Source: an uncultured Clostridia bacterium
Lineage (GTDB): Bacteria > Bacillota > Clostridia > Oscillospirales > Oscillospiraceae
NCBI GenBank assembly: GCA_947165595.1
Contig: CAMVAV010000015.1
Span: forward strand, 1-40,300
Reading direction: 5' to 3'
Length of the DNA: 40,300 nt
Part shown: one piece after another, positions 1 to 40,300 of the stretch
Layout of the letters: every line of letters starts with the position of its first letter
Numbering within the stretch: position 1 is the first letter of the stretch
The notes under the pieces: model-generated
Database searches by the model: none
What the model was told of the DNA's origin: nothing
The model's input: the letters and a program-made list of their open reading frames with translations, nothing else
Translations under genes and position numbers: made by a program

Positions 1-1
1 G

Positions 2-460
2 TATCTCACAAAATCGGGCTTGCTTCTATCCGCCGCCGGAGTTGACGCTTACGTTGTTACGTTTGACGAGTATTTCGTAGCACAGGGAGAGAAGGGGCGG
101 CGTAGCAATATTGACGAGGACACGAAACAGAGGAAGGTCACTCGGTACAGCTCTCAGAGCGTACTGAGTGGCCTTTTGGTTTGTGGAGAGTGCGGGCACA
201 ACTACAGGCGAATCACCCGGCCATCCGGTGAAGTCGTCTGGCGTTGCGCCAATCGGGTAGAACACGGTAAAGCATTCTGTAAAGGGTCCCCGTCACTACC
301 GGAACAGGTAATCAAAGACGTGATATGTGAAAAGCTACAGATAAGCTCATTTGATGAGGCGACTGTAAAAGATACCATTGAACAGATAACAATTGATCAT
401 AACGGCGGGCTGGAAATAGAGCAACGGGAACAAACGGTGGCGCAGTATTTTGGATGGTAG
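2..460 (+). CDS. Large serine recombinase, C-terminal part (cut by left edge)
   Basis: This is the C-terminal end of a site-specific DNA recombinase; the reading frame is open to base 2, so the gene starts outside the window. The visible part has the recombinase zinc beta-ribbon: YSSQSVLSGLLVCGECGH, then the VVWRC segment and a further CKGSP cysteine, which is the usual arrangement after the catalytic and recombinase domains of large serine integrases in Clostridia. A helical tail of about 45 residues follows and ends at TAG 458-460. The catalytic serine domain cannot be seen, so activity cannot be judged. The first 30 visible residues match the family poorly, so decay upstream is possible. 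It lies next to a KilA-N gene, which suggests the edge of an integrated mobile element. Confidence 0.75.
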   Translation, partial: YLTKSGLLLSAAGVDAYVVTFDEYFVAQGEKGRRSNIDEDTKQRKVTRYSSQSVLSGLLVCGECGHNYRRITRPSGEVVWRCANRVEHGKAFCKGSPSLPEQVIKDVICEKLQISSFDEATVKDTIEQITIDHNGGLEIEQREQTVAQYFGW

Positions 461-463
461 GCC

Positions 464-492
464 TTTTCTTTTATGAGCGCCTCTGCTATAAT
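464..492 (+). promoter_or_regulatory. Possible promoter for the KilA-N gene
   Basis: A perfect TATAAT lies at 487-492, 33 bases before the KilA-N start codon. The matching -35 position (464-469, TTTTCT) is poor, so recognition would rest mainly on the -10 box. Confidence 0.35.
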
Positions 493-525
493 CTCCCTAT
501 ACGCGGATTTGATAGGAGATTTGGT

Positions 526-1107
526 ATGACAGACAAAGAGGCACAAGCGGAGGCCCTCTGGACATATGCGATATCAAAGGAGAAGGTATTGCGCCAGCTT
601 GTGAAAAGAGGTGTTATTCCGCAAGAGGAAGCGGATTGGATGTCAGAGCAGATATACGAACAGCTCAATCTCAACGAGGTTCCGGGCTTTCGCATCTCAA
701 AACTGGGTGAAAAGATGCGGAGCGAGTATGTGACTCCAAATCCGTTTGTGTCCTTGACTGAAATCGCTCGCAAGAAGCAAACCGCAACACCCAGTTATTT
801 GATTCAGAGTTGGCTGCGCAGCAGGAATACGACGGACTATCTGAAGATGTGGGAGAAAGCACATAACCCGAAATTCCAAGAGGATGCCTGCGATGAATTG
901 GTGAAGAAGGTACATACAACGGGCATGACGCTGACGCCGTCCCTTTGGATCAACACAACGAACGCGATAGGAATGAAAACGGCGCGCGGCAAGGGTGGTG
1001 GAACAATGGCGCATCCGGAGATTGCACTGATGTTCCGGGCGTGGCTGTATCCGAAGTTCATGCTGGAGCTGGTGAAGTGGTATCGCGGGTTTCGGCATGA
1101 GGAATGA
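526..1107 (+). CDS. KilA-N domain protein (phage/mobile-element DNA-binding)
   Basis: A 193-residue protein. Residues about 74-190 form a KilA-N domain: SYLIQSWLRSRNTTDYL, then EKAHNPKF, then LTPSLWINTTNAIGM, GKGGGTMAHPEIALMF and a final LVKWYRGF, in family order. KilA-N is a DNA-binding fold found in phage and large-DNA-virus regulators and anti-repressors. The N-terminal 50 residues are helical (VLRQLVKRGVIPQEEAD resembles the short SHOCT motif). The ATG at 526 was chosen over an upstream in-frame start at 454 because AGGAG lies at 514-518 and a TATAAT at 487-492. It follows the recombinase tail and shares its lower GC, which supports a common mobile origin. The exact role (repressor, anti-repressor or other) is not visible. 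Confidence 0.8.
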   Translation: MTDKEAQAEALWTYAISKEKVLRQLVKRGVIPQEEADWMSEQIYEQLNLNEVPGFRISKLGEKMRSEYVTPNPFVSLTEIARKKQTATPSYLIQSWLRSRNTTDYLKMWEKAHNPKFQEDACDELVKKVHTTGMTLTPSLWINTTNAIGMKTARGKGGGTMAHPEIALMFRAWLYPKFMLELVKWYRGFRHEE

Positions 1108-1213
1108 CAAACCATAGAAAGAATTATAAATTACTGATGAACATTTTGAGTTGCGGCAAACGCATCAGCGGAAGGTTGCCGGAAACAGCTCTGATTAAGG
1201 GAGGATACCAAAC

Positions 1214-2323
1214 ATGAAAAGCAAAAAACGATACGCCGCCGTGCTGGGACTGATTCTCAGCCTCATCTGTGTCATACCGGCTGTGGATCTGGTCGTGTAT
1301 GCGGACCATGCCGCGCAAGCATCCGAAAGCGCCCGTGTATTTCGCTATGAACACGATCCGCGGCTCAATCCGGCGGCTATGGCGGACATTGTCGTGGACC
1401 CGACAGCCGTTTATGGCTTTGCGCCCAGGGCGGATGGGGGCCTCAAGCAGTATGCCGATTTCGATTGGTCCGATCCGGAGTGGGTGAATGGGGAAAACGG
1501 ACGTCTCGCGCGCATCGCCTACCATGAGAGCATCAACGAGATGTATGCCATGATGAACGCAATGAAGAATGAGGGCAAGAGCATCGAGGAGATTGCCAGA
1601 GCGGTCAGCGGCAAACGCAACGAGCTCCGCCTTGCCTCCTATGCCGACAACCCGGCCGGGTTAGCGGCGATGAAAGCGCGGAATCTGGAAAAATACGGTC
1701 ACGAGGAAGGTCCGCAGGCGGATGAGCTGTATGCACAGTGCGGTTCCTGGGAGACTGTGCTGGAAAAGGCGTTCAGCGCCAACTCCGGCATGGACGCCTG
1801 TCTCGGATTGTATGATGAGTATTATGAGCTATACATTATGGTGGGACAGATTGAGGAGGAGCATTTTGCCTCTGCGTCCCGCGAGTATGCGGTGACGGCG
1901 TTCCTGGAAGCGACAGGGCTGTCTCTTCCCGCCACGGACGACAGCTTGAGCAAGTTTTCAGACGCGCAGCAAGTCAGCCCGCAGTTTGCGGATGATCTTG
2001 CGGCCGCCGTCTCCGCGGGAGTTCTCAGAGGGTACGAGGATCATACCATTCGGGCGCAGGAGCCGGTCAGCCGGGTGGAGGCTTTGGTCCTGCTTTCGCG
2101 CTGCCTGCCGGAATTGGAAAAAACAACCGACGCCATATCGTTTTCGGATGTTCCCGCATGGGCAAAAAGCGACATAGACCGGCTTTCGTCGGCGGGGCTG
2201 GTCCTCGGATACGGCAACGGTACACTCGGCGCGACGGACGATTTGACCGTTGAGCAAATCGGCCTGCTGCTCACTTGGATCGGGGAGATTTCCGCTGCGG
2301 GGAACCTGATCTCTGAATCTTAG
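1214..2323 (+). CDS. Secreted protein with two C-terminal SLH repeats
   Basis: A 369-residue exported protein. Residues 1-30 are a signal peptide (KSKKR, a hydrophobic core, then a VYA-D cleavage-like site). Residues 40-240 match no family I recognise; they are mostly helical and charged. Two S-layer-homology repeats follow: 248-295 (FSDAQQVSPQF to SRVEALVLLSR) and 310-355 (FSDVPAWAKSDIDRL to TVEQIGLLLTW). SLH repeats usually bind pyruvylated cell-wall polymer, normally as three copies; only two are seen, the second lacking the usual arginine-rich end. ATG 1214 is preceded by GGGAGG about 7 bases upstream. The stop overlaps the stop of the convergent XRE remnant by a few bases. Function is unknown beyond probable surface attachment. 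Confidence 0.75.
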   Translation: MKSKKRYAAVLGLILSLICVIPAVDLVVYADHAAQASESARVFRYEHDPRLNPAAMADIVVDPTAVYGFAPRADGGLKQYADFDWSDPEWVNGENGRLARIAYHESINEMYAMMNAMKNEGKSIEEIARAVSGKRNELRLASYADNPAGLAAMKARNLEKYGHEEGPQADELYAQCGSWETVLEKAFSANSGMDACLGLYDEYYELYIMVGQIEEEHFASASREYAVTAFLEATGLSLPATDDSLSKFSDAQQVSPQFADDLAAAVSAGVLRGYEDHTIRAQEPVSRVEALVLLSRCLPELEKTTDAISFSDVPAWAKSDIDRLSSAGLVLGYGNGTLGATDDLTVEQIGLLLTWIGEISAAGNLISES

Positions 2324-2541
2324 GGCAGGAAATCCTCCCGTTCGATGCGCTCGACCAGCTCGTGCGGTGCGAGATCGAAGGCGCAGGCGATGCGCCAGAT
2401 GGTCTCGAAGTTGGGCTGCTTCGCGCCGCTTTCGATCATGGAGATATGGCTTTTTCTCGCTTTCCAAATCAAATCCACATGGTGGATTTGATTTGGGGAA
2501 AGGTCAAGGGCAGGTGTAGGAGTTTTGCACATTTGGCGCAT
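2320..2541 (-). pseudogene. XRE-family HTH regulator remnant, 5' end lost
   Basis: The last about 45 residues of this 73-codon frame are the C-terminal two thirds of a Cro/CI-type helix-turn-helix: KARKSHISMIESGAKQPNFE then TIWRIACAFDLAPHELVERI. The normal first helices (a LRxxKGLSQEELA-type segment) are missing. In their place the frame reads through one arm of a perfect 15-bp palindrome (2464-2496), and further upstream it overlaps an intrinsic terminator. No ribosome site supports ATG 2541. The simplest reading is a truncated regulator whose 5' half was replaced during rearrangement. A very short functional peptide cannot be excluded. Confidence 0.65.
2464..2496. repeat. Perfect 15-bp inverted repeat with 3-base loop
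   Basis: CCAAATCAAATCCAC at 2464-2478 and its exact complement GTGGATTTGATTTGG at 2482-2496 are separated by ATG. The repeat sits exactly where the conserved XRE helix-turn-helix sequence breaks off, so it may mark a rearrangement joint, or be a cruciform or operator. No T-tract follows, so it is not an ordinary terminator. Confidence 0.8.
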
Positions 2542-2543
2542 CG

Positions 2544-2570
2544 GGGGCAGTCGAAAGACTGTCCCTTTTT
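2544..2570 (+). terminator. Rho-independent terminator
   Basis: A 9-bp stem (2544-2552 with 2557-2565, one G-T wobble) capped by a GAAA tetraloop and followed by TTTTT at 2566-2570. It could end transcripts from the SLH gene, 220 bases upstream on the plus strand. Confidence 0.65.
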
Positions 2571-2588
2571 GTCAAGTCGATGGTCGCC

Positions 2589-2641
2589 AAAACGGTCATT
2601 CCGTGCTGATTTAGGGTAAAATCGCACCGAATGACCGTTTT
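2589..2641. repeat. 13-bp inverted repeat, widely spaced
   Basis: AAAACGGTCATTC (2589-2601) is the exact complement of GAATGACCGTTTT (2629-2641), with 27 bases between. No gene covers it. It could be the ends of a small decayed element or a structured leader; nothing in the sequence decides. The rest of 2571-2790 holds no gene I can support. Confidence 0.6.
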
Positions 2642-2790
2642 CTTTCTATTTCCATCTAATGCTTGATCGTGCCAAGTATTGCCTTGTATTTGGTCGGTTG
2701 TTGGCCGGATTCGGTCGGTGTACCCGACCGAGGGGGCGTTTTGAGGATGAAAAGCTGTCGCCGGGAGAAACGTCTGCAAAGCTCGCGGTC

Positions 2791-2822
2791 GCGGCGGCGG
2801 TCCACTCGGGAACCGCCGCCGC
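2791..2822 (-). terminator. GC-rich stem-loop after the nitroreductase gene
   Basis: GCGGCGGCGGT (2791-2801) pairs with ACCGCCGCCGC (2812-2822) around a 10-base loop, 4 bases beyond the stop codon of the minus-strand nitroreductase. There is no T-tract on either side, so it may be a 3'-end stabiliser or a factor-dependent end rather than a classical terminator. Confidence 0.4.
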
Positions 2823-2826
2823 GTTG

Positions 2827-3567
2827 TTATGGTTCGGATGTCTCGCCGAAGGGCTCGAGCGCCTTGCGCACCGAGCGCGTCATCTCGCGGGAGAAATCGG
2901 AGTTGTACTTGCGCTTGCAAAACGCCTTGATCCAGGCGTCGTAGCCCGCCCCGGCGCTCTTATAGCCGAGCATCTGCCGAAGCTCGTCCGCGTCCAGCCG
3001 GTGATAGGCGTTTTCGTGGACGATGAAGCGAAGGTCGGCGCGCTCCGGCTTCCTGCGCTCCAGCTGCTGCCGCGTCGGATAGCCGAAGACCAGCAGCGCG
3101 GCGGGGAACACATACTCGGGCAGACCCAGAATCTCGCGCTGCGTCTCGATGTTCTCCATGATGTCGCCGATGTAGCAGGAGCCGATCCCGTAAGACTCCG
3201 CCGCGACGACCGCGTTCTGCGCGGCGATCAGCGCGTCGTCCACCGCCAGCAGGAGGTCGCCCTCCCCCGGCCTTCTCGGCTCGCAGCCGGCGTCGCGGAA
3301 CGCCTCGTACCACTTGAGGCAGTCCGCGCAGAACACGAGCAGCAGCTTGCCCTCCGCGATGAAGGGCTGGTGGTCGCAGGACTCGCTGAGCCGGCGCTTC
3401 TTCTCCGGGTCGGTGACGCGCAGGATCGTATAGAGCTGCTGGTTGCCCGCCGTGGGTGCCATCACCGCCGCGGTCAGGATCTCCCGCACGATCGTCTCGT
3501 CGATCTCGCGCTCCGTGAACGCGCGCACGGATTTGCGGCGGCAGAGCTGTTCGACGACCTCGTTCAT
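2827..3567 (-). CDS. Nitroreductase-family FMN oxidoreductase
   Basis: A 246-residue protein of the nitroreductase superfamily (FMN-dependent NAD(P)H oxidoreductases acting on nitro compounds, quinones or flavins). Family marks are the N-terminal RRKSVRAFTEREID (FMN phosphate site), AAVMAPTAGNQQ near residue 45, LLAVDDALIAAQNAVVAAESYGIGSCYIGDI in the centre (read as two adjacent blocks) and the ALLVFGYPT segment near the end of the core. An extended C-terminal tail of about 50 residues ends at TAA 2827-2829. ATG 3567 was chosen over an in-frame start at 3654: it overlaps the stop of the upstream ABC ATPase gene as ATGA (3564-3567), which implies translational coupling. It is the last gene of the opp-type operon. 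The substrate is unknown. Confidence 0.85.
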   Translation of the reverse strand: MNEVVEQLCRRKSVRAFTEREIDETIVREILTAAVMAPTAGNQQLYTILRVTDPEKKRRLSESCDHQPFIAEGKLLLVFCADCLKWYEAFRDAGCEPRRPGEGDLLLAVDDALIAAQNAVVAAESYGIGSCYIGDIMENIETQREILGLPEYVFPAALLVFGYPTRQQLERRKPERADLRFIVHENAYHRLDADELRQMLGYKSAGAGYDAWIKAFCKRKYNSDFSREMTRSVRKALEPFGETSEP

Positions 3568-4550
3568 ACGTCGTCCTTCTCCGGCTCCACCAGATGGCAG
3601 GCGGCAAAATGTCCGGGCCGGATCTCCTGCAGCTTGGGCGCGCTCTCGCGGCACTTGTCGCAGGCGAGCGGGCAGCGGCTGGAGAACGCGCAGCCCTTGG
3701 GCTTGTTGATGGGGCTGGGCACGTCGCCGGAGATGATCTGGCGGTGCTTCGCCGCCTCCATCTCCGGGTCGGGGATGGGCACGGCGGAGAGCAGCGCCTT
3801 GGAATACGGGTGCAGCGTATGATCGTAGAGCTCCGCGCTGCTCGCCAGCTCCACCACGCTGCCGAGGTACATCACCGCGATGCGGTCGGAGATGTACTTG
3901 ACGATGTTCAGGTCGTGGGCAATGAACAGATACGTCAGCCCCAGATCGTTTTGCAGGTTGTGCAGCAGGTTGATGATCTGCGCCTGAATGGACACGTCCA
4001 GCGCGGAGATCGGCTCGTCGCAGACGATGAACTCCGGCTCGATGGCGAGCGCGCGGGCGATGCCGATGCGCTGGCGCTGGCCGCCGGAAAACTCGTGCGG
4101 GAAGCGGTTGGCGTGCTCGCGGTTCAATCCCACGGTCTCCAGCAGCTCCAGCACGCGCTCCCTGCGGCGGGCGTCGTCGTACATGTTGTGGATAACCATG
4201 CCCTCCTCGATGATGGAGGCGACGGTCATGCGGGGGTCAAGCGAGGCGTAGGGGTCCTGAAACACGATCTGCGCCTTCTTGGAGAAGTTGAAGCGCTCCT
4301 TCTTGTTGTGCAGGTCCATCTCCCTGCCGTCGAAGGTGAGCTTGCCCTTTGTCGGGGCGTAGATGCCCATGAGCGTGCGTCCGAGCGTCGACTTGCCGCA
4401 GCCGGACTCGCCCACGAGCCCCAGCGTCTCGCCCCGGCGGATGGTCAGGCTCACATTCTCCACCGCGTGGAGGACGCGTCCGCCGCTGACCTTGAAATAC
4501 TTGCACACGCCGTCCGCCTGCACAAGGATATCACCGGTCTTAGCCGTCAT
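3564..4550 (-). CDS. oppF: Oligopeptide/dipeptide ABC transporter ATP-binding protein (OppF/DppF type)
   Basis: A 328-residue cytoplasmic ATPase subunit that powers uptake through the OppBC-type pore. It has Walker A GESGCGKS (about residue 47), Q-loop IVFQDPYASLDPR, signature FSGGQRQR, Walker B FIVCDEPISALD and switch histidine IAHDL. The C-terminal oligopeptide-family extension has the cysteine cluster CAFSSRCPLACDKC, which in this family can bind an iron-sulfur cluster. Its start overlaps the end of oppD by 11 bases and its stop overlaps the nitroreductase start by 4, typical of coupled translation. Opp, Dpp and Nik-type systems cannot be separated from the ATPase alone, so the substrate is open. 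Confidence 0.93.
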   Translation of the reverse strand: MTAKTGDILVQADGVCKYFKVSGGRVLHAVENVSLTIRRGETLGLVGESGCGKSTLGRTLMGIYAPTKGKLTFDGREMDLHNKKERFNFSKKAQIVFQDPYASLDPRMTVASIIEEGMVIHNMYDDARRRERVLELLETVGLNREHANRFPHEFSGGQRQRIGIARALAIEPEFIVCDEPISALDVSIQAQIINLLHNLQNDLGLTYLFIAHDLNIVKYISDRIAVMYLGSVVELASSAELYDHTLHPYSKALLSAVPIPDPEMEAAKHRQIISGDVPSPINKPKGCAFSSRCPLACDKCRESAPKLQEIRPGHFAACHLVEPEKDDV

Positions 4551-5556
4551 TCTTCTCCCCCCTTTCCGCCGCGCCGGGGCAGTCGGGGTGCAGCAGCCAG
4601 CAGCTGGCGGTGTGCCCCTCGCCGAGCGTGAACTCCGGCGGGTATTCCTCCTGACAGATCTTCATGCAGTGCTTGCAGCGCGCCGCGAAGCCGCAGCCCT
4701 TCGGCGGGCTCAAAAGGTCCGGCGGCGTGCCGGGGATGGAGACGAGCGGCTCGCGCTTCGTCGCGTCGGGCGAGGGCAGGCTCTTGAGCAGCGCCTGCGT
4801 GTAGGGGTGGGCGTTGCGGTAGAAGATGTCCTGCGTGCTGCCGGTCTCCACGACCTTGCCCGCGTACATCACCGCCACGCGGTCCGCCGAGCCCGCCACC
4901 ACGCCGAGGTCGTGCGTAATGAGGATGATGGCGGTGCTGATCTGGTCCTTGAGCTCCGCGAGCAGGTCCATGATCTGTGCCTGGATCGTCACGTCCAGTG
5001 CCGTGGTGGGCTCGTCCGCGATCAACAGCTTCGGGTCGCAGGAAAGCGCCATGGCGATCATCGCGCGCTGGCGCATGCCGCCGGAGAACTCGTGCGGGTA
5101 CTGCTTGGCGCGCTCCTCCGGGTTGGGGATGTTCACCTGCTTGAGGCAGCGGATCGCCTCCGCCTTCGCCTCCTCGGGCGAAAGCTTGCGGTGGAGCTTG
5201 ATCGCCTCGACGATCTGCTTGCCCACCTGCATCGTGGGGTTCATGCAGGTCATGGGGTCCTGGAAGATCATGGACACCTCGCGTCCGCGGATCGCCTGCA
5301 TCTCCTTGTCCGTCGCCGCCACGATGTCGTGCTCGCCGAGGCGGATCTCACCGCTGACGATGCGCGCGGGCGGCATGGGGTTGAGCTTCATGACCGTCTG
5401 CGCCGTGACGGATTTGCCGCAGCCGGACTCGCCCACGATGGCAAGGACCTCGCCCTTGTCCACGTGCAGCGACACGCCGCGCACCGCCTGTACCTCGCCG
5501 GCATAGGTGTCGAACGAGACGCGCAGATCCTTGATTTCGAGAATGCGTTCACTCAT
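4540..5556 (-). CDS. oppD: Oligopeptide/dipeptide ABC transporter ATP-binding protein (OppD/DppD type)
   Basis: A 338-residue partner ATPase of oppF, forming the expected heterodimer. It has Walker A GESGCGKSVT, Q-loop MIFQDPMTCMNP, signature FSGGMRQR, Walker B LLIADEPTTALD and ITHDLGVVAG. The C-terminal oligopeptide extension includes the GCGFAARCKHCMKIC cysteine motif. It has the typical OppD order and length. The gene starts 4 bases after the oppC stop (5561) and overlaps oppF by 11 bases, so the transporter genes form one transcription unit. Confidence 0.93.
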   Translation of the reverse strand: MSERILEIKDLRVSFDTYAGEVQAVRGVSLHVDKGEVLAIVGESGCGKSVTAQTVMKLNPMPPARIVSGEIRLGEHDIVAATDKEMQAIRGREVSMIFQDPMTCMNPTMQVGKQIVEAIKLHRKLSPEEAKAEAIRCLKQVNIPNPEERAKQYPHEFSGGMRQRAMIAMALSCDPKLLIADEPTTALDVTIQAQIMDLLAELKDQISTAIILITHDLGVVAGSADRVAVMYAGKVVETGSTQDIFYRNAHPYTQALLKSLPSPDATKREPLVSIPGTPPDLLSPPKGCGFAARCKHCMKICQEEYPPEFTLGEGHTASCWLLHPDCPGAAERGEKNDG

Positions 5557-5560
5557 ACGA

Positions 5561-6514
5561 TCACCTCCGCAGCTTGGGGTCGAAGGCGTCCCGCAGGCCG
5601 TCTCCGAACAGGTTGAACGCGAGCATGGTCAGGCTGATGCACACGGCGGGGATCAGCAGCTGCGACGGGTAGAGCCGGAAGTTCTCGATGCCCGCCTGCG
5701 CCAGCGAGCCCCACGAGCACAGCGGAAGCTGCACGCCGAGGCCCATGTAGCTCAGCCACGCCTCCGAGAAGATCGCCGCCGGGATGGACAGCGTCACGCG
5801 GACGATAACCACCGAAATGGTGTTGGGCAGCAGATGCTTGACGATCAGGCGGGACGGGCTCGCGCCCAGCGCCTCCGCCGCGGCGATGAACTCCTGCTGC
5901 TTGAGCGCGACCACCTGGCCGCGGACCAGACGCGCCATGGGGATCCAGCCCACCAGCGAATATGCCACGATAATGCTCAGCACGCCGCCGGGCATGACCA
6001 TGCGCAGAAGAATGATGATCATCAGGTACGGGATGCCGTTGATGATCTCCAGAATACGCATCATAATAATGTCGGTGGTGCCCCCGAAGTAGCCGGAGAT
6101 GCCGCCGTAGAACACGCCCAGGAAGAAGTCGATGAGCGCGGTGGAGAACGCGATGAGCAGGGACACCCGGCCGCCCATCCAGCAGCGCGTGAAGATGTCG
6201 CGCCCCAGCGTGTCCGTGCCGAAGATGTGCTTGTGCCCGAAGCCCGGACAGTCGGGCTGGTCGCACACCGTCCCCATCGGGGCGTTGGTGTGGCTGTAGT
6301 GCTGCTCACGGTAGTCGAAGGGAGAGACGACGGGCGCGAGCAGCGAGATCAGGATCAGCAGCACCAGCAAAACGACGCAGATCAGCGCCACGCGGTTCTT
6401 CACGAGCCGGCGCGTGGCGTCCTGCATGAAGGTCATGCTGGGGCGGGTGATGGCCTCGCGCTCCTTGGCGTTTTCGCCCACATACGCAAAGCGTTCCTTG
6501 GAGATAGTTTCCAT
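5561..6514 (-). CDS. oppC: Oligopeptide/dipeptide ABC transporter permease (OppC/DppC type)
   Basis: A 317-residue inner-membrane permease. The N-terminus has the OppC-type extension with the first membrane segment (VALICVVLLVLLILISLLAP), then a periplasmic-side loop with FGTDTLGRDIFTR, which is diagnostic for OppC/DppC. Further membrane segments follow, and the EAA loop that contacts the ATPases reads QQEFIAAAEALGASPSRLI. It starts 4 bases from the oppB stop (6519). The loop contains CDQPDCPGFGHKH, a cysteine/histidine-rich insert just before the FGTDTLGRD motif that is not in standard OppC; whether it binds metal is unknown. Confidence 0.93.
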   Translation of the reverse strand: METISKERFAYVGENAKEREAITRPSMTFMQDATRRLVKNRVALICVVLLVLLILISLLAPVVSPFDYREQHYSHTNAPMGTVCDQPDCPGFGHKHIFGTDTLGRDIFTRCWMGGRVSLLIAFSTALIDFFLGVFYGGISGYFGGTTDIIMMRILEIINGIPYLMIIILLRMVMPGGVLSIIVAYSLVGWIPMARLVRGQVVALKQQEFIAAAEALGASPSRLIVKHLLPNTISVVIVRVTLSIPAAIFSEAWLSYMGLGVQLPLCSWGSLAQAGIENFRLYPSQLLIPAVCISLTMLAFNLFGDGLRDAFDPKLRR

Positions 6515-6518
6515 CGTC

Positions 6519-7454
6519 TCAGCCCTCCAGCTTGACCCGCGGGTCGATGAAGCCGTACAGCAGGTCCACGATGAGCGTGCACACGATCAGCAGCGCGCCG
6601 TAGAAGATGGTGGTCCCGCCGATCATGGTGAAGTCAAGGTCCTTGACGCTCATGGAGAAGTACTTGCCAAGCCCCGGGATGTTAAAAATGCTTTCGATGA
6701 CGAAGGTGCCGGTCAGCACCGCCGCCGTGGTCGGGCCCATGATGGTCACGACCGGCATGATCGCGTTGCGGACCGCGTGCCGCCAGAGGATCTTCTGACG
6801 GGACAGGCCCTTGGCGCGGGCGGTCTTGATGTAGTCCTGGTTGAGCACGTCCAGCATGCTGGTGCGCATCAGTCGGGACACGGTGGCGAGCGAACCGAGG
6901 CCCAGCGCGAACGCGGGCAGCACGGTCTGCTTGAAGTTGCCCCAGCCCTGCACCGCCAGCACCTGATGGCCGACCGCCTGGTTGAGCTTGAGGGCGAGGA
7001 AGTATTGCAGCAGCGCGCCGAGGATGAAGCTCGGCACGGATACGCCGATCATGGCGACCACCATGGAGAAGGTGTCCATCGGCCCTCCTCGCTTGATCGC
7101 CGCCACCGCGCCCAAAAGGACGCCTATGATCACGGCGAAGATCAGCGCGCGGATGCCGAGGTCGGCGGACACCGCGAACGCGGATTTGACAATGTCCACG
7201 ACGGGGCGCTCATAGGTCAGCGAGGTGCCGAGGTCCCCGCGCAGCACATTGCCGAGGTACATGAGGTACTGCACCGTGACCGGCTTGTCGAGCCCGTACT
7301 TGGCGCGCATGTTCGCCATCGTGGTCGGGGATGGCGTCTTGTCGCCGATGAACGGGTCGCCGGGCAGGGCGCGCATCATGAAAAACACGATCGTAATGAG
7401 GAAAAACAGCGTCAGGACCGCATATCCGATGCGCTTGAGAACGTAACGAAGCAT
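6519..7454 (-). CDS. oppB: Oligopeptide/dipeptide ABC transporter permease (OppB/DppB type)
   Basis: A 311-residue permease with the OppB N-terminus (MLRYVLKRIGYAVLTLFF, then MMRALPGDPF). Six membrane segments are predictable, and the EAA loop reads QDYIKTARAKGLSRQKILW. The family ending is FTMIGGTTIFYGALLIV followed by DLLYGFIDPRVKL. It is separated from oppA by 139 bases holding a strong hairpin, so part of the transcription probably stops there, which gives more binding protein than membrane complex. A GGAGG-type ribosome site (AGGAGGATAATCC) precedes ATG 7454. Confidence 0.93.
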   Translation of the reverse strand: MLRYVLKRIGYAVLTLFFLITIVFFMMRALPGDPFIGDKTPSPTTMANMRAKYGLDKPVTVQYLMYLGNVLRGDLGTSLTYERPVVDIVKSAFAVSADLGIRALIFAVIIGVLLGAVAAIKRGGPMDTFSMVVAMIGVSVPSFILGALLQYFLALKLNQAVGHQVLAVQGWGNFKQTVLPAFALGLGSLATVSRLMRTSMLDVLNQDYIKTARAKGLSRQKILWRHAVRNAIMPVVTIMGPTTAAVLTGTFVIESIFNIPGLGKYFSMSVKDLDFTMIGGTTIFYGALLIVCTLIVDLLYGFIDPRVKLEG

Positions 7455-7500
7455 GGATTATCCTCCTTATGTATGGGATCGCGCACCGGTCCCGCGGGGA

Positions 7501-7535
7501 AAAACGCGGCGCGGGAAGCTGGTTCCCGCGCCGCA
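7501..7535 (-). terminator. Intra-operon hairpin terminator between oppA and oppB
   Basis: A 12-bp perfect stem, GCGGCGCGGGAA (7507-7518) with TTCCCGCGCCGC (7524-7535), followed on the minus strand by TTTTT (7505-7501). On the plus strand the stem is followed by AGCTTTTTTA, so it could work both ways. It likely gives partial termination after oppA, a common way to raise binding-protein levels. Confidence 0.75.
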
Positions 7536-7593
7536 GCTTTTTTACCCGCAGTAACAGGCTATGGGGACACGGTGCCGATGAGGGGGTCTACGT

Positions 7594-9489
7594 TCAGCCC
7601 TGAAGCGTGGTATAGGCGAGGAAGTAGCCCTGGAAGGAGCGGCGGACCGCGCCGGAGGCGATCTTCTCGCTCGCGACATAGTCCTCGTGACGCCAGTAGA
7701 CCGGGATGATGAACTGGTCCTCGGCGATGATCTTCTCCGCGTCGATGAAGAGCTTCTCACGCGCGACGGGGTCGGTCTCGGTCTTGGTGGACTCGATGAG
7801 CGCGTCATACGCGGGGTTGGCGTAACCGGTGTGGTTGTTGCCGTTGCCGCTCATCCACAGGTCGAGGTCGGTCATGGGGTCGTTGTAGTCCGGGCCCCAG
7901 CCGCCCATGAACATGTCATAGGTGAGCTTGTTGCGGCGGGCGCGCGCCTCGGTGATGGTCAGCACCTCGATCTTCGGCTCGAAGCCGAGGGTCTGGCGGA
8001 TCTGCTCCTGCACGACCTGGGAGAGCAGCTCGTTCTGGGAGCCCTCGCTGGTCATGAGGGTGACGTTGATCTGGGAGGCGTCGGTGTAGCCCAGCTCGGT
8101 GAGCGCCTGAGCGAGATACTCCTTCGCCTTCGCCGCGTCGGCGTGCTCGGGATAGAGCGAACCGCCGCACGCCGCGACGACCGCGTCGGCGAACTCGGTG
8201 GTGTTCACGCCGCTGATGCCGAGCGTGAAGCACTGCGCGGGCTGGTTGTCGTTCTTGAACACCGTGTCGATGATCTGGCGGCGGTCAAGCGCGTAGGAGA
8301 TCGCCTTGCGCAGGCTCTTGCTGCTCATATCGGACTTGGTGGCGTCGGGATGGTCGGCGTTCGGACCGTCGAGCGTGTTGATCTGGAAGTAGTAGCTGTA
8401 GCCGCCGACGTAGGAGATCACGTCGAAGCCCTCGCCGGTGAACATCGCGCGCTGCTCGCCGGTGATGTCGATGATGTCGATCTCACCGCCGGCAAAGGCG
8501 TTGTACTTGGTGTTGGCGTCGCTGTACTTGGCGAAGTGGATGGTCTGAAGCGTCACGCTGTCGGCATCCCACCAGGCGGGGTTGCGCTTCATGGTGATGA
8601 CGTTGTCGGTGACCCACTCGGTCATGTAGAACGAGCCGCTGTAGAGCATCTTGTCGGGGGCGGTGCCGTAGGCGTCCGCGCCGACCTTGTTGTAGAACTC
8701 CTCGCACACGGGGCTGAGGACCTCGAACTTGAGGTACTGCAGAAGATACGGCAGATAGGTCTCCAGCTCGAACTGGATGGTCAGGTCGTCAAGCGCCTTC
8801 ACGCCGACGTCCTCCCACTCGACCGCGGCGGCGCCTTCCTTGCCGGACTTGTAGTCATAGTACGCCTGCGCGTTCTTGAAGATCGCGGCGAAGGCATAGT
8901 ACTCGGCGGCGTTGTCGGGGTTGAGCAGCTCCTTCCACGCGAAGACGTAGTCGCTCGCCTTCACGTCGCCGACGACGGCGCCGGTGCTGTCGACCCACTT
9001 CATGCCGGGACGCAGGTGGAAGGTCCAGACCATGTCGACCTCACCGGCGGCGTTGGGAGCGGATTCCCAGGACTCCGCGGCGGCGGGGACGATGTTGTTC
9101 TCGGCGTCCAGCTTCACCAGCGTGTCCCAGCCGTGGCGGGCGATGGAGAGCTCGGTGTTGTAGGTCATCTTGATGGTATTCATCACGGACATCGTGGAGC
9201 ACTCGACCGTGATCGCGCCGGGCTCCGCGGTGCCGCTGTACATGCCCTTGCCCACGTTGGGGTTGACGAACAGGCTGTTGGCGAGAGCCGCGTCGGCAGA
9301 GGCAGAGGCCGCGGCGGGCGTGCCGGTGCCGGTTCCCGTGCCGGTGCCGGTTCCCGTGCCGGTGCCGGTTCCCGTGCCGGTGGTCCCCGGCTGTTCCGTT
9401 CCGGGCTGGGTCGTTCCGCCGCCGCCGCAAGCGGCGAGGGACAGGATCATTACCAGTGCCAGGCAGAGTGCGAAAATGCGCTTTTTCAT
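7594..9489 (-). CDS. oppA: Oligopeptide-type ABC transporter substrate-binding lipoprotein
   Basis: A 631-residue extracytoplasmic binding protein of family SBP_bac_5. Residues 1-21 are a lipoprotein signal with lipobox LAAC (lipidated Cys21). Residues 22-66 form a flexible linker of GGGG, then a Gly-Thr repeat (about TGTG x8), then an Ala/Ser stretch; this tethers the binding domain to the membrane. The binding fold follows, with family segments such as SWDTLVKLD-like HGWDTLVKLD, VWTFHLRPGMKWVDSTG, ASDYVFAWKEL, KALDDLTIQFEL, SLRKAISYALDRRQII and, near the end, GWGPDYNDPMTDLDLW. It is the first gene of a six-gene minus-strand operon. A strong ribosome site (GAGGAGGAC) lies 7 bases upstream of ATG 9489. 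The ligand (peptide, nickel complex or other) cannot be read from sequence. Confidence 0.92.
   Translation of the reverse strand: MKKRIFALCLALVMILSLAACGGGGTTQPGTEQPGTTGTGTGTGTGTGTGTGTGTGTPAAASASADAALANSLFVNPNVGKGMYSGTAEPGAITVECSTMSVMNTIKMTYNTELSIARHGWDTLVKLDAENNIVPAAAESWESAPNAAGEVDMVWTFHLRPGMKWVDSTGAVVGDVKASDYVFAWKELLNPDNAAEYYAFAAIFKNAQAYYDYKSGKEGAAAVEWEDVGVKALDDLTIQFELETYLPYLLQYLKFEVLSPVCEEFYNKVGADAYGTAPDKMLYSGSFYMTEWVTDNVITMKRNPAWWDADSVTLQTIHFAKYSDANTKYNAFAGGEIDIIDITGEQRAMFTGEGFDVISYVGGYSYYFQINTLDGPNADHPDATKSDMSSKSLRKAISYALDRRQIIDTVFKNDNQPAQCFTLGISGVNTTEFADAVVAACGGSLYPEHADAAKAKEYLAQALTELGYTDASQINVTLMTSEGSQNELLSQVVQEQIRQTLGFEPKIEVLTITEARARRNKLTYDMFMGGWGPDYNDPMTDLDLWMSGNGNNHTGYANPAYDALIESTKTETDPVAREKLFIDAEKIIAEDQFIIPVYWRHEDYVASEKIASGAVRRSFQGYFLAYTTLQG
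9320..9373. repeat. 18-bp tandem repeat, three copies, inside oppA
   Basis: The unit GTGCCGGTGCCGGTTCCC occurs at 9320-9337, 9338-9355 and 9356-9373, with a partial fourth unit. On the coding (minus) strand it encodes Gly-Thr repeats of the lipoprotein linker. Being a multiple of 3, it can expand or contract without a frameshift and so vary linker length between strains. Confidence 0.85.
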
Positions 9490-9586
9490 GTTTGTCCTCC
9501 TCTTACTTTCTTCTTTTCATCTGGCGCTTGCACATTGTGCCGCGAGGCCCGGAAAACACCGTTCACCGATTTATTCCGCGTTTCCC

Positions 9587-9615
9587 TTGTCCCCCAACGC
9601 ATTCTGTGCTATGAT
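9587..9615 (+). promoter_or_regulatory. Promoter for the sigma-like gene (extended -10)
   Basis: TTGTCC (9587-9592), a 17-base spacer and TATGAT (9610-9615), preceded by an extended -10 TG at 9607-9608. The predicted start is near 9622, about 135 bases before the sigma-like gene. Confidence 0.55.
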
Positions 9616-9617
9616 AG

Positions 9618-9646
9618 ATAATACCTTAATCGTTCTGCATATGCAA
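9618..9646 (-). promoter_or_regulatory. Promoter for the opp operon
   Basis: On the minus strand: TTGCAT (9646-9641), a 17-base spacer and TATTAT (9623-9618). The predicted start is near 9611, giving oppA a leader of about 120 bases. Its -10 lies only 2 bases from the -10 of the plus-strand promoter, so the two cannot be occupied at once. Confidence 0.55.
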
Positions 9647-9757
9647 CTGTTTTTTGCATACGAACCTGCCAAAAAATGTCAGGATCGTTACATTGCCGCA
9701 AAGACGCGTCGTTTTTCGGCGCTTCCGCGCGGCTCCGACAGGGGGTGCCGGGCACAG

Positions 9758-10408
9758 ATGGCAAGGCTTTATGACGGGCTGGAGGCGCTGGCGGAGGCCG
9801 AGGGCGGAGCGGCGTACCGCTTCTGTCTTCTGCTGACCGGAAGGACGCGCGCGGCGGAGCGCGCCGCCTTTCAGGGGTTTTTGTACCTCTCCGGGGAGAC
9901 GGGCCCCCTGTCCGCGGAGGAGGAGCGCCGCCGCCTCTATGCCCTGCTGTTCCGCACCGCCGAGGACGTCTGGTACCGCAGGAGCAGCTCGCCGCTCCGC
10001 CGCGCCGCGCTGGAGGAGGAGCTCGGCGCACCGGTCAGCGACCGGCTGTGGCGGTTCCTGCGCCGTTCCCTGAAGCGCAAGGCGGCGTTCTGGCTCGTCC
10101 GCTGCGCCGGCTTCTCCGAGGAGGACGCCGCCGCCGTTCTCCGTCTGCGTCCCAGGCGGCTTCAAGGGTATCTCGCCGCCGAAGCGGAGCCGGACGCGCT
10201 GCGCGGCGAGCTGCTCGCTCTCTCCCCCGCCCCCGCGTGGGAGGAGCAGCTGGGCGACAACCTCCTGCTGCGCTGCCAGGAGCGCAACGTCCCGCTGGAG
10301 AACAGGCTTCTGCGCATCCGCTCGGCGGCGGACCGCGCCGTCCCCTACCTCGCGCTGGCGGTCGTGCTGCTCTGCGCCGCCGCCGTGTGGTATGTGACGC
10401 GGCTCTGA
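9758..10408 (+). CDS. Sigma-70-like protein with C-terminal membrane anchor
   Basis: A 216-residue protein. Residues 19-72 (YRFCLLLTGRTRAAERAAFQ onwards) align by eye with ECF sigma region 2, and residues 96-140 (RKAAFWLVRCAGFSEEDAAA, VLRLRPRRLQGYL) with the region-4 helix-turn-helix. The acidic helix-2 residues of real ECF factors (DAEDLVQE) are replaced by RAAERAAFQG, so core-polymerase binding is doubtful. Residues 194-214 form one membrane segment ending WYVTRL, which places the rest in the cytoplasm. ATG 9758 was chosen because AGGGGG lies 12 bases upstream and conservation begins there; the frame itself is open much further upstream, antisense to oppA. It is first in a likely two-gene unit with the phosphoesterase, 75 bases downstream. 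It may be a membrane-held regulator derived from an ECF sigma factor; this is inference. Confidence 0.6.
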   Translation: MARLYDGLEALAEAEGGAAYRFCLLLTGRTRAAERAAFQGFLYLSGETGPLSAEEERRRLYALLFRTAEDVWYRRSSSPLRRAALEEELGAPVSDRLWRFLRRSLKRKAAFWLVRCAGFSEEDAAAVLRLRPRRLQGYLAAEAEPDALRGELLALSPAPAWEEQLGDNLLLRCQERNVPLENRLLRIRSAADRAVPYLALAVVLLCAAAVWYVTRL

Positions 10409-10483
10409 CGCCAGGGGCGCCGAAGCGGTCCCTGCCGCGAACGGAAACAAAACGTACGGAAAACGAAAAGGGAGGTCCTGTCT

Positions 10484-11947
10484 GTGAAGCATCTCAAAAA
10501 GCTGGTGCTGCTGCACTCCAACGACATGCACGGCGACTTTCTCGCCGAGAAGATCGACGAAAAGCTCGTCGGCGGCGTATCCCTGCTCTCCGGCTATGTG
10601 AGCCGCGTGCGGCAGGAGGAGCCGAACGCCCTCTACTGCATCGCGGGCGACATGTTCCGCGGCTCGATCATCGACGCGGAGTTCCAGGGCATGTCAACCA
10701 TCGAGATCATGAACATGATCTCCCCCGACGTCGTCACCCTCGGCAACCACGAAACGGACTACGGCGTAGCGCATCTGCTGTTTCTCGAAAAGTGCGCGAA
10801 ATTCCCCATCATCAACGCGAACATGTACATCAAGACCAATCACGCCCATCTGTTCCGCCCCTACAAGATCCTCGAGGTGGACGGGATGAAGGTTCTCTTC
10901 ATCGGCATTCTGACCGAGGAGGTCATGGCGCAGACGAAGAACGACGGGCTCGTCGGCACCGTCGTCAGCGTCGAGGACGCGGCGAAGGAGGTCGAGCGCA
11001 TCTGCAACGCGCACAACGCCGTCGACATCGACCTGACCGTGCTGCTGACGCACATCGGCTTTGAGGAGGACAAGAAGCTCGCGGCGTCGCTTGATCCCGC
11101 CTGCGGCGTCGATATCATCATCGGTGGGCACAGCCACACCTTCCTCACGGAGCCGGCGAAGGTCAATGGCATCCTGATCGTGCAGGCGGGCACGGGCACC
11201 GACCAGATCGGCCGCTTCGACCTCACGGTGGACACGGGCGAAAACCGCGTCGACAGCTGCGTCTGGCAATGCCTGCCCATCAACGAGCAGACCTGCCCCT
11301 ACGACCGCGACCTCGAGAGGCTGATCGCCAAGTACAAGGGGCAGACGGACGAGAAGTACGGCCGTGTGGTGACGCGCCTCAAGCGCCGCCTGTCGCATCC
11401 GAAGCGCGAGCAGGAGACGGAGATCGGCGACCTGTTCGCCGACGCGATGCAGGAGAGCCTTGGCGTCGATCTGTACCTGATGCCCTCCGGCAACATCCGC
11501 ACGCCATGGCTGGGGCCCATCGTCATGCTGCAGGACCTGCTCGAGTGCTTCCCCTACGACGACTCGGTCTATCTTTTTAAGGCAAGCGGCGCGCAGCTCC
11601 GGCGGATGCTGCTCCACATGCTGCGTGACGAGGTCTGGGCGGGCGCGCACAGCGAGTTCTATCAGCTCTCCGCCGGCTTTCACGTGGTCTACGACCGCGC
11701 GGCGCACGCGTTCCGGGAATTCAGGTATCAGGGAGAGGAGCTGCCCGACGACACGATCCTCACCGTCGGAATGCAGGCGTATCACTTCGGCATTCTGGAG
11801 GACAGCTTCCAAATCGACCCGGAGGAGCTGTACGCCAACGCCAAGCCGCGCCCGATCGCGTCCTCCTGCCGTCAGGTGCTGGAGGAATACCTTGCCGAGC
11901 ACCGGCAACTCGACCGTCAGACGGGCGACCGGCTGATCGTGCTCTGA
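10484..11947 (+). CDS. Cytoplasmic 5'-nucleotidase-family metallophosphoesterase (YunD/UshA-like)
   Basis: A 487-residue member of the 5'-nucleotidase / 2',3'-cyclic-nucleotide phosphodiesterase family. The metal-binding motifs are all present: HSNDMHGDF (D14, H16), GDMFRG (D56), GNHETD (N88-H89), LLTHIGF (H190) and GGHSHT (H216, H218). The C-terminal nucleotide-binding domain (about 300-480) carries ETEIGDLFADAM and the SGNIRTPW segment. There is no signal peptide or anchor, unlike periplasmic UshA, so it should act in the cytoplasm, as predicted for Bacillus YunD. The start is GTG 10484 with AAGGGAGG about 9 bases upstream. A paralogue of about the same length (roughly 60% identical by eye) lies at 36529-37998. 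An intrinsic terminator follows at 12019. The substrate is unknown. Confidence 0.88.
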   Translation: MKHLKKLVLLHSNDMHGDFLAEKIDEKLVGGVSLLSGYVSRVRQEEPNALYCIAGDMFRGSIIDAEFQGMSTIEIMNMISPDVVTLGNHETDYGVAHLLFLEKCAKFPIINANMYIKTNHAHLFRPYKILEVDGMKVLFIGILTEEVMAQTKNDGLVGTVVSVEDAAKEVERICNAHNAVDIDLTVLLTHIGFEEDKKLAASLDPACGVDIIIGGHSHTFLTEPAKVNGILIVQAGTGTDQIGRFDLTVDTGENRVDSCVWQCLPINEQTCPYDRDLERLIAKYKGQTDEKYGRVVTRLKRRLSHPKREQETEIGDLFADAMQESLGVDLYLMPSGNIRTPWLGPIVMLQDLLECFPYDDSVYLFKASGAQLRRMLLHMLRDEVWAGAHSEFYQLSAGFHVVYDRAAHAFREFRYQGEELPDDTILTVGMQAYHFGILEDSFQIDPEELYANAKPRPIASSCRQVLEEYLAEHRQLDRQTGDRLIVL

Positions 11948-12018
11948 GCGACCCCGTTCGGTGTATCGGCGGCCGGGCGGAGGCGAGGGAGCCACGCGTC
12001 AGCGTGTAATAAAATCAT

Positions 12019-12059
12019 GGGGATGTGAAAAACGCAGGTTTTTCACATCCCCTTTTTTT
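12019..12059 (+). terminator. Rho-independent terminator after the phosphoesterase gene
   Basis: A 14-bp perfect stem, GGGGATGTGAAAAA (12019-12032) with TTTTTCACATCCCC (12039-12052), followed by seven T (12053-12059). It sits between the convergent phosphoesterase and carboxypeptidase genes. Confidence 0.9.
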
Positions 12060-12063
12060 GTTT

Positions 12064-13674
12064 TCAGGCGGCGTTCAGGTACTCCTCCAGCGCGATCCCC
12101 CGCGCGGTGATCTCCCGCGCCGTCTCCGCACCGACATAGCGGATGTGCCAGGGCTCGTAGCCGTAGCCCGTGACGGACTCCTTCCCCTCCGGATAGCGCA
12201 GGATGAAGCCGAATTCCGCGAGATGCGCATGGATCTTCGCCCAAACCTCCTGCGACTCGAGATACAGGTCGATCGCAAGCCCGGTGTGGTGCTCGGAGTA
12301 GCCCGGCACGGCGACGTACCGCTTCACATAGTCCGCGCCGTACTTCTCGGTGTAGCTCTTCGCCAGCGCCTCCTGCGCCGCGACGCTGCGGTAGGCGGAG
12401 TTGATGTCCAGATGCACGCCCTCCGCCGCCAGCGCGTCGCGCAGGCCGCAGTACGCCTCATAGGCGACGCGCTCCACCGCGATGTCCTCCCCGTGCCGGT
12501 TAGTCATGTGGGAAAGCTCGATCTCGTCCTCCCAGCCCCCGGGCAGGGCGGTCTTCGCGTTCACCAGCACGAGGTAGTCGACGGAGGCGGGGTCCTTCCC
12601 CAGATACTCCTCCAGCGTGATCCCGCGCGCGGCGATCTCCCGCGCCGCCTCCGTCCCGACGTAGCGGATGTGCCACGGCTCGTACGCGCAGCCCGTGTAA
12701 TAGGTCCCGTCCTCCGGGTAGCGCAGGATGAACCCGAACTCCGCCAGCCGCGAAGCGACCTTCTCCCACGCCTCCGAATACCGCGCCGGTTCCTCCGCCC
12801 CGTCGATGGGTCTGCCGTCGGCGAAGAGGCAGAGGTCGAGCGCGAGCGCGGTCAGATGCTCGGAGCAGCCCGGCGCGGCGACGCGCTTCTCCGCTTCGTC
12901 CGCGCCGCGGCGCGCCGTGACGCGCGCCGCCAGCTCCCGCTGCGCCGCGTCGCCGCGATAGGCGGAGGCGAGGCCGATCGTCACGCCCTCCGCCGCCAGC
13001 GCGTCGCGCAGGGCGAAATACGCCTTGCAGACGCCGCGCTCCACCGTAAGCGGCTCGCCCAGCGGATCCGCCGTTTGGACGAGGTCGAGCCCGTCCGCCC
13101 AGCCCTCGGGCAGCGGGTTCCGCTTGTTCACCAGCACCAGCGTATCGGCGGTGGGGTACTCCGTCCTTTTGACGCTGTGGCGGACCGTCGAAGCGTCCGC
13201 GGGTCCCGTGTCGCCGCTGAGGCTCTGCTCCACGGCGGAGAGTTCCGCGGCGGCGCGGCGGTCCTTCTCCTCCCCGTTCGCCGCGAGCAGGAGGCGGTAC
13301 GTGTCGCCGTCCGGACCGATCGCGTAGTATTCCGCCGTCCGTTCGTCCTCCGCGCCGGCGAGCCGCACCAGGCCGCCGGCGTCCTCGACGCGCGCCGCCT
13401 CGCGTCCCGTTTCCGCGCCGAGCCGCGCCGCCATCGCCTCCGCGTCCTCGTAGAGCTCGCCGCACAGCGACAGCTCCAGACGCACGCTCTCGTTTCGCGC
13501 GCGCAGCGTCCCGTCCGCCGCCTCCCAGGTCATATCCTCCGGCAGCGCGACGACGATCCCCGCCCCGTCAAAGCTGTGGCGGACCCACGCGGAGGTGTCC
13601 GCGCGGGGCGTCCCGCACGCCGTGAGGACTATGATCGCGCAGAGCGCAAGCATTGATCCGATCATCTTTTTCAT
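12064..13674 (-). CDS. Lipoprotein with two tandem VanY-type D,D-carboxypeptidase domains
   Basis: A 536-residue lipoprotein: lipobox LTAC, lipidated Cys20. Residues 28-155 are a beta-rich region of unknown family. Two peptidase M15B (VanY) domains follow, about 176-358 and 366-534. Domain 2 has the standard zinc and catalytic motif SEHHTGLAID (H462, D469) plus YEPWHIRYVG (E507, H510). Domain 1 has SEHLTALALD (H273, D280) and YEPWHIRYVG (E332, H335): the metal residues are kept but the conserved glycine is alanine. Both domains carry the SAYR segment and end in the same TAREI-ARGI-LEEYL motif, showing an internal duplication. M15B enzymes remove the terminal D-Ala of peptidoglycan stems outside the membrane. 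No vanS/R/H/A/X genes are present, so this is wall maintenance rather than a resistance cluster. Confidence 0.88.
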   Translation of the reverse strand: MKKMIGSMLALCAIIVLTACGTPRADTSAWVRHSFDGAGIVVALPEDMTWEAADGTLRARNESVRLELSLCGELYEDAEAMAARLGAETGREAARVEDAGGLVRLAGAEDERTAEYYAIGPDGDTYRLLLAANGEEKDRRAAAELSAVEQSLSGDTGPADASTVRHSVKRTEYPTADTLVLVNKRNPLPEGWADGLDLVQTADPLGEPLTVERGVCKAYFALRDALAAEGVTIGLASAYRGDAAQRELAARVTARRGADEAEKRVAAPGCSEHLTALALDLCLFADGRPIDGAEEPARYSEAWEKVASRLAEFGFILRYPEDGTYYTGCAYEPWHIRYVGTEAAREIAARGITLEEYLGKDPASVDYLVLVNAKTALPGGWEDEIELSHMTNRHGEDIAVERVAYEAYCGLRDALAAEGVHLDINSAYRSVAAQEALAKSYTEKYGADYVKRYVAVPGYSEHHTGLAIDLYLESQEVWAKIHAHLAEFGFILRYPEGKESVTGYGYEPWHIRYVGAETAREITARGIALEEYLNAA

Positions 13675-13739
13675 GCTCTTTTCCTGTCGGGCGCGTCATG
13701 GGCCGTTCCGCGATACGCGTCCCGCGTGTCCGGCTTTAG

Positions 13740-13899
13740 GGAAGCGCTGATTAAATCAACGTGTGCGGATTGGCGAGCAGATTTTTCGTCTTGCAAGCCA
13801 AAAAGCCGCAGGAATACTAACGTATTTCAAGGATTTTTGGCGCAGTCAAGACGGAAAAGATGCCGTCAAGACGTGCGCGGGGATTTATTCAGCGCTTCC
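13740..13899. mobile_element. MITE copy 1 (160 bp), flanked by TTAG repeats
   Basis: A 160-bp element with terminal inverted repeats (GGAAGCGCTGATTAAATC at the left, the complement of GGAAGCGCTGAATAAATC at the right; one mismatch in 18). The interior is also largely self-complementary, including GCCAAAAA with TTTTTGGC, CGTCTTG with CAAGACG, and a central AATAC-taac-GTATT turn, so transcripts would form a long hairpin. TTAG occurs directly on both sides (13736-13739, 13900-13903), as expected for a target duplication. It encodes no transposase. By eye it is identical to the copy at 36368-36527. Ends and TNA/YTAR-like targets resemble IS5-family derivatives, but the parent is not in the window. 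Confidence 0.88.
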
Positions 13900-16017
13900 T
13901 TAGTAGCGAGTCAAAAACAGGGAGCCGTCCTTGCCGCTGACGCCGATGGCAAAGCGGTGCGTCTCGCCGTCCTTCGTTTGGAAGGAGACGCCGTAGTTCG
14001 GCGTGTCGCCGGGGAAACTGCCCTTGACCAGCAGCGGGCGCTCCGGCGTGAGCTCCGCCTGCCGGTAGATCTCCTTCTCGGAGAACTTGGGAGTGCCGTA
14101 GTCGTCCACGCTTTTCAGGCTGATGTCGTACAGCTTCACATCCGTCACGGTCTCGTTGGCGGCAAGGACGAAGGAAGCCGGCTGTCCCGATGTGGAGGCG
14201 GCGAACTCGTCGTGCTCCCGGAAGGAGGGCAGCAGGTTTTCCGCCCACTCCGCGTAGACCGCGCTCTGCCCGTAGCTGCCGAAGCCCTCCTTCTCCGCGA
14301 CGTTGTACAGGCCGTAGCAGGGCAGGAGCAGCGGGCGCTCGTCAAATCCCCACGCGCGGGGCATGGAGATCCAGTCGACAAAGTCCTCGGGCAGCGTTTC
14401 CAGCCACGCGCCGGGCAGATAGACCAGAATCTCGTCCGCGTTCTCCAGCCCATAGGGGCCGGAGGCAACATAGCGGATGTCGTCCTCGATCCATTCCTCG
14501 CTGTCGGTCGGCTCGACCTTCAGCTCCAGCATGCGCATCGAATAGGTGTAGTCGTCCACGCGTTTGACATTGCCGAACCTGCCGTAGAAATTGCAGACGT
14601 AGATCGTGCCGTTGGGATAGCCGGGGCCGCTGTCGCCCATGTCGCCGTCGTGGAAGTCGCCCTCGAACGTGCCGTCGCACGCGATGGAGAGCTCCGTGCT
14701 CCAGCCGCCGGCGCCGCTGAGGAACGCAAAGTCGGGCAGGGAGGCGAAGAAAAGCGTCTCGTCGACCTTCTCGCTCGTGAGCCCCAGCTTCTCGCGCAGG
14801 TGCGCGATGGCGGCGTCGCAGGTGAGCGCGGGGTTGAGCGGATAGCTGAAGGCGCCGTCGTCCGGCTCGGCGATGCTGTACTCCCACAACATGGCGTTGC
14901 GCATCAGGAGCCCCTTCGCCTGCTCCGTATCGGCGGGGACGGCGGCGTCGTACTCCGCCTGCGCGCACTCCTTGCCGTTGAGCTTGTACTCCGTGTGAAT
15001 GGTCGCGTTTTCGTAGTTCTCGTCCCAGTCCGGCCAGCTGCTGAACGAGCAGGTCAGCGCCGGCTTCATTTCGCCCGAGGCCGCGTAGTGCCTGTAGCTG
15101 CCGCTCGAGCTTTCGCCGTAATAGACGTTGTAGAGCCACAGCCCCTTGTCCGTGCCAGCCTGGAACAGGCGGTAGTTGCCGCCTCCGCCCGCCTGGCCGT
15201 CCAGCTCGCCCTGGCTGAGCAGCTCGCGCGCGCCGCTCTTTTCAAAGGTATAGACATGGAGCGTCGCGACGATGTAGAGGCCGCCATGCTCCTCGGCGGT
15301 GAGGAAGATCAGCTCCGGCTCCTGGTCGCCCCAGACGTCGGCAAAGGTGACGGGCGCCGCCGTGGCGACGGGCGTGAGCTGCTCGGTATTCTCGTTATAG
15401 TCGAGCCCCATCTGCCAGTTGTAGTGCAAAATGTCCTCGCGGTTCGCGGTCAGGACGCCGAGATACGCCTGCATCGCGCCCTGCGACATCGCCGGGACGG
15501 CGTAATCCGCCGAGACTCGGCTGAAGTCCCTGGAAAAGACCAGCGCGGTGTTGCTCGCCGCGTCGTAGTCCACCCGGAAGCCGAGCTGCGAGCCGAGGTC
15601 GCGCAGCTTGAAGAAGTTGGACCCGCCGATGTTGTAGACGGACAGCCCCGCGACCTCGCGGCCGTTGATCAGCAGCTTCTGCGCGCTGACGACCGCCGAG
15701 GCGGAGTGGTCCGTGCCGGCGTCGAGCTCGCCGCCGACGGCGGTATAGGGCTTGCCGGTGGTGACGGAGATGGTTTTGGACGCCTCGTCATAGCCCACGG
15801 CAAACTGGCTTGCCGTGCCGCTGAGCAGCTTGGCGAGGTCGCGCAGCTTGAAGTAGTTGGCGCCGTCGATGTTGTACTTCTCGCAGCTGAACGTCTTGTC
15901 GTTGACGGACAGCCTCTGCGGCGAGAGCACCACCTTTGGCGCCGCGGCGGACGCCGCAGGCAGCAGGCTGAGCGCCATCAACAGCGCCAGTGCAAGGGAA
16001 AACACGCGCTTTTTCAT
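13900..16017 (-). CDS. Secreted protein with two copper-amine-oxidase-type N-terminal stalk domains
   Basis: A 705-residue exported protein. Residues 1-24 are a signal peptide ending ASA. Two stalk-type repeats follow (about 28-92 and 105-162), each with a variant of YNIDGANYFKLRDLAKLL and a VDYD-ASNT / VGYDEASKT ending; these match the copper amine oxidase N-terminal-like domain common in Firmicute surface proteins, which has no oxidase activity itself. Residues 170-705 match no family I recognise; they contain a VWGDQEPELIFLTAEEHGG segment resembling FG-GAP/VCBS-type secreted proteins. ATG 16017 was chosen over 16062 because GGAGGAAC lies just upstream and the signal peptide starts there. 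The stop TAA (13900-13902) is within the target repeat of MITE copy 1. Likely co-transcribed with the diguanylate cyclase 52 bases upstream. Confidence 0.75.
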   Translation of the reverse strand: MKKRVFSLALALLMALSLLPAASAAAPKVVLSPQRLSVNDKTFSCEKYNIDGANYFKLRDLAKLLSGTASQFAVGYDEASKTISVTTGKPYTAVGGELDAGTDHSASAVVSAQKLLINGREVAGLSVYNIGGSNFFKLRDLGSQLGFRVDYDAASNTALVFSRDFSRVSADYAVPAMSQGAMQAYLGVLTANREDILHYNWQMGLDYNENTEQLTPVATAAPVTFADVWGDQEPELIFLTAEEHGGLYIVATLHVYTFEKSGARELLSQGELDGQAGGGGNYRLFQAGTDKGLWLYNVYYGESSSGSYRHYAASGEMKPALTCSFSSWPDWDENYENATIHTEYKLNGKECAQAEYDAAVPADTEQAKGLLMRNAMLWEYSIAEPDDGAFSYPLNPALTCDAAIAHLREKLGLTSEKVDETLFFASLPDFAFLSGAGGWSTELSIACDGTFEGDFHDGDMGDSGPGYPNGTIYVCNFYGRFGNVKRVDDYTYSMRMLELKVEPTDSEEWIEDDIRYVASGPYGLENADEILVYLPGAWLETLPEDFVDWISMPRAWGFDERPLLLPCYGLYNVAEKEGFGSYGQSAVYAEWAENLLPSFREHDEFAASTSGQPASFVLAANETVTDVKLYDISLKSVDDYGTPKFSEKEIYRQAELTPERPLLVKGSFPGDTPNYGVSFQTKDGETHRFAIGVSGKDGSLFLTRY

Positions 16018-16069
16018 CTCAGTTCCTCCTTTTTCGCACGAAACCGTGCGTTTTGATTCCACCGCTCCG

Positions 16070-17503
16070 TTATTCTCTTGCCGCCTTCATCGCGGTCTTT
16101 GCCTCATACATTGCCTGATCCGCGCGCCGGAACACCGCCTCCACGTCGTCGCCCTCCTCATAGGCGCTCATGCCGACGGCGGCGGAGTATCTGTGCCAGG
16201 GCTCCGCGTCCTCGTCGAGCGCGCTCTGCGAGAACAGCTCCCGCAGCGCGGCGCAAAGCTGCTCCCGCCTTCTGTAGTCGCGCCCCTGGAGCACCACGAC
16301 AAACTCGTCGCCCCCGACGCGGTAAATGGACGAATGCTTGAACACCTCGCAGACCATCCGGCACGCGCCGACGATGTACTCGTTGCCGTGCTCGTGCCCG
16401 TAAGCGTCGTTGACGCGCTTGAGATGGTTCAGATCGGTCATGACGATGCCGAACTCCGCGGCGTGGTTCACAATGTCCGCCTGCAGCGCGAGCGCCGCCT
16501 TGTCGTACGCAGCCTTGTTTTTCACCTTCGTCAGCGCGTCCTGATAGGCGATGGCGTTCATTTGGGACACGTGCTCCTGCAGGTCCCTCGTCTCCTTCTC
16601 CGCGTCGATCATGCCCTTGACGTAGTCCCGCATGTCGACGGAGAGCTTCGTGACCGCGTTCGCAAGGGAGCGCACCTCGTTTTGCGCGCGGATCTCCGGC
16701 ACCGTGAACAGCAGCTCGTCCGGGTCGCGCCTGCCGGTCGATTTGCCGGCAAATTCGGCGACGCTCTGCTCCAGCTGCCGCAGGGGCAGGGTCACGTTGT
16801 GCTGCATCCACAGCAGCAGCAGCAAAATGAAAAGAATGCCGGGGATCAGGATCACGGCGATGTTGATGGCGATGTTCCGATACACGGTGCGGTTGATCTC
16901 CTCGATGGCGATATCCGCGCAAAGCGTGGCGAAATGCCGCCCCTGCGAATCGATGAGCGGGCGGACCAGCGAGTAGTCCATGCCCCATTCCGAGGGGTTG
17001 ACGAAATACACGTCCTCATCCCCCATTTGAATCTCATGGAACCGGCGTATGGTCTCCTCGGGATACCAGTCCTCGCCCCATTCTCCCAGGCCGATCACGT
17101 TTTCCGGCACAAATTCCTTCTCGTAAGTGGAATTCGCCGAGCAGATCGCCACAACGCGGATCGGGTCCGATTCGATGTCCGCGGAGCAGATGTAGAGATA
17201 GTGGATATCCTCGTAGCGGTCGATGAAATCGTCAAAAAATGCCTGACAGGCAACAAATTTTTCCGATTCCTCGAAGGTCCGCGCGCACTCGGACATGTCG
17301 TCCTTGTCCACGTGCCCCTCGACATAGGTGACGACGCTCGCCAGCTCCCGCTGATAGCGCTCGTACATGGAGGAGGTATAGATGCGGTACGTCGCCGCGG
17401 AGAGGACGGCACTGAGGAGCACGACAAAGAGTACACAGGCCATCGTGACGCTGCGGTTCAGGGGGCGTATGTGCTTTTCGGCGGGTTTGCCGCTCTGCTT
17501 CAT
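16070..17503 (-). CDS. Membrane diguanylate cyclase (GGDEF) with extracytoplasmic sensor
   Basis: A 477-residue enzyme making cyclic di-GMP from GTP. Order: cytoplasmic tail; membrane segment 18-38; extracytoplasmic sensor 40-205 (dCache-like in size, with SLVRPLIDSQGRHFATLCADI before the second membrane segment, read as two adjacent blocks); membrane segment 209-233; HAMP-like linker; coiled coil about 295-315; GGDEF domain 316-475. The active site is intact: DALTKVKNK, the DLNHLKRVND metal/substrate segment, and VGGDEF at 396-401. The inhibitory RxxD site that usually precedes the motif is absent (KHSS in its place), so product feedback is unlikely. A good promoter lies upstream at 17550-17578. 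The ligand of the sensor is unknown. Confidence 0.88.
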   Translation of the reverse strand: MKQSGKPAEKHIRPLNRSVTMACVLFVVLLSAVLSAATYRIYTSSMYERYQRELASVVTYVEGHVDKDDMSECARTFEESEKFVACQAFFDDFIDRYEDIHYLYICSADIESDPIRVVAICSANSTYEKEFVPENVIGLGEWGEDWYPEETIRRFHEIQMGDEDVYFVNPSEWGMDYSLVRPLIDSQGRHFATLCADIAIEEINRTVYRNIAINIAVILIPGILFILLLLLWMQHNVTLPLRQLEQSVAEFAGKSTGRRDPDELLFTVPEIRAQNEVRSLANAVTKLSVDMRDYVKGMIDAEKETRDLQEHVSQMNAIAYQDALTKVKNKAAYDKAALALQADIVNHAAEFGIVMTDLNHLKRVNDAYGHEHGNEYIVGACRMVCEVFKHSSIYRVGGDEFVVVLQGRDYRRREQLCAALRELFSQSALDEDAEPWHRYSAAVGMSAYEEGDDVEAVFRRADQAMYEAKTAMKAARE

Positions 17504-17549
17504 ATCGGCGCCACCTCACATCCGGTCCGTTCATATTTTCGCATTTTAT

Positions 17550-17578
17550 ATTATACGCATCCGTGCGCGCAAAAGCAA
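17550..17578 (-). promoter_or_regulatory. Promoter for the diguanylate cyclase gene
   Basis: On the minus strand: TTGCTT (17578-17573), a 17-base spacer and a perfect TATAAT (17555-17550). The predicted start is about 40 bases before ATG 17503. Confidence 0.68.
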
Positions 17579-17610
17579 GTGAGAATCGCGCCGCCGCGCG
17601 AAATGGGCGC

Positions 17611-17646
17611 AAAAAAAGCGGAGCGGCCCGAAATCGGCCGCTCCGC
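17611..17646 (-). terminator. Rho-independent terminator after the metal ATPase gene
   Basis: An 11-bp stem (GGCCGCTCCGC at 17636-17646 with GCGGAGCGGCC at 17618-17628), 7-base loop, then seven T on the minus strand (17617-17611). It lies 14 bases after the ATPase stop codon. Confidence 0.88.
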
Positions 17647-17660
17647 GGGGATCCGTCGAT

Positions 17661-19550
17661 TCAGCGAAGGTACATGCAGCGGATGGCGTTGAGCACGGCA
17701 AGGACCATCACGCCCACGTCCGCAAAGATGGCGAGCCACATGCCCGCGAGCCCCAGCGCGCCGAGGGCGAGGCAGGCGAGCTTGATCCCGATGGCGAACC
17801 AGATGTTCTCCTTCACGATGCGAAGGCACTTGCGGGAGATGCGCACCGCCGTCGCGAGCTTGAGCGGATCGTCGTCCATCAGCACGACGTCCGCCGCCTC
17901 GATCGCCGCGTCCGAGCCCATCGCGCCCATGGCGATGCCGACGTCCGCGCGGGAGAGAACCGGCGCGTCGTTGATGCCGTCCCCGACGAAGGCGAGGCGC
18001 TCCCTCTCCGAGCTTCTCCCGTCCAGCAGGCGTTCCACCCGCGCGACCTTGTCCTGCGGCAGCAGCTCGCCGTGCGCCTCGTCCACGCCCAGCTCGCCGG
18101 CCACGCGCGCGGCGACCGCCTGCCGGTCCCCGGTCAGCATGACCGTGCGCGTCACGCCGCAGCCTCTGAGCGCCGCGATCGCCTGTGCGCTGTGCGGCTT
18201 GACCACGTCGGAAATGACGATGTGTCCCTCGTACTCCCCGTTGACCGCCACATGGAGGATCGTCCCGTCCCTGTGGAGCTCACACGCGCGCACCCTCGCG
18301 CCGACGCGCTCCATGAGCCTTTCGTTGCCGACCGCGGCGGCGGAGCCGTTCACCCGCGCGGTGATGCCGCAGCCCGCGACCTCCTCCACGTCCTCCACGG
18401 AGCAGCCGTCCGCCTCGTCCGGATAGGCGGCGCGCAGGGAGCTCGCGATCGGGTGCGTCGAATAGCGCTCCACATGGGCGGCCAGGTGCAGCAGCTGCCT
18501 CTCGTCCATGTGCTCGGGGTGGATCGCCGTCACCTCGAACACGCCCTTCGTCAGCGTGCCGGTCTTGTCGAAGACGACCGTTTTGACCTCCGAGAGCGTC
18601 TCGAGATAGTTGGAGCCCTTGATCAGCACGCCCTGCCGGCTCGCCCCGCCGAGTCCGGCGAAAAACGAAAGCGGAATGCTGATGACCAGGGCGCAGGGGC
18701 AGCTGATCACCAGGAAGGTCAGCGCCCGGTAGAGCCACGTCCCCCACCCCGGCGCGCGCCCGGCAAGCAGCAGGCCGAGCGGCGGCAGGAGCGCCAGCGC
18801 CAGCGCGGAGCCGACCACTGCGGGGGTGTAGACGCGCGCGAATTTTGAGATAAAGTTCTCCGAATGCGATTTGCGCGCGCTCGCGTCCTCGATCAGCTCA
18901 AGCACCTTCGAGACGGTGGACTCGCCGAATTCCTTCGTCGTACGCACGCGCAAAACGCCGGTGAGGTTGATGCAGCCGCTGACCGCCTCGTCCCCCTCCG
19001 CGACGTCCCGCGGCGCCGATTCGCCGGTCAGCGCCGCCGTATCGAGAGACGACGCGCCGCTCACCACGACGCCGTCGATGGGCACCTTCTCACCCGGCTG
19101 GACGAGGATGACCGTGCCGACCTCCACCTCGTCGGGATCGACGCGCACCGGCCGCCCGTCCTCGCCCTCGAGGTTGGCATAGTCCGGCGCGATGTCCATC
19201 AGCTCGGAGATACTCCGGCGGCTCTTGCCGACCGCGTAGCTCTGGAACCACTCGCCGATCTGATAGAACAGCATGACCGCGACAGCCTCCGCGTAGTCGC
19301 CGCTCTTCTGATACAGCGCCAGCGCGATCGCCCCGATCGTCGCGACCGCCATCAGCAGGCACTCGTCGAGCGGCTGCCGGTTTTTGATCCCCTCAAACGC
19401 CTTGCGCAGCACGTCGTATCCGACGGTCAGATAGGGGATCATATACAGCGCGAACCGCGGCGCCCCCGTGACCGGAACAAAGTGCAGCGCCGCCGTGAGC
19501 GCCGCCGCGATCAGGATGCGCGCAAGGTTTTTCTTCTGCTTCGGCTCCAT
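17661..19550 (-). CDS. cadA: P1B-2 heavy-metal-exporting ATPase (CadA/ZntA type), no N-terminal HMA domain
   Basis: A 629-residue membrane ATPase that pumps divalent soft metals (Zn, Cd, Pb) out of the cell. Marks: TGES (175-178) in the actuator domain, CPC (284-286) in the ion channel, phosphorylated Asp328 in DKTGTLT, HP (366-367), GDGINDAP (523-530), and in the last membrane segments Lys590 and Asp611 (FADVGVMVL), the pair that marks Zn/Cd/Pb rather than Cu pumps. Most relatives start with one or two HMA metal-binding domains; here the protein begins at the first membrane helices and the HMA domain is a separate gene 40 bases upstream. Copper specificity was rejected because the Cu-type C-terminal motifs are absent. 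Likely controlled by the divergent ArsR-family gene. Confidence 0.92.
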   Translation of the reverse strand: MEPKQKKNLARILIAAALTAALHFVPVTGAPRFALYMIPYLTVGYDVLRKAFEGIKNRQPLDECLLMAVATIGAIALALYQKSGDYAEAVAVMLFYQIGEWFQSYAVGKSRRSISELMDIAPDYANLEGEDGRPVRVDPDEVEVGTVILVQPGEKVPIDGVVVSGASSLDTAALTGESAPRDVAEGDEAVSGCINLTGVLRVRTTKEFGESTVSKVLELIEDASARKSHSENFISKFARVYTPAVVGSALALALLPPLGLLLAGRAPGWGTWLYRALTFLVISCPCALVISIPLSFFAGLGGASRQGVLIKGSNYLETLSEVKTVVFDKTGTLTKGVFEVTAIHPEHMDERQLLHLAAHVERYSTHPIASSLRAAYPDEADGCSVEDVEEVAGCGITARVNGSAAAVGNERLMERVGARVRACELHRDGTILHVAVNGEYEGHIVISDVVKPHSAQAIAALRGCGVTRTVMLTGDRQAVAARVAGELGVDEAHGELLPQDKVARVERLLDGRSSERERLAFVGDGINDAPVLSRADVGIAMGAMGSDAAIEAADVVLMDDDPLKLATAVRISRKCLRIVKENIWFAIGIKLACLALGALGLAGMWLAIFADVGVMVLAVLNAIRCMYLR

Positions 19551-19590
19551 CCGTTTCCCGCCTCCGCTCGTTCAGCCGCCCAAACGGCGG

Positions 19591-19809
19591 TCACAGAAAT
19601 ATCTCGCAGTCGCTCTCGACCCGCTTGCAGTTCGCGAGCACCTCGCGCATCACGGCGTCCGGGTCCGCGCCGTCCTCGAACTCCACCTTCATCTTGAGCG
19701 CCATAAAGCTGACGCTCGCCTCGCGCACGCCGGGCGTCCGGTTCGCGGCGACCTCCATCTTGTCCGCGCACGCCGCGCAGTCCACGTCGATCTTGTAAGA
19801 CTTTTTCAT
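19591..19809 (-). CDS. Stand-alone HMA metal-binding protein
   Basis: A 72-residue protein made of a single heavy-metal-associated fold (beta-alpha-beta-beta-alpha-beta). The motif DCAACADK carries the metal cysteines Cys11 and Cys14, and the acidic residue before the first cysteine (D10) fits Zn/Cd binding better than the usual copper GMTCxxC. It also has the PGVREASVSF and VEFEDGADPDAV segments of the family. It sits directly upstream of the P-type ATPase that lacks an HMA domain, in the same transcript, so it probably acts as a detached N-terminal domain or metallochaperone. The ribosome site GGGAGGAAC precedes ATG 19809. Confidence 0.87.
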   Translation of the reverse strand: MKKSYKIDVDCAACADKMEVAANRTPGVREASVSFMALKMKVEFEDGADPDAVMREVLANCKRVESDCEIFL

Positions 19810-19825
19810 ATCCGTTCCTCCCTTT

Positions 19826-19847
19826 CGATTAATTGTTTATTTAATCG
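19826..19847. promoter_or_regulatory. Candidate ArsR-family operator
   Basis: The inverted repeat CGATTAA-N8-TTAATCG lies just downstream of the minus-strand -10 box, at about +2 to +24 of the HMA/ATPase transcript. A repressor bound here would block transcription; the divergent ArsR-type gene is the obvious candidate. Confidence 0.6.
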
Positions 19848-19855
19848 TTGATTTG

Positions 19856-19884
19856 ATACTACTCCGCCGCATCGAATTTGTCAA
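19856..19884 (-). promoter_or_regulatory. Promoter for the HMA-cadA unit
   Basis: On the minus strand: a perfect TTGACA (19884-19879), a 17-base spacer and TAGTAT (19861-19856). The predicted start is near 19849, next to the candidate operator. Confidence 0.68.
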
Positions 19885-19927
19885 CCGTTTCTTTGCAAAA
19901 ATATCATTTCTTTTTTCGGGGATCGGT

Positions 19928-19945
19928 GTATAATACGTATAATAC
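19928..19945 (+). promoter_or_regulatory. Doubled -10 region upstream of the ArsR-type gene
   Basis: GTATAATAC occurs twice in tandem (19928-19936 and 19937-19945), giving two perfect TATAAT boxes at 19929-19934 and 19938-19943. The first has a TG two bases before it (19927-19928). Neither has a good -35 at 17 bases. The junction contains the palindrome ATACGTAT, which could also be a regulator contact. Confidence 0.5.
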
Positions 19946-19988
19946 GCACGGCACCCGCTTCGCGCGGGAGCGTGAGGAGGCGGATTTC

Positions 19989-20357
19989 ATGGACAAGGCT
20001 GTCAGGCTGCCGCACGAGCACAACGGAGCGGACACGCAAAAGCATATTCTGGAGGCGATGCCGCCCGAGGAGGCGATCCGCCTCGTCTCGGACGCGCTGG
20101 GACAGCTCGGCGATCCCTCCCGGCTGCGCATCTTCTGGCTGCTCTGCCACACGGAGGAGTGCGTCATGGACGTGGCGGAGTACGTCGGGATGTCCAGCCC
20201 CGCTGTGTCGCACCACCTCCGGCTTCTGAAGTCGGCGGGGCTCGTCGTCTCCCGGCGGGACGGCAAGGAGATGCTCTACCGCGCGGCGGACACCGCGCTC
20301 GCCGGCGAGCTGCACCGCGTTATCGAGCGGATCGCCGAGATCCGCTGCCCGTCGTAG
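19989..20357 (+). CDS. ArsR/SmtB-family metal-sensing repressor
   Basis: A 122-residue winged-helix repressor. The recognition region reads SSPAVSHHLRLLKSAGLV, and the wing SRRDGKEMLYRAA. The preceding helix has CHTEECVMDVAEYV, with Cys53 and Cys58 near the site where CadC/ArsR proteins hold thiolate metal ligands (ELCVCDL in ArsR/CadC). The N-terminus is histidine-containing (PHEHNG) and a last cysteine is at 120. ATG 19989 was chosen over an upstream in-frame start because GAGGAGG lies about 9 bases upstream. It is divergent from the HMA and ATPase genes, the classical layout for metal efflux, so derepression by Cd/Zn/Pb is the likely role. The terminator at 20363 follows. Confidence 0.88.
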   Translation: MDKAVRLPHEHNGADTQKHILEAMPPEEAIRLVSDALGQLGDPSRLRIFWLLCHTEECVMDVAEYVGMSSPAVSHHLRLLKSAGLVVSRRDGKEMLYRAADTALAGELHRVIERIAEIRCPS

Positions 20358-20362
20358 CGTGC

Positions 20363-20401
20363 GGGGGCGGCGCTGTATTGGCGCCGCCCCCGTCGTTTTT
20401 T
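20363..20401 (+). terminator. Rho-independent terminator after the ArsR-type gene
   Basis: An 11-bp perfect stem (GGGGGCGGCGC at 20363-20373, GCGCCGCCCCC at 20381-20391), 7-base loop, then GTCG and six T to 20401. It separates this gene from the convergent histidine kinase. Confidence 0.87.
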
Positions 20402-20410
20402 GTTTTCCGC

Positions 20411-22801
20411 TTACTCCGGCAGCAGCTCCTCCAGCCGCTCCCAGTCGAAGTACTCCGCCGCGCTTTTCAGCTCCGCGAAGCGCTCACGCTCCTCCTCAGG
20501 CAGGCGGCAGCCGGCGAGCGAATCCAGCATCTCCGTGACGCGTTCGTACTCGAATTCCCCCAGCAACGCGCGGAGCATGTGATAGGTCTCGCGCAGCTGC
20601 TCCGCCGAGATCGGCGGCAGCTCGTCCTCCGCCGCGGCCTCGCCGGCGAGAGGCATCAGCTTCTCCCCCAGCGCCCGATAGCGCGCAAGCAGCTCGTCCA
20701 GCCCGCCGAGCAGGGTGTCCGTGTCGCCCGCCTTGCCGGCAAGCTCCAGCTTCTCCGCCAGCGCGCCGAGGTCCTCCGCGCCGATGACGCGCGACGTGCT
20801 TTTGACCGCGTGGACCTTTGTGATCACGTTGTTCAGGTCCCCCGCGCGGCGGTAGCTCTCGATCTCGTCCGCACCCGCGGCGGCGGTCCTCGCGTAGATG
20901 GCCAGCGTTTCGAGGTATGTCTCCTCCGAGCCGCAGCCCTTCAGGCCCTGGAGCACATCCAGCCCCTCGACGCGGCACAGCCAGTCCGGCAGCTCCTCCT
21001 CCGAAGGCGCCTCCGCCTCGCCGTCGCTCCGCGCCGGCGCGCCCATCCGGTCGGAGGCGGCGCGCCAGCCCGATCCCATGTCCTCCTCGCCCTCCCGCAG
21101 CTCCACCTTTGCGGCGGGCAGGTATTTGACCAGCATTTCCTCCAGCTTTCTGCTGTCCACGGGCTTGGACAGATAGTCCTGAAAGCCCGCCTCCAGATAT
21201 TTCTCCCGCGAGCCGGAGATCGCGTTCGCAGTGAGCGCGATACAGACCGTGTCCGCCGCCTGCGGCAGGCTCTTGAGCCTGTGCAGGGTCTCGACGCCGT
21301 CCATGTCCGGCATCATGTGGTCGATGAGCGCCATGTCGTAGCTTTGCTTCGCCGCCAGGGCAAGCGCCTCGCGTCCCGACTCCGCCGTGTCGATCTGCAG
21401 CTTTGTCCGCTTCAGCAGGCCCCGCACGACGGTCAGGTTCACCGGCATGTCGTCCACGACGAGGATCCGCGCCTCGGGCGCGTAGAACGACTCGCGATGC
21501 GAGCTGCCCTCCGTCTCATAGCGTCCGGTGAACTCGCCGATGGGCCACCACTTGACGACCGGCTGCTCGATGACGAACGAGAATTCCGAGCCGCAGCCGT
21601 AGATGCTGTCCACCTGCAAACTGCTGCCCATCAACCCGAGCAGCTGCTTGGTGATGGCAAGCCCCAGCCCCGTGCCCTCGATCGAGCGGATCCGGTCCTC
21701 CTCCAGCCGCGCGAAGGGGGTGCTGAGGCGTTCCATGTCCTCCGGCTTGATGCCGATGCCCGTGTCCGCCACGCGGAACTGGAGCATGATCCGCTCCGTG
21801 TCCAGCTCGCGGTAGCCGACCGTCAGCGTCACCGAGCCCTCGTCCGTGTACTTCACGGCGTTGGACAGCAGATTCAGCGCGCACTGGCGGATCCGGATCT
21901 CGTCGCCGAACAGGAGATGCGGCGTCGTCTCGTCGATGAAAACGTGGAACTCCAGTCCCTTTTTCTCCGCGCGCGCGCGGGTCATATTCACAAGGTCGTT
22001 GATGACGGAGCCCAGCTCGTACTGCGTGGGCAGAATCTCCATCTTGCCCTCCGCGACCTTGGAGAAGTCGAGGATGTCGTTGATGATCGAAAGCAGGGTC
22101 TTTCCCGCGTTCTGGATATCGGCGGCGTAGGACAGCGTGTCCGGCTCGCCGCTCTCGCGCAGGATCACCTCGTTGAGGCCGAGGATGGCGTTGATCGGCG
22201 TGCGGATCTCGTGCGACATTTTGGCGAGGAAGTTGCTCTTTGCCCGGTCCGCCGCCTTGGCGCGCTCCAGCGCGTCCATGATCTCCGACGTGTCGGAAAA
22301 CAGGATGTTGAGTCCCACGACCGCGTCGCGCTTGGTCATCCGCCTGATGCTCACGCGCCAGAATTTTTCCTCGTCCCCCTCGGGTATCCCGCGCATGACG
22401 CAGGGCTTGATCTCCTCCCCCGAGAGAGCCTGGCGGCAGTTGCGCAGAAACTCGTCCAGCTCCTTCTGCGGAAATACGCCGGTCAGCGCATCCCTGAGCG
22501 GCACGCCGCGGCGGATCGCGTTCTTGTCGTAGTCGCTTTTGTACTGATAAAAGAGGTCGGAGGTCATCACCGTGCGCATGGCGCCGTCGGTCAGGATAAA
22601 AATGTTCGGCGACGTACGGGTCAGCTGATCGATGTAGAACATCTGCCGATCTGTCTCTCTCTGGATATATGCCTTTGTAAACTCGCCCTGCTCGTTCGCC
22701 TTGCGCACGAACAGCAGGTCCTGATTCAGGCGCTTGACCTCTCTGGCGAGCTTTTTGTTTTCCAGCTGGAGCCGCCGCAGCTCCTCGTCTCTCTCATCCA
22801 T
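20411..22801 (-). CDS. Soluble hybrid histidine kinase (PAS-HisKA-HATPase-REC-Hpt)
   Basis: A 796-residue phosphorelay protein without signal peptide or membrane segment. Order: N-terminal coiled coil (1-35); PAS-like region about 55-175 with the NIFILTDGAMRTVM segment; HisKA with phospho-acceptor His197 in FLAKMSHEIRTP; HATPase with N-box LNLLSNAVKYT (N314), VADTGIGI and GTGLGLAITKQL; receiver domain about 445-560 with DD450-451, phospho-acceptor Asp494 (LIDHMMPDMDG) and Lys546; Hpt domain about 610-720 with His664 in VHAVKSTSR. All relay residues are present, so a full His-Asp-His relay can run in one protein. No separate DNA-binding response regulator is nearby. It lies 74 bases after the FIST gene, suggesting the FIST protein supplies the input signal. 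Confidence 0.9.
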   Translation of the reverse strand: MDERDEELRRLQLENKKLAREVKRLNQDLLFVRKANEQGEFTKAYIQRETDRQMFYIDQLTRTSPNIFILTDGAMRTVMTSDLFYQYKSDYDKNAIRRGVPLRDALTGVFPQKELDEFLRNCRQALSGEEIKPCVMRGIPEGDEEKFWRVSIRRMTKRDAVVGLNILFSDTSEIMDALERAKAADRAKSNFLAKMSHEIRTPINAILGLNEVILRESGEPDTLSYAADIQNAGKTLLSIINDILDFSKVAEGKMEILPTQYELGSVINDLVNMTRARAEKKGLEFHVFIDETTPHLLFGDEIRIRQCALNLLSNAVKYTDEGSVTLTVGYRELDTERIMLQFRVADTGIGIKPEDMERLSTPFARLEEDRIRSIEGTGLGLAITKQLLGLMGSSLQVDSIYGCGSEFSFVIEQPVVKWWPIGEFTGRYETEGSSHRESFYAPEARILVVDDMPVNLTVVRGLLKRTKLQIDTAESGREALALAAKQSYDMALIDHMMPDMDGVETLHRLKSLPQAADTVCIALTANAISGSREKYLEAGFQDYLSKPVDSRKLEEMLVKYLPAAKVELREGEEDMGSGWRAASDRMGAPARSDGEAEAPSEEELPDWLCRVEGLDVLQGLKGCGSEETYLETLAIYARTAAAGADEIESYRRAGDLNNVITKVHAVKSTSRVIGAEDLGALAEKLELAGKAGDTDTLLGGLDELLARYRALGEKLMPLAGEAAAEDELPPISAEQLRETYHMLRALLGEFEYERVTEMLDSLAGCRLPEEERERFAELKSAAEYFDWERLEELLPE

Positions 22802-22875
22802 GGCAATCCCTCACATCGTCCGTCCGCCGGACGGTTTTCCTCTCAGATGACGCGCGTCACACCCCGCGCGGCGTC

Positions 22876-24072
22876 TTACAGCGCAAGGATCGTAAACGTA
22901 AAGTTGTGGTACATGTTGTACTCCCTGCCCGTCTTCTCTCCCCGCACGGGGCAGACCTCGCCGTAGGCATAGATGCCGATGAGCGGCTTGTCCTTGGGCT
23001 TGCGCACCAGATAGCTGTCCGCCTCCACCGCCGGATTGTTCATCAGCGCGAGATATCTGGCGCTGCACGAGTTGCACAAGAGCGCGGAGTACTCGTCCCC
23101 CTGCTTCTCCAGCTCGCTGAACATGCGGGCAAACGCCTTGTCCACCGTCCGCGTCACGTCATCGCGGTTGATCAGCCCGATGCTCAGCGTCGCGCCCTCC
23201 GGCATTTCGCCGAGGAAGGCGCCCGCGCCCGTGCTCAGATCGAGCCTTGCGAGGATGCGCGCCGCCTCCGTGGTATCGCCGTTTCCGTGATCCACCGTGA
23301 CCACGAAGGGACAGAGGATATAAACGGACATCGCGTCCTCCTCGTCCACGCGCATCCCCTCCGCCCCGAGCGTTTCGACAAAGCTCTTGTCCCCGAGCCT
23401 GTGGATGACCGAGCCCTCCGCCTTTGTGATCTCGTAGGAGAAGCTCGCCACATGCTCCACGGAGTTGATGCGCACGAAGCGCGGCTTGACATTGCCCGAG
23501 AGCAGCGCCAGCACCATCCCGTCGCGCACCACGCGGTCGTTGTAAAACACCCGGAAGCCCGTGAAGGTCAGGTTGTCCGACGCCGTGCCGCCGTAGACCG
23601 GCAGGCCGCCCGACACCTCGTCGAGGACCGCCAGCACGTTGCCGCCGGTGACCACCTGCTCCGTCACCTCGATCCCGCAGTAGCCGATCGCCAGCTTCGC
23701 CTCCGAGCTCTGCTGCGCGGTCAGCGTTTCATACAGGCTCCTGACCTGCTCGCGGTAATTCTCCTGTTTGAATTCGCCGCTGATCCCGACGGTGAACTCG
23801 CAGTCGTCCGCCGTGAGGAGCATCACGGAGATGCCGCCCCGGCAATAGCCCTGCTCGTCCGCCAGCATCGCCATCGCCGTGCAGCCCATGACGGGAAAGG
23901 ACCACTTCTTCGACAGCCGCGCGTAGAGCGCCGGATAGTCGGTGTCCTCCTCCGTGTAGAGCATCGCCAGCGTGTTCGCCGCGAGAGGAAAGCCCTCCAC
24001 CTGCTCAAACAGCTCCTCCACCGCCTCGTCCAGGTCGTCGATCTCCGCCGTATACGCCACGATCGTCCTCAT
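22876..24072 (-). CDS. FIST-domain sensory protein
   Basis: A 398-residue cytoplasmic protein with FIST N and FIST C domains. Marks: PVMGCTAMAML near residue 60, VYGGTASDNLTF near 185, AGAFLGEMPEGATLSIGLINR, and near the end ALLCNSCSARYLAL followed by LIGIYAYGEVCPV. FIST domains occur in bacterial signalling proteins and are thought to bind small ligands such as amino acids. There is no catalytic motif. It is first in a two-gene unit with the hybrid histidine kinase, fed by a strong promoter at 24153-24181. The likely role, by inference, is the ligand-binding module that regulates the kinase. Confidence 0.85.
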   Translation of the reverse strand: MRTIVAYTAEIDDLDEAVEELFEQVEGFPLAANTLAMLYTEEDTDYPALYARLSKKWSFPVMGCTAMAMLADEQGYCRGGISVMLLTADDCEFTVGISGEFKQENYREQVRSLYETLTAQQSSEAKLAIGYCGIEVTEQVVTGGNVLAVLDEVSGGLPVYGGTASDNLTFTGFRVFYNDRVVRDGMVLALLSGNVKPRFVRINSVEHVASFSYEITKAEGSVIHRLGDKSFVETLGAEGMRVDEEDAMSVYILCPFVVTVDHGNGDTTEAARILARLDLSTGAGAFLGEMPEGATLSIGLINRDDVTRTVDKAFARMFSELEKQGDEYSALLCNSCSARYLALMNNPAVEADSYLVRKPKDKPLIGIYAYGEVCPVRGEKTGREYNMYHNFTFTILAL

Positions 24073-24152
24073 AGCCCGTCCTCCTTCGTGCTGCCCGGCC
24101 GGGACGCCGCAAAAGAAACGGATATCCCGCCGCTTTTATAACATTTCATTTT

Positions 24153-24181
24153 ATTATATCTTGTATTTCGCCATACGTCAA
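24153..24181 (-). promoter_or_regulatory. Strong promoter for the FIST-kinase unit
   Basis: On the minus strand: TTGACG (24181-24176), 17 bases, a perfect TATAAT (24158-24153). The predicted start is about 75 bases before ATG 24072. This 24073-24342 gap holds no gene. Confidence 0.75.
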
Positions 24182-24273
24182 CCGAAAAAGCGCTTTCCGG
24201 CGGATTCTTTTCACATTTCCTTTTCCCGCGCGCCGCTTTTGCGGGATTGCCTCTGGAAAACCGCGGCAAGGTG

Positions 24274-24282
24274 TGCTACACT
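24274..24282 (+). promoter_or_regulatory. Possible extended -10 promoter for the EAL protein gene
   Basis: TG-C-TACACT at 24274-24282 has the extended -10 form. The -35 position (24254-24259, TGGAAA) is weak. It lies about 60 bases before ATG 24343. Confidence 0.35.
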
Positions 24283-24342
24283 GTATAAAAACAGGCGTTC
24301 CCTGCCCGGTGCGGATCACGCCGGAATACGAGGTGCTGCGCC

Positions 24343-27300
24343 ATGAGCGAGATGCTGGAGCGGGAATATCAGTTCAAGCCGGATGAGCTGACCTGTCTGG
24401 AGGAGCTGTGCACGCCGCTCGCCGTCTATCAGTTTCTGAACAAGCGGGTGGTGACGCGCGTGCTCTCCGCCGGCTTCATCGACCTCTTCGAGTTCGACAC
24501 GCCCGAGGAGGCGTACGCCGTCATGACGACGGATATGTACAGCACGGCGCACCCGGACGACGCCTCGCGCATCGCCGACGAGGCGTACCGCTTCGCGACC
24601 GAGGGCGGGAAATACGAGGTGATCTACCGCGTGCGGGCGCGCAAAAGCGCCGGCTACAAGATCGTGCACGCGCTCGGCGAACACAGATTCACGCCCTCCG
24701 GCGAGCGGCTCGCCTACGTCTGGTATCTCGACGAGGGCACCTATACGAACGAGGACGACGGGCAGAAGACCGAGCTGAGCGATTCCTTCCGCAGCGCCCT
24801 GCGCGAGGAGAGCATGATCCGCGAGAGCTATTACGACTATCTGACGGGGCTGCCGAACATGTCGCACTTCTTCGACCTCGTCGAAGCCGGCAGAGTCTCC
24901 GCCCGCGAGAAGGGCGTCACGCCCGCGATCCTGTTCGTCGACCTCATCGGAATGCGCCACTTCAACCGCAAGTACGGCTTCGCGGAGGGCAGCAGGCTGC
25001 TCGTGCGCGTCTCCAAGATTCTGGCAAGCCACTTTAAAAGCGAGAATTGCAGCCGCTTCGGGCAGGACAACTTTGCCGCGATCGCGGACTCGAACGGTCT
25101 GGCCGGCCACCTGCGCGACATCATCCGCGAATGTGAGTCCGCCGACGACGGGCCGGGCATCTCCCTTCGCATCGGCGTATATCTGGACCAGCTCGAAAAC
25201 GTAGAGGCGAGCGCCGCCTGCGACCGGGCGCGGCACGCCTGCAACTCGCTCTCGCGCAGCTCCTTCGCCTCCAGCTTCTGCTGGTTCGACGAGAGCATGC
25301 TCGCGGAGCTGGAAAAGCGGCAGTATATCATTGAAAATCTGGATAAGGCGATCGAGGAGCACTGGATACAGGTCCATTACCAGCCCATCGTGCGCGCGGT
25401 CAACGGCAGGGTCTGCGAGGAGGAGTCCCTCGCGCGCTGGATCGATCCCGAGAAGGGTGCGTTCCAGCCCTCGGACTTCGTCTCCACGCTGGAGGACGCG
25501 AAGCTCGCCTACAAGCTCGACCTCTTCGTGCTGGAGCAGACGCTGGAAAAGATGAAAACGCAGGCGGAGGCGGGACTGCACGTCGTGCCTCAGTCCATCA
25601 ACCTCTCGCGCGCCGATTTCGACGTCTGCGACATCGTGGCGGAGGTCTGCGACCGCGTGGACGCCGCCGGGATCGAGCGCGATATGCTGAGCATCGAGAT
25701 CACGGAGAGCGTGGTCGGCGGCGACTTCGATTTCATGAAATCGCAGGTGGAGCGCTTTCAGAATCTGGGCTTTCAGGTCTGGATGGACGACTTCGGCAGC
25801 GGCTATTCCTCGCTCGACGTGCTGCAGCAGATCCGCTTCGACCTCATCAAGCTCGACATGCGCTTTATGGAGCGCTTCGGCGACCGGATGGAAAGCCGCA
25901 TCATCCTCACGGAGCTGGTGCGCATGGCGATCGGCCTAGGCATCGAGACGGTGTGCGAGGGCGTCGAGACCGAGGAGCAGGTGGATTTCCTGCGCGAGAT
26001 CGGCTGCACGAAGCTCCAGGGCTACTATTACTGCAAGCCCATCCCGCTCGAGGCGATCCTGGAGCGCTACCGCAGCGGCAAACAGATCGGCTTCGAGAAC
26101 CCGTCGGAATCCGAGTATTACGCCACCATCGGCAGGGTCAATCTCTACGACACCTCCATCATCGCCAACCGGGCGCAGACGGCGCAGCAGCACTACTTCG
26201 ACTCGATCCCCATGGCGCTCATTGAAACCACGGAGGACGAATTCTGGATCGTGCGCTGCAACCGCACCTGTCACGATTTCATGCGCGAGACCTTCGGGCC
26301 GGTGCGCTTCGGCACGAGGCTTTCCTACGCCGGAGCGGAGACGTCCGCGTACGGTCTCAGCTTCCTCGGCGCGATGCGGCAGTGCGTGCCGGACGGCCGG
26401 CAGCTCATCATCGACGAGGAGATCGCGAACGGCTCGACCGTCCACGTCATCGTCACGCGCGTCGCGGTGAATCCCGTCTCCGGGACGGCCACGCTGGCGG
26501 TGGCGGTGCTCGCCGTCACGGACAGCAAGGGCGAGAATGCGGGGCTGAGCTACGCGAGCGTCGCCAAGGCGCTGTCCACCGACTACTTCGACCTCTACCA
26601 TGTCGATCTGGACACGGAGCGCTATGTCCACTACTGCTCCACCGCGCAGCAGCGCGACCTGACCGTGGAGCGACACGGCGAGGATTTCTTCCGCGTCAGC
26701 CTCGCGGACGCGCGCACGCAGCTCTATGCGCCGGATTACGACTACTTCTCCAAAACGTTCACGAAGGAGAACGTGGTGCGCGCGATCGACGAGCGGGGCG
26801 CTTTTACGCTGACCTACCGCATCCTCATGGAGGGGGAGCCGGTCTACGTCAACCTGAAGGCGGTGCGGATGCGCGCGAATGACAGCCACATCATCATCGG
26901 CGTGAACAACGTCAACGCGCAGATGCAGGAGAAGGAGGTGCTCGAGCGCATCCGGACGGACCGCATCACCTACTCCCGGATCATGGCGCTCTCGGGCGAT
27001 TTCGTGTGCATCTACACCGTCGACCCCAACACGGGCAACTACGTCGAATACAGCTCGACGAACGACTATTCCGGCCTCGGCATCTCCAAGGAGGGCGAGG
27101 ACTTCTTCGCCGATTCCCGCCGGAACATCAAAACCACGATCTACGCCGACGACGTCGAGCGCATCCTCAATGCCTTCACGCGGGAGAACATTCTCGCCGT
27201 GATCCGCGAAAAGGGGCGTTTTGCCCTGCGCTACCGCCTTCTGCTGGACGGCAGACCGCAGGTGGTGCGCCTCAAGGCGGTGCTGTCGGAGGAGAGCGAC

Positions 27301-27345
27301 GGCGCGCGCCTGATCATCGGCGTGGAGCGCGTCGATCCCTCATAA
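24343..27345 (+). CDS. Cyclic-di-GMP phosphodiesterase: PAS, degenerate GGDEF, EAL, C-terminal PAS-like repeats
   Basis: A 1000-residue cytoplasmic protein. Residues 30-135 are PAS-like. The GGDEF domain (about 160-320) has GQDNF (240-244) in place of GGDEF, so cyclase activity is unlikely. The EAL domain (about 325-580) keeps its catalytic set: ESL at 361-363 for EAL, N420 in SINLS, E452 in IEITES, D482-D483 in DDFGSGYSS, K503, E539 in CEGVE and Q559. It should therefore hydrolyse cyclic di-GMP. After 590 come a PAS-like segment (about 620-745) and two similar blocks (about 755-870 and 885-1000) that share YFDLYHVD/VCIYTVDP, a GEDFF motif, an R-L-YADDVERI-type region, ALRYRLL and a final LIIGV, an internal duplication. 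It opposes the diguanylate cyclase at 16070 functionally. It is divergent from FIST and ends at a bidirectional terminator. Confidence 0.88.
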   Translation: MSEMLEREYQFKPDELTCLEELCTPLAVYQFLNKRVVTRVLSAGFIDLFEFDTPEEAYAVMTTDMYSTAHPDDASRIADEAYRFATEGGKYEVIYRVRARKSAGYKIVHALGEHRFTPSGERLAYVWYLDEGTYTNEDDGQKTELSDSFRSALREESMIRESYYDYLTGLPNMSHFFDLVEAGRVSAREKGVTPAILFVDLIGMRHFNRKYGFAEGSRLLVRVSKILASHFKSENCSRFGQDNFAAIADSNGLAGHLRDIIRECESADDGPGISLRIGVYLDQLENVEASAACDRARHACNSLSRSSFASSFCWFDESMLAELEKRQYIIENLDKAIEEHWIQVHYQPIVRAVNGRVCEEESLARWIDPEKGAFQPSDFVSTLEDAKLAYKLDLFVLEQTLEKMKTQAEAGLHVVPQSINLSRADFDVCDIVAEVCDRVDAAGIERDMLSIEITESVVGGDFDFMKSQVERFQNLGFQVWMDDFGSGYSSLDVLQQIRFDLIKLDMRFMERFGDRMESRIILTELVRMAIGLGIETVCEGVETEEQVDFLREIGCTKLQGYYYCKPIPLEAILERYRSGKQIGFENPSESEYYATIGRVNLYDTSIIANRAQTAQQHYFDSIPMALIETTEDEFWIVRCNRTCHDFMRETFGPVRFGTRLSYAGAETSAYGLSFLGAMRQCVPDGRQLIIDEEIANGSTVHVIVTRVAVNPVSGTATLAVAVLAVTDSKGENAGLSYASVAKALSTDYFDLYHVDLDTERYVHYCSTAQQRDLTVERHGEDFFRVSLADARTQLYAPDYDYFSKTFTKENVVRAIDERGAFTLTYRILMEGEPVYVNLKAVRMRANDSHIIIGVNNVNAQMQEKEVLERIRTDRITYSRIMALSGDFVCIYTVDPNTGNYVEYSSTNDYSGLGISKEGEDFFADSRRNIKTTIYADDVERILNAFTRENILAVIREKGRFALRYRLLLDGRPQVVRLKAVLSEESDGARLIIGVERVDPS

Positions 27346-27377
27346 AAAACGACCGCTTTTCCCATGGAAAAGCGGTC
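27344..27377 (-). terminator. Terminator between convergent EAL and DUF5680-like genes
   Basis: A 12-bp perfect stem (27351-27362 with 27366-27377, arms GACCGCTTTTCC and its complement), 3-base loop. On the minus strand a T6 run follows at 27349-27344, overlapping the EAL gene stop. On the plus strand only AAAAGGATTTTT follows, so it is stronger for the minus-strand gene. Confidence 0.8.
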
Positions 27378-27410
27378 AAAAGGATTTTTCGGATTCGCAG
27401 CGAAAATTGT

Positions 27411-27911
27411 TCAGAACAGGTTGACGAAGCCGCCGGAGTAGTTCATCTCGTAGAGGGACTGCCCCTTTTCGTTCACGATGATCTCCTTGCCCTGAAAGCC
27501 GAAGGACTGCGTCTCCCAGACGTCGTCCCAGCGGTTCATGTAGCGCAGGCCGTTCGTCGCGCGGAAGTATTCCGGTCCGCGGTACGGATAGGCGGGGTCG
27601 CACGCCTTGAGCGCCTCCTTCAGGCACTCGAAGATCGGCTTCTGGGGAATGCCGGGAACGGTCTGGCCGAAGTAGGTCATGGACCAGCAGCCCTCCCCGC
27701 GGCAGCGGATCACGGTGCTGCCCGAGTAGGGCTGCCCGCCGTACCAGCTGTCGTAATACTCCCAGTCGCCCTCCCTGTAGGTGATCTCATGGAGCCCGTC
27801 CGGCTGAATGTTCGGCTTGTCCTCGCTGCCGTAGCCGTGCTTCATCGCCTTGAACAGAAAGCCGCGGAGCTCTTCTTCATGCGTCCTGGCAAAGTCAAGT
27901 CCGAATTTCAT
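27411..27911 (-). CDS. DUF5680-like small protein
   Basis: A 166-residue protein without signal or membrane segment. It follows the pattern I know from DUF5680: an N-terminal FLFKAMKHGYGS segment, then LHEITYREGDWEYYDSWYGG, CRGEGCWSMTYFGQ, the PYRGPEYFRATNGL block and a closing GKEIIVNEKGQSLYEMNYSGG (read as two adjacent blocks). The family has no established function; members often occur alone or fused to XRE regulators. It has its own promoter (27996-28024) and is convergent with the EAL gene, so a role in the cyclic-di-GMP circuit is not implied. Confidence 0.7.
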   Translation of the reverse strand: MKFGLDFARTHEEELRGFLFKAMKHGYGSEDKPNIQPDGLHEITYREGDWEYYDSWYGGQPYSGSTVIRCRGEGCWSMTYFGQTVPGIPQKPIFECLKEALKACDPAYPYRGPEYFRATNGLRYMNRWDDVWETQSFGFQGKEIIVNEKGQSLYEMNYSGGFVNLF

Positions 27912-27995
27912 CTGATGTCACCGTTTCCTTTCACAGAGTAGTGTTTTTTTCGCCCCTCTCCAAGGACCGCGCCGTTTGTACGGTCCGTATTCCGT

Positions 27996-28024
27996 ATTCT
28001 ACCCCACGGCAAGCGGCATTGCAA
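27996..28024 (-). promoter_or_regulatory. Promoter for the DUF5680-like gene
   Basis: On the minus strand: TTGCAA (28024-28019), a 17-base spacer and TAGAAT (28001-27996). The predicted start is about 75 bases before ATG 27911. No comparable promoter was found for the divergent permease. Confidence 0.58.
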
Positions 28025-28053
28025 GAATTATTTGCGGGATCGAGTGGTAAGAC

Positions 28054-30447
28054 ATGGGAAAGCTGGTTATACGCGACATCCGCGGCTCGTTCGGGCGCTG
28101 GGCGGCGATCTTCGCCATCGTCGCGCTGGGAACGGGCTTTCTCGCCGGACTGCTGCAGACCTGCCCCGCCATGCTCGGCACGGTCGGCGCCTACGTCCGC
28201 GACACCGCGATGTACGACTGGCACGCGGTGCTGCCGGACGGCGTCGGCGCGGAGCTTCTCGCCGAGGCGAGGAGCTCGCGCGGCATCCGCGCCGCGGAAG
28301 CCGCGGCGGAGGCGGACACGCTGGCGGACTCCGTGCTCGGCGGCGGCGAGGTGTTTCGCTTCCGCTCCGTCACGCAGAACGTCAACCGTCTGTCGGTCCG
28401 CGCGGGGCGGCTTCCAGAGCGCCCGGACGAGTGCTTTGCCGACAACGCCTGCTTTACCGAGGCGGACCTCGGCACCGTCGTGCGCATCTCCGAAAAAAAC
28501 GACGCGCGGACGCGTGGGCGCTTCGCCTGCGAGAGCTACACCGTCGTCGGCGTCGGCACCAGTCCGCTCTACATCAACTACGAGCGCGGCGCGACCTCCC
28601 TCGGCAGCGGGACCGTCCGTGCCTTTCTCTTCATCCCCCGCGACGGATTCGCCGACGTGCAGGACACTGACCTCTTCCTCGCGCTGGATACGGACGCGCC
28701 CGCCTGCTCCGAGGACTACGACCGCGTCCTGCGGCTGACAAAGCGGCGGCTGCTGCGCTTCGCGGACGAATACTTCGCGGGCGATCCGGGCAGCGCCTAT
28801 CTTCTCAGCCGGAACGACGATCCGGGGTTTTCCGGCTTCCGGAGCGACGCGGAGATCGTCGCGGGCATTGCCCGCGTCTTCCCGCTCTTTTTCTATCTTG
28901 TCGCCGCCCTCGTCTGCGCCGCAACCATGACGCGCATGGCGGACGAGCAGCGCGCGCGCTCCGGTATGCTCAGCGCGCTCGGCTTCGGCACGGAGCGGAT
29001 TGTCGGAGGCTATCTGCTCTATTCCGGCAGTGCCGCCCTGTCCGGCGGCGCCGTCGGCTTTTTCCTCGGCACGGCGGCGATCCCGCGAATGATCTGGCGG
29101 GCCTACAACGTCATGTACCGGCTGGAGGGGCTCACATACCGTCCCGATTTTGCGCTCGGCGCGCTGCTGACCGCCGGGTTCCTCGGCGTCTGCCTTCTTT
29201 CGACGGCGCTGTCCGCCCTCCGCGTGCTGCGCGGCGCTCCGGCGCAGCTGCTGCGCCCTCCGCCGCCCCGCGCGGGGCGGCGGCTCCCGATCGAGCGTGT
29301 CCCCGGCCTGCGCAGGCGGCTCGGCCTCCTGCGAACGGCGGCGCTTCGCAGCGTCCTGCGCGACCGGGCGCGGCTGCTGCCGGCGGTCGTCAGCGTCGCC
29401 GGCTGCACGGCGCTGCTGCTCGCCGCCTTCGGCGTGCGGGACAGCATGGGCGGCATCGTCGCCGCGCAGTTCGAGGAGGTCTCCCCCTACGATTTTCTCG
29501 TCGTCCTCCCGCACGAGCCGGACGCCGCCGCGCTGCGCGCCTTTGACGAGGGCCCCGGCCGCCTGCTCGAAAAGCGGCAGCTCATGTATCAGGACAGCAT
29601 GACCCTCGTCGGCGCGGACGCGGTCAAGAGCGTCACCGTCGCCGCCGCCTCTCCGGGCGAGCTGGACGGGCTGCTGGATTTCCACCGCGGCGGCGCGCCC
29701 CTCCCCTTCCCCGCCCCCGGCGAGGCGCTGCTCTGCGCCAAGCTGGCGGAGACGTTCGCTCTTTCCGCCGGAGACCGCGTCCTGCTCCGCTCCGCCGACG
29801 GAAAGCGGCTGTCGCTCACCGTGTCCGGCGTCTTCGACAACTATTTCCACAATTTCGTCGTGATCAACGCGGAGAGCCTTGAGGCGCAGTGGGGAGAAAA
29901 ACCGGAGCGGCGGATGCTGCTTGCCTGCACCGCTCCGGACGCCGATGTCCGGCAGACCGCGGCGGAGCTGCTGGGCTGGGACGGCGCGGTCACCGTCTTT
30001 GTGATGGCGGACACCGCCGCGCGCGTGGCGCAGATGCTGCGGGTGCTCGATTTCATCGTTCTGCTCGTGCTCGTCTGCTCGGGCGCGCTGGCGTTCATCG
30101 TGCTCTATGACCTCGCCGGCATCAGCATTCTCGAGCGTCTGCGGGAGATCGCAACCGTCAGGGTCCTGGGCTTTTCTCCCCGGGAGACCGCCGCCTACGT
30201 CTTCCGGGAGAACGCCTTGCTCACGCTGCTCGGCGCGCTGCTGGGGCTGCCGCTCGGGCAGGCGCTGCATCGCTTCACGATGGACCGCATCCGCGTGGAG
30301 CTGCTCTGGTTCGCGCCGCGCATCACGCCCGCCAGCTACCTTTTGTCGCTGCTGTTCACGCTGCTCTTTTCCGGTCTCGTCGACTTCCTTCTCTATTTTC
30401 GCATCGATCGCATCCGCATGGCGGAGGCGCTGCAAACCGCCGAATGA
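28054..30447 (+). CDS. FtsX-like ABC transporter permease (orphan)
   Basis: A 797-residue membrane protein of the FtsX/MacB permease class. N-terminal membrane segment at about 15-35 (RWAAIFAIVALGTGFLAG). A large external domain follows (about 40-270). Membrane segments lie near 285 (IARVFPLFFYLVAALVCAA), 330 and 375. A second core segment (LLPAVVSVAGCTALLLAAFG, near 450) leads into another external domain, and three final segments occur near 670, 725 and 765. The FtsX signatures are the ARSGMLSALGFGTERI and REIATVRVLGFSPRETAAY loops before membrane helices. This duplicated 4+4-segment form resembles lipoprotein or peptide exporters of the YtrF/BceB type. No ATPase partner lies next to it, and none of the ABC ATPases in the window belongs to its class. 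The substrate is unknown. Confidence 0.85.
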   Translation: MGKLVIRDIRGSFGRWAAIFAIVALGTGFLAGLLQTCPAMLGTVGAYVRDTAMYDWHAVLPDGVGAELLAEARSSRGIRAAEAAAEADTLADSVLGGGEVFRFRSVTQNVNRLSVRAGRLPERPDECFADNACFTEADLGTVVRISEKNDARTRGRFACESYTVVGVGTSPLYINYERGATSLGSGTVRAFLFIPRDGFADVQDTDLFLALDTDAPACSEDYDRVLRLTKRRLLRFADEYFAGDPGSAYLLSRNDDPGFSGFRSDAEIVAGIARVFPLFFYLVAALVCAATMTRMADEQRARSGMLSALGFGTERIVGGYLLYSGSAALSGGAVGFFLGTAAIPRMIWRAYNVMYRLEGLTYRPDFALGALLTAGFLGVCLLSTALSALRVLRGAPAQLLRPPPPRAGRRLPIERVPGLRRRLGLLRTAALRSVLRDRARLLPAVVSVAGCTALLLAAFGVRDSMGGIVAAQFEEVSPYDFLVVLPHEPDAAALRAFDEGPGRLLEKRQLMYQDSMTLVGADAVKSVTVAAASPGELDGLLDFHRGGAPLPFPAPGEALLCAKLAETFALSAGDRVLLRSADGKRLSLTVSGVFDNYFHNFVVINAESLEAQWGEKPERRMLLACTAPDADVRQTAAELLGWDGAVTVFVMADTAARVAQMLRVLDFIVLLVLVCSGALAFIVLYDLAGISILERLREIATVRVLGFSPRETAAYVFRENALLTLLGALLGLPLGQALHRFTMDRIRVELLWFAPRITPASYLLSLLFTLLFSGLVDFLLYFRIDRIRMAEALQTAE

Positions 30448-30464
30448 TCTACTTACCTCTGCTT

Positions 30465-33053
30465 TCATCTCCACGCTCCGCTTGGGAACGCCGCGGGATC
30501 GACGCTGTTGACGACGCCGCTCACCGCGATGCTCCTGAGGCTCGCGCAGCCCGCGAAGGCGTTCGCCTCGATCCGGTTTACGATGCCGGAAATGCTGAGT
30601 GCGGAGAGCGCCGTGCAGTCCTGAAACGCGCCCGTACCGATGCGGTTCACGATGCCCGGAATGGAGAACGATGTGACCGCGCAGCCCTCAAAGGCGTGAT
30701 TGCCTATGCTGCCCAGCATGGGCGGGATCTGGATAACGCGAATCTCGCTCCGGTACGCCGCCCACGGCGTCTGCGCGCCGCTCGCGTAGTCGTACATATC
30801 GCCCATGCCGCTGATCGTCAGCACGCCGCCCGAATAGCTCCAGGTGAGACTCGGCCCGCAGGCGCTCCCGCCCGGCATCGGCGTGGGCGTCGGCGTCGGT
30901 GTGGGCGTCGGCGTTTGGCTCACCGTCCAGTAGGCGTAGAGCGTCAGGTCACTGCCGGGGATGTCAAATTCGCGGACATACTGCCCGTTCCACGCATACC
31001 AGCCGGAGAACGTGTATCCGCTGCGCGTGGGCGTCGGAAGCGAACCGAACGAGCTGCCTGCCGTGACCTTTTTGGTCGTGGGCGATACCGTGCCGCCCCG
31101 CGGATCGAACGTGATGGTGTAGGTGTTCGGCGTCGGCGTGGGCGTCGGGGTCGGCGTCGGGGTCGGCGTCGGGGTGGGCGTAGGCGTCGGCGTCGGTTCG
31201 TCCGGCGTGTCGGGGACTTCGCCGTTCAGAAACGGCGTCATGTCAAGAAAGCCCGCGCCGTAGCAGGCGCTGTTGCCGAGATCGTATGCCGCCGCCTTGA
31301 GCCGCTTTTCCACCGTCGACGGAAGCAGGCTGCGGCTCTCTCCGCACAGCAAAAGCGCGGCGGCCGCCGCGACGTGCGGCGACGCCATCGACGTACCCTG
31401 CATGGAGACGTAGCCTCCGCCGGGGTAGCTGCTGACGATATCCACGCCCGGCGCGGCAAGATCGACGGCGCTGCCGTAGTTGGAGAAATAGGCGCGCCGG
31501 TAACTGCTGTCCACGGCGGAGACGGTGATCGCGCCGGAGATATGCGCGGGGCAGACATACGCGGTGTCCATGGACTCGTTGCCCGCCGCGGCGACGACGG
31601 TGACGCCCCTGGAGATCGCGTAGGAAACGGCGCTGTCCATATAGCTGCTGTGTCCGCCGCCGAGGCTGAGGTTGATGACCTTTGCGCCGTGGTCGGCGGC
31701 GTAGCGGATGCCCTGCGCGATGGTGGTGGTATAGCCGCCGTTCGGTCCCAGCACGCATACGGGCATGATCCTGATGTTCGTGCCGGGCGTGCAGTCCACA
31801 ATGGTTCCGGCGACGTGCGTGCCGTGTCCGTCCTTGTCGTCGGCATAGCTGTCGCCGCCCACAAAATCGTAGCCCGGGACGGTTCGCCCGCTCAAAAGCG
31901 GATGCGTCACGTCCGTGCCGGTGTCCACCACGGCGACGATCAGGTCGGTGTCCGCGCCGCGCCCCGCGAGAGACGAGGCGTAGGCGGCGCAGCCGGTGGC
32001 GCTCGCGCCCCAGCCGACGCTTGCCGTTCCGTAGTCCCCGGCCGCCTTCTGTATCAGCACATCCGGCTCCGCGTAACGGACATAGGAAAGCGAATCGAGA
32101 TATCCCGCGCACGCCTCGGCGTCCGCGGCGCTCGTGAACTGAATGATGGAGCAGCCGTTCGTGTCCCGCACCACCTGCGCGGCGTGATAGGCCGAAAGAT
32201 CGGGCAAAGCGGAATCCGCGCTCACGACGAGCCGCCCGGAGGCGTAGCTCGCGTCCGCGCCCGCGGTCGCGACCCTGCCGCTGTAGCTGCTCACAAGCGT
32301 CATCGCGGCGCTGACAAAGCTCGAGGTCGTGGCTGCGGTGTAGACGGCGCCGTTGAAGGATACCTGGGTATAGCTCTCGAACGTGCCCGTGCCGTCGGTG
32401 TAGTTGGCCGTACTCTCGTACATGTAGTAGACCGTGCTGCCGCGCGTACAGGTCGTTGTGGAGAGCGCGGAGGCATTGCCGACGAGCCCCATCGACTGCG
32501 CCCACGCGGTCGCGCCCGCCGACCATGAGGCGCCGCTTGTATTGCCGCGGCTCGCGGGCTCGCCCTTTGCGCGCCACAGGAGCGTCAGAATCTGTTCCTC
32601 CGTGCAGGGCGCGCCGGGAGAGAAGGTCGCCGGGCCCGTGCCGTTCGTGATGCCCTGCTCGACCGCCCACAGCACCGCCTTGTAGTACCAGCTTCCGGGC
32701 AGGACGTCGGTGAACGGGCTTGTCAGGCTTGCCGGCTCCGGCTCTCCGGCGGCGCGGTGGAGGAACGTCATCACCTCGGCGCGGGTGCAGCCGCTGTCCG
32801 GGGAGAACGTGGTCCTGCTCGTGCCGTTGGTAATGTCGTTGACGAGCGCCCAGTCCACCGCGTCATAGTAGTAATCGTCCTCCGAAACGTCGGTGTAGTC
32901 ATACGCGCCCGTATCGCCCTCATTATCGTCGCTCTCCACGGAGCCGGGGACATAGATCGTCACGGCGCGCGCGTTCACGATCCCCGCGCACGGCAGGGCG
33001 AACAGCAGCGCGAGCGTCAGCAGCAGGGACGCCGCCTTCCGGCTCCGTTTCAT
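30465..33053 (-). CDS. Cell-surface subtilisin (S8) with N-terminal SLH, InlB-type and BspA-type repeats
   Basis: An 862-residue secreted serine peptidase. Order: signal peptide 1-30; SLH repeats 52-98, 113-160 and a weaker third about 172-212; propeptide-like region about 222-335; catalytic domain 365-605 with Asp377 (VVDTGTD), His410 (DGHGTHVAGT), oxyanion Asn492 (AAGNES) and Ser555 (GTSMASPHVA); Thr-Pro linker 621-642; InlB/Listeria-Bacteroides repeat 645-710 (ITFDPRGG to TLYAYW); second Thr-Pro linker 714-727; BspA-type leucine-rich repeats about 738-862. Catalytic residues are complete, so it should be active. SLH repeats lie before the propeptide. ATG 33053 has AAGGAGGAT upstream and is 18 bases from the LURP-one-related gene, so it is likely the last gene of that operon. 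It converges on the FtsX permease with only 17 bases between stops. Confidence 0.9.
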   Translation of the reverse strand: MKRSRKAASLLLTLALLFALPCAGIVNARAVTIYVPGSVESDDNEGDTGAYDYTDVSEDDYYYDAVDWALVNDITNGTSRTTFSPDSGCTRAEVMTFLHRAAGEPEPASLTSPFTDVLPGSWYYKAVLWAVEQGITNGTGPATFSPGAPCTEEQILTLLWRAKGEPASRGNTSGASWSAGATAWAQSMGLVGNASALSTTTCTRGSTVYYMYESTANYTDGTGTFESYTQVSFNGAVYTAATTSSFVSAAMTLVSSYSGRVATAGADASYASGRLVVSADSALPDLSAYHAAQVVRDTNGCSIIQFTSAADAEACAGYLDSLSYVRYAEPDVLIQKAAGDYGTASVGWGASATGCAAYASSLAGRGADTDLIVAVVDTGTDVTHPLLSGRTVPGYDFVGGDSYADDKDGHGTHVAGTIVDCTPGTNIRIMPVCVLGPNGGYTTTIAQGIRYAADHGAKVINLSLGGGHSSYMDSAVSYAISRGVTVVAAAGNESMDTAYVCPAHISGAITVSAVDSSYRRAYFSNYGSAVDLAAPGVDIVSSYPGGGYVSMQGTSMASPHVAAAAALLLCGESRSLLPSTVEKRLKAAAYDLGNSACYGAGFLDMTPFLNGEVPDTPDEPTPTPTPTPTPTPTPTPTPTPTPNTYTITFDPRGGTVSPTTKKVTAGSSFGSLPTPTRSGYTFSGWYAWNGQYVREFDIPGSDLTLYAYWTVSQTPTPTPTPTPTPMPGGSACGPSLTWSYSGGVLTISGMGDMYDYASGAQTPWAAYRSEIRVIQIPPMLGSIGNHAFEGCAVTSFSIPGIVNRIGTGAFQDCTALSALSISGIVNRIEANAFAGCASLRSIAVSGVVNSVDPAAFPSGAWR
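30873..30914. repeat. Thr-Pro coding repeat, second linker of the subtilisin
   Basis: A short GC-rich repeat of the GTCGGC/GTGGGC type encoding residues 714-727 (Thr-Pro alternation ending Met-Pro). It links the InlB-type repeat to the leucine-rich repeats. Confidence 0.75.
31128..31193. repeat. Thr-Pro coding repeat, main linker of the subtilisin
   Basis: Eleven Thr-Pro pairs (residues 621-642) written in near-identical 6-base units. The tract can change length in frame and would form an extended, protease-resistant spacer after the catalytic domain. Confidence 0.8.
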
Positions 33054-33071
33054 GGCGTCATCCTCCTTTTT

Positions 33072-34352
33072 TCAGTCTCTGTCCGTCTCCCGGAAGCTTT
33101 GGAGCATCACCGTCAGCGTCGCCAGCAGCGCCACGCGCTGCGGCTCGAACGCCGTGATGATGAAGTTGTCATAGACCGTGTCGCGGAACGTGAGCGCCAT
33201 GCGCTCGCTGATCGTGCCGATGAGGTAGTCGTTGAGATAGACCACGAACTGGTCGCCGACGGTCGCGGTCAGCTCCCGCATTTCAAGCAGCCCGTCCGGC
33301 GTATCCATCTTGAAGCTCTCATGCGTGAGGTCGAACTGCTTGGCGACGCTGCCGTATTCCTCACCGCGGCGGTAAACGTCGTAATGCGGCAGGGCGTGAA
33401 GCAGGCGGCGCGTGATCCGGAACTCCTCCCCGCCGGTTTCCGCGTCGGTGAGCGTGAACGTGAGAAACGGGATCGAGCCGTGCAGATAATAGCGCACGTT
33501 GCCGTCGAGGTCCTGCAGCTCGTAGTCCTTTTCCGTGATGGCAAACTGCTCGTTGAAGATATAGACGTCGGGGCGCAGGGAGCGGAAGCCGTCGAGGAAT
33601 TTGCACGCCGCGACATGATCGACGGCATAATCCTCGAACATATTCCAGTAGAAGTCCGGCAGCAGCATCGCGGTCAGGTGGTAGAGCTGCCCCAGCTCGT
33701 CCATGTCACGGTCCCAGGAGGTCGTTACCCTGTGCTTCTCCGCTTCGTCCGCGTCGAGCCAGGAAACGTCGTCGCACTCGCTGACCGTGAACTCGCCCGT
33801 GTGATACCAGCAGTAGAGAAAGCTGCCCGAGAGCGTGGGACCGTAGATCATGCACGGATCGTCGATGGACTGCACCTTGCCCATCCACGGGAAGCCGAGC
33901 GGCGTTTCGACCGTCTCAAAGGCGCGGAACACCTCGTCCAGCGGCGCCGCCATGGACGGCACCTGCTTCATGCTGTCCATCGTTTTGTTGTAGGTCCTGG
34001 CGTCCGAGATCGTCCACGCGGTGATGCCCTCGATGAGCAGCAGCGTTCCGGCAATAATCGACCTCTCGCTGAGCTCGTCCTTCCAGCAGATGAAAACGGC
34101 GAGGACAATCAGCACCACAGAGGCCGTGCGCAGAAAAATGCGCTTGCCCTTGACAAAGGCGTCGCCCGTGGGGCCGTTGAACGCGCTGCCCATCCAATAC
34201 GCGCCGATGCAGAAGACGAACGCGGACACGCACAGGAGGAGCCATGACAGCAGATTGACATCTTTCGGCTGCAAAAACAGCAGGCCGTAGCTCGCCAGCA
34301 GCAAAAGGAGGCCGCTGAGCAGCTTTTTCAGTTTGATCGTCGTCTTTTCCAT
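33072..34352 (-). CDS. Four-segment membrane protein with C-terminal LURP-one-related (tubby-like) domain
   Basis: A 426-residue protein. Four membrane segments lie at 9-27, 34-54, 72-90 and 97-117. Residues 120-260 are of unknown type. Residues 263-423 follow the LURP-one-related/tubby C-terminal pattern of repeated beta hairpins around a helix: IFNEQFAITEKDYELQDLDG, then a second hairpin with FLTFTLTDAETG, ITRRLLHALPHYDVYRRGEE, SFKMDTPDGLLEM, ending with FIITAFEPQRVALLATLTVM. The fold is shared with phospholipid scramblases and tubby, but bacterial members have no known reaction. ATG 34352 was chosen over a much longer frame because GGAGGAAG lies upstream and the membrane segments begin there. 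It shares its C-terminal architecture with the next gene upstream. Confidence 0.75.
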   Translation of the reverse strand: MEKTTIKLKKLLSGLLLLLASYGLLFLQPKDVNLLSWLLLCVSAFVFCIGAYWMGSAFNGPTGDAFVKGKRIFLRTASVVLIVLAVFICWKDELSERSIIAGTLLLIEGITAWTISDARTYNKTMDSMKQVPSMAAPLDEVFRAFETVETPLGFPWMGKVQSIDDPCMIYGPTLSGSFLYCWYHTGEFTVSECDDVSWLDADEAEKHRVTTSWDRDMDELGQLYHLTAMLLPDFYWNMFEDYAVDHVAACKFLDGFRSLRPDVYIFNEQFAITEKDYELQDLDGNVRYYLHGSIPFLTFTLTDAETGGEEFRITRRLLHALPHYDVYRRGEEYGSVAKQFDLTHESFKMDTPDGLLEMRELTATVGDQFVVYLNDYLIGTISERMALTFRDTVYDNFIITAFEPQRVALLATLTVMLQSFRETDRD

Positions 34353-34374
34353 AATATGTCTTCCTCCCAATGCG

Positions 34375-34406
34375 GCATACTGCCCCGGCTCTCCGGAGCA
34401 GTATGC
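34375..34406 (-). other. Stem-loop between the two LURP-one-related genes
   Basis: GCATACTGC (34375-34383) pairs with GCAGTATGC (34398-34406) around a GC-rich 14-base loop that can itself pair in part. No T-tract follows on the minus strand, so it is probably a processing or stability element within the operon rather than a terminator. Confidence 0.5.
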
Positions 34407-34416
34407 TGAGTCAGAA

Positions 34417-35343
34417 TCAGTCGCTGCTTCTCTCCTCGGCCTTCTTGAGCGCCTCGACGATGGCGGCGATTGCCACGATGATGTTGACGTTGCTCTTGCT
34501 GAAGGACTCGATGCGATAGCAGTTCGCCCAGAACGTCGCTTCCTTGTCCACCGTGCCGATGGTCTCGTCGCCGAGCAGGATGTCGAAGCAGTAGGCAAGC
34601 ATGTCGCCCTTGATGGTCAGCTCCCTGCCGCCGACCTTGCCCGCGATCTCGGTCTTGGTGAGCTTGAGCTTCTTCCTGAAGTTCGCGATCTCTTTCTTGC
34701 CCTCGAACACGTTGTACTCCGGCATGACGGAGATGAGCTTCTTCTTGACGACCATGATCTCGTTTTCCTGCGCGTCCAGAATCTTATAGGCGGTATCGAG
34801 CATGTTGCTCTCGATGAAGTACGCGGGCTCGTGATCCGCCGTGAAGAGCGTATAGCGGTCCTTGAGGGAAAGCTCCAGCTTCTCCTCCATGTAGAGCTTG
34901 ACGGAATTGCCGGATTCGGCGCGCACGGCGGTCTTGGTCTCGGTCACCGCCTTGCCGGCGAGAAGGCTGTCCAGCACGCTCTGCAGCTCCTCGATCGCGC
35001 GGTTGACCCTGCCGGTGTCGGCGTCGGTGCCGTCGCCGAAAGCGCCGCCGAGCGCGCCCAGCATCGCGGTGCCGGTCGCGCCGGGCTTGGGAACGGAGCC
35101 GGCGACGATCTTCTTCTCGTCCGCCCTGATGTAAACGTCGGAAACCTCGCTCACGCCGTCAAAGACGACCGCCTCGGCGTCCTTGCCCATGAGCTTGACG
35201 GTTCCCAGCTTCGGTGTGCCGAGAGAGGTGGTGACGCCGGAGAGCTTTCCCAGCAGGTCCGTGTTGGTCCAGCCCTTTACGTTGTCAAACTTCTTGTAGC
35301 CGGTCAGGTTATCGTTGCCGGTCAGTTTACCAAAGAGCCCCAT
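34417..35343 (-). CDS. Soluble LURP-one-related (tubby-like) protein
   Basis: A 308-residue protein with no signal peptide. Residues 1-145 contain a Gly-rich stretch (ATGTAMLGALGGAFGDGTD) that could insert weakly in a membrane but is not a clear membrane segment. Residues 148-300 form a LURP-one-related domain: LYMEEKLELSLKDRYTLFTA, AYFIESNMLDTAYKILDAQE, VVKKKLISVMPEYNVFEGKK, the LKLTKTEIAGKVGG hairpin, and the final hydrophobic helix VNIIVAIAAIVEALKK. ATG 35343 follows GGGAGGAAAG and the longer in-frame start was rejected for lack of a site. It is the second gene of a four-gene minus-strand unit. Its role is unknown; the fold suggests lipid or membrane binding. Confidence 0.75.
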   Translation of the reverse strand: MGLFGKLTGNDNLTGYKKFDNVKGWTNTDLLGKLSGVTTSLGTPKLGTVKLMGKDAEAVVFDGVSEVSDVYIRADEKKIVAGSVPKPGATGTAMLGALGGAFGDGTDADTGRVNRAIEELQSVLDSLLAGKAVTETKTAVRAESGNSVKLYMEEKLELSLKDRYTLFTADHEPAYFIESNMLDTAYKILDAQENEIMVVKKKLISVMPEYNVFEGKKEIANFRKKLKLTKTEIAGKVGGRELTIKGDMLAYCFDILLGDETIGTVDKEATFWANCYRIESFSKSNVNIIVAIAAIVEALKKAEERSSD

Positions 35344-35426
35344 TTTTCTTTCCTCCCAAAAAACGATTTCATTTTTCAGCGGGCGGCTCCGCCCCCTGTT
35401 AAGATGCTTTTCGCAAATACGCGCGC

Positions 35427-36287
35427 TTACCAGTCCGAATCCCAATCCGTATCGGAGCTGTCCCAGCTGCTCCAGCTGTCGTCGCTGCTGTCCCAATCGT
35501 AATCGTCGTAGCTGCTGTCAGAGTCGAAAAGGCCGGAGAAAAAGTCGTTATTCTCCTCATAGTAGCCGCTGCCGGAGAAGTCGGGCAAGACGTAGCGGCT
35601 GTCGTAATCCTCGCTCTGATAGTAGTCGTCGTAGTCCTCCTCCAGCGCCTCCGGCACCTCGTAGGTCTGCTCCCAATCGTCCGAGAGCGCGTCGTAGAGA
35701 TACCAGCTGTGGTCCTGGTAGTAATAGGTATCGTCCTGATACCGGTAATAGCCCCTGTCCGGCGTGCTTCCGATCCAGCGAAAGATCAGCACCGCGGCCA
35801 GCACGATCAGGATCGGCTTCCAGAAGGCGAGAATCGCGCCCACGAATATCTGCCACGCCTTTAACGGCTCGCCGTCGTCGGGCGTTTCCCGCACGCCGCG
35901 CGTCGGAGCGTCCGGCACGGGACCGCCGCGCCGCAGGTCCGTTTCGGATTTGAGCTTCTCGTAAATCTCGCGTACCGCGTGCTTTTCATCCGTCCCCTCG
36001 TAGCGGACGGCGCGGCTGCCGTCCGCCTTGTTCTTGTAGACGACGCAGGTGCCGTCCTCGCGTTTGAAGATGCCGAAGGCGCGCGCGCCCCGAAAGTCCT
36101 CGCCGATAAAGAAGCGCATCGCATCAAGCGGCATCTTGTGCTCGGCGCAGAACGCTTGCAGCTCCTCGATGGTCTCGGGGATCTTCGTGAGGCGGATATC
36201 CTCATGCTGCTCCGCGCCGCAGTACGGGCAGGTCGTCGCGTCGGGCGCAAGCGGCTTGCCGCAGGCCTCGCAAATATGAATAGACAT
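35427..36287 (-). CDS. Zinc-ribbon membrane protein with acidic aromatic C-terminal tail
   Basis: A 286-residue protein. Residues 5-24 form a zinc ribbon: Cys6, Cys9, Cys20, Cys23 (ICEACGKPL then TTCPYCGAE). Residues 30-130 are soluble and unassigned. One membrane segment lies at 145-170 (WQIFVGAILAFWKPILIVL). The last 110 residues are a low-complexity tail of Tyr, Asp, Glu, Ser and Trp ending in repeated DS and SW pairs with a DSDW terminus; it has essentially no positive charges after residue 231. Topology would put the ribbon inside and the tail outside. ATG 36287 was chosen over an upstream in-frame start because GGGAGAG precedes it. It is first in a four-gene unit (then two LURP-one-related genes and the subtilisin). 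I recognise no function. Confidence 0.7.
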   Translation of the reverse strand: MSIHICEACGKPLAPDATTCPYCGAEQHEDIRLTKIPETIEELQAFCAEHKMPLDAMRFFIGEDFRGARAFGIFKREDGTCVVYKNKADGSRAVRYEGTDEKHAVREIYEKLKSETDLRRGGPVPDAPTRGVRETPDDGEPLKAWQIFVGAILAFWKPILIVLAAVLIFRWIGSTPDRGYYRYQDDTYYYQDHSWYLYDALSDDWEQTYEVPEALEEDYDDYYQSEDYDSRYVLPDFSGSGYYEENNDFFSGLFDSDSSYDDYDWDSSDDSWSSWDSSDTDWDSDW

Positions 36288-36367
36288 GGTTTTCTCTCCC
36301 AAATCGTCGCGTCCGCGCGAAGCGGCGCCCGGAATAGCCGCCGGCAAAAACGGCGGCGCTTTTCTTA

Positions 36368-36527
36368 GGAAGCGCTGATTAAATCAACGTGTGCGGATTG
36401 GCGAGCAGATTTTTCGTCTTGCAAGCCAAAAAGCCGCAGGAATACTAACGTATTTCAAGGATTTTTGGCGCAGTCAAGACGGAAAAGATGCCGTCAAGAC
36501 GTGCGCGGGGATTTATTCAGCGCTTCC
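36368..36527. mobile_element. MITE copy 2 (160 bp), flanked by CTTA repeats
   Basis: By eye identical over 160 bp to the element at 13740-13899, in the same orientation. CTTA is repeated on both sides (36364-36367 and 36528-36531). The right repeat contains the stop codon of the phosphoesterase paralogue (TAA, 36531-36529 on the minus strand). The identity of two copies 22.6 kb apart suggests recent movement. Confidence 0.88.
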
Positions 36528-36528
36528 C

Positions 36529-37998
36529 TTATTCGCGGATGATAAGGCGCGGCTCGCCGTCGTACTTGACGAGCTCGTGGCTGGTGAAGTATTCCTCCAG
36601 CACGTTCGGGCACTTCGTGGCGACCTCGAGCGGCTGGCCGTTCTTCTCGATCTCCTCGCGCGGGATGCCCAAAAACTCGCCGATGCTGAGGAAGTGATAG
36701 CGCTGCATGGCGACGGTGAACCGGTCGCCGTCCTCCACCTCCCTGCCGTTCATCCTGAGCGAGAGGATGGAATGCGTCGGACGGTCAAACTCGCAGCAAA
36801 AGCCCCGGGAGAACTGATACCACTCGTTGTGCTCGCTGTCGAGGAAGGATTCCTCGCGCAGCATATACTTCACGACGCGGCGGAGCTGCTCGCCCGTGAG
36901 GATAAACGAATACACGGGATCGCCGAACGGGAATATCTCCATGTAGTCCTTGAGCGTGACGATGGGGCCGAGCGCGGGCTTGCGGATGCTGCCGGACGCG
37001 AGGAGCACGAGGTCGACGCCGAGCTGCTCGCGCATCCCCTCCGCCATGAGGTCGCCGAGCTCTGTTTCCATGTTGCGGCGCGGGTGCGTATACGCGCGCG
37101 GGAAGCGGGTGAGGATGCGGCCGTACTTCTTGTCGGTCACGTCCTTATACTTGTTGATGACCTCCTCCAGCGCCGTATCGCGCGGGCAGTTGTCCGCCGT
37201 GATGGGGATGCACTGCCAGGTGTAGGAGTCGATGCAGTTGTTGTCGGCGTCGACCATGATGTCGAAGCGGCCGATCTGATCCGTGCCGATGGCGGCCTGC
37301 ACAATGGGGATACCCGCGACCTCGCACGGCTCGGAGAGCAGCGTGTGGCTGTGACCGCCGATGATGATGTCCACGCCCCACGCGGGATCGAGCGCGGCGG
37401 CAAGCTTCTTGTCCTCCTCAAAGCCGATGTGCGTCAAAAGCACCGTAAAGTCAATGTCGGTCGTGCGGTAGGCGTCGCAGATCTTGCCGACCTCCTGCGC
37501 CGCGTCGTTGATGTCGACCATCGTGCCGATGAGTCCCTCGTTCTTGGTGCTCGCGAGCACGTCCTGCGTCAGAATGCCGATGAACAGCACGCGCATGCCG
37601 TCGATCTCCTTGATGAAGTGGGAGCGGAACAGGCGAACGCCGTTGAGCTTTAAGTACATATTGGCGTTGATGATCGGGAAGGTCGCGCACTTTTCGATGA
37701 ACAGCAGATGCGCGAGGCCGTAATCCACCTCATGGTTGCCGAGCGTCACGACGTCGGGCGCGAGCAGGTTCATGATCTCGATGGTGGAGATGCCCTGAAA
37801 CTCGCTGTCGATGAGAGAGCCGCGGAACATATCGCCGGAGATGGTGTAGATGACGTTCTTTTCCTCATTGCGGACCTTGTTGACGTAGCCGGAGAGCCGG
37901 GACACGCCGCCGATGAGGTTTTCGTCCACCTGCTCGGCGAGAAAATCGCCGTGGAGATCGTTGGAGTGCAGGATCGTGAGCTTTTTGAGGTTTTTCAT
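36529..37998 (-). CDS. Second cytoplasmic 5'-nucleotidase-family metallophosphoesterase
   Basis: A 489-residue paralogue of the protein at 10484-11947, with the same motif set: HSNDLHGDF, GDMFRGS, GNHEVDYG, LLTHIGFEEDKKLAA and GGHSHT, and a C-terminal 5'-nucleotidase domain carrying METELGDLMAEGM and SGSIRKPA. No signal peptide. ATG 37998 was chosen over 38040 because AGGGAG lies about 10 bases upstream and the paralogue starts at the same residue. By eye the two share roughly 60% identity, which is lower than the DNA identity of the MITEs, so this duplication is older. Its promoter region holds a palindrome over the -10 box. MITE copy 2 sits at its stop codon. Confidence 0.88.
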   Translation of the reverse strand: MKNLKKLTILHSNDLHGDFLAEQVDENLIGGVSRLSGYVNKVRNEEKNVIYTISGDMFRGSLIDSEFQGISTIEIMNLLAPDVVTLGNHEVDYGLAHLLFIEKCATFPIINANMYLKLNGVRLFRSHFIKEIDGMRVLFIGILTQDVLASTKNEGLIGTMVDINDAAQEVGKICDAYRTTDIDFTVLLTHIGFEEDKKLAAALDPAWGVDIIIGGHSHTLLSEPCEVAGIPIVQAAIGTDQIGRFDIMVDADNNCIDSYTWQCIPITADNCPRDTALEEVINKYKDVTDKKYGRILTRFPRAYTHPRRNMETELGDLMAEGMREQLGVDLVLLASGSIRKPALGPIVTLKDYMEIFPFGDPVYSFILTGEQLRRVVKYMLREESFLDSEHNEWYQFSRGFCCEFDRPTHSILSLRMNGREVEDGDRFTVAMQRYHFLSIGEFLGIPREEIEKNGQPLEVATKCPNVLEEYFTSHELVKYDGEPRLIIRE

Positions 37999-38043
37999 GC
38001 GGTTTTTTCTCCCTGTTTTCAGTATTATCGGTTTTTTCATTCT

Positions 38044-38083
38044 GCATCTGTTTTATTTTACCAGATGCGGATCATTTTTTCAA
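38044..38083 (-). promoter_or_regulatory. Promoter with palindromic operator for the second phosphoesterase
   Basis: On the minus strand: TTGAAA (38083-38078), a 17-base spacer and TAAAAT (38060-38055). The inverted repeat GCATCTG-N11-CAGATGC (38044-38050, 38062-38068) brackets the -10 box, the ideal place for a repressor. The first phosphoesterase gene has no such site. Confidence 0.6.
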
Positions 38084-38374
38084 TCACTTTGGGACAAACG
38101 TCGGAATTTTCGGGATAAACGTCAAATCCCGAAGGGCGGCGCGCTCCGGTAAGGCGGGCGGAACATGCGGATAATGTGCGGATTTTTCGCATGATGACGG
38201 CGTGTTCTGTTCGGATGTCATGTCGGTCAATCGAAAAAGCGAAGCGGTCACGACCCGATCCTTTGAGCGGCCCACGAGCTTCCGAAGCGGCCTTGCCTCT
38301 CGTGAAAGCATCGAGCGGGAAAGAAAGTGAATCGATTTTGACGATACGCAGCGAAGAACGACTGCGTTTTTCGT
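38084..38374. other. Intergenic stretch without a supported gene
   Basis: Frames on both strands here lack ribosome sites and family matches. The stretch holds a short inverted repeat (TCGGGAT 38110-38116, ATCCCGA 38126-38132) and ends in a plus-strand terminator at 38375. An untranslated RNA is possible, but no promoter for one was found. Confidence 0.45.
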
Positions 38375-38399
38375 GCGCGGCAGGAAACCGCGCTTTTTT
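38375..38399 (+). terminator. Rho-independent terminator in the phosphoesterase-peptidase gap
   Basis: GCGCGG (38375-38380) pairs with CCGCGC (38388-38393), 7-base loop, then TTTTTT. No plus-strand gene lies upstream, so it implies an unannotated short transcript or insulates the peptidase promoter. Confidence 0.6.
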
Positions 38400-38427
38400 G
38401 CCGCAAGTTGACATAACAGCAAAAAAT

Positions 38428-38459
38428 CGTAACATAGTACCACTTTTTCGTAACATAGT
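38428..38459 (+). repeat. Direct repeat upstream of the cysteine peptidase gene
   Basis: CGTAACATAGT occurs at 38428-38438 and 38449-38459. The 21-base period is two DNA turns, so a regulator could bind both on the same face. They lie just upstream of the -35 position. Confidence 0.6.
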
Positions 38460-38462
38460 GAA

Positions 38463-38491
38463 TGTTCAAGCGCGAAAAAACAGTTTATAAT
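38463..38491 (+). promoter_or_regulatory. Possible promoter for the cysteine peptidase gene
   Basis: A perfect TATAAT at 38486-38491 has a weak -35 (TGTTCA, 38463-38468) at 17 bases. A weak -35 with upstream direct repeats fits an activator-dependent promoter. Confidence 0.42.
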
Positions 38492-38536
38492 GATTTCATT
38501 GTGGTCCCAAATATTATCATCCGGAGGCGACAGACT

Positions 38537-40300
38537 ATGAAAAAGACGACACGTTTTCTCGCATCGCTCCTGAGCCTCGTAATACTGCTCAGCATCACGC
38601 CCCTGCCCGCGCGGGCGGCGGGCGAGATGCTCTATTTGCGGTGCAACACTACTTTCGGCGTGATGAATGTGATCAAGTTCCACAAGGTCCAGCTCGACCT
38701 TGCGCTGAATTTTACCACCGGAAAGGCGACGTTGACTTTTCAGCGTCTGGAACAGCCCGAGTATGACCGGCTGATCCGGGATAACGAAAAGGAAAAAGAA
38801 AACACCAAGGCGATCATGGAGAACATGTCCGGCCAAGTGACATACGACATCGTGCTGCTGGACGCCAAAACGGGCGATTCCCGCCTGCCCGCGGGAGTAC
38901 GGAACGCAGGCACGATGAAGGACGGCGTAAAGTGGCGTTTGACCAACGCCGTCGGGGCGGAGTCGGTCGTTTTGTGCATGAACAACAACATCGACAGGGT
39001 CACCTATCCCTATGAGATCTGGCTGTCTCCCGAGATGTGGCGGCAGGGGCACGAGGCCGACAAATACTATGTCGGCGCGCTGCACCAACGCAAGGAGATC
39101 ACCAACCCCGAGGATGCCGACTATATTGGCGCCGAAATCACCTTCAACCCCGTCTCCGGCATGCCCGCGCCCGAGCCCGAGCAGCCCGTGAAGAAGGACA
39201 AGGAATACACCATCAAGCGCGACAATTTCAGCTTCGACAACGACGACCCCAGCTTCTTCAAGGACGACCCGGAATCCCCGGCGACGATCATCGCGGGCAA
39301 CACCTCCTGGACCTACGGGACCTACGGCTACCTGATCGACGATTCGGCGTACAAGGCGATCATGGCTGGGCGCACGCGGAGCCAGAAGGCGCAGTTGAAC
39401 GTCGAGCTGTGCGATTTGTTTAGGGGTGCGTGCTACGGCATGTCCCTCACGAGCGGCCTCCTCTTTGAGGAACGCATCGCGCTCGAACAGTTCGGCCCCG
39501 AAGCGGATGCGTTCAGCCTGAAAGCGCCCGTGGAGAACCCGGCGCTGGCGCGGACGATCGCCTTCTATCAGGTCTGCGGTAATTACGACTTTCTCTCTTA
39601 TGAGAAGCGGCACCGCGCTGACATGGCGGACAGCAAAAGCACGGCGCTGCGCATCGTCAGATCCCTGCAAAGCGAGCCGGAGCATCCCGTGGTCGTCGGC
39701 TTCTCGGCGTATGAAAACGGCGAAAAGTACAGCCACGCGGTGCTTGCCTTCAAGGTGGAGGACGCGAGCGGAAGCTACAAGTACGACGTGAGCGTTTACG
39801 ACCCGAACTTCCCCAACGAAACGCGCCACCTCTATCTCACCGAGAGCGGCGACGCCTCGTTCCCCTCCCACGACAACCCCTGTTTCAGGCTTGCCGACAA
39901 GGCTTATGACCTCTATGACGCGACGCTGTCCTATCCCGCCGTCGTCAAAGGCGAGGTGGTCGTCCGCACGAAGGACGGCGCGGAGGTCGAAAACAACGGC
40001 AAAACCACGACCGTGGAGAATGGCAAGGTCACGGGAAACGACGACGCCACGGCGTACAAGCCGGATATCAACAGCGACGAAACGGTCGTTATCACCCCTG
40101 TGGAGCCCAGCAAGCCCTCGCGTCTCCGCAGGATACACCCGAATGGCAGCGTGTGGAATTGGGTAAGCGTCCAGACGAGCGACGCCTTTGTGCTCATCAC
40201 CGGCGGCGTGAGCGAGGTGACGGTGAACCCGGACGGCTCCGTCATCGCCAAGACGGACGGCTCCGAGGGCACGCTTGCCGTCGCGGCGGACAAGACAAGC
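38537..40300 (+). CDS. Secreted papain-like cysteine peptidase (cut by right edge)
   Basis: A protein of at least 588 residues; the frame is open to base 40300. Residues 1-28 are a signal peptide (KKTTR, hydrophobic core, PARA). Residues 30-220 are beta-rich and unassigned. A peptidase-like domain follows: Cys299 in RGACYGMSLTSG, His400 in KYSHAVLAFKV and Asp422/Asn424 in VYDPNFPNE, the order of a Cys-His-Asn/Asp papain-type site. After about residue 450 the sequence turns to short beta repeats (VVVRTKDGAEVENN, VTVNPDGSVIAKTDG) of the kind seen in surface-display stalks. ATG 38537 has GGAGGCGA upstream. Secreted members of this type are common in gut Clostridia; the substrate is unknown, and the C-terminal anchor, if any, is outside the window. 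Confidence 0.75.
   Translation, partial: MKKTTRFLASLLSLVILLSITPLPARAAGEMLYLRCNTTFGVMNVIKFHKVQLDLALNFTTGKATLTFQRLEQPEYDRLIRDNEKEKENTKAIMENMSGQVTYDIVLLDAKTGDSRLPAGVRNAGTMKDGVKWRLTNAVGAESVVLCMNNNIDRVTYPYEIWLSPEMWRQGHEADKYYVGALHQRKEITNPEDADYIGAEITFNPVSGMPAPEPEQPVKKDKEYTIKRDNFSFDNDDPSFFKDDPESPATIIAGNTSWTYGTYGYLIDDSAYKAIMAGRTRSQKAQLNVELCDLFRGACYGMSLTSGLLFEERIALEQFGPEADAFSLKAPVENPALARTIAFYQVCGNYDFLSYEKRHRADMADSKSTALRIVRSLQSEPEHPVVVGFSAYENGEKYSHAVLAFKVEDASGSYKYDVSVYDPNFPNETRHLYLTESGDASFPSHDNPCFRLADKAYDLYDATLSYPAVVKGEVVVRTKDGAEVENNGKTTTVENGKVTGNDDATAYKPDINSDETVVITPVEPSKPSRLRRIHPNGSVWNWVSVQTSDAFVLITGGVSEVTVNPDGSVIAKTDGSEGTLAVAADKTS

Follow-up and report, generated by a model that had tools for sequence, protein, structure and literature searches.

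Two identical MITE copies in a 40,300-nucleotide stretch of an uncultured Clostridia bacterium (the window hereafter) each abut the TAA stop codon of a neighbouring gene. This arrangement raises the question of whether gene ends constitute a special niche for the element, as the preliminary description had suggested, and of what maintains such an element. The features of the two sites are as follows.

13736..13739, no strand: copy 1 left target repeat TTAG (sequence reading)
13740..13899, + strand: MITE copy 1, 160 bp; the + strand is the one folding into one continuous hairpin
13740..13757, + strand: copy 1 left terminal inverted repeat, IS5-like end GGAAGCGCTGATTAAATC
13781..13858, + strand: copy 1 inner domain, covariance model R1 match of 74 bits (not independent of the model, as copy 1, locus L013, is part of the R1 alignment)
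13807..13831, + strand: copy 1 conserved core CGCAGGAATACTAACGTATTTCAAG, apical stem-loop with conserved GCA/AA internal loop
13882..13899, - strand: copy 1 right terminal inverted repeat GGAAGCGCTGAATAAATC
13900..13903, no strand: copy 1 right target repeat TTAG, its first three bases (13900-13902) forming the TAA stop of a minus-strand ORF
13900..16062, - strand: ORF ending at copy 1, TAA stop inside the target repeat; start uncertain (16017 in the retrained gene call)
36364..36367, no strand: copy 2 left target repeat CTTA (sequence reading, locus L012)
36368..36527, + strand: MITE copy 2, 160 bp, same sequence as copy 1
36409..36486, + strand: copy 2 inner domain, covariance model R1 match of 74 bits
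36435..36459, + strand: copy 2 conserved core (identity with copy 1; model R1)
36528..36531, no strand: copy 2 right target repeat CTTA, its last three bases (36529-36531) forming the TAA stop of a minus-strand ORF
36529..38040, - strand: metallophosphoesterase / 5'-nucleotidase-like gene at copy 2, TAA stop inside the target repeat; start 37998 in the retrained gene call

A mobile element in many copies

The preliminary description of the pair proved accurate in its coordinates, its 4-bp repeats (TTAG and CTTA) and its placement of a TAA stop within each right target repeat, both adjoining ORFs being called as genes. The copies are 100% identical and lie in the same orientation; their 18-bp ends pair with one mismatch, and the 160 bp contain no transposase. 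A property missed in that description is that the whole element is a single long imperfect palindrome, which folds far better on the + strand. The ORF at 13900-16062 (-) has no Pfam or NCBIfam match. The ORF at 12025-13656 (+) is a wrong frame, and a VanY gene sits there on the opposite strand.

The search for further copies returned 23 full-length ones in the same genome, 18 of them identical, a recurrence that is not due to chance. Contigs C43, C39, C21 and C82 carry partial copies as well, and C9 has a form of 48 bp. Exact 4-bp target repeats flank 22 of the 23 full-length copies. The element is thus short and non-coding, with terminal inverted repeats, target duplication and many near-identical copies, as is usual for a MITE. 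No match to it was found among plasmids at E 1e-5; the core reaches phages, but rarely, being carried by one GenBank record (L251) and three viral contigs.

A conserved interior with variable ends

MITEs are normally grouped by their ends, the interior being taken as filler. The present elements, which belong to type II, have a conserved interior in common (CGCAGGAATACTnnnGTATTTCAAG), and it is by this interior rather than by its ends that the order-wide family is recognised. At E thresholds that differ between the three levels, the core family is present in 54 of 120 sampled genomes of the taxonomic family (E 1e-4), 86 of 295 of the order (E 1e-6) and 3 of 299 of the phylum (E 1e-7), and an exact-pattern search for the core gave at least 119 stretches and at least 80 loci. 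The conservation of the core is partly a matter of ascertainment, elements having been found by exact pattern and then by model R1. Among ten elements retrieved by a whole-element search, core identity (0.80-0.92) exceeded that of the arms (0.62-0.88) except in L064, and the core was not better kept than the ends (0.67-0.92). Searches of open PMC text brought up no description of this family, and the core sequence string gave only an unrelated match there.

The ends fall into 22 groups among 135 elements, 99 of which belong to one group. Element ends were delimited automatically and several were misplaced; six misdelimited rows were excluded from this grouping and kept in the interior-identity pairs and the fold and mismatch counts, the L208 and L176 rows were excluded from the stem-change, interior-identity, fold and end-group analyses, and in one delimitation set no element could be delimited at 16 of 110 loci. 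Interiors are only 50-70% identical in 7916 of 9870 element pairs (about 80%). Elements L143 and L066 share interiors that are 86% identical, with ends at 38% and 44%. Since two kinds of end correspond to separate groups within the IS5 family (NCBIfam IS5_4 and IS5_3), we infer from sequence comparison that the element changed its ends between IS partners.

Candidate partners are found in relatives, which bears out the earlier proposal that this is a MITE whose ends and targets are of IS5-family type. Over 18 bp at either end the MITE matches the ends of IS5_4 elements, of which same-genus genomes carry two with an IS5_4 transposase: L074 (1217 bp, ends GGAACCTCTGATTTAA, target repeat CTAT) and L075 (1221 bp, ends GGAAACGCTGATTTAA, target repeat TTAA); L076, also in a same-genus genome, is a frameshifted relative. 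A genome of the same taxonomic family contains an 862-bp IS (L369) with ends GGGCTTGTTTGAAAAA / GGCCTTGTTTTAAAAA and an IS5_3 transposase encoded in two ORFs. The search for a full IS with the same ends succeeded in same-genus genomes and failed in the element's own genome, a 78% complete MAG with no PF01609 or PF13586 transposase, so that the active partner is deduced from relatives. PF01609 is likewise absent from 7 of 12 other carrier genomes.

One strand that folds better

The + strand fold is the more stable in all 141 unique elements, with a mean of -82.1 versus -59.2 kcal/mol. Arm mismatches on this strand are mostly G.T and less often A.C: G.T exceeds A.C in 47 of 57 clusters, with 7 reversed and 3 equal, and considering the ends alone in 38 clusters versus 4, the others being tied. 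Stems change on both sides across elements. Two-sided stem changes together with strand-specific wobble pairs are the sign expected of a structured RNA, weaker once elements are grouped by their ends. It seems that a single-stranded form, most simply RNA, is under selection.

No known RNA family was recognised: nothing in the window exceeded an Rfam gathering threshold, a search with the element alone, allowing E up to 10, retrieved nothing but sR28, whose 10.8 bits fall short of its cut-off of 39, and for ten further carrier loci malK-I was the only family returned, in L210. No promoter-like site was seen around copy 1. Orientation relative to neighbouring genes is unbiased in six other genomes (22 sense and 23 antisense; 18 and 18 with an older gene caller), so co-transcription with neighbours fails to explain the strand preference; in the own genome 4 copies are sense and 9 antisense. 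We tentatively propose an order-wide selfish element with RNA structure, whose core may persist by swapping ends for each IS5-family transposase. Spread would require the element's own core-sense RNA, a 160-nt rod that has conserved internal loops and does not depend on host transcription units; G.U pairs would preserve this rod in the RNA yet spare the DNA a perfect palindrome.

It is less probable, though worth weighing, that the preference reflects single-stranded DNA, for example on the lagging strand or in a transposition intermediate. The DNA fold is likewise better on the + strand (-47.9 versus -36.2 kcal/mol), G.T versus A.C cannot separate RNA from single-stranded DNA, and the unbiased gene orientation in other genomes fits this reading too. 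Against it, IS5-family transposition is not known to use single-stranded hairpins, and G.U is tolerated better in RNA than G.T in DNA. An improbable source of the G.T excess is inherited asymmetry or mutation bias, such as C to T on one strand, without selection on the fold. The elements share ancestry, and grouping by end type shrinks the excess to 12 groups with more G.T against 3 reversed and 7 tied (p = 0.035); the better + fold is nevertheless kept in 141 of 141 elements, although interiors in some 80% of pairs have diverged to 50-70% identity, and stems have changed on both sides.

Insertion at stop codons

A 4-bp YTAR target is a mark of IS5. YTAR repeats flank 14 of the 23 copies in the own genome, eight of the remaining targets being CTAT/ATAG, GTAG, TTTA/TAAA or CTTA and one imperfect. 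Whichever strand is read, a YTAR site contains a stop trinucleotide. Over 427 kb of this GC-rich genome (11% intergenic) such sites number 168 between genes, 22 at stop codons and 101 within genes, TTA and CTA together making up 73 of 119,460 codons. Since YTAR sites contain stop trinucleotides and seldom occur within genes here, stop codons are natural harmless targets, and when the target is TA-centred and the genome GC-rich, stop-codon insertions can arise without special targeting. Landing at stop codons thus mostly follows from the TA-centred target; the YTAR statistics agree with the earlier suggestion that target preference and harmless-site selection are its main reason. The notion that target duplication keeps the stop also held: in the same-genus genome G013 the same gene as at copy 2 (94% identical over 473 bp, a match on the gene side only) ends in the same CTTA without the element. 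For copy 1, the best relatives in an empty-site search match only the gene, at 72-78%.

The bias towards stop codons anticipated in the preliminary description appears in the own genome and not clearly beyond it. With a gene caller retrained on a cleaner ORF set, on which these counts rest, 9 of 23 copies lie at stop codons against 3.7 expected (P 0.003), and 7 of 21 without the two window copies (P 0.02); the other 14 lie elsewhere (15 by an earlier gene caller). In six related genomes the count is 9 of 69 against a null of 21/263 (8%), P 0.10. Earlier callers, whose training ORFs were partly in the wrong frame, gave 8 or 9 of 23 in the own genome, one count comprising 8 called copies and L002 added by reading, and 8 of 69 (P 0.22) in the other six. 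An order-wide set of 63 elements, of which 27 lacked a target repeat and one locus was too short, placed 2 of the 35 copies that have a target repeat at a stop codon, using an older gene caller also trained with wrong-frame ORFs. The excess in the own genome is moderate, and exceeds what harmless-site selection predicts; there is no clear family habit.

It is unlikely that the element is adapted to gene ends, where it would provide the upstream gene with a 3' end or a terminator or would stabilise its 3' UTR. The own-genome excess, with or without the window copies, and a very stable hairpin are compatible with such a niche, and genes read into the right end of the element in 13 of 18 stop-codon copies (7 of 9 in the own genome, 6 of 9 in others), a lean that is not significant alone. 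That same lean places the less foldable strand in the mRNA, and the niche is unsupported as a family trait by the six genomes and the order-wide set. The proposed terminator function found no support: a scan around copy 1 found no terminator-like site on the element, and the flanks of both copies contain no T run beyond the hairpin on either side.

Relation to known elements

Type II bacterial MITEs are shorter than 500 bp and lack an ORF; they have terminal repeats, duplicate their target, resemble an IS only at their ends and give transcripts predicted to fold (PMC10969869). The present element has all these features, but here the interior links elements with differing ends and one strand folds much better. 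Autonomous IS5-family elements (NCBIfam IS5_4 and IS5_3) resemble it in their ends and in YTAR-type or TA-centred target repeats, whereas the MITE lacks a transposase and has nothing of the IS interior. A type I origin by internal deletion of an IS5_4 element is highly improbable and can be set aside, for although the first and last 18 bp match, the interior has no similarity to the IS, and model R1 finds no core in 47 transposase-domain loci, some of which are fragments.

The Correia / NEMIS elements of Neisseria are likewise small palindromic mobile elements with a conserved core, and their transcripts are cut by RNase III; they are described in Neisseria (PMC2649163, PMC10969869), and no report of end exchange between IS partners was seen for them. 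MITEAba12 of Acinetobacter, about 113 bp long, is also a MITE with target repeats and an IS partner, but conservation is highest at its ends, and the fold is weak on either strand (-24 and -27 kcal/mol) (PMC6382973). BOX, RUP and SPRITE of pneumococcus are short repeats that are structured at the RNA level and enriched between convergent genes; belonging to a different genus and to different repeat families, they are likened by description and not by sequence (PMC3049150). The TIME elements of Pseudomonas, reported as mosaic, are likewise non-autonomous, but Tn3-derived (PMC4133298).

Proposed mechanism and its implications

We propose, with good confidence in the explanation as a whole, that IS5-family transposases would move a non-autonomous type II MITE in trans into 4-bp YTAR-like sites, which are scarce inside genes here and lie mainly between genes or at TAA/TAG stop codons. 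Copies at stop codons would survive because insertion duplicates the stop and leaves the protein intact. The element may swap ends between IS5_4- and IS5_3-type partners, while its core-sense strand would stay able to fold into a single-stranded rod, most likely because the element's own persistence depends on a transcript or, with lower probability, on a single-stranded form of its DNA. The copies, target repeats, matching-end ISs in relatives, target statistics and empty gene end in a relative are observed; mobilisation in trans and purifying selection are what we infer. That elements across an order have an interior in common, with ends varying with the partner IS, suggests that the interior is under selection. 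Whether some MITEs are RNA (or single-strand DNA) elements relying on borrowed transposases thereby becomes a testable question.

Copies of the element and their target repeats

The preliminary description held that the window carries two identical 160-bp MITEs, flanked by 4-bp repeats (TTAG; CTTA) and each placed at a TAA stop codon, and direct reading of the window bore this out.

Features of the window
10484-11947: putative partner gene, holding one arm of the inverted repeat
10485-11386 and 37096-37997: inverted repeat, 902 nt, 75%
12064-13674, minus strand: ORF containing two stretches of VanY carboxypeptidase type, internally repetitive (direct repeats of 300 nt at 72% and of 97 nt at 88%)
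13740-13899: MITE copy 1
36368-36527: MITE copy 2
36529-38040: 5'-nucleotidase-like gene, holding the other arm of the inverted repeat

The 902-nt inverted repeat probably reflects two related genes on opposite strands, and the minus-strand ORF is internally duplicated. The search for further copies in the source genome (2.83 Mb, 165 contigs, the window being contig 15; 78% complete) yielded 23 at full length, 18 identical to the query and five with one or two changes, together with partial copies on contigs C43, C39, C21 and C82. A shortened 48-bp form on contig C9 (33216-33263) has lost the interior with both 18-bp ends intact. Of the 23 full copies, 22 lie between exact 4-bp target repeats; the repeats belong to the YTAR class in 14 (TTAG, TTAA, CTAG, CTAA) and read CTAT/ATAG, GTAG, TTTA/TAAA or CTTA in eight, while that of L002 is imperfect. 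No report of this MITE family was found in open PMC text.

A conserved core in elements with differing ends

The core, a stem-loop with the pattern CGCAGGAATACTN(2-4)GTATTTCAAG, recurs in at least 119 stretches from named GTDB genomes. Among the 80 core loci listed, the titles are mostly Oscillospiraceae, Ruminococcus, Clostridia or Clostridiales, with one Bacteroides and one Bacillota, and many are of gut or rumen origin. The surrounding elements measure about 150-172 bp and have many kinds of ends; in most, the left arm is 66-69 nt and the right arm 66-69 or 79 nt. A covariance model built on the inner 78 nt (R1) detected the family in 54 of 120 sampled genomes and 51 of 106 genera of the same family as the source genome (E 1e-4), in 86 of 295 genomes and 48 of 148 genera of the order (E 1e-6). 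In a phylum-wide sample it detected 3 of 299 genomes (E 1e-7), namely the source genome, one of its family and one from another family. The highest copy number per genome was at least 39, the ceiling on candidates scored. A phage record from human faeces (L251, 305-382) and three IMG/VR contigs (L129, L130, L131) carry the inner domain, the match being cut off by the contig end in two of these records. Several GGAACTGTT-type copies occur in the rumen genome RUG10904 (L161, L205, L207), some with left arms shortened or duplicated.

Across 141 unique elements, similar ends usually accompany similar interiors. Elements L143 and L066 are nevertheless 86% identical inside, with ends of only 38% and 44% identity, and the related interiors in genome G066 carry ends of three types; for two of these the interiors are 86% identical and the left ends 61%. 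Single-linkage at 72% placed 135 elements in 22 end groups, the largest of 99. In genome G071, L326 at one end and L330 at both read GGGTGTATTCTT.. instead of GGGTGTATCTGA..; these are possible intermediates of end change. At the level of sequence, we show that the MITE has IS5-type ends and targets, that its interior is conserved order-wide and that the ends differ among elements.

Insertion sequences with matching ends

Neither a PF01609 nor a PF13586 transposase turned up in the 78% complete source genome. ISs whose ends match those of the MITE are present in same-genus genomes.

Insertion sequences whose ends match the MITE
L074: 1217 bp, target repeat CTAT
L075: 1221 bp, target repeat TTAA, intact ORF
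L076: 89% identical to L075, frameshifted

The L074 and L075 proteins match NCBIfam IS5_4 well above the cut-off. Similarity of the MITE to L075 and L076 is confined to the first and last 18 bp, and it is therefore of type II in the sense of the review PMC10969869. A second end type (GCCTTGTTTGATAAATGG) is similar to the ends of an 862-bp IS (L369) whose two ORFs match NCBIfam IS5_3. Two different IS5 groups thus possess ends resembling those found on elements with one common core. The MITE would be mobilised in trans. On contig C53 of genome G001, a copy (L056) lies about 3 kb from L076, the frameshifted IS5-type element with related ends.

Insertion at stop codons

Every YTAR tetramer contains TAA or TAG on both strands, and TTA and CTA account for 73 of 119,460 codons in 275 genes of the source genome. 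In 427 kb of that genome (the window and 20 fetched stretches, 11% intergenic), 168 YTAR sites are intergenic, 22 lie at stops and 101 within genes. Nine of the 23 copies (L002, L004, L009, L010, L012, L013, L015, L018, L019) are at stops. If insertions persisted only at harmless occurrences of the same tetramers, 3.7 would be expected there (P = 0.003). Leaving out the pair in the window gives 7 of 21 (P = 0.024); with an earlier, less clean gene caller the count was 8 or 9 of 23 and the expectation 3.3. L011 falls 6 nt, and L022 26 nt, short of a called gene's end. In six other many-copy genomes, 9 of 69 copies are at stops, compared with 21 among 263 harmless YTAR positions (P = 0.10). Order-wide, with the older caller, 2 of the 35 copies that have a target repeat sit at stops and another 5 within 25 nt before one. 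The stop-codon bias proposed in the preliminary description therefore holds as a moderate excess in the source genome, with no clear excess elsewhere. By raw count with the older caller, 18 of the 69 copies are near a stop codon (30 nt or less) but not in contact with it. In G013, of the same genus, the gene beside copy 2, with 94% identity over 473 bp, has the same CTTA end without the element, so that its stop pre-existed; the flank beyond CTTA is unmatched and the locus is not a full empty site. Harmful insertions would be purged.

Strand-specific folding

MITE RNA folding, IS partners and the cleavage of Correia transcripts by RNase III are already described in the review PMC10969869. As RNA, the plus (core-sense) strand of the window element is predicted to form a single unbroken rod (-92.9 kcal/mol, z -13.4) and the minus strand gives -64.6 kcal/mol (z -8.1); DNA parameters give -47.9 and -36.2. 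The plus fold is the more stable in all 141 unique elements (mean -82.1 versus -59.2). When left arms were aligned to the reverse complement of right arms under a symmetric score, transition mismatches on the plus strand were G.T in 707 cases versus A.C in 309 over whole elements, and 129 versus 31 in the ends. By cluster, G.T exceeded A.C in 47 of 57, with 7 reversed and 3 equal; for the ends alone the excess was 38 versus 4 and, since the ends lie outside R1, is independent of the structure in that model. Grouping by end type left an excess of 12 versus 3 with 7 ties (P = 0.035). Stems adjoining the core have changes on both sides, and L057 and L064 preserve the apical stem with AATCC/GGATT replacing AATAC/GTATT. 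Predicted foldability thus shows strand specificity. In MITEAba12, according to PMC6382973, the ends are the most conserved portion and folds are weak on both strands, the reverse of the pattern in the present family.

Where a copy sits at a stop codon, the gene runs into the right end of the element in 13 of 18 instances (source genome 7 of 9, elsewhere 6 of 9). This lean is not significant alone and would mean that the mRNA contains the strand that folds less well. Relative to neighbouring genes, 4 copies in the source genome are sense and 9 antisense; in the six other genomes the numbers are 22 and 23. We infer that selection acts on a single-stranded form of the element and propose that wobble pairs would keep the RNA rod while the DNA avoids a perfect palindrome. 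Because orientation is even in the six other genomes, the advantage of such a form, if it is under selection, more likely goes to the element than to the adjoining gene.
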